Shown one piece after another: positions 1 through 64,000 of a DNA stretch of 64,000 nt (positions are counted from its first letter, which is position 1; every line of letters begins with the position of its first letter). This stretch comes from Aquilaria yunnanensis (taxonomy: Eukaryota > Streptophyta > Magnoliopsida > Malvales > Thymelaeaceae): assembly GCA_039654915.1 (NCBI GenBank), contig CM077597.1, positions 90,460,001-90,524,000 on the forward strand, in the 5' to 3' direction. A program made the translations under genes and the position numbers. The notes beneath the pieces are model-generated. The model saw only the letters and a program-made list of their open reading frames with translations, did no database searches and was not told the origin of the DNA.

Positions 1-600
1 GGAGTGATTTTCCGGGGAAGAGCCTCCAACGCCCAAATCAGCGCTGTAAGTGGAAGAGAGGCAGTAGTCAGGGCAAAAGATTCTTGCCTGCCATGTTCTC
101 TAGAGAGCCCCCCCACCTTTTAATGATGGCTATTCCCCTGATATATATAAGTGGGGGTGAGCCCTTTGGATTGTGGCATGTGTATGGACGGATGTCATCC
201 GTACTCCTAGGCGTGGAAGCCCCTAGCCGTCTGCAGGCTCCTTGGGCCACGAGCTGTGATAAGCGTAGCCCTACATGACAGGACGTGGGTAGTGGCGGCA
301 TGTCAGAGTGCATATGAGGGCAGCGTGTAGGGTGTGCGGGCGAAATGTCAGAGGCTCCTTGATGGCTTCTGCCGTACCTCCGAGGTCCCCTTGGTCGAGG
401 TCTCCCTTCGGAGTGAGGGGCCTTTTCCCGGAGTCAGACTGGTACTTCGAGGTATTCCCTGACTCCGAAGTTAGTTCGGTCGTCCTTCCAAGGGAGGCGA
501 TATGCTAGTTTTCCCGTGGTTGGTATTGGCGGGCTACCGAGGTCGTATACCTCAGGTGTCTGACTCCCTCCTTTCCAGGGTCCTTAGGTGACTAGGGTGA
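1..600 (+). repeat. Probable LTR-retrotransposon fragment
   Basis: The first 600 bases are clearly more GC-rich than the next several kilobases. They carry a TATA-like stretch (gatatatataag near 138-150) followed by a GC-rich tract with many short direct and inverted GAGGT/GACTCC motifs, a layout typical of the U3-R part of a plant LTR. No coding match was recognised, and no LTR end or target duplication is visible because the window starts inside it. It could also be part of another repeat class. Confidence 0.35.
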
Positions 601-1569
601 TAACACTTCGGCTATCACTTAAGATGCTATGAAAGTAACTATTTGCCAAGCTAAGACCATGCCTGAATATCACAAAATAATTGCTGGATTGTTGCATGAT
701 CTACCATCTCCTTGCTTGAATTACAAATTAGACAGTAGCTATTCTTAATTTGGACACCTCTGCTGATCAGCAAATTGCTTTTTGTTGGAAGAGCGTTTTG
801 TAGTGCTCAGCACATGAAAATATTAATCTTCTCTGGCTAATCCTCTTCTCGAGTAATCCTCCACATTAATCAGTGACACTAATTTCCTTCACTGAGAATG
901 TTCCTTTTGCACATAAGTTATAGACTCTCTTATCTTTCTTTACTGCAGTCAAAATTACATTTTCCAATAATTGATTAAGCTTGTCCATCTCCCCACACTT
1001 CCTCCCCCTCTACCTCCTCCTCTACTTCTAATTCCATGTCCATACACCCTCCTCCCAACTTCCTCTTTCACTTATACAACCTAGACAAAAGTAATTTTTT
1101 TTATAAGATTATATATGGAGGAAATATGTTCATTAATTTGTGCAATGATACTTTAAAATGGCACTCATGTCCTGTCAATCATAACTTTATAACTCAGTTG
1201 CACTTACCTAAGTTAAGTCTAATTTTTGTTTTGTTTTATCTATATACTCCCTTACCTTTAAAATTAAATCACAGCCAACCCTAGTCTCACCCTTTCTCTA
1301 TCAATTTTGAATCCTACTTCCTGTCCATATAGACAACAAATTAACCTTACTCATAGTGGACTATTTTCCTCCATATGAAACCTCCATCTCCATTCTTTTG
1401 GAGAAGAGCCAAGTTTTTATTTTTCAAGCCACCCACACTCAGAACCAAACCTCCTCTACCCCTAACACCTTACTCCATGTTACCCAAGATATATATAATC
1501 CTACCCTCCCCAAAACCCCCAAAATAATGAATTATGCAAAATCTCAACCATTCTCAAAATTCTCTCAAG
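601..1569. other. AT-rich intergenic DNA, nothing recognised
   Basis: Short open frames near 1036-1284 and 1356-1628 have low-complexity, T/C-biased translations with no recognisable domain and no splice context. No gene, RNA or clear repeat is supported here. Confidence 0.5.
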
Positions 1570-1579
1570 TGCTTGAAAC

Positions 1580-2281
1580 CAAGATTATTAAAATCGGGTT
1601 TCTACCTAGAGTCGTTTTAGATTTCTAAAGTCATAGAGTCATAAAAAGTTGTAAAGTCGTAAGATTTTACAAAAAAGACAAAAAAACTTAGAGAAAAATT
1701 ATAAATAATATAACCATTTAAATATCTTAAGAAATTCATATTTCACAATATTATAACTTACTAAAACTCCAACAATACCATAAACAGAGAGTTATATTGT
1801 CATTAATGCGTGAACATACAAATAAGGAAACTAAGTTTCACAATCGGGCATTCATGTATTGCCACTACTTGGTGTTGGTAAGATGGAGAAGAAATTTAGA
1901 AGATGAAAGGCAGAATATAAAAAACAGCTATAACAGATGAAGAACCAAGCGATAAAAATAAGAGAGAATGGCCAAATAGATGACTGTGTGTGAGAAAAAG
2001 CTGTTGCTATGAGAGAACTGAGAGGGTTTTTTAATTTTTTGGATTTGGCAACTTGGATCAGCCACCTTAGGCCAAAAAAAGTGGAAATTCTTAGCTCTAT
2101 TCCTTTTTTAACGCAAATAACTCAATAAGCTAAATTCTTAAAGTTTTAAAGTTTCTACATTACTACGACTAAAGTCGCGTTTCTACCTATCTTCCATTTC
2201 TACTGCATTTCAACACGGTTTCCATCTCTATAGTTGTAAAAACATACATTTTTATGACTTAAAACGCGTTTTTAATAACTA
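1580..2281. mobile_element. Mutator-like MITE with 10-bp target site duplication
   Basis: The sequence tgcttgaaac occurs at 1570-1579 and again at 2282-2291, exactly flanking a 702-bp segment. The segment begins caagattattaaaatcggg, and its other end in reverse complement begins tagttattaaaaacgcg, so the termini are imperfect inverted repeats. Similarity continues inward with agtcataaaaa-type motifs in opposite orientation near each end. A 9-11 bp target duplication is the hallmark of Mutator-like elements. There is no transposase coding, so it is a non-autonomous copy. Confidence 0.62.
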
Positions 2282-2559
2282 TGCTTGAAACAATGGGAAG
2301 AAAAATAGGGGCAGGCTAGATAGCAATTTTGGCTTCCAAGAATGCAGCTTAGATCCACACTTGTTCACTACTGTTTTCTAAGCTTCAATCTTGCCCATAT
2401 TTAATCCTATAGGTAGGCCTATGTACTTAAATGGGCCTTTTTTACCTTACATTTAAGAAGCAATGCTGAAGCTTCCACCTTTTTGAAACTTACTCTAACA
2501 TTATATAATATGCTTTTACTTTAATGAACATTCAGCCCTGAAACCAATTTGAAAAATTT

Positions 2560-2830
2560 CAAAAACTGATTTAGGTTTTTTTGTTAACAAAATTGAAGTT
2601 ATATTAATAACCAGTAAATTCTAGGGAAGCAAAAAAAAAAAAAAAGAGTCGAAATCAAACCAGAGAGACACACAACAAGAAGTCTTAAGCTAAGAACAAA
2701 TTACAGACATAAGCTAGGATTCAATCACCAAGTGTCCCAAGACCAATCCCTCCTACCCAACTTTTTGGACAACCAGAAGCATGAGATCCCTTAGTAGAGG
2801 AAAATACCTGAACAGTCACTTTAGGTTATG
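2560..2830 (-). mobile_element. Possible 3' tail of a LINE
   Basis: Read on the minus strand, this segment resembles the 3' end and untranslated tail of plant L1-type elements. It has a T-rich stretch, then a run ending in a sequence like aacttcaattttgttaac with homopolymer tracts. No domain can be read with confidence. It could equally be unrelated AT-rich DNA. Confidence 0.25.
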
Positions 2831-4309
2831 CAAATTGCTTTCAAACCATGCATTCCTTGAAAAATAAAGTACCAACCATTGTATTAAAGATGCAAGATAA
2901 CCATGCAATTGTTACCACTTAGCAGCTCTTGAAACAAATGTATCTCCTTTTGTTCCAACATCATCATATTCAATTCTTTTACTATTGATAAAAACATGAA
3001 CCATGATATGAGTACTTTGTTGGACTCCTCTTTCCATTTTGAACTTCTTGGTCAGACTTCCATTACACAACTGTATGAATCAAAAGATTACAGTTTTGTG
3101 ATCTATGTGATTTAGAAACTGTTATACTTATATGTACAAGTTGAAGTTTTCTTCAACCATGGTTGAAGGGCGAAATTTTTTTTTTCCCAGTTGGGAGAAT
3201 TACTAGAAAGTCCATAAGACTTCTTCTAACCTAGATATAATCCCCAAAACATTAACCAAAATGAAATCTTTCTGAATTTTATAGTTACAATATTGCCCAT
3301 TATAACATTTTAATCATGATTGACCTTCAGAGTTTTAGCATTTTGAAATCAACACCTATATTTTGAGTCTTCCCTTTTCATTTTAAAACGAGTGGAAATG
3401 AGCCCCAGGACCTAGCCTAAATGGGTAAGTTTTAGGAGACACCAAGAAAAATGTGAGGTTAAAACCCACCTTTGCTAATTCTCTTCCACATGTCAATTAT
3501 GTTGACATGCAAACAGATATTTCATATTGGAATGCAAAGATAACATGTCCACCATTTTTTACTAATTTTGGTTCTTTTAAGTTAATATTTATAGAGATAT
3601 TGCTGAGTGCCCAAATCGAAGATGAAACAGAAGATGGAAACCCTGCCCAAAGCAAGGAGGATGCAGAAGATGGAAACCATATTGTGATTATCAATGGACC
3701 ACTCCACATTGTGATATGTCAACTTTCTATGCTTGTAAACTTGTGTGTGCTCAAATGCCATATAGTCACGGCCAATCTTATTGTTATTCTATAACTTTTT
3801 GTTGCTACCTATATGACTAGTGAATTGGTGCTACCTAAACAAAGGCCTGAAATTAAAAAATGACACACTTTACCCTTAAATGGAGTAAACATAGTACTAA
3901 GTTTGGGGGAAAAAGTGTTCACTTTTTAATTCAAATGCTAAGGTGCTCATTACCACTTAATTCAAGAGTTAAAATTTAGTTTAGGCCTCTAAATAAACTA
4001 TGGAAATGCAGGACGCTTCCATATGCAATAACTACTATACTAGTTACCTAAATAAAAGCTCCATGAGTTGTTGAGGAATAACTCATCTCTACAAGTGCTT
4101 AATTAAATACAAGTCATGTCATCTCTACTTGTGTGTTGGATATGTACTCATAATATTGCTCTTGAAATCCCTAAGAAAATAAATATTATTAATGAAATGT
4201 GACTCTTTTTAGAATTGAGATCTTATTTCCAAAATTAAATTTTGCTTCTTTGGGCTTTGTGTGTTTAACTTATAGGCAATCACTTTGGATGTTGAGTCAA
4301 TTTCATTGA
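2831..4309. other. Intergenic DNA, nothing recognised
   Basis: An open frame at 3453-3794 (113 codons, plus) contains a small internal duplication of gaagatggaaacc-type sequence near 3630-3680. It has no recognisable domain, no start context of note and no neighbouring exons, so it is not called as a gene. Confidence 0.5.
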
Positions 4310-4690
4310 TTTTTTTTTTAGGCAAAGCCAAAATTTCAATATATGCATAACCTCTATACAACTACTCTCAGTTATACCCAGGGAAAACCACAAAACTATT
4401 ACAATCCTAAAAATTTCTTGCACCACTAGGTCTTTTCCCATGCTAGCGAGCATTCTCTCCTTCTAGATATAGTAGATCACAGCTAACAAATCAGTTTTTT
4501 TTATATGCCTAATAATATGTCTACCTTTGAGATCATTGGAGATACAACTAAAATTTCAAATGTCATTCCAACCCACATTCAAATCAAGCTATAGGGCAAT
4601 TATGCTCCAGACACAAGCAATAGCTGGGCAAGCTCAAAATAAATGTTCCAAAGTTTCATCAGTTTTTTCACACAAAACATGTTCAAATCA
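4310..4690 (-). pseudogene. LINE reverse-transcriptase C-terminal remnant (zf-RVT)
   Basis: The minus strand near 4690-4580 translates to a stretch with the pattern LCEKTDETLEHLF, a stop, then ACPAIACVWSIIAL. This is characteristic of the zf-RVT zinc-binding region near the C-terminus of plant L1-type (non-LTR) retrotransposon ORF2. The expected Phe codon after LF is a stop, and other stops and frameshifts follow. The reading continues downstream to about 4310 with a typical tail (ARMGKDLVVQEIFR-like residues near 4440-4400). The remnant is broken and non-functional. Confidence 0.6.
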
Positions 4691-7319
4691 ATTCTAAATT
4701 TATCTCAATTTTGCTTCATTCCAATCTCCAAAGCAAAACCCTATTCCATTTAATATTCTAATCTTGCCGCTGAATTTTGTTTTACTAATTGCATTGGATG
4801 GGTAAAAGGAAAGATAATCCCCTTGCTGCTTTGAGCAATGCCAACTACCGCCTAAAGTTCGACATCTTTACAAAACCCTCCGAAGTTAGAGGAGGCTCCT
4901 TAGGGGAAATTAACAAGAAATGAATCTTCCTTTTGGGGATCCTGATTCAATTTCTCTTCGGGTGGATTTTGTTAGTTTAAATTTCAAAATGGACTATATA
5001 GGCAAATGTAATTTTTTTTGTAGGTACATGAAATTCTATGCACAACTTATTATGTTGGTTTTTCCAACAATATGTTTTGAGATTGTAAAATAATTGTGCT
5101 CTTGGGAACATTCACACAAATCATTTCAGGCCCTACCACTGTGAAATTTTGAGCAAGTCCCTATCATTATGTCTTATACTCATAGCTCCAAATGGCTCTA
5201 TAGTTTTTTTCTAGAAAACTTTTTTATTGCTTTTTATAACTCTGGCTTTATTTCTTTTACACCTCTAGCAATGTTTTTTTGTTGAATGGGTGGATGTCAA
5301 ATGCTCCTAATTAATATCTGCAGGACTTGCATTGTTCATGCCATCAGAAAGCAATTATTTTGCTATTATTGATATTTTTATGCATCTTTTTATATAGTTT
5401 TATATCCATTTGCACTATAATTAGATTAAATGATGCTTTTGAGGTTGTTAATGCGTTTTAATCTTTGTTGCAGATTAACAACCACTAAATCCTTTGTTGT
5501 TACTTAGGCAGTATAGTAAAAAAAGTAGAATTTCTTTCTTTGTTTCAATCATGTCTTCTTTCTCAAGGTTTTTATTTGCATCTCAAGTTGTTGCTTATTT
5601 TGTTGGATCAATATTCAATATGGGCAGGCCTAAACTAAGCACACTTTCAGAATTATTGACAAAAAAGCTAGGCCAACAATGTATTGGATTGAGAAGTTCA
5701 GGTCTATAGGTTTAAGTTCACTAATCTTAAGGTTATACATTCATACAAATATTTATGGGTATTCCTCAATTATTTATAAGTTTACATATGTCTTTTGCCT
5801 ACCTATTTCATAAGATTAATATTTTTCTTTTTTCTTGCTAAGGCTTTCCTTCACCATTTTCAATGGCTTGAGGATCAATAAGTTGGTTTAGCCTCATTTG
5901 TGTAGAATTTCCTTGAAGGGCATAACAAGTTGTTAAGTATGACCCAAAAACTTTCCCCAAAGCCATTTATATACACGTAGAGGGCATGCTTTGTGCCATG
6001 GAAGAACTATGAATTTACTAATCTTACATGAATTTGTCATCTGTCACCAATTTTTTTTTTGTGGTTTTATGGATTATTTACAAGTTAGTCCTTAGTTTTA
6101 AGGTTTTAGTTGCCAATAATCCCCTGCCTTTTTTAATTTATTTCAATTGGGAACATAGAGTTTGATATGTGGTAAAACGATGCATTGAGTTTTCAAGCCT
6201 GGTTGTGAAATGGGTTGCACGTGGATCAGCCTTATTTTTTTGTCAAAACAAAAAATGGACCCATTTTGTTTTTAATTTTTCTTATATGGATTAATCTTTG
6301 TTATTTTATATTTTTCATGAACCGGCCTAAAATGTGGAGGGCGTGGTTTGAGGCATGGAATAACTATGAGTTTACAAATCTTACTTGAATTTGTCATCTG
6401 TCTCCAATTTCTTTTATTTTCCTGTAGTTTTACGATAATAATTTTCTTGGGAAATTTTTTTTCTTGGGGCTAATCTATTTGTCAGCATCAATTTCAATTT
6501 TAAAGTTTTAGCTCTTGTCTTTGTGTTGGTAGAGATTTTCATGCAAAAATTTTAATTTTAGAGACAATTGAGTTTTTAACAACACTAGAAACTGATACTA
6601 CAACTCTGAGAAACTTATATTTTTTTTCTTTTTAATTGCATGTGACAACAGTAGATTAATTTTGTTTTCAATGAATTGGACTTCTCTAACAGTAAAGCTT
6701 ATATAGTTTTCTACAGTAGACTTATGGTGTTTTGTCCACTGTTTGTTTAGTTGATGAGGTATTGCTCAACTTCTTATTGTTTTTTTTTATCTTAATTTTT
6801 TCTTAGTCTTTTTATTGTCCACATACAAGTGAGCTTCTCTTTGATATATCAAACTTTCCTTTGTTTGTTGCTCTTTACCCTTATTTCTTTTCTTCAATCT
6901 TTCTTGTGTATGGATAAAGCTTCTCATTTTTAAGGGAAGAGCAATAAGAATATGATCATCATAGAAAATTGAGGGTTGAATTACCTTCGTAAAGCTACAT
7001 TTGTGATAATTGTTATTGTTGAATTGTGGAGTTAGGAGAGGGAGGAGTCGAACTTAACTAGACGACACGACCTGTGTGTCCCCTTACCAAGCAAACTGAT
7101 TGGCTAGGACATTCCATGGGACATTTGGTGGTATGATGTCTACCAATTTGACTTCATGTACACTTCTAAACTTTTATATTGTGTTACCCTTTTCTAAGCT
7201 CATATTGTTCCCTCGATTAAATTAAAGGATAAGGTGAGTATATGTCCAATTAGACATATGAGGTGATTTTACATAGCTAACCTTTACCCCAAATTTCATT
7301 CTCTTCCATGCTTCTCATC
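4691..7319. other. AT-rich intergenic DNA, nothing recognised
   Basis: Several T-rich stretches are present. Two loosely similar pieces (near 5985-6040 and 6335-6400, each with an atggaa-aactatgaatttacaaatcttac-like core) suggest an old internal duplication. The open frame at 5494-5709 shows no domain. No gene is supported. Confidence 0.45.
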
Positions 7320-8600
7320 TTTGTCCAAGCACCGCGAGGCATGGCGATCACAACCAATGATCACTGCGTGGGCGATCACCGAGGTGAGGTGACTTTCATC
7401 TTTGTCTAGAAGCTGACAATCACATCAGAGGCATGGCGAGGCCTTAGGATTAAAAGGGAGAGGATGAGATCTAAGGCAAGGCGGCACAATTGGAAGAGAG
7501 ATGACATGATCCAAGGTAAGGCGGCGCACTCTGAGGTGAGGAGACGCGATAATGACAAGATGAACGGTAAGGCGAGGCTGACAAGGCTGATGGGCGATGC
7601 GAATCTGAGTGGAGGGAAGGCCACTATGGAGTCGACGGTTGTGGAAAGAGGCAGGGGTTATGGGAGGAGGTGGCGGCTATTAAGGGATGGGAAATTAAGG
7701 GATGAAAGTGAGAAAAGGCTAATGAAAGATCACGAAGGCTGATTTATTTTTCAAAAGAAAAATAATTTTTTTAGTTATTATTTAGACACTTTTATATTCC
7801 ATTTTAGAAATTTTTAAATTTTTATTTAGATATTTTTTTATTCATTGAATCATATACCTTTATTTAAACACTTCTTTAAATATTTAGACACTTTTACATT
7901 ATTATTTGAACACTTTTACATATTTAGTAAGACATTTTTTTAAATTATTTAAAATAGCTATTTTCTAAAAGATAACAAATTATTTACAAGTTATTTAGTC
8001 AGACACTTTTATATATTTTTAGACTTTTTTCAATATTCAGTCAAACACTTTTTCTTATTGGTTCAGACATTATTTTAATTATTTCAAGTAGTATTTTTTA
8101 AAAATAATAAATTCTTCACAAGTTATTTAGTCAAACAGTTTACCAGATTTCTCTAGCCATTTTTCAATATTCAATCAGATACATTTTTTTATTGGTTTAG
8201 ATACTTTCAATTTCTCATTATAATAGATTATTTTTATATTACTTTGTAGACACTTTAGCATACAATGTTAGACACAATTACATTTTATTTTAAACACTTT
8301 TGTGGTTCGGAAGCAATGAGCAACACAACCCGGAGGCAACGATCAACGTGATCCAACAAGTGACAACACCAAGATCTGGAGGTGATCGATGGGTGCGAGA
8401 TCTAGATACGAGTGAGAATGAGATCCAGAGGCAAAGGTCGACGATCTGAACACAAGTGGCTGCAAGATCTAGAGGCGGATAATGACAGCAAGACTGAAGG
8501 CAGTGATGGTTCTTTGAAAGAGGAGGTGACAGCGATGACAGATGTAGGTTTTCAGCAGTGAGAGTAGGTTTTGGTCCAAGGGCAAATTAGTCAACTTTTT
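7320..8600. repeat. Repetitive block: GC-richer edges around an AT-rich short tandem core
   Basis: Two GC-richer parts (about 7320-7740 and 8310-8560) are made of degenerate repeats around gatc, aaggcg and agatctag-type words. They flank about 550 bp of imperfect 20-30 bp repeats of the form tttagacacttttata-ttatt (7745-8300). The 92-codon open frame at 7464-7742 is highly charged and low-complexity and matches no family known to me. The layout suggests a non-autonomous DNA transposon, but no terminal repeats or target duplication were found. Confidence 0.4.
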
Positions 8601-8680
8601 TTTCTAGGTTATGGTTATATTTAGGGGAATTAGAGATAGATTAGTATGCCTAATTAAACATAGGTCTATAGTATAATAAA

Positions 8681-8976
8681 TACTCCCTCCGTCCCAATTT
8701 ACTTGAAACATATTCCCTTCTGGGATGTCCCAAAAGGTTGAAACGTTTCCTCTTTTGGAAAAATTTAAACAATTAAATAATCCTTTTATACAAAACCCAA
8801 TAAAGACTTTTTTTTTAATATCAACTCAATCTCTCATTGCACAAAACCCAAAAAAGAATATTTTCTTTTTTAATCATTATTTAAACGTTTACTACATAAA
8901 AAATTAACATAAATTACATACATCTTAATCTCCGTGCCCAAAGAAATGTTTTGACTAAAATGGGATGGAGGTAGTA
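8681..8976. mobile_element. Stowaway-type MITE (Tc1/mariner)
   Basis: The left end reads TACTCCCTCCGTCCCA and the right end TGGGATGGAGGTAGTA, which are inverted repeats with two mismatches. TA dinucleotides form the outer ends, as expected for a TA target duplication. The 296-bp length, AT-rich interior and absence of coding fit a Stowaway MITE. The CTCCCTCCGTCCCA word is a well-known Stowaway terminal signature in plants. Confidence 0.82.
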
Positions 8977-10705
8977 CTTAATTAATGTTTAGTTTTTTTT
9001 TTGTTTCTTTACCTATTTTTGTCTTGGTCAGTTGAGAGTACCTAGAAGATATAAGGTAGAGAAAGAAGTACAAATATCAACTAGGGATGGGATGGGTGAT
9101 TGGATTCAATTTTGATTGTGTCCTTTTCATTTTCTTTGTTTTTTATTGCTCTTTGTTATGTTATGATAAAGATATATGTGTGCTGTATTTCTTGCTTGCT
9201 ATTTATGTTAGCTAATTCCTTCATAAAACCTTATGCATTTTCATAGTTGTCTATTTTTACTTAATATACTTTATTGACTTCTTTATAGCATCTTTGTCAT
9301 TTTTCTTCTTTTTTTTTTTTCTAATTGAGTAATAAGTCCTGATATTGTTGTTTTAAGATGCCATTTCATAAACGTGGTTATTCTCTAAATGTCATGCTTT
9401 GTTACATCTGTTCACAGTAAGGTTTGATATGATCTTTTGTACTTTTGCTTTCAGCCTTGCTTGAATCTTCTATTGTAATAGATACATTTTACGTCTTTTT
9501 TTTTTTCACCTCGAGCTTCTTTGTTTTATTTATTTTTGGACTATACAATTATATGTTTTTCCAAATTTCTTCATTCCCTTATTCAATTATATGAATTTCT
9601 TTGTCATCTTTTTCATTTCCTTCTACTTCATTCTCTGCTCCATATTCATTTAGATGTTTTGTGCCAACTAATGTTTGTGTCTTTACGGGTTACTTTCTCT
9701 CCACTTTGTTTAGATTGTTAAACCTATCTGAGTGAGCCTAACAAATAGCAACTTGTCGATTAAGATGGGTTAAAGTATTTTGTTAAACTTTTATTGGAAG
9801 GTTGAGAGTATATGGCCAAGTTTTTGTCCCATGTTTGTTTTCGGCATTTGAACTTGTTGTCAGCTTTGTATTTTGGAGCACATAACCACTACTTTTTTAA
9901 TATAATCTTTTTTCACCAGCACCTAGAGTTTCTAATTAGAACCCAGCTACCAAGCATAACATTCTTAGAAGGGAGACCAATAAGAAGCTTCGATTGGAAG
10001 GATCTCCCATTAGACCTCTCACTCAGAAGTTAGAGGTGAGTCAAATATGAGTATTTTGCTATATAGGTAGGTTCAATTTTTCTTTTGATAGTAAATCCTA
10101 CCATGAACGATATTATGCTGAAAAAATGATGTTCCCATTTTAATATTTTGTTTTCTCCATTACAATTGCATGGTGAAGCTGCTGGAGTGTTTTCTACTCT
10201 CTCCTAGACTTTTGTTGTTATTTACTGGTGCTTCTTTTGCATTTCTTATGGCCATTACACTTATTTTGCTGATGAGGTGCCTATTTCTTTTGTTACTTTT
10301 TTACTTTATGTGTTTTTTTCATAGGGCTACCACCATTTATTTTGTAGGTTATCACATCTGTCTTAGTATTAGTCATCCTTCTGCTCATTATTCCTACTGC
10401 TTACTATTCCTTATTATTTCTATTTGTTTTCATGTTAATGTAAACCTAAATTGTTGTGGCCAGGGGCAGCACCGTATACTAGTTGCCACCACTGAATTTT
10501 GGATAAGGTATGTAATTGGTATATGATTTTTAAAAAATATTCATTATGCCCCTATAGAATTTTATGTGATGACTCCATTCATTAAAAAGTGCATAAAATT
10601 AGTTTTGATTACCCCTGCTAAAAATTTTTTCTAGCTGTGCCCTTTGTTGTGGCTATATGCAAGCTTGGTTCCCTTACATAAGTTGCATTTGCTATATAGT
10701 AGCTA
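8977..10705. other. T-rich intergenic DNA, nothing recognised
   Basis: The plus strand is strongly T-biased. The open frames at 9521-9721, 9812-10033 and 10170-10526 are hydrophobic only because of that bias. No domain, start context or splice structure supports a gene. Confidence 0.45.
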
Positions 10706-10740
10706 CTAGTTAAGCAACCCGTGCGATGCATGGGAATCAT
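10706..10740 (-). mobile_element. Helitron-like 3' terminus (hairpin plus CTAG-T)
   Basis: On the minus strand the sequence CCCATGCATCGCACGGG (10734-10718) can form a short GC-rich hairpin with one imperfect pair. It is followed after about eight bases by CTAG at 10709-10706 and then T. A GC-rich hairpin just before CTRR, inserted next to a T, is the standard 3' end of plant Helitrons. The element would extend rightward into the repeat array. Its 5' TC end was not identified. Confidence 0.5.
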
Positions 10741-13700
10741 TCCTTGAATTAAAATTGGGTTAATATGTTATAAGGCAGGTTGTGTTTTCATTTGTTTGTG
10801 TAATACAAAACTTGTCTTACTTTCTATTTCTTTCTTTTCATTAGTATTGTTCTTCTCTTCAATAAACAAACTTCACACTCAGAATTTTGAATTTTTGGTA
10901 CTACATTCAAATATATGATATAAAATCATGGGTGATAAGTTATCAATTAATGTAAGACATGTACTGTAAACTGAAAAATTGGTTTTATAAACCTACATAA
11001 AATCAACCCTTATAGTGTCGACCTCAGAAACTTGAAGATTTAAGTAAATATTACTTGATCTTGAAGTTCCCAAGCTTGGCTGACTTATATGAGAAAAGAA
11101 TATAGTTAATAAGTTTACATTATAGTAGAATGAGAAATAAAGTTAAATATGGATGAGATAAGGTACAATATGATAGAAACATTGAAAAGTCACCAAAAAA
11201 GTAAAAACTCCTACAACACAAGTTGATTCACGACTAAAGGAACATGTTCATCAATTGTAGGAATTCAAAGACAGAAAAATTAAAAAATTAGAAAATCTTT
11301 CAGTCTGTTTAGGGGACTACCTCATTTTTGGCATTGGTGAAAATCAGAAAATATAAATTAGTGAAAAATGAAGATAGGTAGCAAGAGAGGACAGAAAGAA
11401 ATGAAAGGAATGTTTGATAATATTAAGTGTGTGTTAAAAGCAAGTGTTAGAACCTATACATATATAGGAGTGAATGAGTGTTTTTTTGAGTGAGGGCTAT
11501 ATAAAGACTTTAGGTATTAATTATTGAAAATAATCTTAAATTAATGCTACTAATGTACTATGAAGTTAATGCTAAAAGAAATATTCTTGGGGAAGTTGGA
11601 TGGGCAATATTAATACCATTAAAGAAAATAAAATTGTAATGAGAACACTCTAATAAAAATTAAAGCTACTAAATTGTTAAGAGAGATGAAATTTATTTAA
11701 AACAATTGATTAATGGACATTAATATTAATGACTCATTAAGAAGGAAACAAAAACTAATGGTGTTTTAATATACTAATAAGATAGGAATTTAAATTCAAT
11801 CACTAAAATGTATGAAAAATAGAATTTGATGGGAAGTTGGATGAACTATATTAATACCATTAAATTAAATAAAATTGTAATGAGAACATTATAATAGAAA
11901 TTAAAGCTACTAAATTATTAAGAGAGATAGGGAAGTTGGATGGATAACATTAATATTATTAAAGAAAATAAAATTGCAATGGGAAAACCAAAATAGAAAT
12001 TCAATCACTAAAACGTATAAAAAATAGAATTTTAAGACCTCTATATTATAACACAAATAGCCAATTAAGAATATAAATTTTGAAGTTATGACTATATGGG
12101 AGCCTAAGGTATTAAACAATACAAACATACTATGCAATTGTGGTAAAAGAAGTATAGGAATGAGTAAATTTTGGAATGAAGCCTATATAATGACATAACT
12201 ATTAATCATAACAGATAAAATTTGAATTTACTATTACAAATCTATATATTTATAGTATTAATTTCAAAATTCTCCTTTATATTATGAAGTAAAATGAGTG
12301 GAATTCTCCTTTACATTATGAAGTAAATGCTAAAGGCATCAGTGTTGGTGAAAGGGTGGGTTTCTCCTTTATATATATATATATATTAAAGCGAATAAAA
12401 TTGTAATGAAAATAATCTAATAGAAATTAAAGCTATTAATTAGCTAAAAGAGATAAAATTTATTTAAAACAATTGATTAAGGGACGTTAATATTAATGAC
12501 ACATTAATAAGGAAACAAAAGCTAATGGTATTTTAATATACTTATAGGATAGGAATTTAAATTCAATCGCTAAAATGTATCGGAAATAAAATTTTAAGGG
12601 AAGTTGGATGGACTACATTTATACCATTAAAGCAAATAAAATTGTAATGAGAACACTATAATAGAAATTAAAGCTACTAAATTGCTAAGAGGGATAGGGA
12701 AGTTAGCTGAACAATATTAATATCATTAAAATAAATAAAATTGTAATAAAAATAGTCTAATAAAAATTAAAACTACTAAATTGATAAGAGAGTTGAAATT
12801 CATTTAAAACAATTGATTAGGGGACAATAGTATTAACGACAAATTAAAAAGAAAACAAAAGCTAATTGTGTTTTAATATACTAAGATGATAGGAATTTAA
12901 ATTCAATCACTAAAATGTATAAAAAATAGAATTTTAAGGAAAGTTGGATGGACTATATTAAAACCATTAAAGCAAATAAAATTGTAATAAGAACATTCTA
13001 ATACAAATTAAAGCTACTAAATTGCTAAGATATATAGGAAAGTTAGATGGATAATATTAATACCATTAAAGCATATAAAATTATAATGAGAACACTCTAA
13101 TACAAATTAAAGCTACTAGATTGCTAAGAGAGATGAAATTTATTTAAAACAATTGAATAAAGGATATAAAGATTAATGACCCATTAAGAAGGAAACAAAA
13201 GCTAATGGTGTTTTAATGTACTAATATGATAGGAATTTAAATTCAATCACTGAAATGTACAAGAAATAGAATTTTAAGGTAATTTGGATGGACTATATTA
13301 ATATCATTAAAATAAATAAAATTGTAATGAGAACACTATAATAGAAATTAAAGCTACTAAATTACTAAGAGGGATAGCGAATTGGATGGACAATATTAAT
13401 ACCATTAAAGCAAATAAAATTGTAATAAGAACACCAAAATAGAAATTTAGTCCCTAAAATGTATGAAAAATAGAATTTTAAGGGCTCTCTGCTTTGGCAC
13501 AAAGAGCTGACTAAGAATTACAATTCAGAATATAAATTTTGAAGTTGTGACTATATGGGGCCGAAGGTATTAAACAATACAAACCTACCCATGCAATTAA
13601 TGGTAAAAGAAGTAGAGGAATGGGTAAATTTTGAAGTCAAGCCTATATAATGACATAACTATTAATTATAATAGATGAAATTTGAATTTAATGCTACAAA

Positions 13701-13827
13701 TATATACATTTATAGTATTAATTTCAAAATTCTCCTTTATATTATGAAATAAAATGAGTGGAATTCTCTTTTATATTATCAAATAATTGCTAAAGAAATT
13801 AGTGTTGGGGAATGAGTGAATTTCTCC

Positions 13828-13829
<2 letters not shown>

Positions 13830-13861
<32 letters not shown>
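13830..13861 (+). repeat. (CA)n microsatellite
   Basis: An uninterrupted CA-dinucleotide run of about 30 bases lies at the junction where the ~250-bp repeat segment restarts. Confidence 0.9.
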
Positions 13862-13864
<3 letters not shown>

Positions 13865-14789
13865 AATTAATATAAGACATGTACTGCAAAATGACAAATT
13901 GGTTTTAGAAACCTACATAAATTCACCCCTTCTAGTGTCAACTTAAGAAATTTGAAGATGTAAGTAAATATTGCTTGATCATAAAGTTCCCAAGCTTAGT
14001 CGGCCTATACAGGGAAACAATGTAGTTAATAAGTTTACATTATATTAGAATGAGAAATAAAGCTAAATATGGATGAGAAAAGATACAATATGATAGAAAC
14101 CTTGAAAAGTTTTCACGACCAAAGAAGTAAAAAGTCCTACAACACAAGTTCATTCACAACCAAATGGACACATTCGTCAATTGTAGGAATTCAAAGACAA
14201 AAAAATTAAAAAATAAGAAAATCTTTCAGTCTGTTTAGGTAACTACCTCATTTTTTGCATTGGTGAAAATATGAAAATATGAATTAGTGACGAAACGAAA
14301 GTAGGTGGCAAGAGAGGATAGAAAGAAATGAAAAGAAAGTTTGATAATATTGGGCGTGTGTTGAAAGCAAATGTTAGAATATACACATATATATAGGAGT
14401 GAATGAGTGAATGAGTATTTTTTTGCGTGAGGGCAATAGAGAGACTTTAGGTATTAATTATTGCAAATAAATTCTTAAATTAATGCTACTAATGTACTAT
14501 GAAATTAATGTTGAAAGAAATATTCTTGGGGAAATTAGATGGATAATACTAATGCCATTAAAGCAAATCTATATATGTATATAGACATATAAAGGAGATG
14601 AGGAAGTTCAATGGACAATATTAATACCATTTAAGCAAATAAAATTATAATGAGAACATTTTAATAAAATTGTAGTTATGAAGTAAATTGTAAAGGGATT
14701 AGTGTTGAGAAATGAGTGGATTTCTTCTTTATATTATAAAGTAAATGCAAGAGAAATTAGTGTTGGGGAATGAGTAAGTTTCTCCTTTA

Positions 14790-14792
14790 CAC

Positions 14793-14858
<66 letters not shown>

Positions 14859-14880
14859 GCACACACACACACACACACAA
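14790..14880 (+). repeat. (CA)n microsatellite, long
   Basis: About 90 bases of CA repeats with a few CG interruptions sit at the corresponding junction of the next repeat copy. A shorter CA run follows at 14932-14947. The open frame over it (poly-Thr-His) is an artefact of the repeat. Confidence 0.92.
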
Positions 14881-15181
14881 TCAATTAATATAAAACATGT
14901 ATCGCAAACCGACAAAATTGGTTTTAGAAACACACACACACACACACGCATATGGTAATCAATTTGAAAGAAACTAATTGTTGCATGTACTTTTTTAGGT
15001 GACTTTTTGTGTGCGCATAGCCTTTCTATAACCTACAATAATTGCCCCTGCATAACCTTTTCAAGGACCCCAAATCTTTCATAAGTAAAAAGATTAGAAG
15101 TCAAAAAAATTAATTAACTTAAAAGAATGAATCATTATCAAACATATATAAAATGACTAACGAACTTGCCCTAATGTTAAT

Positions 15182-15186
15182 AAATC
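15182..15186. repeat. Target site duplication, left copy (AAATC)
   Basis: AAATC immediately precedes the TG that starts the left LTR and matches the five bases directly after the right LTR. A 5-bp duplication is normal for LTR retrotransposon integration. Confidence 0.93.
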
Positions 15187-15463
15187 TGTGGCAACGTCGG
15201 GTTTTCTGGAGTCGCCACCAATCAGTTTACTTAGGTCGATTGGTCACCTTAAAATTGGTCTGCGAGAGTTCGGAGATCGGGAGTACGGTTACGTTAAAAC
15301 AACTTTGTTAAAACGCCCAAAAAATTGGCACCTTAGTTGATTTTAATTTTGTTTTGCTTTGCTTTTAAATAATTCTCAGTTAATTTTCAAAATTAGAAAT
15401 TTTAACTGGATTAGTCGAAATGTGGATTTTTAAATTAATTAATTTGTATGAAATTTTATACTT

Positions 15464-15778
15464 CCGAACCATGGACTCTGCCGAGTCATTTGGACACGGA
15501 AGATTTGATTCCGAACCATGGACTCTGCCGAGTCATTTGGACACGGAATTTGGTGAAATTTAAATAATTTAATCCATATTGTAAACATGGATTTTTATCT
15601 TTGTATTTATTTAATTTATTTATTTTAAAAAGTTTGATATTTTCCAAACCGTAGATCCTACCGGATCATCCGGATATGGAATTTAATTTGCTGGTTTGCA
15701 ATCTGGATTTCGTTATTCAATTTTAATTAATTTTTAATATCCAAACCATGGATCTTGACAGACCACCTGGACATGGAT
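15464..15778. repeat. Four ~38-bp palindromic motifs inside the LTR
   Basis: Copies lie at 15464-15501, 15511-15548, 15644-15681 and 15741-15778. The first two are identical (ccgaaccatggactctgccg then agtcatttggacacggaa). The last two are diverged but keep the ccAAACCnTnGAtC ... GGATATGGA frame. Each contains gactc/gagtc-type self-complementarity. The same four motifs occur in the other LTR at +15990. Confidence 0.75.
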
Positions 15779-17140
15779 ATAATCCGTCTTAGGATTTTAT
15801 CAAACCTACTAAGAACGGATTTGCAAACATTTGAATGCTTCTTAACCAATAATTTGGTGCACATTAGATGTATTACAAGAATTAAAATTAAACTATTGTA
15901 AAAAATAAAGATAAATAAATATGCATAAATATACATATTAAATCAAAATCCTATGTTGTTCTCCTCTGTCACTTTAATGATCAAATTAATTGTAAGGGTA
16001 AGCTAATAATAATAGAGAAAACAAAAAGGTAAAAATAAATAAAAATTTGCTGTCAGTGACTAGTCTGTAAAATAAAAAAAAGTTAGTGATTGAATGAATG
16101 AATATGAAATGATGAATGAGTAAAAGAGAGTTATACTATCAAAATAAATAATATATATATATGTATATATTTAAATTTTTGCCAAAACAGAGTCTCAGCT
16201 CAAAAATTTTTTACTTTTACTTCCCGTTCGATTCAGATGATCAGACGGTGGAGGGGAAACGGCAATTGGGTATCAACAGATACAAATGGGCAGCTTTATG
16301 AATCGAAGGACCTTCTATCAATAGTAAATCTTCCCAAATTATTTGAACTAATGTACAGAGAACTTTTGAAGAGTGAAATTGTATACACGATTTTGAAAAT
16401 ATAGAGTTATTTGAACATATCCTTTTTGTAACTTCATACCAAATCCATAGAAGTGCCCTAGCAAATTTAAGAAGCAGAAGATTTAAATTTAACACATAGT
16501 TTGCTTCTTGATCGCAATCAAGACCGTTATGCGGAACTGTATATAAGAAGACTGAAGAACATCCAAATCAACCTGACCCTTTCAAAGTGTAACAGATTTG
16601 GTATCACTAGAACATGATTTTTTTTTCTGAACTACGGTGTTCTAAAATGTTAAAAAAAAACATAAAAAACTAAGCAAATGAACACAAGCAGGTATTAACC
16701 ACCCAAATCATATTTGTAAAGTAATACTTTTGTGCGGCTGACTATTTGCAACTATGAACAAGCAAATAACTAAATCCAATGCATCAAACCTACAAAACAG
16801 AGGAAAAATAAAAAAGAAATAAAATAAAAGTTAAATAAACATCAAACGCAAGTTATGGCAACACGTTGTACCCTGCCTATAAGAACATTGTTTAATATCT
16901 GCCATCAAACTCAAAGAAAAACTATGAAAGTCAGTCTGATGGAAACCGTATATTATACTTAAGTAAAAAAAAAAAAAATTGGAGGAAACGATAAAAATTC
17001 AAATAACGGATCAAATAAAAATCAATAAATTTGTAACCAAGAGGAAGCTGGGCTTAGGTCTGGCTGAAAGGGGAGGAAAAGGAAAAAGAAGTTCCTGGTC
17101 TTGACAATTATTTTCCGGCTGTGACCGGGTATCCGATCTC

Positions 17141-17760
17141 ATGTCTCCGGGTCGGAAAAACCACGAACAACAAGCTGCAGATTATCCTGATGCCTACCAG
17201 ATCGATGTCCAAAACTTCTTTCGTCTCTTGTCGGTGAAGGACACGAGGAAGCAGGAGGGAGCAAGTACAGAACCTTACAGGGAATCACCTTCCCGATCAA
17301 GCAGCTGCCGCCGCCAGGATCCAGGCGGCATACCACTCCCATAGCATCTGATCCCTCTACCGGCGGATTTTCGCGATGAATGCGTGGGCCGACAGGGTCC
17401 AGGCCTTGATCCAGCGGCAGGAAACGGTGGGCGCCGTCTTGAGAGATAATCGGGAGAAGCTGAGGATGAACGCGACCTTGATGCGACTACTGCTGGAGCT
17501 GGACTCTGTTCCAGAGTTCGGCCCGACGGTGAGGGAAGAGAGGAAGAAGGTGAGCCGTCAGATCGTGGGGCTGCAGAAGATTCTGGATGGGATCACAGAG
17601 GTGAGGGTGGAGAATTATGGAGACGGGTGGTCCAAAGAGGTTTGTTCTGTTGGGACGAGGCGGTGGAGGAGATGGAGGAGCGGGCGTGATGAGGGTGAAA
17701 GAGAGAGGATTAGTGAGAGAGATGCAGCTAGGAGAGAGAGAGCAGCTGGGAGAGCTTTGT
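17141..17760 (+). pseudogene. BAG-domain co-chaperone fragment captured in left LTR
   Basis: The open frame starting at 17376 contains a plant BAG-type helix pattern: RMNATLMRLLLELDSV, then VREERKKVSRQIVGLQ and LDGITE, at about residues 28-75. BAG proteins are Hsp70 co-chaperones, and this spacing is closest to the plant IQ-containing BAG5/6/7-like group. Just upstream in the same frame RIQAAYHSHSI resembles an IQ (calmodulin-binding) motif, but a TGA (17349-17351) stands where Arg (CGA) is expected. A WDEAVEEMEERA-like tail is reached only by a frameshift near 17640, and further upstream the frame is broken again. It lies antisense to the element, is GC-rich relative to the rest of the LTR, and is not expected to encode a full protein. 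Confidence 0.72.
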
Positions 17761-18213
17761 GAGCTCCTCTCTGTCTGTTCCCCCAGGGAGAGAGAGATGA
17801 GAGAATGATTAAGTAAAAAGAGAAGAAGAATCGAGAATGGATCAGGTGAGGCTGTTGAGCTCGTTTGTCTGGTGTGGAAAAAAAATGCAAAAGGGGGAGG
17901 AGACTTTAATGCTAATCAGGGGAGGGTTCAGCCAGGGGAGGAATTTTCTGTTTTTAATTTTAATTTTTAATTCTTTTAATTAATTAATAATTAATTAAGA
18001 AATAATTAATAATTAATTAATATTTCTAATACATACATACAGATATATATGTATACCTATATATATATTTTAACTAACACCATATGACAAAAATGTCCCC
18101 CATTACACTAATAATATATTAGTTTTTGTTAAATTATTTTCTTTTTTTTTTTAATTAATAATTTTTAATTAATTAATTTTTTTTTCACAGTCGGACAAAA
18201 TTGGGTGTCAACA

Positions 18214-18228
18214 GCTGCCCCCCTTTGC
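18214..18228 (-). promoter_or_regulatory. Polypurine tract for plus-strand DNA priming
   Basis: On the minus strand, GCAAAGGGGGGCAGC directly abuts the LTR start TGTTGACACC. A purine run immediately upstream of the 3' LTR is the normal plus-strand primer site, and it independently fixes the element orientation. Confidence 0.85.
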
Positions 18229-18299
18229 ATGCTTCATGGGACATGATGTATGCAAAGTCGTTATCCAATTTCGTCCGGCTTAGCTAGGCATTGAGAATT

Positions 18300-19610
18300 T
18301 TCTCGTCGCCTAAACTCAGAGGTTAAGGAATCTTCCTTAGAGCCTCTGCGATAGGAACTCTCCTATCATTGAAGGAAAAATTTGATAATTTTGAGGTTAA
18401 GGGTGCTACCTTAGAACCTCGACGATAGGAACTCTCCTATCGTTTGAAGGAAAATTGATGATTTTGAGGTTAAGGGTCCTACCTTAGAACCTCGACGATA
18501 GGAACTCTCCTATCGTTTGAAGGAAAATTAATTGTTTTTGAGGTTAAGGGTCCTACCTTAGAACCTCGACGAAAGGAACTCTCCTATCGTTTGAAGAAAA
18601 AATTGATTGTTTTGAGGTTAAGGGTCCTACCTTAGAACCTCTAACGATAGGAAAGGTTCTATCGTTGTAAGATGGACTGAATGATTGATTGTTTGTTTGA
18701 GGTTTAAGGAAAGGTCCTTAGAACCTCTAACGATAGGAAAGGTTCTATCGTTGTAAGATGGACTGAATGATTGATTGTTTGTTTGTGGTTTAAGGAAAGG
18801 TCCTTAGTACCTCTAACGATAGGAAAGGTTCTATCGTTGTAAGATGGACTGAATGATTGATTGTTTGTTTGAGGTTTAAGGAAAGATCCTTAGAACCTCT
18901 AACGATAGGAAAGGTTCTATCGTTGTAAGATGGACTGAATGATTGATTGTTTGTTTGAGGTTAAGGAAAGGTCCTTAGAACCTCTAACGATAGGAAAGGT
19001 TCTATCGTTGTAAGATGGACTGAATGATTGATTGTTTGTTTGAGGTTAAGGAAAGGTCCTTAGAACCTCTAACGATAGGAAAGGTTCTATCGTTGTAAGA
19101 TGGACTGAATGATTGATTGTTTGAGGTTAAGGAACTCTCCTTAGAACCTCGACGATAGGAACTCTCCCATCGTAGCAAGTTTGAGGTTAAGGGCCCTACC
19201 TTAGAACCTCTGCGATAAGAACTTTCTTATCGTTTGAAGAAAAATTGATGATTGATTGTTTGAGGTTTAAGGAACTCTCCTTAGAACCTCGACGATAGGA
19301 ACTCTCCTATCGTTGAAAGTTTGAGGTTAAGGGCCCTACCTTAGAACCTCTGCGATAAGAACTCTCTTATCGTTTAAGAAAAATTGATGATTAAGGTTAA
19401 GGGTCCTACCTTAGAACCTCGATGATAGGAACTCTCCTATCGTTTGAAGAAAAATTGATGATTTTGAGGTTAAGGGTCCTACCTTAGAACCTCGATGATA
19501 GGAACTCTCCTATCGTTTGGAGGAAAATTGATGATTTTGAGGTTAAGGGTCCTACCTTAGAACCTCGACGATAGGAACTCTCCTATCGTTTGAAGGAAAA
19601 TTGTTGGATG
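18300..19610. repeat. Tandem array A: hairpin-forming units of ~70-88 bp
   Basis: Units contain two perfect or near-perfect inverted repeats: gaggtt-taagg ... ccttag-aacctc, and CGATAGGA-actc-TCCTATCG. Units of about 68-73 bp flank a block (about 18640-19130) of six ~86-bp units with the variant cgataggaaaggttctatcg plus a gattgattgtttgttt spacer. RNA from either strand would fold into a string of stem-loops. The array sits between the LOG-like ORF and the polypurine tract, the position where plant Tat/Ogre-type elements are known to carry hypervariable tandem repeats. Confidence 0.9.
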
Positions 19611-20900
19611 TCGAGGTAAAGGTTTCATCCTTAAAACCTCGAATTGATTGATTGATCTCGAGGCAAAGGTTCCGTCCTTAAAACCTCGGATTGATTGATT
19701 GATTTCGAGGCAAAGGTTCCATCCTTAAAACCCCGATGATGAAAATTGATTTTGAGGCAAAGGTTTCATCCTTAAAACCTCAGATTGATTGATTGTTGTC
19801 GAGGCAAAGGTTTCATCCTTAAAACCTCGGATTGATAATTGATCTCGAGGCAAAGGTTCCATCCTTAAAACCCCGGATTGATTGATTGATCTCGAGGCAA
19901 AGGTTCTATTCTTAAAACCTCGGATTGATTGATTGATGTCGAGGCAAAGGTTTCATCCTTAAAACCTCGGATTGATTGATTGATGTCGAGGTAAAGGCTC
20001 CATCCTTAGAACCTCGAATTGATTGATTGATTTCGAGGCAAAGGTTCCATCCTTAAAACCTCGGATTGATGAAAATTGATTATTTTCGAGGCAAAGGTTC
20101 CATCCTTAAAACCCCGATGATGAAAATTGATTATTTTCGAGACAAAGGTTCCATCCTTAAAACCCCGATGATGAAAATTGATTGTTTTCGAGGCAAAGGT
20201 TCCATCCTTAAAACCCCGATGATGAAAATTGATTGTTTTCGAGGCAAAGGTTCCATCCTTAAAACCTCGGATTGATTGATTGATGTCGAGGTAAAGGTTC
20301 CATCCTTAAAACCTCGATCATGAAAATTGATTATTTTCGAGGCAAAGGTTCCATCCTTAAAACCCCGATGATGAAAATTGATTGTTTTCGAGGCAAAGGT
20401 TCCATCCTTAAAACCCCGATGATGAAAATTGATTATTTTCGAGGCAAAGGTTCCATCCTTAAAACCCCGATGATGAAAATTGATTCTTTTCAAGGCAAAG
20501 GTTCCATCCTTAAAACCCTGATGATGAAAATTGATTATTTTCGAGGCAAAGGTTCCATCCTTACAACCCCGATGAAAATTGATTGTTTTCGAGGCAAAGG
20601 TTCCATCCTTAAAACCCCGATGATGAAAATTGATTGTTTTCGAGGCAAAGGTTCCATCCTTAAAACCTCGGATTGATTGATTGATGTCGAGGTAAAGGTT
20701 CCATCCTTAAAACCTCGATCATGAAAATTGATTATTTTCGAGGCAAAGGTTCCATCCTTAAAACCCCGATGATGAAAATTGATTGTTTTCGAGGCAAAGG
20801 TTCCATCCTTAAAACCCCGATGATGAAAATTGATTATTTTCGAGGCAAAGGTTCCATCCTTAAAACCCCGATGATGAAAATTGATTTTGAGGCTAAGGAG
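19610..20900. repeat. Tandem array B: ~50-bp units, about 25 copies
   Basis: Units read cgaggcaaaggttccatcct then taaaaccccgatgatgaaaattgatt, in 49-51 bp versions. The half-sites gagg-caaagg and cctta-aaacctc are partly complementary, so this array is a diverged relative of array A. Many copies are 51 bp, a multiple of three, which leaves repetitive open frames on both strands (17-residue periodicity). These are by-products of the period, not genes. Confidence 0.9.
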
Positions 20901-21430
20901 CTTTCCTTAGGACCTCGAGCGAAATTTATATAAAAGCAATTGAAATTGGAATAATTTTCTTCGAAAGTGTGAATTTTCATAATTGGCGAGCGCAAAGAAT
21001 TAGGCTTCGATAAAACGAGTGAATCTTGATGATGACAATAACACTGACAAATTATGTAAATGGAGTGGATGTTTGGAATCAATATTCAAGGTTCATCTAA
21101 TATTTTCTTCAGTAAATATAGATTCCCTTGTGAGATATGTCATCCGAATAAGGTTAAAGCTTAACTACCCCAAAATGTTATGCCTAATAGACCTAATAGG
21201 ATGCGTCTCAAGAGTAATAAAAATTACTCTTTACTCAGCCATTCCAACCTAAAGGCATTGTCGCATGGTTTTAATATCAGCATGGACGAAACTATCTTAT
21301 AAAAAGAAATTCTCTGAAAAGAAAAACTGAAACGCGAAAGAAAATGCTGATAATAAAACTAAAGGACAAGAAAAACGGATCAGATCGCTTCTTTCTTCCA
21401 CAATACTTCAACAGGGTGAGTAGAGGACCA
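20901..21430. other. 3' non-coding region after the LOG-like ORF
   Basis: This is ordinary AT-rich DNA between the LOG-like stop codon (minus strand) and the hairpin array. No ORF or repeat is recognised. It would form the start of the element's 3' untranslated region. Confidence 0.5.
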
Positions 21431-22060
21431 TTATGGGAGTGAACTGGTCGGGAAAAACTGTCGTGTCCAGTCTATCTGAATCATTGCTGGATCTGGTTCA
21501 GGAACAAAAGCTTGTATTTTATCTAGCAATTCTTCAGCAGTTGTTGCGGATATTATGATTCGCCGTGCCACTCTTGATATGAAATTCTTCTGCATAGCAT
21601 AATCCATAAAAGCTATCAGACCTGTAAAGAAATTGTTAACATTCAAAAGCCCAATGGGTTTCTTATGCAAATTAAGTTGGGCCATGGAAGCAATTTGAAA
21701 GACTTCTCCCAATGTGCCAAAACCACCTGGTAGAGCGATAAAAGCATCAGCATTTAAAAGCATTTGTAACACACGCTCTTGCAAATTTTTAACCACTAAT
21801 TCTTCTCCAATCGTGCCCCCAGAAATAAATTTCAAAGGTCCAGGGATGATGCCCAAAACTTGACTTCCTCCTAAAGATGCTGCTGATGCTACACCTCCCA
21901 TTAATCCGACACTACCTCCTCCATAAACTAAATGTATTTTTCGCTCAGCTAATACTCTACCCAGATGGTTGGCTGCCTTTAAATACTCTTCATCTTTTCC
22001 AGGAAAAGCCCCAGAAAATACACAAATACTTCGGGATTTACGAGTTGGGGTTTTCTCCAT
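21431..22060 (-). CDS. LOG-like cytokinin riboside 5'-monophosphate phosphoribohydrolase, retroelement cargo
   Basis: LOG enzymes act in the cytosol and nucleus, removing ribose 5-phosphate from cytokinin nucleotides to give active cytokinin bases. The 209-aa product has the Rossmann-type motif LVYGGGSVGLMG (residues 44-55), the conserved Arg in LQERVLQM (R96) and the family catalytic motif PGGxGTxxE as PGGFGTLGE (111-119), followed by AQLNLHKKPIGLLNV. Length matches plant LOG proteins. In the usual TLEE version the first Glu is here Gly; the last Glu, part of the motif, is retained. Plant LOG genes typically have several introns but this copy has none, so it was probably captured as cDNA or descends from an intronless LOG-like copy. 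The start is the Met before EKTPTRKSR; an in-frame upstream Met at 22147 would add 29 hydrophobic residues and is less likely. A TATA-like box lies at 22091-22100. Confidence 0.9.
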   Translation of the reverse strand: MEKTPTRKSRSICVFSGAFPGKDEEYLKAANHLGRVLAERKIHLVYGGGSVGLMGGVASAASLGGSQVLGIIPGPLKFISGGTIGEELVVKNLQERVLQMLLNADAFIALPGGFGTLGEVFQIASMAQLNLHKKPIGLLNVNNFFTGLIAFMDYAMQKNFISRVARRIIISATTAEELLDKIQAFVPEPDPAMIQIDWTRQFFPTSSLP

Positions 22061-22090
22061 TCCTATCCTTACTCTTGTGAGAAAAGAGGA

Positions 22091-22100
22091 TATATTTATA
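22091..22100 (-). promoter_or_regulatory. TATA-like box upstream of LOG-like ORF
   Basis: TATAAATATA on the minus strand lies 31-40 bases before the chosen ATG. If used, transcription would start almost at the ATG, giving a very short leader. It is a sequence-pattern call only. Confidence 0.4.
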
Positions 22101-22149
22101 GAGATGAAGAGATAAAGCAATAATTTTATTTTCAAGAATGGATACATTA

Positions 22150-22560
22150 TTGCCAGCTATTCACAGTAGTCACGAGTATGACTCTGGTCAGGTATGGGTA
22201 CACTATCGTTAAAAGAGGAGGAAAATTTTCAAAATAGCTGCTAGCATGTACAGTAGTCACTACTGTAGCCTACGTCAGGAGTAGGTACGTGATTGTCAAA
22301 GGAGGAGGAAAATTTCAAAAGCGACAGTTAGCATGTACAGTATCGTGACTATGGCTCATGTCAGGAGTGGATACATTATCGCCGAAAGGGGAGGAAGATT
22401 TCAAAAGCGACAGCTAGCACGTACAGTAATCGTGACTTTGGTTCACGTCAGGAGTGGATACATTATTACCAAAAGGGGAGGAAAATTTCAAAAGCGACAG
22501 CTAGCACGTACAGTAATCGTGACTTTGATCCTCGTCTTCCACTGGCTTTGCGTCCAGTAA
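22150..22560. repeat. ~85-bp tandem module, about four copies, between LOG-like and zinc-cluster ORFs
   Basis: Copies share the order gtcaggagtggatacattat, then ggggaggaaaatttcaaaag, then cgacagctagcacgtacag and taatcgtgact. Single diverged copies of the same module lie at about 23265-23375 and 24080-24215, after each of the other two zinc-cluster ORFs. In sense orientation each module lies upstream of the next cargo ORF, so it is positioned like a promoter or enhancer unit. Confidence 0.8.
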
Positions 22561-22575
22561 TGGCTTCAATGCTTT

Positions 22576-23124
22576 CTATGAATCGGTGATTTGCATCTCA
22601 TCTAGCTTTCTCACAAACTGGCAAACAGGGTCGTTTAGGGTTAGATTCCCAAGACTGTAACGATCTCGTTCTTTTTGGAAAATTATCCATAATCCAACAA
22701 CCTCAAATTGCACTATTCCGCAAGAATGCGCTTCAAGAACTTTTCGAATATCTTCTAGAGATTCCTTACGCAAGCCATTCTTAATGAATCTTATTCTATC
22801 ATTACGATTTCTGGTGATCACTCCTGGAGAACGACATTTATTGCCGCAAATCCACCATCCACAATTATGACAAACGCCTAGCCTCTTTGCTCTTCTTTTT
22901 TTGGCATAAGCACTTTTACCAAAGCCGGGCATACGGGGAAAGAACGCTTCTGGAACTTCACCAGCTGAACGAACCTTAGCTTCAATTAGCCACCGCACAT
23001 TATCAGGAATGCCTTTGTGCATAAATAGTCGGAATCGTTCACATCTAGCTTGATAAACCTTTTTAAGAACATTTATTGGGAAAGAAGGGAAATATTTTCG
23101 TAGAGCGGAAAGAGAAGGCTCCAT
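22576..23124 (-). CDS. Zinc-cluster nucleic-acid-binding-protein-like ORF, copy 1 (sense-order third)
   Basis: The 182-aa protein has an N-terminal helical half (about residues 1-65), a basic patch KKRRAKRL (75-82), a Cys cluster CX2CX4CX3C (C85, C88, C93, C97), then PG ... N ... RFIKNG (100-117) and a C-terminal half ending in NDPVCQFVRKLD. A basic patch joined to a Cys cluster followed by PG-x-N-FI-x-G spacing is the layout of the nucleic-acid-binding proteins of carlaviruses and relatives (Viral_NABP/Carla_C4 type). Some of those act as RNA-silencing suppressors or host transcription activators. The C-terminal half goes beyond what I recall of that family. The Met in MEPSLSALRKYF is chosen because both sister ORFs start there; an in-frame Met five codons upstream is possible. 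A TATA-like box lies at 23233-23239. Confidence 0.82.
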   Translation of the reverse strand: MEPSLSALRKYFPSFPINVLKKVYQARCERFRLFMHKGIPDNVRWLIEAKVRSAGEVPEAFFPRMPGFGKSAYAKKRRAKRLGVCHNCGWWICGNKCRSPGVITRNRNDRIRFIKNGLRKESLEDIRKVLEAHSCGIVQFEVVGLWIIFQKERDRYSLGNLTLNDPVCQFVRKLDEMQITDS

Positions 23125-23232
23125 TGATGAATGAGGCATTTAAGAGAAAAAGAAAGAAATTAGTGATTGTAGGAAATGGAAATAACTGAATTTGGGAGTT
23201 ATGGAGTACCGTATCCAGAAGGAAGAACACGC

Positions 23233-23239
23233 ATTTATA
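23233..23239 (-). promoter_or_regulatory. TATA-like box upstream of zinc-cluster copy 1
   Basis: TATAAAT within cactataaatgcgtgttctt on the minus strand lies about 110 bases before the ATG. The same context recurs upstream of copy 2, so it was duplicated with the gene. Confidence 0.45.
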
Positions 23240-23388
23240 GTGATGAAAGGATAATGCGTTTATTACACTTACGGAAGTAAGTACATTATTGCCAAAAGAA
23301 AAGACAAATGACAGCTTATATGTACAGCAATCATGACTGTGGCTCTCATCTTCCACTAATTCATGTCCAGTAATGGCTTCAATGCCTT

Positions 23389-23937
23389 CTATAAGTCGGG
23401 GATTTGCTTCCCATCTAGTTTTCTTACAAACTGACAAACGGGGTCGTTTAAAATCACATTCCCAAGACTGTAACGGTTTCGTTCTTTATGGTAAGTCCTC
23501 CATAAACCGATAATTTCACCTTGCACTTTTCCACAAGAATGCGTTTCAAGAGTCTCTCGGATATCTTTCAGAGACTCCTTACGCAGGCCATTCTTAATGA
23601 ATTTTCTTTTATCTTCACGATTTATGGAGATGTATCCTAAAGAGCGACATTTAGTATTACAATTCCATCGCCCACATTTATAACACACGCCTAGTCTCTT
23701 TGCTCTTCGCCTTTTGGCATAACGGCTTTTACCTAAACCGGGCATACAGGGCACAAATGCATCTGAAACTTCACCAGCCGAGCGGACCTTAGCTTCGATT
23801 AGCCACCGCACATTATCAGGAATGCCTTTGTGCATAAAGACTCTAATCCTTTCACATCTAGCTTGGTAAATCATTTTAAGAACATTTATTGGGATGGAAG
23901 GAAAGTATTTTCGCATGGCGGAAAGAGTAGAATCCAT
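23389..23937 (-). CDS. Zinc-cluster nucleic-acid-binding-protein-like ORF, copy 2 (middle)
   Basis: This intact 182-aa ORF is colinear with its two neighbours without a single insertion or deletion and is roughly three quarters identical to each. It keeps the basic patch KRRRAKRL, the cluster CYKCGRWNCNTKC (CX2CX4CX3C), KFIKNG and the NDPVCQFVRKLD tail. The second Pro-Gly position reads SLG instead of SPG. Frame and spacing of all four Cys are conserved while many other residues differ, which argues for past selection on the protein. It lies 264 bases downstream (sense) of copy 3's end region and has its own TATA-like box. It is a nucleic-acid-binding protein by resemblance; function is unproven. 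Confidence 0.82.
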   Translation of the reverse strand: MDSTLSAMRKYFPSIPINVLKMIYQARCERIRVFMHKGIPDNVRWLIEAKVRSAGEVSDAFVPCMPGLGKSRYAKRRRAKRLGVCYKCGRWNCNTKCRSLGYISINREDKRKFIKNGLRKESLKDIRETLETHSCGKVQGEIIGLWRTYHKERNRYSLGNVILNDPVCQFVRKLDGKQIPDL

Positions 23938-24057
23938 TGATAAAAGAAGAATTTGAGAGAAGAGATGAAGAAATCAGTTGTTGTAGGAGACTGGAATAAC
24001 CGACTTTAGAAGTCACGGGGTATCTTATCCGCTTCTTCATCAGAAGGAAGAACACGC

Positions 24058-24064
24058 ATTTATA
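24058..24064 (-). promoter_or_regulatory. TATA-like box upstream of zinc-cluster copy 2
   Basis: TATAAAT in the same actataaatgcgtgttcttcc context as copy 1, about 120 bases before the ATG at 23937. Confidence 0.45.
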
Positions 24065-24226
24065 GTGATAAAAAGGGATAACGTGTCAATTACACTTAGG
24101 GGAGCATGTACATCTGTCAAAAGAAAATGCAAACTTTTCCAAATATAACAAACTGTATGTATAGTAATTGTGACTGTGGCTCACATCTTCCACTGGTTTT
24201 TCGTCCAGTAACGGCATTAACGGCTT

Positions 24227-24775
24227 CTATGAGTCGAGGATTTGCTTCCCATCCAGTTTTCTTACAAGCTGGCAAACAGGGTCATTTACAGTCAGATTCC
24301 CGGGACTGTAACGGTTTCGTTCTTCATGAAAAATGCTCCACAAACCAAGTAGTTCACGTTGCACAGATCCACAAGAATGCGTCTCAAGAGTCAATTGGAT
24401 ATCATCCAACGAGTCTTTACTCAGGCCATTCTTAATGAATCGTATTTTATCTTCTCGATTATCAGAGATCATCCCTAAAGAACGACATTTAGTATTACAA
24501 GTCCACCGTCCACATTTATGGCAGACTTGTAACCTTTTCGCTCTTCGCTTTTTGGCATAAGAGCTTTTGCCTATACCAGGAATGTGAGACACAAATGCCT
24601 CTGGGATTTCACCTGCTAGACGAACCTTGGCTTCGATTAACCACCGCACATCTTCAGGGATTCCTTTGTGCATCAGAACTCTTAATCGTTCACAGCGAAC
24701 TTGGTAGATCTTTTTGAGGATGTTCATTGGGAGAGAAGGGAAATACTTTCGCAAGGCGGAAAAAGTAGGATCCAT
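24227..24775 (-). CDS. Zinc-cluster nucleic-acid-binding-protein-like ORF, copy 3 (sense-order first)
   Basis: This intact 182-aa ORF has the same architecture: helical N-terminal half with MHKGIPEDVRWLIEAKVR, basic patch KKRRAKRL, cluster CHKCGRWTCNTKC, RFIKNG, and tail NDPVCQLVRKLD. Start-to-start distances between the three copies are about 813 and 838 bp, so they arose by tandem duplication of one unit. The 5' flanks are similar to each other (cggatac/taag-tactccgtgact near -70). A weak ATATAAAA word lies farther upstream near 24925. No similarity to host gene families was recognised. Confidence 0.82.
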   Translation of the reverse strand: MDPTFSALRKYFPSLPMNILKKIYQVRCERLRVLMHKGIPEDVRWLIEAKVRLAGEIPEAFVSHIPGIGKSSYAKKRRAKRLQVCHKCGRWTCNTKCRSLGMISDNREDKIRFIKNGLSKDSLDDIQLTLETHSCGSVQRELLGLWSIFHEERNRYSPGNLTVNDPVCQLVRKLDGKQILDS

Positions 24776-27700
24776 TTTCTAGGAGGAAGTAAAAGAAAGA
24801 AGGGGTGAAGGAATCAGTTATTATGGGCAACTGAGAGAACCGACTTGAGAGTCACGGAGTACCGTATCCGCCGTTTAACCGGAAAAGTAGATCCTACTTC
24901 ATTTTGATAGATATTTTTTTTTTTTATATTCCATCGAGCTGACGTCGATCCAGTCCTCGATTATTGAATCCATTGTCCGCTTTTGACAAATTTTCAACGA
25001 CAATATTTCTTGATGTCTGCCTTATCTTTGACTATCTCTTATCTTGGATGCTGCTAAGTTGACATCAATCCTGTCCTTCCAGGTGTAGCCTCGATTATTG
25101 AATCAATTGCCAGGCTTTTGACAATATTGTCTATTTTATATATATATTTTTTTTATATCTGCCTTATCCTTGGCTATAGCTATCTCTTATCTTGGATACT
25201 ACTAGCTGGCGTCAATCCTATCCTTCCAGGTGTAGCCTCGATTATTGAATCGGTAGCCAAGCTTTTGACAACATTGTCTACTTTATCCTTGAATTCCTGA
25301 TGCGGGTTGGTCCCGCATATTAGCTGTGTATCCAGTGATAGATTGGTAAAAGCTGATGACATTGAGATCTCAGCTTATACTGCTGTAACTGTGCTGTGAA
25401 TGTGATTCCCGTTTGGTCCTTGTTATGTAAAGGCTATATATGCATGATATGAAATGCATGAATGCAGAGCATGTGTAACTAATGGCTTTTTTTTTTTTGT
25501 ATGGATCTAGTTCTTTATGTCTTTGTTTTACTGGATCCTCTTTATGATGGCCTTCTTGGACTATCATTGAATCTCTTTATGCTTTTCAGCTTTTGTTCGC
25601 TGCCTCAAAAGCCCAACTCTTTTCAAAATCCGCTTTCTTTGACTTGTTCTTGAATTTTGGCCTCAATTTCTTTAATGTTCGCTCGCCTCATACTTTATAT
25701 CTCTTCAAATACTCATCCCTTGTCATGGATTTCATACTATCAAAGGCTTGACTTTCAATGTTTCATTGTCCCTTTTCTTGTGGCCGTGTCGACACTTGTT
25801 TACCCCCATGTTACAGTCCGAATGATTGCTCTTCCTTATACTCAGGTTCTGATCCATAAGACTTACCCCCTTGTCTATTGAGCTTCTTTCTTGGCAGTGC
25901 TCTTCTTACGCTTAGTAGAGACTACTTTGCCCCCTTGAATATGGTGTTTATGTGGATAAAAGGTATCATCTCATCTTCGATTTAACAGAAGGTTGAGCAT
26001 TTCTAGACCTTTGTGATGGTCCTTGATCATGAATTTCTCTTACAAGAACCACATCTTATTAAAGAAAGACTCAAGCTATCTCCTTACTTTTAAGTCTACA
26101 TACATTAATGAATAATGGTTTGGCCTTAAAGAAAAACTTTCATCAATTTGTAAAGCTTGACAAAGTAATTTACGGTCTTTGTTTTTAATTAAAATATCCT
26201 GCCATTCTTCCCCTTCCAACTCGAAGACATAAACTGTGCAAGGCAATAAGGTAGAAACATGATTCACAAGGATAGCCTTTTAGCTGAATGAAGATGATAT
26301 CGAGAGGTAACTGTTAGGTGTGAAGAAAATTAAGTTTGAATGTTTTTTTTTTGTTTTGTTTTGTTTTTTAGCTGAATGAGAATAATATTAAGAGGTAAAT
26401 ATTAGGTCTGAGTAAAGTTAGGTTTGAGTGGTGTGAAAGAAGGGTGTTTTAATACTACTCGTGAGCAGTATTAAATAAGGTAGAAACATGGTTTGCAATG
26501 ATAGCCTTTTAACTGAATGAGGATGTTCGGTTTGAGAAAAGTTAAATTTAAGTGGTGTGGAATAAGGGTCTTTTAATACTACTCGTGAGCAGTATTAAAT
26601 AAGGTAGAAACATGTTTCACAATGATAGTCTTTTAGCTGAATGAGGATGATAAGTCTGAGGAAAGTTAAGTTTAAGTGGTTTGAAAGAAGGGTCTTTTAA
26701 TACTACTCGTGAGCAAATTTGATTATGGTAAAAAAAAACTTAATAGTGATGACCTCAAACTTGCCACGTTTTCTAGAAAGTTGGACCTCATCTGTTGCCC
26801 CCCAACTATCGTAATCTTTATGTACGCTTGTCTTGAGGGTTGCTTTTGTCTTCTAAACCGCCTTTGCAGGTTTTCAGTCTAGAATCCATAGCTCACTTTT
26901 TTTCTTTTTCTTTTTTTGGCTCTAACTTGAGCTTCATTTCTTTTCTTTTTTGTTTGTTTTTTTTTTTTGTTTCCCTTTCCTTTTTTTTTTGTGAGCTATG
27001 GTGATGACATACTTGATAACTCTCTTGAAGTGAGATGACTCAAGTGGCCTTGCTTGCTCGTGCTTGTTCTTAGTCATTTTTGGTTTTGAATTTTCCCTTG
27101 TTGTCTTTTGATGGAAGGGATGAATTTCTCTTTTCGGAGTTTGTGTTGCAAAGAACTGAGATCATAGCCCTCTTGAAGTGAAATGATTCAAGTGGCCTTA
27201 GTTGCTTGTGTTTGCTCTCAGTCTCTCTTTTTTTTTGTTTTGGATTTTCCCTTTAATGGCTTTTGATGGAAGGGAGGAACTTCTTTCCTTTGTTGGAATT
27301 TGTGTTGTGGAGAACTGAGAATTTTTTTTTTTGTATTGAGCATTTGTGAGAATTGGGAGACCACTGAAGTCATTTAATATGAGAGCTAACTTCTTTAGAA
27401 GTTAATCCCGGACTCCTTGCAAGGATGTTGATAACCACTGTGAGTTTTTTTTTTTAAGAGTTGGGGTGCAACATATGAAATCATTCTTGCTAGATTTAGT
27501 AGTACTTTCCAGATCATCACTATCAAATCTCCCTTAACTTTTTATTTTCACCCACGAGTAGTATCATTTAGAAAGCAAAGTATGATGGCAATAATAGTTA
27601 GTGCAATGGTAAAGATTGAGAGATAGAGGTAAAAATGAAATTTTTGGTAAAAAGTGGTAGAATGTGTAGGTGTAATAATTGAATTAAAAAGTGGTATAAT

Positions 27701-28063
27701 GCACACATAACATCTTTTTGTTGGAGAACAAAAAGGATTACCGGTTGTCAAAAAGTAAAGTGTGATGACAATAATGGATAGTATAATGGCAAAGAGTGTA
27801 TAAATGGAAAGTAGTAGAATGCACGCATTACATCTTTTTGTTGTACCAGAAAAAGAATACCAAGTGTCCATCTAACAAAGACTACACCCTAGATTCTGGA
27901 CTAAATCTAGGAGATTTTTACTATTAGATTACTTTTGCAAGCTTTCAAAGATACAAGTTTATTCAAAGGATTCCTTGTCATTCAAAAGTGTGTGCGGACT
28001 ATTAGGTCAGATCTGACTTGGAGCCCTTCCAAAATCAATGTAATTCCAGCTCAAAATCTTCAC
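24776..28063. repeat. 3.3 kb non-coding part of element, built from local tandem duplications
   Basis: No open frame with family features is present where pol would be expected. Instead there are at least four local duplications: about 24945-25285 (~130-bp unit with gtagcctcgattattgaatc, 2-3 copies); about 26240-26715 (~125-bp unit, about 4 copies, several with the palindrome aatactactcgtgagcagta); about 27005-27330 (~165-bp unit, 2 copies with caagtggcctt); and about 27545-27860 (2-3 copies with tacatctttttgttg). The 107-codon minus frame at 27548-27871 overlaps the last set and is not supported as a gene. Confidence 0.75.
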
Positions 28064-28205
28064 TTTCAATTACCAATCACATCGGGCCTAGCAGCTTGAC
28101 CTCGGTTTTGTTTGATTTGTAGAGGAATGGCCTTGGGACTTGACGGCTTAAGAGTAGGTTTTGAGATTGGTATAGCATTGACTTTTTGTTCTTTAATGAT
28201 CACAT
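28064..28205 (-). pseudogene. Decayed post-gag (gag-pro linker) remnant, frameshifted
   Basis: Directly after gag, another minus frame continues from about 28220 as FYDDVNVIIKEQKVN, then PISKPTLKPSSPKAIPLQIK, and stops near 28064. This Pro/Lys-rich continuation is what normally follows the second Cys-His motif in Gag-Pro linkers of Ty3/gypsy elements. Gag itself leaves this frame by what looks like a 1-base shift within the last codons (ending IVFMMM). The protease and everything downstream are missing, so this is the scar of pol loss. Confidence 0.6.
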
Positions 28206-29957
28206 TCACATCATCATAAAAACGATAAGTTGGGATGAGTCTATGAGTCTTTGCAGATTCTTACGGAATTCTGAGCATTCTTGGATAGAATGACTCTTAC
28301 TGTCATGAAAGTTGCACCATTCCTCATCTTCAACTTCTTCATGTCCAAAAGAAGGCTTTCCCATGATAATCCCTTCTTTCACAAGGCATGAATATACATG
28401 CTTAAGAGGGGTTATGATATCATTGACTGACTTTTTCATCAGCCGGTGTTCTTCTATCATATTGACTGGTTTTTCTTGATGAGGCGGCAATGGATTGTGA
28501 GTGACGTTCGGTTCATCGGAAAAGTCCAACCACTTTGATTCGATTAATTGTTGGACTATACGTTTCAATGCTGTGCAATTTTCCAAGCCATGGCCTGGAA
28601 CGCCATCATGATATGGGCAAGTTATGTTGGGGTCATACCACGTTGGATATGGGGGTCCAAATGGATTTGTAGGAATTGGACGGATAAGTTGACTTTCTAT
28701 GAGTTTTGGATACAACTCAGTGTAAGTCATGGGAATTGGTGCAAAAACTTCTTTTGGTTTTTGTGTGGGTACTGGAGGAGTCGGAACAGGTGGCCGTAAC
28801 TGATTAGGCCTGTTGAGAGGATAATTGTTGGGCCTATTGGGAGGATAATCATTAGGCCTATTGGAAGGATAATCATTGGGCATATTGGGAGGATAGTCAT
28901 TGGGCCTATTGGTAGGATAATAATTGGGCCTTTTGGCATAATAGGATAGGCGAGGACCGGTAGCCACAGTGCCTACGAGGGGAATCCCTCTTTCGCGTCC
29001 TATTTGTTGTACTTCTTCATCTTTTGTTCTGGATGGTCCTCCTCTTTTCATAGGATCACTAAAGGACTCAGCAATCTTCCCAGTCCTAATCCCATGCTCG
29101 ATCCTTTCTCCAGACATGACAACATCGGAGAAATTAGTTGCCGAATTGCCAATGAGTTTGTCATAATATGGGTATTTCAGTGTCTGGACAAACAAAGTGA
29201 CCATTTCTTTTTCTGTCATGGGTGGCTGAACTTGTGCAGCTAAGTCCCTCCACCGTTGGGCATATTCCTTGAAAGTTTCTGGCTTTTTCTTCTCCATGTT
29301 TTGGAGAGTTTGGCGATCCGGAGCCAAGTCCATAACATGTTTATAGTTGCCGATGAAGGCCTGAGCAAGGTCATTCCAAGTTTTGATGTTTCTTGGTCCT
29401 TGACTTAGATACCACTGCAATGCTGATTTTGTGAGACTTTCCTGAAAAAGTGCAATCCACACCTTTTCATCTTTTGTGAGTGGTTGTAGTCTCCTTAGGA
29501 ACAGTGTGATGTGAGTGATGGGATCACTCGTTCCATCGTATTTTACAAAATCCGGTACTTTAAAGTCCGAAGGGATTATGACGTCTGGCACTAAGCAGAG
29601 GTCATCCACTGAGAGAGATCCGAATATATTACCTCCTTCAATGGCTCGCAGTCTCTTCTCTATTGTTTCGAGTTTTTGAGATTCTCCTTCTTCCTTTGGT
29701 GGTGTCTTCTTCTCTTCATACACAGTGTCTTGTTTCAGGTGAACACTAGCAGACTGTCCTGGTTCTTGAAACAGGTTTTCTTGGACTGAGACTCGTTGTG
29801 GGGTGAATCCCGGAGTATAAGTGGGATCTTGTGCTTCTTTGATGGGAACTTGAGTTGCTTTCCCTTTGATTATTTCCATCAATTGTCTCATTTGTTCTGC
29901 CATACTTTCAATCTTGGACTCTATATCTATGAGACGTCCTTCAGTTTGCTCTGCCAT
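28206..29957 (-). CDS. gag: Gag polyprotein of Ty3/gypsy-type element
   Basis: This intact 583-aa ORF supplies the structural protein of the virus-like particle. Order: N-terminal coiled coil (about 1-35); second helical/charged stretch (about 85-107); retrotrans_gag core (about 125-295, with FVKYDGTSDP, LQWYLSQG, FKEYAQRWRDLAAQV); Asn-Tyr-Pro-rich tandem octapeptides of the NRPNDYPP type, about six copies (343-386); then two zinc-knuckle-like motifs, C447-x2-H-x5-H-x4-C461 and C548-x2-H-x4-H-x4-C561, which use His at the second ligand instead of the standard CX2C. It starts with the first Met, after a leader of about 1.2 kb. No protease motif (D-S/T-G) follows. Intact coding in a young insertion suggests the protein is still used, perhaps with polymerase supplied in trans. 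Confidence 0.92.
   Translation of the reverse strand: MAEQTEGRLIDIESKIESMAEQMRQLMEIIKGKATQVPIKEAQDPTYTPGFTPQRVSVQENLFQEPGQSASVHLKQDTVYEEKKTPPKEEGESQKLETIEKRLRAIEGGNIFGSLSVDDLCLVPDVIIPSDFKVPDFVKYDGTSDPITHITLFLRRLQPLTKDEKVWIALFQESLTKSALQWYLSQGPRNIKTWNDLAQAFIGNYKHVMDLAPDRQTLQNMEKKKPETFKEYAQRWRDLAAQVQPPMTEKEMVTLFVQTLKYPYYDKLIGNSATNFSDVVMSGERIEHGIRTGKIAESFSDPMKRGGPSRTKDEEVQQIGRERGIPLVGTVATGPRLSYYAKRPNYYPTNRPNDYPPNMPNDYPSNRPNDYPPNRPNNYPLNRPNQLRPPVPTPPVPTQKPKEVFAPIPMTYTELYPKLIESQLIRPIPTNPFGPPYPTWYDPNITCPYHDGVPGHGLENCTALKRIVQQLIESKWLDFSDEPNVTHNPLPPHQEKPVNMIEEHRLMKKSVNDIITPLKHVYSCLVKEGIIMGKPSFGHEEVEDEEWCNFHDSKSHSIQECSEFRKNLQRLIDSSQLIVFMMM
28800..28945 (-). repeat. 24-bp tandem repeats within gag
   Basis: About six copies of a 24-bp unit (ggcctattgggaggataatc on the plus strand) encode the NRPNDYPP-like octapeptides. 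Copies differ mainly in one or two codons. Confidence 0.85.
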
Positions 29958-31155
29958 TAGTCTTGTTTGGAGCCGAGTTGAATATCGGTGTTGAGGTCCA
30001 ATTTTACCTTTTTAAAGGAATATTTATTTTATTAGATTCTATGCGTATATGATTGATGTGATGGATGCATGCAATGAGATTATGTTTTTATCAAAATTTA
30101 TATGCACGTGATTGATGTAATGGAATGCATGCAATGAGATTATTTTTATCAGATTTTATATGCGTGTGATTGATGTAATGGATGCATGCAATATAAAGTG
30201 AGATTATGTTTTTATCAGACTTTATATGCACGTGATTAATGTAATGGAATGCATGCAATGAGATTATTTTTATCAGATTTTATATGCATGTGATTAATGT
30301 AATGGAATGCATGCAATGAGATTATTTTTATCAGATTTTATATGCGTGTGATTGATGTAATGGAATGCATGCAATGAGATTATTTTTATCATACTTTATA
30401 TGCACGTGATTAATGTAATGGAATGCATGCAATGAGTGAGTTTGCTTATCCATTATCGTAGAACTTCAAAACTTTTAGTTGTCATTATAAAGACCAAAAA
30501 GTTAGCATAATTTGATGCGTGGTTTTGATGCATGAAGAATAATTGTACAAGAAAGATAAGGTTATTAATAAGTTAAATAGCAATTAACAACTCATGAAGT
30601 ATTATGGAAAAATGAATTAAAACCATAAATATAAGACACGAAGAAAATAAAAGTGTAGAGCAACAACATAGCATAACAAGGACGTGCTTATGGCGTTGGT
30701 AAAATGGTAGAAATTCTATGGTTAGTTCTATGGTTAAGTGGGGAGTTCTATATGCATAAGGTAGCTTATCAAAAAGGCAAGGGATAGTTCCCGAATCCCG
30801 TCACTAAATCATAGTGACGGCCCGATTCCTTACCCTCTAGGGTTAATGTAAGGAATGGATTAATTCGAGTCGTAGCTTTTCGTGGGCCCATGCAGAGACT
30901 AACCGTCTCAGAAGGCAATACACTACTTTGCTACTTTGAAACCGGTGAAGGCTTGGAGACCGTGGCCTCACAAGGACAGCAACACCAATTCCGCTTAGAA
31001 AGAATCGTGTTTGATTTAAGGAAGCTCGGGTATAGAGCTTCATATTGTGAATGCATTATGCATGTTTAGAATAAGTAAATATAACATATAAATCCACATA
31101 ATAAGCAAAGTAAATCAAAACAAATCAACTTTAGGCTCGACTCACTAACGTGGAG
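29958..31155 (-). other. Element leader between PBS and gag
   Basis: This is about 1.2 kb of untranslated leader. It contains the 58-bp tandem array at 30036-30440. A moderately GC-rich stretch follows at about 30780-31030, with an inverted repeat (gtcactaaatcatagtgac near 30800) and short ORFs only. RNA packaging and dimerisation signals would be expected here, but none can be identified by eye. Confidence 0.6.
30036..30440. repeat. 58-bp tandem repeat in leader, about seven copies
   Basis: Units read tatatgcacgtgattgatg then taatggaatgcatgcaatga and gattatttttatcag. Alternate copies carry gcacgtga (containing the CACGTG-like G-box core) or gcgtgtga, and all carry the palindromic atgcatgca word. 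Confidence 0.88.
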
Positions 31156-31173
31156 TCCCCAGTGGAGTCGCCA
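31156..31173 (-). promoter_or_regulatory. Primer-binding site
   Basis: On the minus strand TGGCGACTCCACTGGGGA lies three bases (gct) after the LTR end CA. It starts with TGG, the complement of the tRNA 3' CCA. Sites of this TGGCGACTCC type are, from memory, frequent in Tat/Ogre-like plant elements and attributed to tRNA-Arg; the tRNA was not verified here. The first 11 bases (TGGCGACTCCA) also occur within the LTR end at 31197-31207. Confidence 0.85.
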
Positions 31174-31176
31174 AGC

Positions 31177-34100
31177 TGTGGCAACGTCGGGTTTTCTGGA
31201 GTCGCCACCAATCAGTTTACTTAGGTCGATTGGTCACCTTAAAATTGGTCTGCGAGAGTTCGGAGATCGGGAGTACGGTTACGTTAAAACAACTTTGTTA
31301 AAACGCCCAAAAAATTGGCACCTTAGTTGATTTTAATTTTGTTTTGCTTTGCTTTTAAATAATTCTCAGTTAATTTTCAAAATTAGAAATTTTAACTGGA
31401 TTAGTCGAAATGTGGATTTTTAAATTAATTAATTTGTATGAAATTTTATACTTCCGAACCATGGACTCTGCCGAGTCATTTGGACACGGAAGATTTGATT
31501 CCGAACCATGGACTCTGCCGAGTCATTTGGACACGGAATTTGGTGAAATTTAAATAATTTAATCCATATTGTAAACATGGATTTTTATCTTTGTATTTAT
31601 TTAATTTATTTATTTTAAAAAGTTTGATATTTTCCAAACCGTAGATCCTACCGGATCATCCGGATATGGAATTTAATTTGCTGGTTTGCAATCTGGATTT
31701 CGTTATTCAATTTTAATTAATTTTTAATATCCAAACCATGGATCTTGACAGACCACCTGGACATGGATATAATCCGTCTTAGGATTTTATCAAACCTACT
31801 AAGAACGGATTTGCAAACATTTGAATGCTTCTTAACCAATAATTTGGTGCACATTAGATGTATTACAAGAATTAAAATTAAACTATTGTAAAAAATAAAG
31901 ATAAATAAATATGCATAAATATACATATTAAATCAAAATCCTATGTTGTTCTCCTCTGTCACTTTAATGATCAAATTAATTGTAAGGGTAAGCTAATAAT
32001 AATAGAGAAAACAAAAAGGTAAAAATAAATAAAAATTTGCTGTCAGTGACTAGTCTGTAAAATAAAAAAAAGTTAGTGATTGAATGAATGAATATGAAAT
32101 GATGAATGAGTAAAAGAGAGTTATACTATCAAAATAAATAATATATATATATGTATATATTTAAATTTTTGCCAAAACAGAGTCTCAGCTCAAAAATTTT
32201 TTACTTTTACTTCCCGTTCGATTCAGATGATCAGACGGTGGAGGGGAAACGGCAATTGGGTATCAACAGATACAAATGGGCAGCTTTATGAATCGAAGGA
32301 CCTTCTATCAATAGTAAATCTTCCCAAATTATTTGAACTAATGTACAGAGAACTTTTGAAGAGTGAAATTGTATACACGATTTTGAAAATATAGAGTTAT
32401 TTGAACATATCCTTTTTGTAACTTCATACCAAATCCATAGAAGTGCCCTAGCAAATTTAAGAAGCAGAAGATTTAAATTTAACACATAGTTTGCTTCTTG
32501 ATCGCAATCAAGACCGTTATGCGGAACTGTATATAAGAAGACTGAAGAACATCCAAATCAACCTGACCCTTTCAAAGTGTAACAGATTTGGTATCACTAG
32601 AACATGATTTTTTTTTCTGAACTACGGTGTTCTAAAATGTTAAAAAAAAACATAAAAAACTAAGCAAATGAACACAAGCAGGTATTAACCACCCAAATCA
32701 TATTTGTAAAGTAATACTTTTGTGCGGCTGACTATTTGCAACTATGAACAAGCAAATAACTAAATCCAATGCATCAAACCTACAAAACAGAGGAAAAATA
32801 AAAAAGAAATAAAATAAAAGTTAAATAAACATCAAACGCAAGTTATGGCAACACGTTGTACCCTGCCTATAAGAACATTGTTTAATATCTGCCATCAAAC
32901 TCAAAGAAAAACTATGAAAGTCAGTCTGATGGAAACCGTATATTATACTTAAGTAAAAAAAAAAAAAAATTGGAGGAAACGATAAAAATTCAAATAACGG
33001 ATCAAATAAAAATCAATAAATTTGTAACCAAGAGGAAGCTGGGCTTAGGTCTGGCTGAAAGGGGAGGAAAAGGAAAAAGAAGTTCCTGGTCTTGACAATT
33101 ATTTTCCGGCTGTGACCGGGTATCCGATCTCATGTCTCCGGGTCGGAAAAACCACGAACAACAAGCTGCAGATTATCCTGATGCCTACCAGATCGATGTC
33201 CAAAACTTCTTTCGTCTCTTGTCGGTGAAGGACACGAGGAAGCAGGAGGGAGCAAGTACAGAACCTTACAGGGAATCACCTTCCCGATCAAGCAGCTGCC
33301 GCCGCCAGGATCCAGGCGGCATACCACTCCCATAGCATCTGATCCCTCTACCGGCGGATTTTCGCGATGAATGCGTGGGCCGACAGGGTCCAGGCCTTGA
33401 TCCAGCGGCAGGAAACGGTGGGCGCCGTCTTGAGAGATAATCGGGAGAAGCTGAGGATGAACGCGACCTTGATGCGACTACTGCTGGAGCTGGACTCTGT
33501 TCCAGAGTTCGGCCCGACGGTGAGGGAAGAGAGGAAGAAGGTGAGCCGTCAGATCGTGGGGCTGCAGAAGATTCTGGATGGGATCACAGAGGTGAGGGTG
33601 GAGAATTATGGAGACGGGTGGTCCAAAGAGGTTTGTTCTGTTGGGACGAGGCGGTGGAGGAGATGGAGGAGCGGGCGTGATGAGGGTGAAAGAGAGAGGA
33701 TTAGTGAGAGAGATGCAGCTAGGAGAGAGAGAGCAGCTGGGAGAGCTTTGTGAGCTCCTCTCTGTCTGTTCCCCCAGGGAGAGAGAGATGAGAGAATGAT
33801 TAAGTAAAAAGAGAAGAAGAATCGAGAATGGATCAGGTGAGGCTGTTGAGCTCGTTTGTCTGGTGTGGAAAAAAAATGCAAAAGGGGGAGGAGACTTTAA
33901 TGCTAATCAGGGGAGGGTTCAGCCAGGGGAGGAATTTTCTGTTTTTAATTTTAATTTTTAATTCTTTTAATTAATTAATAATTAATTAAGAAATAATTAA
34001 TAATTAATTAATATTTCTAATACATACATACAGATATATATGTATACCTATATATATATTTTAACTAACACCATATGACAAAAATGTCCCCCATTACACT

Positions 34101-34204
34101 AATAATATATTAGTTTTTGTTAAATTATTTTCTTTTTTTTTTTAATTAATAATTTTTAATTAATTAATTTTTTTTTCACAGTCGGACAAAATTGGGTGTC
34201 AACA
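31177..34204 (-). repeat. LTR (5' LTR in element orientation), 3028 bp
   Basis: This is the promoter-side LTR of the element. It matches the left LTR along its whole length at an offset of 15990, rising to 15991 after the A-run near 32966, where one extra A is the only difference I saw. It contains the same palindromic motifs (31454-31768) and the same BAG-like fragment. Transcription should start within it on the minus strand; TATA-like words lie around 34035-34060. Confidence 0.95.
33132..33751 (+). pseudogene. BAG-domain co-chaperone fragment captured in right LTR
   Basis: This is the same fragment as in the left LTR, base for base as far as read. The IQ-like segment with an in-frame TGA is at 33340-33342, the BAG-domain frame starts at 33367, and the frameshifted tail near 33630 leads to a WDEAVEEMEERA-like end. 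Being in both LTRs shows it was fixed in the LTR before this insertion; LTR replication then copies it. Confidence 0.72.
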
Positions 34205-34209
34205 AAATC
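34205..34209. repeat. Target site duplication, right copy (AAATC)
   Basis: AAATC directly follows the terminal CA of the right LTR and matches 15182-15186. Confidence 0.93.
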
Positions 34210-34891
34210 AATACATAATGAAGGCTTTGTCATTTATTTACATAATAATTATATGACACAAACGTACGGTTTATTTTCAATTGTAAAACATTTACCATAT
34301 TGAATTTTATTCTTAGCGATTATTATAGTACTTTCTATTCCAAATTTTTTGGTTCCAATGGCAACGGCTAGTTACAAAACTTGGTACAGGAGGTAGAGGA
34401 ATACAACTATAATGGTTGATAGAAAGACCAAGTTAGAGATATGTTGTTTGTCATTTGGCTCCAACCAGGCTCAACTTGACTCTACATTGGTCAATGAGAG
34501 AAGGACCCTAGACCAACTGACACAACAATGGGATGGGTTTGGCCTTAGGCAAAGCCTGAGCTAGGCTTGACTTTGGGTTGGGCAAAGTCGGGTCCTAAGT
34601 TGAGCAAACTTGTCCTAGTTTTAATAAACCATTATATAATCAAATTTTTGTAATATTTTCAAAATTTTAGTTATATTTTGTTGTGATAATTATATGGCAT
34701 ATTATAACCTAGATTATTTTTAATTGAATGCTTAGTGCTTTAAATTATATTTCTACCAATTATTATAGTACTTTTTATTGCAAATTTTTTAGTTTTGTGG
34801 CAACATCGAGTATTTAAACTAGTTGTAATTAGAGTTACTAGTGCAAATAATCAGTTTAAAAACTTTAACAGCTTCCATGTTTTAATATTGA

Positions 34892-35056
34892 ACAAATTAA
34901 TTTTAATCTGCTATAACAAAACACACAATTAATGTAAGCGCACATTGAAAAATTTTAATAATTAGTTGTGTAATTAAATGATAATTCAAAAAAATCTTAC
35001 ACAACTATTTTTTTTTGAAAAAAATATTATCAAATAACTTATGTTTCGATTTTTTT
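34892..35056 (+). repeat. Dispersed repeat family, copy 1
   Basis: The block running from aaattaattttaat through acacaattaatgt, attagttgtgtaattaaat and ataattcaaaaaa to tcaaataacttatgttt is shared with 44935-45085, with scattered substitutions and small indels. No terminal features were identified. Confidence 0.65.
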
Positions 35057-35280
35057 TGATTCATTTTGCGCAAAGCAAATAATCTACCATAAGTTTACTT
35101 GGATCATTTATTTCTTTTAGATGTTCTTGATTTTGTTTTTTTACCAAAATAACAATTACTCCTTTCATCCTAATCTTGGAGTCCACTTTAAATTTTATAT
35201 GCATATCAAGAAAATTCTCTCTTTTGTTGTTTGTTTCCTTGAATACCTTACCTTATGGATCCTATTGTGTACATCTAATC

Positions 35281-35282
<2 letters not shown>

Positions 35283-35336
<54 letters not shown>
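35283..35336 (+). repeat. (TA)n microsatellite
   Basis: Uninterrupted TA dinucleotides over about 54 bases. The Ile-Tyr-rich frames over it are artefacts. Confidence 0.95.
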
Positions 35337-35341
<5 letters not shown>

Positions 35342-36734
35342 GGGCAATCTCAAGGGAGTTTTTGGTCTTTTTCTTAATTGCCACATTCACCAATTGACAT
35401 GTGTACAATTTTTCCTTTTTTTTTTCGATTGAAATGTATACGTCAAGAAAAAAAAAAAGAATTCCAAAATCATCAATCATTAATACTTTTATCAACAGGA
35501 TTTTTCAAATTCTAAATTACCATAATTTAGTTTCCACTTTCCAGGAATAGCAATAATAATTAAGTAAAGATTGCAAAATTAAGATAAAAAAGAAAACCTA
35601 CTATCAATACAGAATATTCATTTCACAATAGAATGTAAAGTGGTTTCAATAAATTTATTTTATTTTGAGGAAAAATATTCTAAAATTATTGTTTAAGTTG
35701 TTTCAATAAATTTATAATTTAAATAATTAATCATTTTATATAAGGATAATGCACAATAAAACCTATGTAATTTAAAATTAACAGCAACCTGTAAACAATT
35801 TGAAGAACAAAATTTGTTACAATGGGTTTTGGACTTTGATTGGCCTAGAGAAGTTAATGATTAGGGTTCAAAGTGAGGTTAGCTAAACTTATACCCTCCC
35901 ATGAGTAAATGAGTTTTAGTAGTATCCACCTAAGTTACACAAATTGATCTAAAAAACAGGAGTGAGAGGAGGAACGAAAATAGGAAAGCATTATCTAAAA
36001 TTTAAGTAAATAAAAATGTTGTGAAAAAGAAAACAGGAGCGGCAGTTGAGAGTGAGAGTGAGAACGTAACAGTAAGAGTAGCGACACAAAATAGAAGAAT
36101 TGTGTACCTTTGATAGCCACCTCATAGGTAGGAAGATACAATCTATCAACCCATTAGACATCTATATAATGTTATGTATCTTTATTTTATTTATATTTTC
36201 ATGTACATTTCCAATAAAAATATGCACATTTACAAATAGTTGAAAAAATAAAGATATCATTAAACAAAGTAATATATGAAACTTTAAGTTATAATGTGAC
36301 TTTCATTTGTTATAAAAGTTCTATTTAAATGTAAATATACTAATGGGGGAGTGACACGGGTAGTGTTGGGTATGATCAATTAAACTTATATATTTCTCAA
36401 GCCTTTGCCAGTAAGGGGGTCGCTTTCAGTTAGCTAGGTTCAAAGGGGTAGAACCGGTAGGTGTGAGTAAGATTTTTTTTTTTATCTTTGATTGTATCAT
36501 TTATATAAATATAGATGTTAATTTTTTTATTTTAATGGTTTCATATAATCTCAGGATATGCACTAGCACCAATTTGTTTTATTTAGTTGTGGTGAGTAGC
36601 ATTTTCAATAATTATTTCATTTAAACTAATTATTGTATTGCTTCATTCACATTTTTTTTGTTCTTATGACAATGTTGGGTATTTAATCTAGTTAATATAA
36701 GTACAAAAAAAATTTACATTATACAATTATAGAA

Positions 36735-37500
36735 ATGAGTGTTATGCCTGGTACTGTTGTTCATAACAGTAGCTACAGTTGGGGCCCAACCCAGATAGGT
36801 TTTGTTGGCTTGTTTTGTTCGGGCTTTGCTTGCTACGTTTTGTTTGTTTTAATTTGTTGTTTTTTGGCCCAGTGTTTTTGGTTGTTTGCTAACCTGTTGC
36901 CTGCCTGTTTCATCACCGTTTCAGCCTGTCGAAGGAAGCAAACAGTGGAGGTCTACGACTCCTCGCTGTCCGTGTCTGTACTCTCTCATTGTTGATCGGC
37001 ATTTCAGGGGGAGTGAGAGATGGAGGTCATCTTGCTGTTCGACGACTGTGGCCTGAATCTATTGCTTGCATCCCGTTTCATCGAATTCTCGTCACCAATT
37101 CGATTTTGGGGTTGAAATTTTTGTTGGGGTCTGTTATTGCACTAGCCGGCTCTTCTATTTCTACATCTGTCCTGTTCCGGCTTTGCTCTGGTGGGTTGTT
37201 GTGCATGGCTACTTGGCTTTGGTCACGAACACGGAGAACGAGTCAATCGTCTCGGGTTACGAGCGGTGTCTATGTCAATCGATGGGGGAATTTAAGCGGG
37301 TGGCGTTTGGAGTCCTTGGTGGTTCTAATGGGGAGCGGAGACGAGGGAGCAGTAGGTTGGGGATTTAAGCTGGTGGTGTTTGGACTCCTTCGCGGCTTGA
37401 ATGGGGAGCGGAGGCGAGGGATTAGTAGGTTGCTTCTATTATCTGATGTGGTTGCTGCTCTTTTAATACAGATAATGGAGGCTTGATCAACTTAGGCAAT
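36735..37500 (+). other. GC-richer segment with internal duplication, not recognised
   Basis: This segment is markedly less AT-rich than its surroundings. It contains a ~72-bp imperfect tandem duplication (37287-37359 and 37360-37430, each ending ggagcgga(g)-acgaggga-agtaggttg-like). Open frames of 86, 165 and 100 codons overlap in different frames and none resembles a known domain. It may be the inner part of a transposable element or a decayed gene. Confidence 0.35.
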
Positions 37501-40500
37501 ACACTGGGTCAGTAGTTATAATTAGCTTTCTCTCAAACATGTCAATTAATTAATTATATCATATTGTGTTTTCACTTGAGTAAATATTCATGTCAATTTC
37601 CCGTTCCATTGTAGCATCGGAGTTTAACTCCATGTGGATATTTGACGGAGCTTTGCTTTTGATTGTTAGTATCAGTCGGTTTGCCTCATGGTCTGTTGCT
37701 TCCTCTTGCTCTACAAGGTATTCAACTTTTCACTCCTTTGATTTCTCTAAATTTTTTTTGCCTCCCTCTACTCTCCACGAAGGCCTCTTTTTTTTTTTTT
37801 TTTTTTTTTCTTTTTTTGTTTGTTTTAATGTGCTTTTCTTTATTCTTTTTGGTGTAAATAACTAGAGTACATGGTTTTAAAGGATTATATTATTTCCCAT
37901 AAAAGGCTAATATTGTTTCCAAACTTGGTGTTCAATATATTTTTATATTCCTTTGCGTGCTCTTGCTTTGGTCAGTTAGACGTGTCACATGAGTGTATTA
38001 GGTAGAGAGAATGGTATGGATGATAGCTAAGGATGGGATGCTTGACGGGTTTAGTTGTGATTGGTTTTTTTTAACTTTCTTCACACTCTAATAAGCCTTT
38101 TTGTCATTGCCTATTTACTGTCTGAGCTTTGTTTCTGGAGTTTCCTTTTCTCTACACCTGTTCGTGGCCTCCTTCTTTTCACAAGGGTTTCTTTGCTCTC
38201 AACTATCATCCTCACACTGGTTTCATTACAAGGTAATTACAGTTTTATCTTTTATTCATGTTGTTTTTGTCTCCTTTGTTTGCTGTTCCCATGGAGAATG
38301 CTGTCACAATTTGACTTCTTATTTTGATGATCACGTCTTAGCCATGTTCTTTTGCCGTCTTACTTTGGTGATATATGGGTTCCATTAGACACCTACCTAA
38401 TGATTTCTTTCATATTTTGAAGGTAGTCTTCTTTAAATTAATTTGTTTTTCTTTGCAAACTTCAGGAAGCTTATTCTCTACGGGCTTCTTTACTTTCACT
38501 GAAGAAAAACATTGTGTCTTCTCTTTCGTGCACAAATATGAAGTCCCTCTTATTCCCTAAACTTGCAGCCAGGCCACCGCCTTACTTTTCTAATTTAAAA
38601 GCAACATTCTACTAATTAGTGATTTAAGAAAAAGAATTACATAATATTGTGTTCGTTAGATAATTTTTACGTTGTTCCTTGGCATTGTTTATGAGTCTGA
38701 CTCAGGCATTGATAGATAACGAATCTAGCTCGAAAGAAGTACACTTCGCTGTAAGTACTATTGCGGGTGAAACATCGATTCTCACACTGGAATTTTTAGT
38801 TTTGGGATGTAGAAGTTGTCTTCATGTGTTGTTATAACTTTTTTTGTCTTACTGGTCGAGGGTGAGTATAAGGAGAATATTCTGTCAACAACTACGTTTT
38901 TATATATTTGTTTTCTGTCTTTGTTTATATCTATTTGTTGTGGTTTTGGTGAGTTTCCTATTTTGTTCTGGTTTGTCTACAAGTTTGAGTGGGATTGAAT
39001 CTTTTCCATGTGTTCTTTCAATTCTCTGGTTTTCCATCGTTCACGAGTGCTTACTATTTTGCCTGCTCTTTCTAAGTGTGCTTCTGTTGCATTGCATTTG
39101 GTTCAAGAATGTCCTGTTGGTGCTGGGTTTGAGGTTAGTATGCAGGTATATGTTTGATTATGAATTTTTGGTGGTGTTTGTTTCTTAATATGTTTTTTTC
39201 TCCATCTTAGACAAGGGATCTCTCTATTGCTTTTGACGAATTTAGTTTTTTTTTTTCATTTTTCTTTCATTTTAAATAGTTTAAATGAGCATTATGAAGT
39301 AAACTAGGTTTTGCCTCTGGTAAATTGTTAGAAAAATAATTGACCTATTAGTCTTAATTGTTGGTTGGCTTATTGTTTTCTTTGTAAGTAGACCAAGAAA
39401 AAAAAAAAGAAGCTTTTTCCTATTTGTCTAATTTGCATAAAGTCAGCCTTATTGGAGCTCAAAATGTGATGGTTGTGATGGAATGTACATTTAAGATATC
39501 AAAAAAAAAAAAAAAGGAGGCGACCTTTTTGCTTTTGGTTCAATTTTTATATTGCAAATTCTTCTAATTAGAAACATGAACAATAAAATGTGATATGCCT
39601 CCTCAATGATAGATTGTTATTGTATTTTAACCCTAGCAAATCCTCATATATGGTTGTTCAATTTTTATATCACTCGCCTTATAGATTTGATTAATGCATT
39701 GTACGATATTAAATAATTATTGTCTTTAGCATGTTAGCCTTTTGTTCTTTTTTGTAAAAGGTGATAGTCGATAATGAGAATTACTGATTCTATTATGCCT
39801 TTGAATTTTATTTTGGATTGTGTATTCACAGTTCTCATCATTCGGATTTCCTTTTTCTTCATTTGTAGTGAAAGTTATGGAGAATAGATCGAGTGGGTCA
39901 AGCTTTAGTTGTGGGACGATGTAGAGGCTATGAGCCTATGACCAACGCCAAAGTACTAATTCTCTCTGTCATAGCTTTTATTGAGCTTTTTTACCTTTTC
40001 TTTTTAATTATTCATGTACATAACTACATCTTTTGTCTCACTAATGAACTCATACCATTTATGAAAATTGAGTGATTGTGGCAGCCTCATGAATTCATAA
40101 AATTCATAGATTTTTTACTCATTTGTTTAACTCTGAGTTTTATGATAGTCTGTGCTTCAACTCATTCATCTATTTTCTCGGCTATGTATGTACATTTGAA
40201 AGTATTACTCACCTTTGGGTTTTAATGGGAGAAATTGAGTTTAAACAGGTGATAAAACGTGATCTGTTAAGTAAGAAAAACTATTGTACAAACATGAAAA
40301 AGGGAAATCCTTATTCTTTCTTGAGATTTTTATATTTGTGACTCTTTTTTCACTTCTTTTTCAGTTGTTTCCTGTTTTCCTTCTTGCCTCAAAGAACACA
40401 TATTTCTGTTATTTTTAAGGATTTCTGGTCCTTTTACTATTCTTCTATCATTTTATCAAGTTCACATTGGCAATCATGTGCGAAGATGCATTTTATTCTG

Positions 40501-40525
40501 TGCCATGGCTTTTGTTCTGAATTTT
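37501..40525. other. T-rich intergenic DNA, nothing recognised
   Basis: The plus strand is strongly T-biased, similar in composition to 8977-10700. The hydrophobic open frames at 37590-39188 follow from this bias. No gene, RNA or mobile-element end is supported. Confidence 0.45.
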
Positions 40526-40920
40526 ATTCTGAAGATAGTTGCAAGTTTTGTGAATCAAATGAGAGACTGAAAATTTGAAAATATATCCTGTGCATCTTTC
40601 TTTGAACTTAAGAAACTCATTTCATAACTTTTAACATTTCTGGTTTGATTTTTAAGTTTGAGAAGTTCGTGTATATGTTTCACGTTTTGAGGTACAATAT
40701 CTGGTGTTAGTTTTAATGAATTTTTATTCTGAAGTATAGTGGCAAGTTCAATGAATCTAATGTCAGACTGAAAAATTGAAAACATAACCTGTGCAATTTT
40801 CTTTGAACTTAGGAAACTCATTTGATTCCCAGCTTCTAACATCTCTGCGTTGATTTAGTAGTTTGAGAAGTTCTTGTATATGTTTCACATTTTTAGCTAC
40901 AATAGCTGGCGTTGGTTTTA
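40526..40920. repeat. ~190-bp imperfect tandem duplication (two full units and a partial)
   Basis: The segment from gatagttgcaagtttt through gagactgaaaatttgaaaa, gtgcat-tttctttgaactta, aactcattt and gtttgagaagtt to tatatgtttcac recurs about 190 bp later (about 40735) with substitutions; the last part occurs once more at about 40860. Minus-strand frames across it share a periodic SFLSSKK motif but have no known domain. Confidence 0.7.
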
Positions 40921-41223
40921 AAATCTTGAAAAAATTTGATGCTGAACATTGGCTTTGGTTTGCCACTAACCGTTTGACTTTAGTAATCCTGATTATTTTG
41001 CAAGTTGAATATAACACATGCAAGCTCCAATATTACTGCAAAGAAACAAAAATCAGACACTAGGAACTAACCAGAATGATTATTGGCAGTTCTCTCAGCC
41101 TTTCATCTTTTCCACATTACTGCCAGGAACACCCCATCTATGTTGTATACGCACTCTACCTATGTTCTAGACTGACCCATTTCCACTACTCAGATCGGTC
41201 CTGCCTCAAGAGACTGAATAGAT

Positions 41224-42720
41224 TTGAAAGAGATAAAAAGAAATCAATCCCTGCCTAGGGTTTACAACCCTAGGTCTTTGCAAACTAAGGCGACAGAAAG
41301 GTTATCCTCCTCCAATTGGCACCTTATCCATAGTGTTGATGCCCTACAGGAAGCTCCAACGAACAAGGTAATGGGAAAAGAAATCTTTATTTCCTGTTTA
41401 AATTCCTATATGCTTTAATGTACTGTATTTTAGAAGTACGGAGAAATGAGCATGTAATCCTTTAGAATAGTGTACAAATTATTAGAGAGTATGTTTTTTT
41501 AACAATTATTTTAGGAGAAAAGAAAAGTATGTTAAGCCTGCTGGCAAAAGCTAGGATCTGAAAATAGCGAACTGAAAATTGAGGTTTATTGATGAAATTA
41601 AGACCTAAAGATTTATGCAATATCTGATTAAACTACCTTTTTTTTCGGTACACATGATAAAATAGGCTTAATTTTATGATGCAAAGAAGCAACTTCATGA
41701 AAATCATGGTGATCATTACAATGCAAACGAACAACCAGTAGGTCGAGCAGTTAGTTGATTTGCTTAGTCTAATTTCTGAGTATTTATTGGAGTTTTTTTA
41801 TTGATAGATTATTTTAATGGTTTGGTTCTTTGATCAAGACTACTACGCAAAATGAATAGGAAATTGAATTTTTTTTTAACTTTGAAGTATAAATAGGCTT
41901 GGGTTGCGCATTTTAGGATTGGTGGAAAATGTGTCAGCCCATGATTTGCTGCGAGAACGGAAGGCCTTAGATGAGCTTTTGCGCAACTCTTTGAAATCCA
42001 GGGGCCCAAATTCATATGGAAAGGGAGCTGTGTCTGAGTGGAATCCAATGGGTAAAAGGTTGCTTCACATATTTTCCTTTTTTGCCAAATTTATTTCTCT
42101 TTTTGTTTGAATTATCTTGCCATGATTTGGTGGTTTTACAAGACTTCTCATGGGGTGCTTGACTGAGTAAGGCCATGCTCAGTTGTCCTCCGATTGCAGT
42201 ATATCAAAACTAATTACCTTATTTTCATAGTCAAAAGGTTGAGGCTTTTATTGTTTTATAATATTTTAATGAACTCACTTCATTCTATTCCACATTCTAT
42301 TTATTTATGGTTTTTTGTTACCGTGTTTATAGTGCATGGGGAGTAAGAATTCGGGACCTTAGGAAGTTGACTTGTTAGACTTGAACCTAAGCTGTTGAAA
42401 ATCAACTTGGATGACAAAAAGACTAATCTCCTGTAGTTCTGAGTTTACTTTCTATGTTTATTTTTTTGTTGATACTTTTCGAAAGGATATTCTTAAACAG
42501 TTTCAGATTTTGTGAATTTGAAGGAAACAATAATCAAGAAAAGTCTTACATGTTCACTTTCGTTCTTTGATGAGTCTTAATAACTTTATGAACCTTACAT
42601 GCTGTCTTTGGTAATTTTCTAATTTTTAGGTTGTTGCACTTGGAGGAAGTGTGTCATTGGAAGCTAAGATGGTTAACTTCCAATTATCCTTATCTTGCAG
42701 CAAAATTGTGTCAGAGCGGT
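41224..42720 (+). other. Possible decayed gene: exon-like islands
   Basis: Three short islands have coding-like composition and splice-like borders. 41240-41369 ends caag|gtaatg. 41917-42050 starts after tttttag-like sequence and ends aatggg|taaaagg; its frame contains SAHDLLRERKALDELLRNS. 42630-42728 starts after ttttag and ends gaaag|gtacaat. The frames are not recognised and cannot be joined with confidence. They may be remnants of one host gene or chance ORFs. Confidence 0.25.
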
Positions 42721-43011
42721 ATGAAAGGTACAATAGGCTTTTATTAGACCGCTTACCTGGAAGTTTACTACTTGTCAGAGTTGTTTTTGGTTGTGTGGTG
42801 GATATGAATATCGTATTTTTAATGTACCATTTGTCGGTTAGAAGGGTCTTTTGATCAGGAATAATATGAGAATGTGATGGAGTAACTTCCTTGTTTCGAG
42901 GGTGGAACAATTACCACAATGTCATTGCTGATTTATATAAAACTTAATTATTAACCTTTAGCCTTTCTTTCTACTATGCATTTTTAGAGGCGTAACTAGA
43001 AATTAAGCCTA

Positions 43012-43033
43012 TGGGGGGGGGGGGGGGGGGGGG
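43012..43033 (+). repeat. (G)n homopolymer of about 21
   Basis: A run of about 21 G is embedded in very AT-rich DNA, next to a gttgtggcgtggggcggg tail. It could form a G-quadruplex or be partly an assembly or sequencing artefact. Confidence 0.85.
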
Positions 43034-45887
43034 TTGTGGCGTGGGGCGGGTTTTTAGCAGGTATAAATTTATAATTAATAATAATAAATACTAAATAATA
43101 TTATATATAAATACATAAAATTTGAAAGTTTATAATAACTAAGTTCATTTCAGAAGTTTACAACTCAAAATTCAATTGACAGTTAACATATATAGACACA
43201 TAGAATTCAAAAGTTTACAATAATTAAGTTCAATTGAAAAATTTAATTTAAATTTATTAGTTTTTTTCATGAATGAAATAAGTTTAATTTATAGAGTAAA
43301 AATAGTTTTTTGAATTTTCAATTAATTATAAAAAAATTATTATATAAATTAAATTTGTTATATAACATTTACCGGATAGTTCAAATTATTATTTAAAAAA
43401 TGATTATCAAATAAATACTTTGAGTTAACAAATTTCATGCAATGGAACTAAAATGAATTATTTTTAATAGATTTAGGATTAAAATGATTTTTTTTTAATA
43501 CATTTGGAACCAAAACAAAATGCTTCATAGGATAGAGACTAAAATGAAATAATAACTAAAGATTAGGGACTATCACGTAATTTGCTTAATAAGAAAATGA
43601 GTAAGACCTTAAAAGGATAAAATATATTAGAGCCACTTATTAATTTCATAACTTACAGATAGATACCTAACTTTAATTTTTATACAGTTTTATCACATAT
43701 CAAACAAATTAATAAAATTTTTTAAAATTTTAGGGGCTACCGCCTGCCCCTAAAAAGCTACCCGTCTATTTATATAATTCAACAATATATATTGTCACAA
43801 ATGCCGTAACGCGCGTGCTCCTATGCTCGTTAATATAAAAGAGGAGCCTTGGAATAAATAAATAACAGCTCGCATTCCATGAGTGATTGTTTCTTGTGCT
43901 CATTTTCCTAGAAAGTTTTACTGTGTGCTCGTTTGACCATTGGTTCCCAAATTGAACAATATTTTCTTTTTAAACTGTCAACAAATAAAACTATGCTTAT
44001 TGTTTTTCCAAATCTAGAAATTTATAAAGGAGTTAGTATATATTTAACAATAAGAACTTTTAGCCTTACTATGTAGTTTCTGAACTACGTACTATAAACT
44101 AATATGTTTGCAGTTCTAACTAAAAGAATGAAAGTAAAAAGGATTTACTAGACCATGTAGATCACCGAGATAAATGGATTTTATCAATTTTCATTTTTTC
44201 AATTTTCAATTAGAACTTCTGATAGATCTTGTTATGGTAGTTGGGCAACTACAAAGACTGAAAAAATTGGTTTTTCTCGACTCGAGAATAATGTTGCTTA
44301 GGTCGTAAATCTGCAAGTTCAGGAATTCTGGGGAAGTTCAAGTCTTAAGTGCATTGTTAGTCACTTAGCTGATGGCTAACTCGCACGAGTTGGCCCATTA
44401 ACTGGAACTTAGTGTGAGTTAGTCTTCTAACTGTGCAAAATGGTGTAAGTTAGTTTGGTTAGAGAAAAATAGGCGAGAAAAATACAATCCTAACCTTACC
44501 TTCCTACATTTGTGCGGAAGGAAGCCACTATTCAAAAATTCCATTAGCACTAAACTACTTGATTAACAAATGAAACTAGCGTAAATTTTCACTAATCTGG
44601 CATGATTATAGATGAGATCATAGAATATATGAATTGAATATGAGAAAGAATAATCATCTAACCTGATCACGATAAGCAGCTGAAATTACAATACAAAGTT
44701 GCTCTAGGGTTTTGTCCCTTATCTCTACAGAACACTCTGAATAGGTGAAGTCACTTTATGCTTGTTACAATGCCTTATGTTAAGAGAGAGACTTAGTACT
44801 TCTGTATGTAGCACTATCATAAGCCTTCCCATTAATGCTCTCATAGATTCTATTACTCACTGTAGAATACACCAACACTTAGTCTAGCCCAAATAATTAA
44901 TTAAAAAAATTTATCATCTCTGCATGTCTAAATATTGACCAATTTAATTTAATTTTATTTTAACAAGATACACAATTAATGTGAAAAATTTTAACAATTA
45001 GTTGTGTAATTAAATTATAATTCAAAAAACCTCATACAATGATTTTTTAAAAAAAAAATATTCTCAAATAACTTATGTTTTGATTTATGTGCTATACAGA
45101 CCCATCATTTTTATGGTATCATTTTTTCTGAGCTTTTAAGCTAGCTTCAGTTATGTGCCTCTTCACTTGTTCCAACAGTATAGGAATATATGTTTCGTTA
45201 GTTCTAATTATGCAATAATCTCATCCTTTAGGTTCCTGTCCGACTTTGCTGCAGCAGCATGTGTTTCTTTGTGTTTCATGCTTCTAACTCTACACCATCC
45301 CACTTTGAGATGATATGACAGCAAAACACCAGCCTAAATTCTAGTATGAAGTACTTAAAAACGTTTGGGACATAACTACATCAGAATAAACTTAAAACTA
45401 CATCATAATGTTTGCCCCTGCCCATCAGTTAGTTCAGGAGGCTCAGTTATATCCAGTTTATGCTAGGGAAAGAAGATGGTTTGGATAGTTATAATAAAGA
45501 GTTTGTGATTCAGAAGCTACAGGCAACTGTACCAGCAACAACAACAAGAAGAAGAATACAAGTATGAAGAGAAAGTTTGATAGAATAAATAAAACCAAGT
45601 GAGTGCTTAAACAATCTGCGATAATCCTTTAGAAAGCAAACAGTTTATTCTAGCTCACTAGATATCTCAAATTACAAACCAAAGGTTAAGGCTTTATATA
45701 GCCTTCCAATGGAACTAATAGAGGTAAGTCTTCCAAGTGAGGTTTAGACAGCTCAGGCCTCATAAAGGAGCTGGATATGCTTAGCTTCCTATATTTATGA
45801 CAAACTACTTTGCATACAACTTATTCATTACATATTATAGCTTAAGTAATCATATTAATTAGGACCCACGCTTCACATCACCTCCAT
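43034..45887. other. Intergenic DNA, no gene recognised
   Basis: This is very AT-rich to about 43800, then more mixed. It includes dispersed repeat copy 2 (44935-45085). No ORF with family features is present. Confidence 0.45.
44935..45085 (+). repeat. Dispersed repeat family, copy 2
   Basis: Diverged copy of 34892-35056 in the same orientation, sharing acacaattaatgt, ttagttgtgtaattaaat and tcaaataacttatgttt. Confidence 0.65.
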
Positions 45888-45935
45888 TCATCCGGCTTTA
45901 CAGCCTTCCCACGGCCTTGCTGCACTCTTTAGCTC
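45888..45935 (-). pseudogene. Possible duplicated terminal exon of the NLR gene
   Basis: After a tttgcag acceptor-like site, a 15-codon frame (ELKSAARPWEGCKAG) ends in TGA. Its DNA is similar to the start of the terminal exon at 46651. The sequence on the 5' side (about 45955-46085) is also similar to that of the terminal exon (46660-46810), sharing aatctaatgattt and gaatgaataa-type words. It could be an alternative last exon or a decayed copy. Confidence 0.4.
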
Positions 45936-46513
45936 CTGCAAAGTACAAGTGATCAACAATTCAAGCTACTATATTAGTATTTTCAGGTTCCGTCCTCAAA
46001 AGAAAGAAATCTAATGATTTTGATAATTACGAAACATATTGGAGATCTCTTGGTTTGTTTCAAATGAATAATAAAATGACACAAAGTAAAAAAGAGAGTT
46101 TCAAATGCTAGAATGAGTAAAACCAAGATAGTCCTAATAAGTAGCCTAAGGGGATGATTAACTTAGTCTCACTCTTGAGTTTGCTTGTGTAAGGGTCAAG
46201 CTTTTTGCAAGCCCCAAGTAGGCATCACCTCTTCCCCTAAGTTGAACCTTTTTTAATTTCTCAATTTTTAAATATTTTCTTTGCTTTGCTATAATGGCAG
46301 GAAATTGAAGGGAGAACTACATATTTATAGTAGTTGTCCAATATTGGGCTTCAATGGTAAATCTTTCGAAAACGATACCCAAGTTAAGCCTAAAAGAATT
46401 TGTTTGGATGCCCAAGTACCATCAAATATTACTCCCACTTAATTATAGAATCAAGAAATAAATTACAAAAGTCAAAGGATCTTTTGTTTTCATACCGTTT
46501 TCTCCTTCTGCTT

Positions 46514-46651
46514 TCATAATAGCCGTAAGGCATCTGGCTTTGTTAAATCAATTAGCTCCTCATGTGGGCTAACAATGCGTCCCCGTGGCCAGAGGATGTT
46601 GTTGTAGCCATCCATTTCCAGCCTTTCCGCGTTGCTCCACCTTTCAGCTTC
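46514..46651 (-). CDS. NLR exon 4: C-terminal tail
   Basis: After acceptor aatttacag|gaagctg come 45 codons and TGA, in phase with exon 3. The tail EAERWSNAERLEMDGYNNIL and the following WPRGRIVSPHEELIDLTKPD match no domain I recognise. Similar sequence could precede ankyrin repeats in UBN2-ankyrin proteins; this is not certain. Confidence 0.6.
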   Translation of the reverse strand, partial: EAERWSNAERLEMDGYNNILWPRGRIVSPHEELIDLTKPDALRLL

Positions 46652-47084
46652 CTGTAAATTCAAGTCATTAAACGATCAATATTTTTAGCTCATTCCATTA
46701 GCATTGATGGATTTCATCTTCACTTCCAAACAATAAAATCTAATGATTTTAATGATCACGAGACGTTTTTGAACTCTCATGATCTCTTTTGAATGAATAA
46801 GATAATTGAAATGTTTTAGCAAGAATTTCAGAACGTATATATTTGATGTCCCTCGAGTGGGTTTCATGATAGTATATAACTTTCTAACCTTGAAAGAAAC
46901 AAGACATAGAGTCATGACGCCTAAAAAGAAACAAGAAAGATAGAGAGAGATAGCGAGAACTTGCAAGATCGAGTTAATCATGTCAAAAGAGTCATCTAAG
47001 GATAATTTAGTACTGAAGCTTATTCTGTACTAATTTTTAGTTTAGTAATAAAATTATTTAGCAACAAGGGGTATATAAACAGAC

Positions 47085-47453
47085 CTGTTCATTTTCAGAG
47101 AAAATTTTACGTATATGTGCATCATCACCAGTTGAGTATATGTTGTTCAAGGTGAGCCAAGCGTCCCTAGCCGATTTTGCTTCAATAATTTTTGAATATA
47201 TGGGATCGAGCACGCCATTTTGGATCGCTAACAATGCCAGATTTTCCTTTCTCTGTTCATTGAACATTATTTCTGGTGGCATGTTGTGCATGAGGTTGAT
47301 TCCCTGTTGCACAACCTCCCATAAGTCCTGTGACTTGAAATACGTCATCATCTTCTTCCTCCAGGTTTTATAGTTGTCGCCAGAGAATATGGGCACCGCA
47401 ACTGGAGGACTCGTCGATTGCGCATAATCCACACTCCGTTTAATTTCTCCACC
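47085..47453 (-). CDS. NLR exon 3: integrated copia-type Gag-like (UBN2/DUF4219) domain
   Basis: Exactly 123 codons lie between acceptor tttttcag|ggtgga and donor gaacag|gtctgt, phase 0 on both sides. The product has PVAVPIFSGDNYKTWRKKM, then YFKSQDLWEVVQQG, and ARDAWLTLNNIYSTGDDA, the hallmark pattern of the N-terminal Gag domain of copia-type elements. The same module is also found in some plant ankyrin-repeat (ITN1-like) proteins. A copia Gag has no reason to have perfect flanking splice sites in phase with an LRR exon, so exon recruitment into the NLR is the simplest reading. Alternatively it is the first exon of a separate gene starting at MDYAQSTSPP (47432). Confidence 0.78.
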
Positions 47454-47531
47454 CTGAAAAATTAAAGAGTAATTACTGTTTTTGAAATTTTAAAATGAAA
47501 GACGATTGACATTGTATTTATTTATGCGTAC

Positions 47532-48341
47532 CTCTGTTATGGCGCATACACCTTGCTGGTAGCTTTCAGTGACGAATTTTGTATGTGCCTCGAAATTTGT
47601 ACCGTAGAAACTAGTTTGCATCTTGGTGCAGTTAATGACCTCTAAATAGCTCAAAGCAGGAAAGGTGAAATGAAGGCCCTCCGGGGCAAACCTAACCATG
47701 TTTGTTAGATCTTGTAGGATTAATGTTTGCAGCAGAGGAAGCTGAACCACCTTGGAGTTAGAGGTCTCTTTACTGTCCCTGTCCGGACCAAATATTTGGG
47801 TTAGAAATGTAATCAACTTGCCCGCCACCACTTCTAATATCTCAAGTTTCGGCAACTGATCAGCAAGCCTTGCTGGGAACACGTGGCTCAATGTTGGGCA
47901 GTCAGAGATGTAAATATCGGTGAGGTTAGGAAACCATATTGGACGGTGCTGCTGCCCATGAGCTTCAGTCGTAGTCTCATCTGCTGCAACTATTTGTCCC
48001 AGGTTAAAACAGTCCTGAATTCTCAGACACTTCAAGTTGGGCACGTTATGGACACTCAAAGGCGTAAACACGTACTGAAGCCTCCCACATCTATATAGCG
48101 ATAAGTGAGTAAGATTTTGCAAGCCATTGATGCTGGAGTCTTTCCACAAAACCTGCAAATGTCTAGTCTTTAACTTGAGTTCCTTCAGATTCGACAAAAA
48201 GTATGTTCCGAGGCTGTCAAATGGCCTTATCCCGATGATAAAATGCAGCCGACTTGTCAACCATTTACTCATTTTTGTACAGGCTTTGGCCACATCAGCT
48301 TTCGGGACTTTAGAGCCAACATGCCTCCCAAGGCATAGTTT
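47532..48341 (-). CDS. NLR exon 2: second LRR block
   Basis: These 270 codons contain regular LRR-like spacing (LTHLSLYRCGRLQYVFTPLS, VPNLKCLRIQDCFNL, LEVINCTKM) typical of the additional LRR exons of plant CNLs. It begins after an atattcag acceptor with KLCLGRHVGSKVPK. It ends at ACAGAG|gtacgc (47532/47531), because reading on gives a stop near 47490. Confidence 0.82.
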
Positions 48342-50799
48342 CTGAATATAACATAAACGAAAAATTATTAGTTATACTTAGAGCTTGTTGAACACCACCA
48401 TTAGTTTTGTAAGCCCTTTGCAACATAGTTTTGTTTCAGTTGGGTCTTGAAATTCTTAAGCATGCAAGGTGCGAAACTATACACACACACACACGGAAAA
48501 TCCTTCTCGAAAAAAAACATATATCTACTTTTTTCATAATACGTCTAGAGAATGTTTATTTTTTTTTCCTATTTAAGAAACAATATCTGTATGGTTTCAA
48601 AGAAATGAAGAAAATTTACTATTATTATTTGTTTTTAAAGTTGAATAAAGATGAGCATACACAATTAAAAGTCCCTTTGTGTTTCAATAAAATTGACTAC
48701 TATTGTTATTGGTATGAATAGTGCCATAACTCCATTGTTGCTATTCGTTACAAGTTTTTATGCACCAGCAGAAACTAGTCACTACTCACTTGCTAGAATT
48801 GCTGGAATTGCTCATGTACTTTGTTCACTTTGTTATCTTATTTCAACAAAATTGTATGCTATTAAAAAAACTACCAAAATGCCATGAGATTTTGATAAAA
48901 TTACAGTTTGCTCCTCGTGTTTTAGAAACTTACAGTTTGCTCCCTTAAAAGGAAAAGAACTACTATATGTCAAATAGGAGTAAAATTGATAATTTAAATT
49001 ATTAACTAGCTGTCAATCTATTATAAGATAATTTTAAATTGCTATTAAGACAAATACTGTATAATTTAAATTATAATTTAGAAAATTAATGCTCGGCATT
49101 GTAAAAAACAATGCTTATTTTCTTGGGTGAACAATTGATTTATGAAATAAGTAGGCCAAACTGATATAAATGAAGCGTAAGAGATTTTTGCTATTAGCCC
49201 GTATAATATTGTGTTTAAAGGCTTGATCAATAGTAATAGAGATATAAGAGCATGCTTCTTATAAAAGCTAAATTAGATTTTGGAAAGATGCTTGGGAGGG
49301 GCCGAGAGCTTTGAAGGTAGATTCCCAAGACCATACAAGTTTGTAGAAAATAAATAGCGCAAGGTCTATGACATGCGGGGAGAGTGGATTGGTGAGTGGT
49401 AGTGTTGGTCTTGGCGGTAGAGTAGAGATTTAAGGAGACATGAGGATGAAGAATTTAGTTAAACGAAACAGGGTGTATGTATCCCATGTTACTTAGTTAT
49501 CCCAAAACTATCAAGGGTTACATCAATCATCCTCAAACTATACAATTATTGCTATCTAATCCTATCGTCCACCACACCATTAAGGATGGATGGAAAAGTG
49601 ATATCACATCAGCAGTCATGTCATTTTTTCATTCATCATTAACGACTGTGATGGGTAGTAGGACGATTAAGTAACATTGAATATAATTTAATGAATAAGT
49701 AAAGTTTACCCATAAATAAATCACAAAACAAAGATATCATAATTGAATGGCATAAAGTATGCAAATTGGTGAGCCTTGGGTACGGTCAAGTAGGATTAGG
49801 ATACTATAATACCCCTAAAATGTTTATTTTCATCACCACCACTAGTTAGTTCTACAATTACACAATCTTATATATAATAGGAAAAACATGTACTACTATA
49901 CCCTTAGTTTGTACTTGATGCTGAAACCTACTTTAGTCTAATCTTAGTTTCGTCAAGCATATAGCTTTTTAATTGTTGGTCTAACAAAACCACAATATGT
50001 ATAATTAAAGATTCTTTTTACTCCAACAAAACAACTTTGCACATTATTCTAGTTTGCATCTGTGTTATGCTACTTTGGTTCAAATTTGTCTGAGGTGTTG
50101 CTAGACCAAAATGACCTAATAAGGAGCAAGAATCATAGGCTTATTTGGGAGGCTACAAAAATAGGAGCTGCTTGGGTGAATTGGAACTGAAGGAACAAGG
50201 TGATCTTCCAAGTGAAGGAATTCTCGGTGGCAGAAGTTAGATGATTGGCTACATCGAAGAAAATAAATCTTACAATTGAAATTGTAATTTTTTTCATAGT
50301 TTTGTTTGCTGCATTGACATATTGAACCATGGGTGGAAAATTTGATCACAACACATAAATTCGGTGACCAATTTATATCAAAAAATAAATTTTAAATTTT
50401 TGCATTCCATAATGTGACTAATTCAATCATAAAAATTAGTGGGAAAAGTGAATGCAAGGCATATGTAGACTAGTTTTTTTTTAAAAAAAATGTAAATATA
50501 AATACAATATTATACTTGCATAATATTTTTAGGAGTGGGTCATTTGGAGTTTTGGATAGTTTAAATAATTGACTGTTGTTGGGAAACGTCATGTTATGAG
50601 GTAAGGTTTTTTTACTGAAAGGAATTTTTAATGAGGGCTGAAATAAAGGAGTACAAGGTTTTGGATGGCTCGGTTTTGCCTTAAGTACATATTTCTATGA
50701 AAAGAAACAATTAATATGCATCCGTGCGTATGATTTTAGAGAAAAGTTGAATAATTAATTAAAGAGAAATAAGAAATTAAGCATAAGACAAGTACGTAC
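48342..50799 (-). other. NLR intron 1 (2458 bp)
   Basis: Donor aag|gtacgt and acceptor atattcag|aaactatgcc join phase 0 to phase 0. The intron is long and AT-rich with a short CA run at 48480-48495; no ORF within it resembles a known domain. Its length suggests possible old insertions, but none has visible ends. Confidence 0.7.
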
Positions 50800-53700
50800 C
50801 TTTAGTCGAGGAAGCATGTCATTGTTTAAAGTAAGTGTAAAAGACAGCCTAGGACAATTATGCACTTTCAACTCTTCCAGTAATGGTGCAACAATGAAGT
50901 CTTTTCCTCGGCACAAGGTCTTCAAGCATTCCACTTGTTGAAGTACTAAGAGCCGTAGTTGAGAAAGCTCAAGATGACAGCAGTGATCTGGCTCATTTTT
51001 CTCATCAACTTCATTATTACTTGAAATAAAGACGTGTTTTAGGTGGACACAATTTCTTACTTGGAGTTCTCTTAACTGGGGAAGCCCTTCTGTCACATAG
51101 TTCGGAAATACATACTGCAATCTCTTGACATCAGATATCTCCATAGTCATTAATTTTGGAAGGCATATTGGACCATCATCAGAGCATTGCTCGAACACTG
51201 CCTTCAAATTTTTGCACCGCCTAACCTCAAGGATTTCCAGTTTTTCTAGACTCTTAACAATTGACTTTGAGAACATATAACCCCTGAAATTACCACAATC
51301 TCTCAACTGAAAACTCTTAAGGTTTCCTAGGTTGATCATATGTCCTTCATCTTTCCACAAGCTCTTTAACTTGGCCAAACCCACCAGCTCTAAATTTGTT
51401 AATTTTGAAAAAGTGCAGACCTGCACAAGATTACCACCAATGCCTTCTTCATCAATGAGGTACTCTAAATCTTCACAATCTTGAAGTTGCAGGCCTTGCA
51501 AGCTACTCAGACCTCCTGTATCCAAACGTGGAACAATGTTTTGGCAATCATTTACTTCGCTAAGATGGAGATATTCCACATCCTTGAAGAGCTCCACAAA
51601 AGGACTCACTGGCAATGCCTTGATCTTCAAGGCTTTAGATGAGCAAATTGGCTTGAAATGAACAAACCGATCCACTTCTTCTTCTTCTTGTTCTTCATCT
51701 TCATCTTCATCTTCATCATCATCATCATCATCTTCTTCTTCTTCTTCTTTTTCATCATCATCATCATCTTCTTCTTCTTCTTTTGCATCATGATCATCAT
51801 CTTGTTTTTCTTCTTTTTCTTTTTCTTTATTTTTAGATGATTTCAGTTCTATCCAGTAACTTGCAAATTTGGGAACCACAAATTCTTGTTGTGAGAAAAA
51901 TGTAGAGTTAACTTCTGGTGGTAGAACAGTCAAGTTCAAGCCTGAATTATGGTTTTGCAAGCACTGTAAAAAGCCTGATATACTCCACACTTCCAAACTA
52001 ACATCAGTAATGTATAGCTCCTCTAGTTTAGACAATTTCAAAACCCACTCTTGAGGCTGCTCATGAAGCTTAACACAGTAAGAAAAATCCAACATTTTTA
52101 GATTGTGTAGTTCCCCCAATCCCTCTGGCAGCATACCCTCAAATGTGCATCCAAGGAAGCCAAGAATCTCAAGTTTATTTAATTCAACCAAGGATGAAAG
52201 ACCTTTTACTTTATACCCTTTTACCTGCAGAGTCCGAAGATCTTTTAGGTTTTCAATCTCTTCTAGTGATAATGTTGGTGGGTATTTAGCCCAGTTTCCT
52301 GATGGAAAGCAACCAGCTTGTAGGCATAAAACATTGAGCTTCACCATGTAAGGACCACTACAAAATCTGCTATGTTTATAAAAGTTGGCTTCATCATCAT
52401 CCTCAATGATTGTCAGTGTGTGGAGGTTGGAAAATTCCAAGTCGAGGACCTTATAGGCCTGGAATTGGCTCGTTTGTAAAAAGATTGTTGTGCCTGAAGC
52501 ATAAGAATTGGTTCTGTTCCATATAATATCGGCGAAAAGCTCTTGTAATTGTGCCCAAGTCAACGCTGGCGAGTTTTCTATCCAAAGAGCAAGCATGCGA
52601 AATGAAAGGCACATTGTGACACAATCCTCTTCTTCTTCAACCATTAAATTTGATAGAAAGGATGATACCATGGAATGAGCTTCCTTCCTATGGCTTTTAA
52701 TGGATTCGTAATCTTCAAAAAGCCCTTGCCCAAGTCCATACCGTGTTAACTCCTCAATTGTAGGAGCATACTTTCTCGGGAAATGGGAACATAAAAGAAA
52801 AAAAGATTGCGCCTTCTTGTCATTTAGATAATTGTAATTGAGCTCAAGGGATCTGGCGGTTTTTTTCTCATAATCATAGTTACGGCTAGTGTAAGTAATC
52901 GTGAATGGAAGGGTTCCCAATGCGATTTGTTTTCCCACTTGCAATTCTGACACATATTTGAATTTTTTGATTGTTTGTCCAAGCTGAATAATTTTCTGAC
53001 AACCAAAGCCTTCACAGACATCTCGAAGACGGGTCGTGAGAAGAATTTTACAGCCCTCATGATCTTCACCGAAAGGAATCCCAATTGCTTTTAGATCAAT
53101 GAATTCCTATACATCATCAAGGATTATCAATATCTTCTTCACCTTCTTCACTATTCCACAAATTAATTCACTTGCTCTGCTACTATCTTCTCCTACCTCC
53201 CCGGAATTCCATTTCGAACCCAACGCTTTTGCAATTTCAGATTGTATCAATCTCGGGCACGGCTTTAATCCTTCAGATGACCTACCAGAAACCTTAACGA
53301 TTTCATCGAACATACTTGATTCTTTAGCTTTCTTGGCCATTAGTATGGCCAAAGTTGTCTTGCCCACAAGTCCCATTCCTACGAGTCCAATCAACTTCAC
53401 ATCGCTGTCCTGAAACGCCTCCATAATCTCGAAAGCAACTCCCTTCGCATGATTTGACAGAATGTAACAATTCTTCGGCAAAGACAATGACGACGATGAT
53501 GATGATTCCTGATCATTGTTCCACTGGATCATGTGACCAACGGCCCCATCTACAAGTTTAGCTTCCAATTTGTTGGCATCCTCTAACTTTCTTCGTATAT
53601 CCATAAGCATGTTAGCAACCTTATTGCTTAACCCACGTGGTTGCTTCCAAATGAGGAACTGTTTGGCATCATTCATTTCAGTTTTTAGAATTTCGGTTTG

Positions 53701-53907
53701 GAGAAAGATATTTTTTGCCTCAGTTAGCCATGTAAGATTTGTCTGGTCCATGTCCTCGCTTCTCTTTTTAGTAATCAAGTCAATTTTCTCCCAGAGTTGT
53801 GCCTGTTCGGATGTTAGCTTTTCCAAGTCCCCAGAGCTTTTCCATGGAGAGAACATATGATAGATATTATACTTCTTTTTTGAAGTCCCACGTGTTGCTG
53901 GATCCAT
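50800..53907 (-). CDS. NLR exon 1: CC, NB-ARC and first LRR block
   Basis: The exon is 1036 codons in one frame, including the TAG at 53107-53109. The start is MDPATRGTSKKK at 53907. The frame stays open from the TAG to the donor site aag|gtacgt at 50800/50799; a conceptual frame continuing to 50755 just reads into the intron. Residues after RNBS-B run through a shortened ARC1 region to SLELNYNYL and YGLGQGLFED, which are typical ARC2 positions. At 51670-51835 an insertion of about 55 mostly Asp/Glu/Lys residues, encoded by tct/tca-type trinucleotide repeats, interrupts the LRR region. LRRs resume after RFVHFKPICSSKALKIKALP. Confidence 0.85.
53107..53109 (-). other. In-frame TAG at the kinase-2 Trp position
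   Basis: The frame reads ILIILDDV-TAG-EFIDLKAIGIPFGEDHEGCKI. In intact CNLs the residue after DDV is Trp (TGG), so a single G-to-A change on the coding strand explains the stop. The frame continues without a further stop for about 770 codons. Confidence 0.85.
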
Positions 53908-56640
53908 CTCACCGTTCCGAAAGTTCAGGACATAAATCAGAAAAAACCAAGGACTAGTACAGGTTTTTGCTGATTCAGACGCTTGGAGCCATTAGTTTAA
54001 TAGACTTCAGGCTGCATTTGCCACGTACAACTTGGAAAAATAGTCACAAAACCATTTCAGTTTTTCTTCTTTTTTATTTAGAAATAATTTAATTTAAAAT
54101 TTAATACTTTATTTATCTAATAATCATTAATTTCTATAAAAAAAATTATGTAGCTTAAAAATTAATACTTTATTTATCTAATAATTATTTATTTTTATAA
54201 GATAATTAATTTGTATGACCTTTTTCTTATGAAGCTCAAACAAAATTTAAAAAAATATATACTGTTTGTAAAAAAATGATTTAAAAGCATTTTTTTGGAC
54301 TTTCAATATGTAAAGTTTCAATAAAAGTTGTGGAAGTAAGCATTGTGCATAAAATTAGTTTTTAACAACCTCCCTCACAATAAAAAAAACCAAAAACAAA
54401 ATAAACTCGCTGGAATATACTCTTACCAATCCCATTAACTATTACCAAAATGCGGAAAATTTTTTCCAAATTTGATTGTCTGAATACTGATCAGAAGTAA
54501 AAAAGTCAACCCAGTTTTTTTTTTTAATCTAACGAGTGAATTTAGATTTTGTGGGTTCATGTTTTCATTGTCTATATTAAATGATTTCATCACTCTTCTA
54601 TACCCTCTATATGTAATGTTTGACTACTAAGTCAGTCAATGTTAGAGCTTAAATTTTGCGAAACAAAATTTGACCCAGAAGTGGCCTTTACTGTAAAGAG
54701 CCCGTCCAATTACGAATTGAAGCACACGGGTTCCGAAGTTTGTCTTGAACCTTAAAATCGATCTCTTAAACAAATTTTAAAAATACAAATAATTTGAAAA
54801 GTTAAAATTTAAAAATATTGTATTTGGTTAGATTTTACAATAACTCTCCAACATTCTCACAATTCGAAAACGTCATATAATTTATAATAATTTATAATTG
54901 AGTAGTTCTTATGTAAAGTCTGATTTATGTCATAAGTCATCTTCTCATAATATAGAAACTAAAACCTTGTCCGAGATTCTTATAAATTAGTCATGCCTGC
55001 CACTGGTCTAGAAAAGTCTAGTCCTGGATGTTTTTTATTCTTGTTTTTGCTATTTTTGTCTTGGGCAGCAAAACAAATTTTGAAAACCAAACTGGAACAT
55101 AACGAAACTCAACGAAAAACACAAAAACATCATTGAAAAAAAAAAAGCGAAATCCAGAGAAAATTATTCAGATCCAGGGCAAGCAATAAAAAAAAAAAAA
55201 AGGGAAAACAGTGGAAAACAAAAGCCTTTATTATTTTCTCTTTTTTCTTGTTCTTGCTTATTAATTTTTTGTTGCCTTCTCATTTTTCTCACTTTTCTTC
55301 CTTTAACTTTTTTCTCTTGTCAATTCTTTTTTTTTCTTCAATTTTCCTATTATTTTTCTATATAGCCTAAGGATGAGTATTAATTCACTAATGATACGTT
55401 GTGTTTGATTTAAATAATATTTCCCTGTGCTTGGTTGTGCTGTTTTGTTCATTTTGATATAGGAGCATTGGCTATAAGCTAACACAATATTGCTGTTAAA
55501 TTGATTCAGATTTTATTGGTTACAACTATCTCTTACTGAGTTTCATTAGAAACTCATCCGCCTTTGTGGTTACCATTTTGTAGATAAAAGGGGTTGCTGT
55601 TGTTGTCTTACTAGGCTAAAGTTGAAGAAGTTCATCTCTCTCTCGGCTATTGAATTGAAGACCAAGTCCTGGGCTTTGGAGTTCCATGTCTTAGATCCTT
55701 CCTTATGCTATGTATCTAATTTGTATTTAGGTTGTAAAGCTGTTACTTTGTACTCCAATATTTAAACACTACTTTGGGTAATGAAAGTGTTTTCTATGTG
55801 AATTTCTAGAAATTCATCTTGTGATTCTTGTTCAATTAAGTTTTCTATGATGTCATGTTCTTAAGTTGCCAAACTATATTTTTTTTAATATTTAACTCAG
55901 AGTTTTAATGAAGTTTAAGGAAACTCATAGGCCATAGGCAATTTTGGACATGACAGAATTGGAGGCCGTCGACTGTCCACCTAGGTACTTATGCACCATC
56001 TAACAGACGTTTAAGAAATATTAGGGAACATTCTTCTTTATCCATTTCTAGTTTGGAAAGTGGGGGATAGGGATGCAAAATTTGAGGAGACAGTCCAAGA
56101 AAGAAGAAATTCCATATAAATCTCCCCAACCTTCATCCCACTAATTAGAAACCTAATTTCCCCTGCGAGATTGGAGATAGATGGCTGGAGGAGTGTGTGT
56201 TTCTTTAAAAGTTGAAAACGGAGGCAATTACTGCATGATGGTGTGACTGGTGACTGACCAAACAAAAGAAGACGGCGGCTCACTTGTTTGTGTTGAGATG
56301 GTCGAAGATAGAGGAGCATCTTCTTCATGTCGCAAGGGTAAAAAACGGTGGTTGAAGGCTGCAACATACGGAAGGTCGTGGGCCTACTCGAATGGGTTCA
56401 ATACTGTTGTAGAATTTCAGGTTTGGTTTATAAGTGTGAGGAGTTGATGCATGGTTTTGGGTTGTTGTTGCATGAATATGGGGCGGAGGTTGCTGGCTTT
56501 GAGTGGAAAAAAGCTTAATTGACTGAGTTTTGTATTGTCTGAGTAACAAAAAGTAGGAAATGGTGAATTCAAGTGTCTGGTTCTATGAATCAGAAATTAA
56601 TGTTTTAATTGTTTATGTGGTATACATTGTTTTGTAAATA
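53908..56640. other. AT-rich intergenic DNA upstream of the NLR gene
   Basis: This would hold the NLR promoter (minus strand, above 53907), but no convincing TATA box was singled out. Poly-A/T tracts lie at 55135-55205. 55500-55830 may be an unclassified retroelement end (ctttgtactccaatatttaa region), without supporting ends. Open frames at 56038-56549 show no domain. Confidence 0.4.
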
Positions 56641-56664
56641 AGAACACACACACATGTATATATA

Positions 56665-57000
56665 CACACTTGTTGATTTTATTTATATGATTCTGGTTTA
56701 CAAAGAACAGAAATATTTATGTATGCATCTTGATTTTATTTGTATTATTCAAGTTCATATACAAAACACAGATATACATATGTATGCTTCTAGGTTTTAT
56801 TTGTATGATTTTGGGGTTGAAAAAGAACATAAATATATATGTATGCTTCTGTGTTTTATTTGTATGATTCTGGGTTTATAATGAACATAAATATTTATGT
56901 ATACTTTTGGATTGAATTTGTATGAATCTGGTTTGTAAAAACATAGAGATATATGTATGGTTTTGGGTTTTATTTATATGATTTTGGGTTTGTACGAAAT
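56665..57000. repeat. ~58-bp tandem array, about six diverged copies
   Basis: Units follow the pattern ggttttatttgtatgattctg, then ggtttata-aagaacata and aatatttatgtatgcttct. Divergence between units is substantial, so the array is old. The frame at 56654-56881 is periodic because of the array. Confidence 0.8.
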
Positions 57001-58225
57001 TGACTTGTTGTTATATATATATGCTAATTTTATGGAACCAGAAATAAATTGTATGAAATTGAGATTTATTTGTATGAAGCTATGAACTATTTGTGTAAAA
57101 CTTAATAAATTTTTTGGAATGTTGTGTGTAGATACAACAATGAAACATGAAGAAACATCCAACCCTTCTGTTGGTGGGAAAACAGAGCAGCAAAATTATA
57201 TGAAATTAAGTTCATAATGTAAAAGTATGTATTTCATATTATACCAAATTGTAATGCTGATGTATGAAGTTTAGTTCCTTTTATATGGAACTGAATTCGT
57301 ATTGTATGAAACTGAATTTCTATTTAAGAAATTGTGTTTTTATTGTATCAAATAAAAATATTTATGTATGAAACTAAAAATCTATTGAAGAAAAAAATTT
57401 TCCTATTAAAAAAAATTGCGTTTATATTATACAACATGAGTTTCTATTACATGAAATTAAATTTTCATAAAATCTAACAAAAACTCTCCAAAATATGAGA
57501 GTAATTTCTTAATGTATTAAACTGGTAACCAATTATACAAAATTGATATTCAAATGTATGTAACTCTTTAAACACATTTGATTATGTGAAAAAATGAATG
57601 AATAAAATCATTTTAAACAATCACCATATTTATTATATTAACTTAATTTATTTATAAAAATATTTCTTCAAATAGATTCAAATTCAAAAATTTTTTATAA
57701 TTAAGAATTTGAATAAAGTAAATATATCTCCTAAAAAATTTGAAAACTGATTGGCGTAATTAAAAAATTTAAAAGGAGTAAATATTTCCCATAATTATTC
57801 AGTCAAATTTTTAATCCTAACATATAACATCTTTCATTTCCATTTAAAAGAAATGGAACCTTTCCCTCCTTAACGGCATTAACTAGGTGTATGAGCATCT
57901 AGGTGCACCTCAGATTTTTCGGCAGAATTGATGCAGATAAATATAAGAAACAAAACTGAAAAAAAATCATGTTCATTTATTATTGGTGATTGTTCATGTA
58001 TTAATATCAAATTACACATTCAATCTCGGACTTAGGCGTAGATAAAATATACTCTTTTCCCTATGTTATCCTTTCGACCTAAAATTAATTTTAGGCCCGG
58101 GACTTTAAACAAATAAATAATTTAAAATAAATAAATGTTCGAGCATCATCGGTTCTGGAACAAGACCATGGAAAGCCTTCATCAAATATATCGGCGAAAA
58201 ACTAAGAAATTGAAGATATAGATGA
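57001..58225. other. AT-rich DNA, nothing recognised
   Basis: 57000-57580 has many tgtatgaaa(c/t)tga(a/g)-like short words, probably a decayed extension of the preceding array. No gene is seen. Confidence 0.45.
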
Positions 58226-58239
58226 AAGGCGTACCGTAG

Positions 58240-58290
58240 TCTCCTTCTTCTTCTTCTTCTTCTTCTTCTTCTTCTTCTTCTTCTTCTTCT
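58240..58290 (+). repeat. (TTC)n microsatellite
   Basis: About 50 bases of uninterrupted TTC/CTT repeat, a poly-Arg frame on the minus strand. Confidence 0.95.
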
Positions 58291-58673
58291 AAATAGGTGA
58301 TATATGGGAGATATATAATTAAGTTTGTTTATTTGTTTTGTTGGAGGGAATGCTTGCTTGCAGCCTGGCAAGGGCGGCTCTATATATATACAGAAGGGTA
58401 GCAGGGGGAATTGCCCCCACCCACTTACCTAAAAGGGGAGTTTGTTAAGTAGTTCGTTAACATTAGGAAAAAATTATTTTAATTCAACTGAATTTAAAGT
58501 ATTGACCTCACTCACTTAAAAAAAAAAAAACCCCAAGCCAATGGAATAAAATTGTAGATAATATATAGTCGTCACGCCCAGCATGTACAAATAAATTAAA
58601 AAAAAGTTCACCAGAGCATTATTGGGGAAACAATTTGAAACGCATTCCTGGATACGTGGAGTAAAATATGATA

Positions 58674-58925
58674 TTTTCTCCGTTTTATATTAATTAATCT
58701 TTTTATATTTTTTTAACTGAAGTTTGACTTAAACATATTTATATTAATATGTATTAAAAATAAATTCTTAAAAATGATATTTATAAACTATAATATTTAA
58801 ATTTTCATTTTCATATAAAATATTTATATTTTTATAATAAATTTTAAAAAATAAAATTATTAATTAATTGCGGTAAATAGTAAAATGAACATATTTTATG
58901 AAATGAAGAGGATATTTTTTTAATC
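58674..58925. mobile_element. Possible degraded Stowaway-like MITE
   Basis: The left end contains tattttctccgttttatatt. The right end in reverse complement contains aatatcctcttcatttcat, which is partly alike. The interior is AT-rich and includes gtttgactt, a word common in such MITEs. No clear TA duplication or precise ends can be set. Confidence 0.4.
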
Positions 58926-60464
58926 ACGGTCTAATATATCTTTACCCATTGTCAAAAATTTATTGCTTTACCCCAGATTTCCTAGACTAGAAATAAAATT
59001 GAAGAGTGCTAGGGAAGCTCTTCTTGCAGTTGCTCCAACATTCTTGTTTTATTCCGTAGACATGTGATAGTTTTATCTAAGGTAAAAAAAGAAAAAGAAA
59101 AACCAGGTAAACCGGTTAAATAAACCTTTTTTTCGTCTCTCACCCGGTCAAACTCCTCTGCCTGTAGTCTATCACCACCATCTTCCGCTGTTTACAATAT
59201 ATGCCCCTTACCGACCGTAACAAAGTATAGCCAAGTAAAGCTTATCCAATCTTTTCATTGCTCAACCTCCATCTCGCTTCAGCTGCCCCAAGACCGGAAC
59301 TAGCCACACCCCCCTTCGACCACTGCTGTCACCGTCCTTGGTTGTTGCTTTGAAGCTCTGCTTCTTATTGTGCCAACATCCATGTTTCAGCCAGCTCCTG
59401 TAATTTTGGGTCAAATTACGTAGCAATGGGTTCTAAGCTCGATATGAAGTATATAAAAGTACACTTTGTTTCGCAACAACGACTAAGTTCAATTTTCTAC
59501 CGGACATCAGTCTTTTTTTACAATAACTTTTGAGAGGGCCCACAAATTTTTCTAGCAAGATCATCTCCTGAACGGTTTCCACTTTCAGAATACTAATTCT
59601 TTATAACCAAAAGAGCTGTACCTCCACATAAATCCCACCTCTAATATCCTTTGAAACTGGCACAAGGGATCAACTCAGGCCCCAAAATTAAACAATAACG
59701 CCAATGATATAAGAACAAGAAAGAATCAATTTAATTGAAAAAAAAATCTGAAATAAATATATGTTTTGCTTACCTTATGACACCCAGTGGATTTCTGGTC
59801 ATAGAATAAACAATTATGGTGCTTAAAAAAAAAAAAGAATAAACAATTATGGAGACAACCTCAAGAAAAAAAGAAAGTGAAGAAAACTTCAAGAAAAAAG
59901 AAAGTGACGGTCGACCAGTAGTGGCCCGTCTTCAGTAATAAATAATTATTAATTTATTATTTATTAATATTACATTAGATACACCTTAGATTCCCGGTTG
60001 AAATTATATAAATTAAGGTCTGGTTTGGAACACCTTTTATATTAATGTTAAAATTTTAGATAAATTATTAATGGTGAAGATGAAATTACTGAAATAAAAA
60101 ACTAAAAACTACCTTTATATAATTTTTTTAAAACTTTAATATTAACCATTAATGCTAATACAAAACAGAACCTAAAACTAATATCACATGTAAAAAGAAT
60201 AAAAGGAAATTATTGGAGTAACTGCATGAGTAGCTGCCCTCAGCAATTCTCAATAAAATTAGGTGCGGCCTAATATTCTGAAGTAAAAATGCATTCTTTC
60301 AATGTAATTTTTAAAAAATGTTAAAACATACTAAAAGTAGTGAACAATAAATCTTATTGAACCATATATGTGGTACCAAGACAGGTTGGATATTTTTAAA
60401 AAATGTTAAAACATACTAAAAGGAAAGGTGGTACCAAGACAGGTTGGATATTTTAGAACGGGCC
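58926..60464. other. Intergenic DNA with short local duplications
   Basis: A segment at about 58930-58995 (acccattgtcaaaaatttattgc) is similar to about 60580-60645. A ~55-bp tandem piece (ggtaccaagacaggttggata, and aaaaaatgttaaaacatac) is repeated at 60312-60470. No gene is recognised. Confidence 0.45.
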
Positions 60465-60565
60465 ATGAGGGTGAGAGCAATAACAAGTGGAGCCGCTTAG
60501 AAGACTTTGCAAAATAGGGATAGAAGAAGAAGATGCCAGATTTAGATGAATCCAGCCAAAACGAT
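60465..60565 (+). repeat. Duplicated ~100-bp segment, copy 1
   Basis: The segment gtggagccgcttagaaga, then tttgcaaaataggga and agaagaagaaga, atttaga-gaatcc, gccaaaacga is repeated at 61237-61345 in the same orientation with about 10 percent difference. Confidence 0.75.
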
Positions 60566-61236
60566 GTTTCACTGTCTAATATATGATTACCCATTGTCAA
60601 AAATTTCTTGCTCTACCACTGAATTCCTTCATTGGAAATAAAATTTGGCTCACTCCACACTTAGAACAAAATTACAATTTTACCTTCACTGATCCTTACT
60701 TCGCTCACCAGACTTCACTCATTTGTCCACCTCCCCAGCACCTAGCCAACCCTCCCCGTTGTATCCTCCTCCTCCGACCAGCTATCGAGAAGCATCACGC
60801 TCGTGCTAACTGAAATCACAGGGCTTGGCTTCAACTGAGGAGCACTAATCTGATATAATGGTGAAGCAGCAGAAAGAGGATGGAAGTACGTTGAAGTCAT
60901 CTGATCCATACCTGAACATATCAGAATCGGCGAAGAATAGGTAACTTTTCGGATCGTGCCTCGGAGGTAGGCGAACAACAGACACTGCTCATACAATCAT
61001 TGACAAACGACGGAGGGAGGCGGACTATGATGGCCAGATCCAGACCGGGCTGAGGTTGGCGACAGGAGACGGACGTCAAGAGAGTGTGGTGACGGGAAGC
61101 AGCTAAAGACGAACGGCGGAAGGAGGAGGAGGGCGCTGCTTTCTGAGAGAGAGAGTGAGGCTCTGAAAAGAGACGAGAAACGGACAAAGAAGGCAGGATA
61201 CTGTTGGAGTGGCAATTTGGTGAAATGCACGAAGTA

Positions 61237-61345
61237 TGGGGGTGAGAACAATAACAGGTGGAGCCGCTTAGAAGATTTTGCAAAATAGGGAAAGAAGAAG
61301 AAGACGCTAGATTTAGACGAATCCCGCCAAAACGAAGGCGGCTCG
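61237..61345 (+). repeat. Duplicated ~100-bp segment, copy 2
   Basis: Second copy of 60465-60565. The GC-richer stretch between the two (60700-61230) includes a 170-codon Ser-rich minus frame (60921-61433) that overlaps this copy. It has no known domain and is not called as a gene. Confidence 0.75.
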
Positions 61346-63836
61346 GACTTTTCTTTGCGTGGGCGTGGGAGGTCCAGATGCCATGTGATGTACTCTGGCT
61401 TTCATTGCGATTGAAGACAATATTTATTGTCAAGACAAACTTTACTCTCCCTCTCCTTTCTGGAGTAAATCAATCGCTGATATTAAATAAAATATAAATT
61501 ATTTTTACGAAAAAATAATGAGATTACAAAAAGTACAAATTTTGACTTGGATAACAAAGCAGTCGCCTCGTTTCATTAGTAAAGTTAAGAAATATAAAAA
61601 AGTTTGTGTTATTTTAACGGTTGTTCTTTTACGTTTTGCATGTTAACCTAAAAAATACGAAAAATGAATATTGAAATAAGAACTTAAAAAGTAATATGAT
61701 AAATTAATTTATTAAATAATAAAATATCTGTAATTTGCGAGACATCCGTATCTGTAATTTGTGGCATTTTCAGATTTTCACTTAAATACATAGACAAAAA
61801 GTTAAAAAGTTGAGATATTTACAAATTTGCACCAAAACTTTCATTATGTGTGGTTACCAATTTTCATTGAAAAAGAAGATGAGACTTGAAAAGCTAATAA
61901 GGATAAGATAAAAAAATGAAGGTATGGACGAAAGTAGCTAGCCCACGTCGTTCACTAAGGGACAGCCCAAACTCAATCATTTTCTCAGAAGCCCTTGCCC
62001 ACTTCCGAGCCCACCTTCCCAAATCCCATCACTGGTAAAGTCTTTCCCACCATGGACCATGGACACCCCCACATACTTGTTCCTTTCCCATTTCCCTGCG
62101 TAAGAGTTCAATCACGTGATGTTGCACCGAAAAAGATCATAACCACAAAACATTCTCAAGTGGGTTATATATATGGGTTTTCGTCCACATAATTAATGTT
62201 TGATTCAGACATTAAATCAGTATCTATAGCTAGCTAATCAATTCTCAATATAGATAATACTTCATCAGCAAGCAAAATAAATAATTTATTAATAATAGAG
62301 TAATAATTTCAATATGTTCCATAATCATGTATGTGTAGGCGAATGTGGGCAAGATCCATTGGTTGGTGAAGCACATGAAGTTTTAAAAGCATATGTAGTT
62401 TAATGTCAGAGAATATGATTGGAGGAGAACGTGACCCACCTTGGAATTTTGTTCACCACGTAAAATTTTTCATTTAAATGGGAGAAAATAAAATAGGTGC
62501 AAAGATCTTTTCACTTACACAAGTGAAGAAAGCGATTGGATCTGAGGATTAGAATTCAAAGCTCCACCAACCCAATGTCCCAACAATACTTGCCATCTTT
62601 GTGGAAGAAAAAAAAGGCGGAAGCTCGAACCCCTCCCAAATTATTTCTCAACTGTAACCTTATCCACGTGGTAATTAATGGAGACATTTGGAGATATTTG
62701 AAAGTTAATATGATGTAGATGTAATAATCTATTTAAAAGTAAATTTTTGTGATCTTATTACATTTTTATGAAATTTTTTTTAATGTCTTTAACTAGAAAA
62801 ATTCATAAAAATTTAATAAAATTATAAAAATTATATTTTTAATTAATTATTATAGCTATATAGTATTGACTTTTAATTAAAATTAATTCTAAGTAAAAAA
62901 AACATAAAATAAAAAAATTATTTTATAACCAATTAACTAAAATTAAAGCAAACTGGTGTTAAGCGCTTAATTTTAGAGACTGATTACGAATAAATTTCAT
63001 CTGTAATATATTAGTAAAATGCAGTTCGTTAATAATATGTCCAAAAATGATAAAAGAATTACATTTGTTACTAATTCCATTAGTTATGCTCATTTTTTCA
63101 GCTACTGGTAGTAGCATACCTTTGATTTGATTTGCAAGGACAATTTTTGTGAATATGCATTTTTGCATGATATTATTTATTTCTCTTTGTATAAATGTTC
63201 CAAATGATAAGCACCCTCATTATAAGAGATTTCAAATTCAAAAAAATGTGCTTACAGTCCACAAAATTCAGAAAGTTTACAATTTAGGAACCCAGTACCC
63301 TAACTAGCTAGTAAAATTAGGAAATTCGATTGTCTCGAATGGGTAGAAAAAAAAAAAAAAAGAAACAATTTTTGATGTGCTGGTTGGAAGATAGTATCAT
63401 TACATATTGGTTTACTCATGTTTTACCGTCTGAAGTTACATAATACTTAACATGAAACCTAAGGCTTCAAAAGTTATAATCAATCTTTAATTCTATTGAG
63501 CCGATCAAGCTCTTGAGTCAATAACGAGATTAAGACTAGCCGAATATAGGCTCACATTTTTAGGACACATCGAACTTGAGCTCAAGCTCAATCCGAGTCT
63601 AAGATTAAGGAGCTAGGCTCAAGTCTAAGGGGGGTTGAGCTCAGTAACATGATTGCAGCTTATATTATAAAATGGAATACCTACTTTAAAGGGAAATTAT
63701 ACTTTTAGTTCTAAAACTTTCTACATTTTCTTTTTTGAAGTCATAAAAATTCTTTCATTGTCTATATCAATCCTAAAGCTTTGTTGAAGTTTTAATAGTT
63801 AGTAATAGAAGTACTGCCTCATAAGCGGAGACATAT
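61346..63836. other. AT-rich intergenic DNA, nothing recognised
   Basis: No ORF with family features is present. Isolated cacgtg/cacgtgg words (62114, 62666) are G-box-like but have no associated gene in the window. 63490-63640 has gctcaagct/agccgatcaag-type words and may be a dispersed repeat. Confidence 0.45.
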
Positions 63837-64000
63837 TGTGGCAACGTCGGGTTTTCGGGAGTCGCCACCAATCAGTTTTCTTAGGTCGATTGGTCACCTT
63901 AAAATTGGTCTGCGAGAGTTCGGGGATCGGGAGTACGGTTACGTTAAAACAACTTTGTTAAAACGCCCAAAAATTGGCACCTTAGTTGATTTTAATTTTG
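63837..64000 (-). repeat. Start of a second, related LTR (truncated by window end)
   Basis: The 164 bases match the first 164-165 bases of the two 3-kb LTRs, starting at the same TG. There are three substitutions (ttcggga for ttctgga, gttttctt for gtttactt, ggggatc for ggagatc) and one missing A. It is therefore an older or different family member in the same orientation. Whether it is a solo LTR or a full element lies outside the window. Confidence 0.93.

Follow-up and report, generated by a model that had tools for sequence, protein, structure and literature searches.

The element analysed here is, with a probability of roughly 0.7, a recent member, without pol, of a highly abundant Ty3/gypsy family of Tat type (Ogre/Retand-like), and the genes that it carries beyond gag constitute a selected accessory module. 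We hold the structural description of the element and its gene block with high confidence. The LTR retrotransposon occupies positions 15187–34204 on the minus strand of the window (the whole 64,000-nucleotide stretch of DNA that was analysed), and its insertion is recent: the LTRs are 99.93% identical, with one mismatch and one gap in an alignment of 3,032 columns. Its features, in order of coordinate, are as follows.

15182..15186: target site duplication AAATC, left copy (5 bp)
15187..18213, minus strand: 3' LTR, on the low-coordinate side, 99.93% identical to the 5' LTR
17376..17762, plus strand, antisense to the element: BAG-domain ORF fragment within the LTR (PF02179, 2.3e-11)
18214..18226, minus strand: PPT AAAGGGGGGCAGC, same letters in the pol-bearing copy L070
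18263..20921, minus strand: tandem repeat array between the LOG-like gene and the PPT, units of about 51, 47, 86 and 74 bp
21431..22147, minus strand: LOG-like gene, intronless; conserved part from 22060, 209 aa (PF03641, 1.8e-30)
22576..23139, minus strand: NABP-like gene 3, 187 aa (PF05515 27.1 bits, PF01623 22.5 bits)
23389..23937, minus strand: NABP-like gene 2, 182 aa (PF05515 28.9 bits, PF01623 21.1 bits)
24227..24775, minus strand: NABP-like gene 1, 182 aa, with C-X2-C-X4-C-X3-C (PF05515 30.8 bits, cut-off 23; PF01623 27.0 bits, cut-off 20.9)
24776..28205, minus strand: non-coding filler at the expected location of pol; pol not matched
28206..29957, minus strand: Gag, 583 aa (PF03732, E=7.4e-12)
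30085..30494, minus strand: 58-bp tandem repeats in the leader ahead of Gag
31155..31173, minus strand: PBS TGGCGACTCCACTGGGGAC, found adjoining the LTR end in other copies too
31177..34204, minus strand: 5' LTR
33367..33753: second copy of the BAG-domain ORF fragment, in the other LTR
34205..34209: target site duplication AAATC, right copy (5 bp)

LTRs, target duplication, PBS (which we take to correspond to tRNA Arg), PPT and Gag were thus all located in the window copy and pol was not detected, which agrees with an earlier note that had described a pol-less LTR element from the sequence. That note had also counted four cargo ORFs, and these stand (three NABP-like, one LOG-like); its placement of a 3' array needed correction, since the element is oriented along the minus strand, which puts the array at the low-coordinate end. 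L070 has an array with a similar kind of unit at the corresponding place. The Gag that had been called intact is a 583-aa frame with a PF03732 match and its own CxxH...HxxxxC stretch; its frame stops at 28206 while an overlapping frame continues to 28066, and the C-terminus may therefore be truncated.

TR-GAG elements possess LTRs, a PBS, a PPT and gag and lack pol. The window copy likewise has gag and no detected pol, and it has relatives with pol. Pieces of the RT–RNase H and integrase of one such relative, L057, found no match in window positions 18214–31176, and a Pfam scan of the gag–NABP interval (9 of the 30 listed pieces of at least 45 aa) returned no pol domains. In L057, pol lies directly upstream of a stretch homologous to the window's filler. 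This cargo-bearing copy carries RVT_1, RT_RNaseH, RVT_3 (a second RNase H) and Integrase_H2C2 in that order, followed by rve. Its second RNase H thus lies ahead of integrase and behind the first, the arrangement that marks Tat elements. A genome search with RT gave 64 scored matches (from 35,192 candidates), all of them stop-free. Some copies lack most of gag.

Cargo was present in all five pol-bearing relatives that we sampled, with four open NABPs and an open LOG in four of the five; the five were chosen by RT likeness to a cargo-bearing copy, so cargo-free relatives with pol could have been missed. The cargo therefore belongs to a Ty3/gypsy family of Tat type, to which the window copy, having no pol of its own, is assigned on the strength of the cargo, PPT and LTR end that it shares with pol-bearing relatives. 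The claim that the cargo rides on a gag-only element holds for the window copy and is too narrow for the family. One pol-bearing copy (C1) has the PPT and the first 16 LTR bases in common with the window copy, and the LTR bodies of the two do not align. Most likely, the window copy was moved in trans, presumably by pol-bearing relatives with the same PPT and LTR end.

All three window NABPs exceed the gathering scores of PF05515 and PF01623, the thinnest margin being 21.1 against 20.9 bits, and at the level of these profiles the description of the genes as virus-like and nucleic-acid-binding appears justified. Of nine reversed or shuffled controls prepared, eight were run and none matched either family; three of the eight hit some other family weakly (E of 0.069 or more). 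The resemblance to the viral families is short. Of the 52 NABP genes with intact frames in the window and 20 further copies, 51 retain the finger C-X2-C-X4-C-X3-C, and all 150 scored NABP-1 matches in the genome (from 8,277 first-look candidates) are stop-free. The third NABP probably has its true start internally, at 23124, since its first ATG is missing in 19 of 20 copies. The predicted structure of the NABP is poor (pLDDT 56) and unusable, and a PDB sequence search with it yielded no matches. A pattern search of IMG/VR found no relatives of NABP, LOG or Gag; a motif scan hit two contigs, neither with a relevant ORF, and these were taken as chance.

The LOG-like gene is more readily placed by fold than by function. 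A TATA box at 22100 falls within the ORF, so the true start is probably at 22060. The model (pLDDT 88.5) predicts a Rossmann LOG fold, and the best PDB match by both sequence and fold is AtLOG3 (2a33; TM 0.94 by target length). The protein scores 149.6 bits against TIGR00730 (cut-off 96.35), the PGGxGTxxE motif occurs in 20 of 20 intact copies, and all 150 scored genome matches (99–100%, from 3,664 first-look candidates) are stop-free. Residue roles were taken from the CgLOG paper and positions were mapped from the motif and an alignment with Arabidopsis LOGs. On that basis, catalytic R96 and E119 are kept in 22 of 22 intact copies; in the same 22, residues M, H, K, E and W of the published prenyl site are replaced by L, Q, V (L in one copy), Q and M, and the adenine contact E121 is replaced by G. 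Against NF058542, the NCBIfam equivalog for cytokinin LOGs, the protein reaches 98.7 bits with a cut-off of 300, a score read with no plant LOG alongside as a yardstick. As to the earlier label of a cytokinin-activating gene, the predicted fold, motif and catalytic pair are kept; the label is weakened because five of five prenyl-site residues are replaced, and to judge from these residues the protein looks repurposed and a cytokinin-activating role is doubtful. In a tree with 27 bacterial loci, which were collected by two word patterns only, the element LOG sits on a long branch beside the two Arabidopsis LOGs (support 99/98), and a bacterial origin was rejected on this grouping; bacterial genomes searched with element-specific LOG words gave no matches.

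Across the 842-Mb host genome, a LOG segment occurs 2,621 times and an NABP-1 segment 3,177 times when at most two mismatches are allowed (controls 0). The order of NABPs followed by LOG is preserved in all 20 copies that we fetched, and LOG is intact in 15 of the 19 that could be scored; these copies were drawn from the best NABP-1 matches, and old broken copies are under-sampled among them. Intact recurrence in many copies puts the cargo ORFs far beyond chance. Some copies have two NABP genes.

Among pol-less copies, dN/dS (mean dN/mean dS, computed on intact frames only) was 0.10 for NABP-1 (19 sequences; biased low because the copies were drawn from the best NABP-1 matches), 0.33 for NABP-2 (14), 0.15 for NABP-3 (15) and 0.21 for LOG (16). 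The comparison of cargo with Gag that the earlier note had proposed therefore sets 0.10–0.33 against 0.37 (6 Gag sequences). Between pol-bearing and pol-less copies the ratios were 0.12, 0.29 and 0.16 for NABP-1 to NABP-3 and 0.14 for LOG. The window's NABP paralogues give 0.17–0.28 at dS 0.55–1.05. Mean dS of NABP-1 among copies is 0.026, and the spacer behind NABP 1 differs roughly threefold more than the coding sequence of that gene. The cargo is under purifying selection in the fetched copies. Template switching between copies may keep the cargo alike in pol-less copies without selection acting there. The earlier note would have given up its system had other copies lacked the cargo or carried it broken; the cargo is instead present and constrained in those fetched, and a one-off capture is rejected by the order kept in 20 of 20 copies together with the genome counts.

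Our best guess at the role of the cargo, offered tentatively, is anti-silencing or host reprogramming, and the earlier suggestion that it counteracts silencing is plausible. In pol-bearing members the block runs from three or four tandem NABP-like zinc-finger genes through the LOG-like gene and the tandem array to the PPT and LTR. The NABPs might be located in the nucleus and bind nucleic acid, where they would either protect the element's RNA or DNA from silencing or alter the host's transcriptional programme, roles of the kind reported for carlavirus NABPs (PMC8839810). The LOG-like protein may still cleave or bind a nucleoside 5'-monophosphate, probably not the classical N6-prenyl cytokinin precursor, and pol-less copies could retain the block because its products would act mainly on their own source RNA or cell. 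A fuller version, slightly more speculative, is a virus-like accessory region in which three or four NABPs and a LOG re-aimed at a non-cytokinin nucleotide work jointly against silencing or nucleotide-based immunity, selected even where pol is absent.

Other accounts divide over whether the cargo faces the host at all. Nucleotide signals take part in plant immunity. One account has the LOG-like protein hydrolyse or sequester some other nucleotide, for example a damaged one or an immune signal, while the NABPs block silencing. The retained phosphate-binding motif and catalytic pair, the fixed replacement of the base and prenyl pocket, the constraint on LOG by dN/dS and the varied nucleotides bound by related folds (PpnN) all favour such a countermeasure, but its substrate is only hypothetical, and we regard it as somewhat unlikely. 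Slightly less probable is that the NABPs serve the element structurally, as RNA chaperones or packaging factors, and are not directed at the host: they are basic zinc-finger proteins, and L043 keeps them without pol and most of gag, as would fit a role in cis on element RNA, yet Gag already has its CxxH...HxxxxC stretch and the LOG is left unexplained.

We consider it unlikely that the cargo drives host cell division, with LOG yielding active cytokinin and the NABPs acting like p12 of chrysanthemum virus B, and thereby allows the element to multiply in cells that divide or are destined for the germline. That p12 raises a proliferation regulator, and carlavirus NABP has been tied to uppL and cell proliferation (PMC8839810), which speaks for the idea, as do the predicted LOG fold and retained catalytic residues. 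According to the CgLOG paper, the prenyl site is likewise different in the LOG of M. marinum, an enzyme that may produce other cytokinins; a changed site is therefore compatible with cytokinin chemistry. Against this stand the five replaced prenyl-site residues and the E121-to-G change, fixed in all 22 intact copies read, and the 98.7 bits where NF058542 asks for 300. Passenger cargo, captured long ago and intact in appearance because the copies are young, is very improbable: the copies are indeed young by LTR identity (99.93%) and NABP-1 divergence (mean dS 0.026), but dN/dS stays at 0.17–0.28 across the old splits between NABP paralogues (dS 0.55–1.05), and the NABP 1 spacer has diverged about threefold more than the coding sequence.

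A plant LTR element is commonly taken to need nothing beyond Gag and Pol, and extra ORFs in such elements seldom have an established origin. Those described here have recognisable kin, namely a suppressor-type protein of RNA viruses and a hormone-pathway enzyme, and they form a block that is fixed in a family of thousands of copies with a clear signature of selection. That the cargo is kept intact by selection in the copies read suggests that it equips the element with accessory tools for its dealings with the host, and gene flow between RNA viruses and retrotransposons, in either direction, is likely. The small size of the proteins makes the role of extra retrotransposon genes testable, and the LOG is a case in which the cytokinin pocket has been replaced while the protein stays constrained.

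In our literature search, the NABP array, the combined NABP–LOG module and the remodelled LOG pocket were not found. LOG domains have been described before in Ty3/gypsy elements: a YgdH (LONELY GUY) domain occurs in RT-bearing elements of Citrus and Populus (Alvarado-Marchena et al. 2022, PMC9289625, citing Steinbauerova 2011). These share a LOG-family domain with the present family; NABP is not among the domains named in the passages on those elements, which do not discuss pocket residues. The same article describes orchid Gypsy elements with an AlkB RNA demethylase whose activity was tested in vitro. Here too a conserved additional ORF has counterparts in Alpha- and Betaflexiviridae, and it was proposed to matter for the control of host RNA, but the enzyme is a different one and the gene stands alone. 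The cysteine-rich NABP of carlaviruses (PMC8839810) resembles the element proteins in having a basic stretch followed by a Cys finger and in the PF05515/PF01623 matches; its finger, C-X2-C-X12-C-X4-C, is not found in the element NABPs, which have C-X2-C-X4-C-X3-C, and these differ further in being 182-aa tandem paralogues borne by a retrotransposon. With the Tat elements Ogre and Retand (Neumann et al. 2019, PMC6317226) the family shares large size, long LTRs, tandem arrays, sense extra ORFs between pol and the 3' LTR and, in L057, the additional RNase H flanked by the first RNase H and integrase. The domains prominent in Ogre, Retand and Athila according to that survey (plant mobile domain, Transposase_28, Athila ORF-1) are absent from this cargo; the survey counted extra ORFs from 250 codons upward, so genes of 182 and 209 codons would be missed. 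Compared with TR-GAG elements, finally, the window copy adds four extra genes and derives from a cargo-bearing family with pol.

The element at 15187-34204 is real, as the earlier note had claimed. It lies on the minus strand, its LTRs differ by one mismatch and one gap in 3,032 aligned columns, AAATC occurs on either flank, and a PBS, a PPT and a Gag are in place. Its order, 5' to 3' on the minus strand, is 5' LTR, PBS, leader, Gag, an interval, three genes resembling the nucleic-acid-binding protein of carlaviruses (NABPs), an intronless LONELY GUY (LOG)-like gene, a tandem array, PPT and 3' LTR.

Parts of the window element
15187-18213 and 31177-34204: LTRs
31155-31173, minus strand: PBS
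Between PBS and Gag, minus strand: leader, holding 58-bp repeats
Minus strand: Gag (PF03732)
About 3.4 kb between Gag and the NABP genes, minus strand: interval without recognisable coding
18214-18226, minus strand: PPT

The description of the element as pol-less was also borne out: a pol domain was absent from the nine of 30 listed interval pieces that were scanned for domains, and the element gave no match to the RT-RNase H or integrase pieces of a pol-bearing relative. TATAAA boxes at 24064, 23239 and 22100 (minus strand) precede NABP 2, NABP 3 and the LOG gene, respectively, suggesting separate promoters; the two NABP boxes share an identical context (ATCACTATAAATGCGTG). Each LTR holds a BAG-domain ORF fragment (17376-17762 and 33367-33753, plus strand), antisense to the element and next to CT-rich sequence; the fragment seems to derive from a host gene captured by the LTR. 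Elsewhere in the window, another LTR of the same family starts at 63837-64000 (97.6% over 165 bp) and leaves at the right edge, and RPS2-like resistance-gene sequence with NB-ARC and LRR stretches occupies 46688-53991 (minus strand) in several frames, being either broken or intron-bearing, near a copia-type gag fragment.

The organised cargo is a property of many copies rather than of a one-off capture. Across the 842-Mb host genome (eight contigs of 87-120 Mb), two 30-base segments were counted with ≤2 mismatches: the one at the LOG active site recurs 2,621 times and the one in NABP gene 1 recurs 3,177 times, these being counts of segments irrespective of open frames; reversed-pattern controls for both gave no occurrence in the genome. 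All 150 scored NABP 1 matches (the best of 8,277 first-look candidates) were full length, 98-100% identical and stop-free, and all 150 scored LOG matches (of 3,664 candidates) were 99-100% identical and stop-free. In 20 copies spread along the NABP 1 match list, the order NABPs then LOG was always kept, with three NABP genes in 16 copies, two in three and four in one (L056), and the LOG frame was intact in 15 of 19 scorable copies, the twentieth being cut off at the edge of the examined stretch. Gene number, two to four across copies, changes by gain or loss of units of about 0.8 kb (L056, L042, L049 and L051 of this set, and L065-L068, downstream stretches of pol-bearing copies). A full-length Gag frame was found in six of the 20, although gag is close to where the examined stretch ends, so that its absence is not certain in each copy. 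Two copies (L043 and L050) retain leader and flanks and lack most of gag; all four cargo frames of L043 are open despite this loss. In 19 of the 20 copies, the roughly 5.8 kb preceding NABP 1 gave no pol match.

In the remaining copy, L057, the cargo directly follows pol, which consists of reverse transcriptase, RNase H, a second RNase H and integrase in partly broken frames. A G-patch domain upstream of its RT (L057 3-863) is a possible further RNA-binding addition. All 64 scored genome matches to its RT piece (of 35,192 first-look candidates) were stop-free, most of them in a 1,144-codon frame, and the five of these examined downstream all carried the cargo: in four of them LOG and four NABP genes are open, and the fifth (L064) has a broken LOG and three NABP genes, of which one is open. 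Downstream of LOG, a pol-bearing copy on C1 resembles the window element in its kind of array and is identical to it in the PPT and in the first 16 bases of the LTR. Together, these results place the cargo in a family that encodes its own pol and make the window copy a derivative without pol; its recent insertion and the cis signals in common lead us to infer that this copy probably moved in trans. Beyond the shared start, the C1 LTR (L069 1-2001, L070), which includes a GC-rich stretch, cannot be aligned to the window LTR, so LTR bodies in the family may turn over, perhaps through uptake of host pieces.

Coding sequences of the cargo are constrained. Among intact frames of pol-less copies, window copy included, mean dN/mean dS was 0.33 for NABP 2 (n=14), 0.15 for NABP 3 (n=15), 0.21 for LOG (n=16) and 0.10 for NABP 1 (n=19), the last biased low because copies were ranked by that gene and by none of the others; Gag, the comparison proposed earlier, stood above all of them at 0.37 (n=6). 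Bootstrap ranges over sequences, computed on an earlier tally than the ratios, were all <0.45. Ratios between pol-bearing and pol-less copies were 0.12, 0.29 and 0.16 for NABP 1 to 3 and 0.14 for LOG. Every neighbouring spacer exceeded its coding sequence in difference (NABP 1, 0.0225 versus 0.0076; NABP 2, 0.16, from four sequences only, versus 0.068; NABP 3, 0.066 versus 0.048; LOG, 0.032 versus 0.021), NABP 2 and NABP 3 coding being more variable than NABP 1. The window NABP paralogues diverge at dS 0.55-1.05 with ratios of 0.17-0.28, and were thus long retained before the young window insertion.

All three window NABP-like proteins scored above the curated thresholds for PF05515 (viral nucleic-acid-binding) and PF01623 (Carlavirus C4), though in one case narrowly; none of eight scanned reversed or shuffled controls (of nine made) matched either. 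A basic stretch precedes a C-X2-C-X4-C-X3-C finger, which all but one of the 52 intact NABP genes from the window and the 20 copies encode, whereas the carlavirus protein described in PMC8839810 has C-X2-C-X12-C-X4-C. In carlaviruses, NABPs suppress silencing and determine symptoms; the chrysanthemum virus B protein is associated with an upregulated factor tied to cell proliferation (PMC8839810).

The LOG-like protein is closest, by sequence and fold among solved structures, to Arabidopsis At2g37210 and At5g11950; in a tree that also includes 27 bacterial loci, it clusters with them on a long branch (support 99/98). Residue positions were assigned from motifs and from an alignment with these Arabidopsis proteins. 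In C. glutamicum LOG, Arg99 and Glu122 are the catalytic pair, Met96, Lys100 and Glu121 form the adenine site, and the proposed prenyl site (Met96, His97, Lys100, Glu125 and Trp129) is the same in AtLOG3, rice and Claviceps LOGs; alanine substitutions of AMP-site and catalytic residues almost abolish activity, except that Ser19 to Ala boosts it (PMC4979012). The element protein has Ala at the Ser19 equivalent. All 22 intact LOG copies read (16 from the pol-less set, four pol-bearing and two top LOG matches) retain R96 and E119, the catalytic pair, together with the PGGxGT loop. By alignment, the predicted base pocket is rebuilt: the remaining adenine- and prenyl-site positions are L93, Q94, V97 (L in one copy), G118, Q122 and M126 in all 22. 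The element protein keeps 27 of 35 positions common to both Arabidopsis LOGs and ≥90% of 26 bacterial LOGs (after removal of one long-branch row), 28 of 37 intermediate positions and 19 of 54 variable ones (P=0.0002, most conserved versus variable). With a confident fold model (pLDDT 88.5), this retention argues that the protein is constrained and probably active or nucleotide-binding. The replaced pocket residues tell against the earlier label "cytokinin-activating", and classical cytokinin activation, while it may still hold, is the weakest part of that reading. M. marinum LOG likewise deviates at the prenyl site and may produce other cytokinins (PMC4979012), an analogy that would speak against reading the element LOG as non-cytokinin.

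That the block persists in pol-less, partly gag-less copies suggests an advantage to the copy encoding it; exchange of sequence among copies is another possible cause. The preferred account, drawn from kinship and conservation, is an accessory block whose NABPs may bind nucleic acid in the nucleus, blunting silencing or shifting host transcription, and whose LOG-derived protein may have a substrate nucleotide different from the classical cytokinin precursor.

The open-licence full texts searched held no paper linking PF05515 with a retrotransposon, or joining LTR retrotransposon, carlavirus and nucleic acid binding protein. The available portions of a review of additional ORFs (PMC7264820) name neither NABP nor LOG. 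A large survey of LTR elements in plants set its lower limit for extra ORFs at 250 codons, and would therefore miss the cargo genes (PMC6317226). The second RNase H of L057 lies between RNase H and integrase, the arrangement that marks Ogre and Retand among angiosperm Tat elements (PMC6317226). LOG in Ty3/gypsy elements has already been reported: PMC9289625, the only one of the searched open-licence texts to join LTR retrotransposon, LONELY GUY and gag, describes, citing a 2011 paper, LOG (YgdH) domains in such elements of two Citrus species and Populus, which resemble the present family in this gene.
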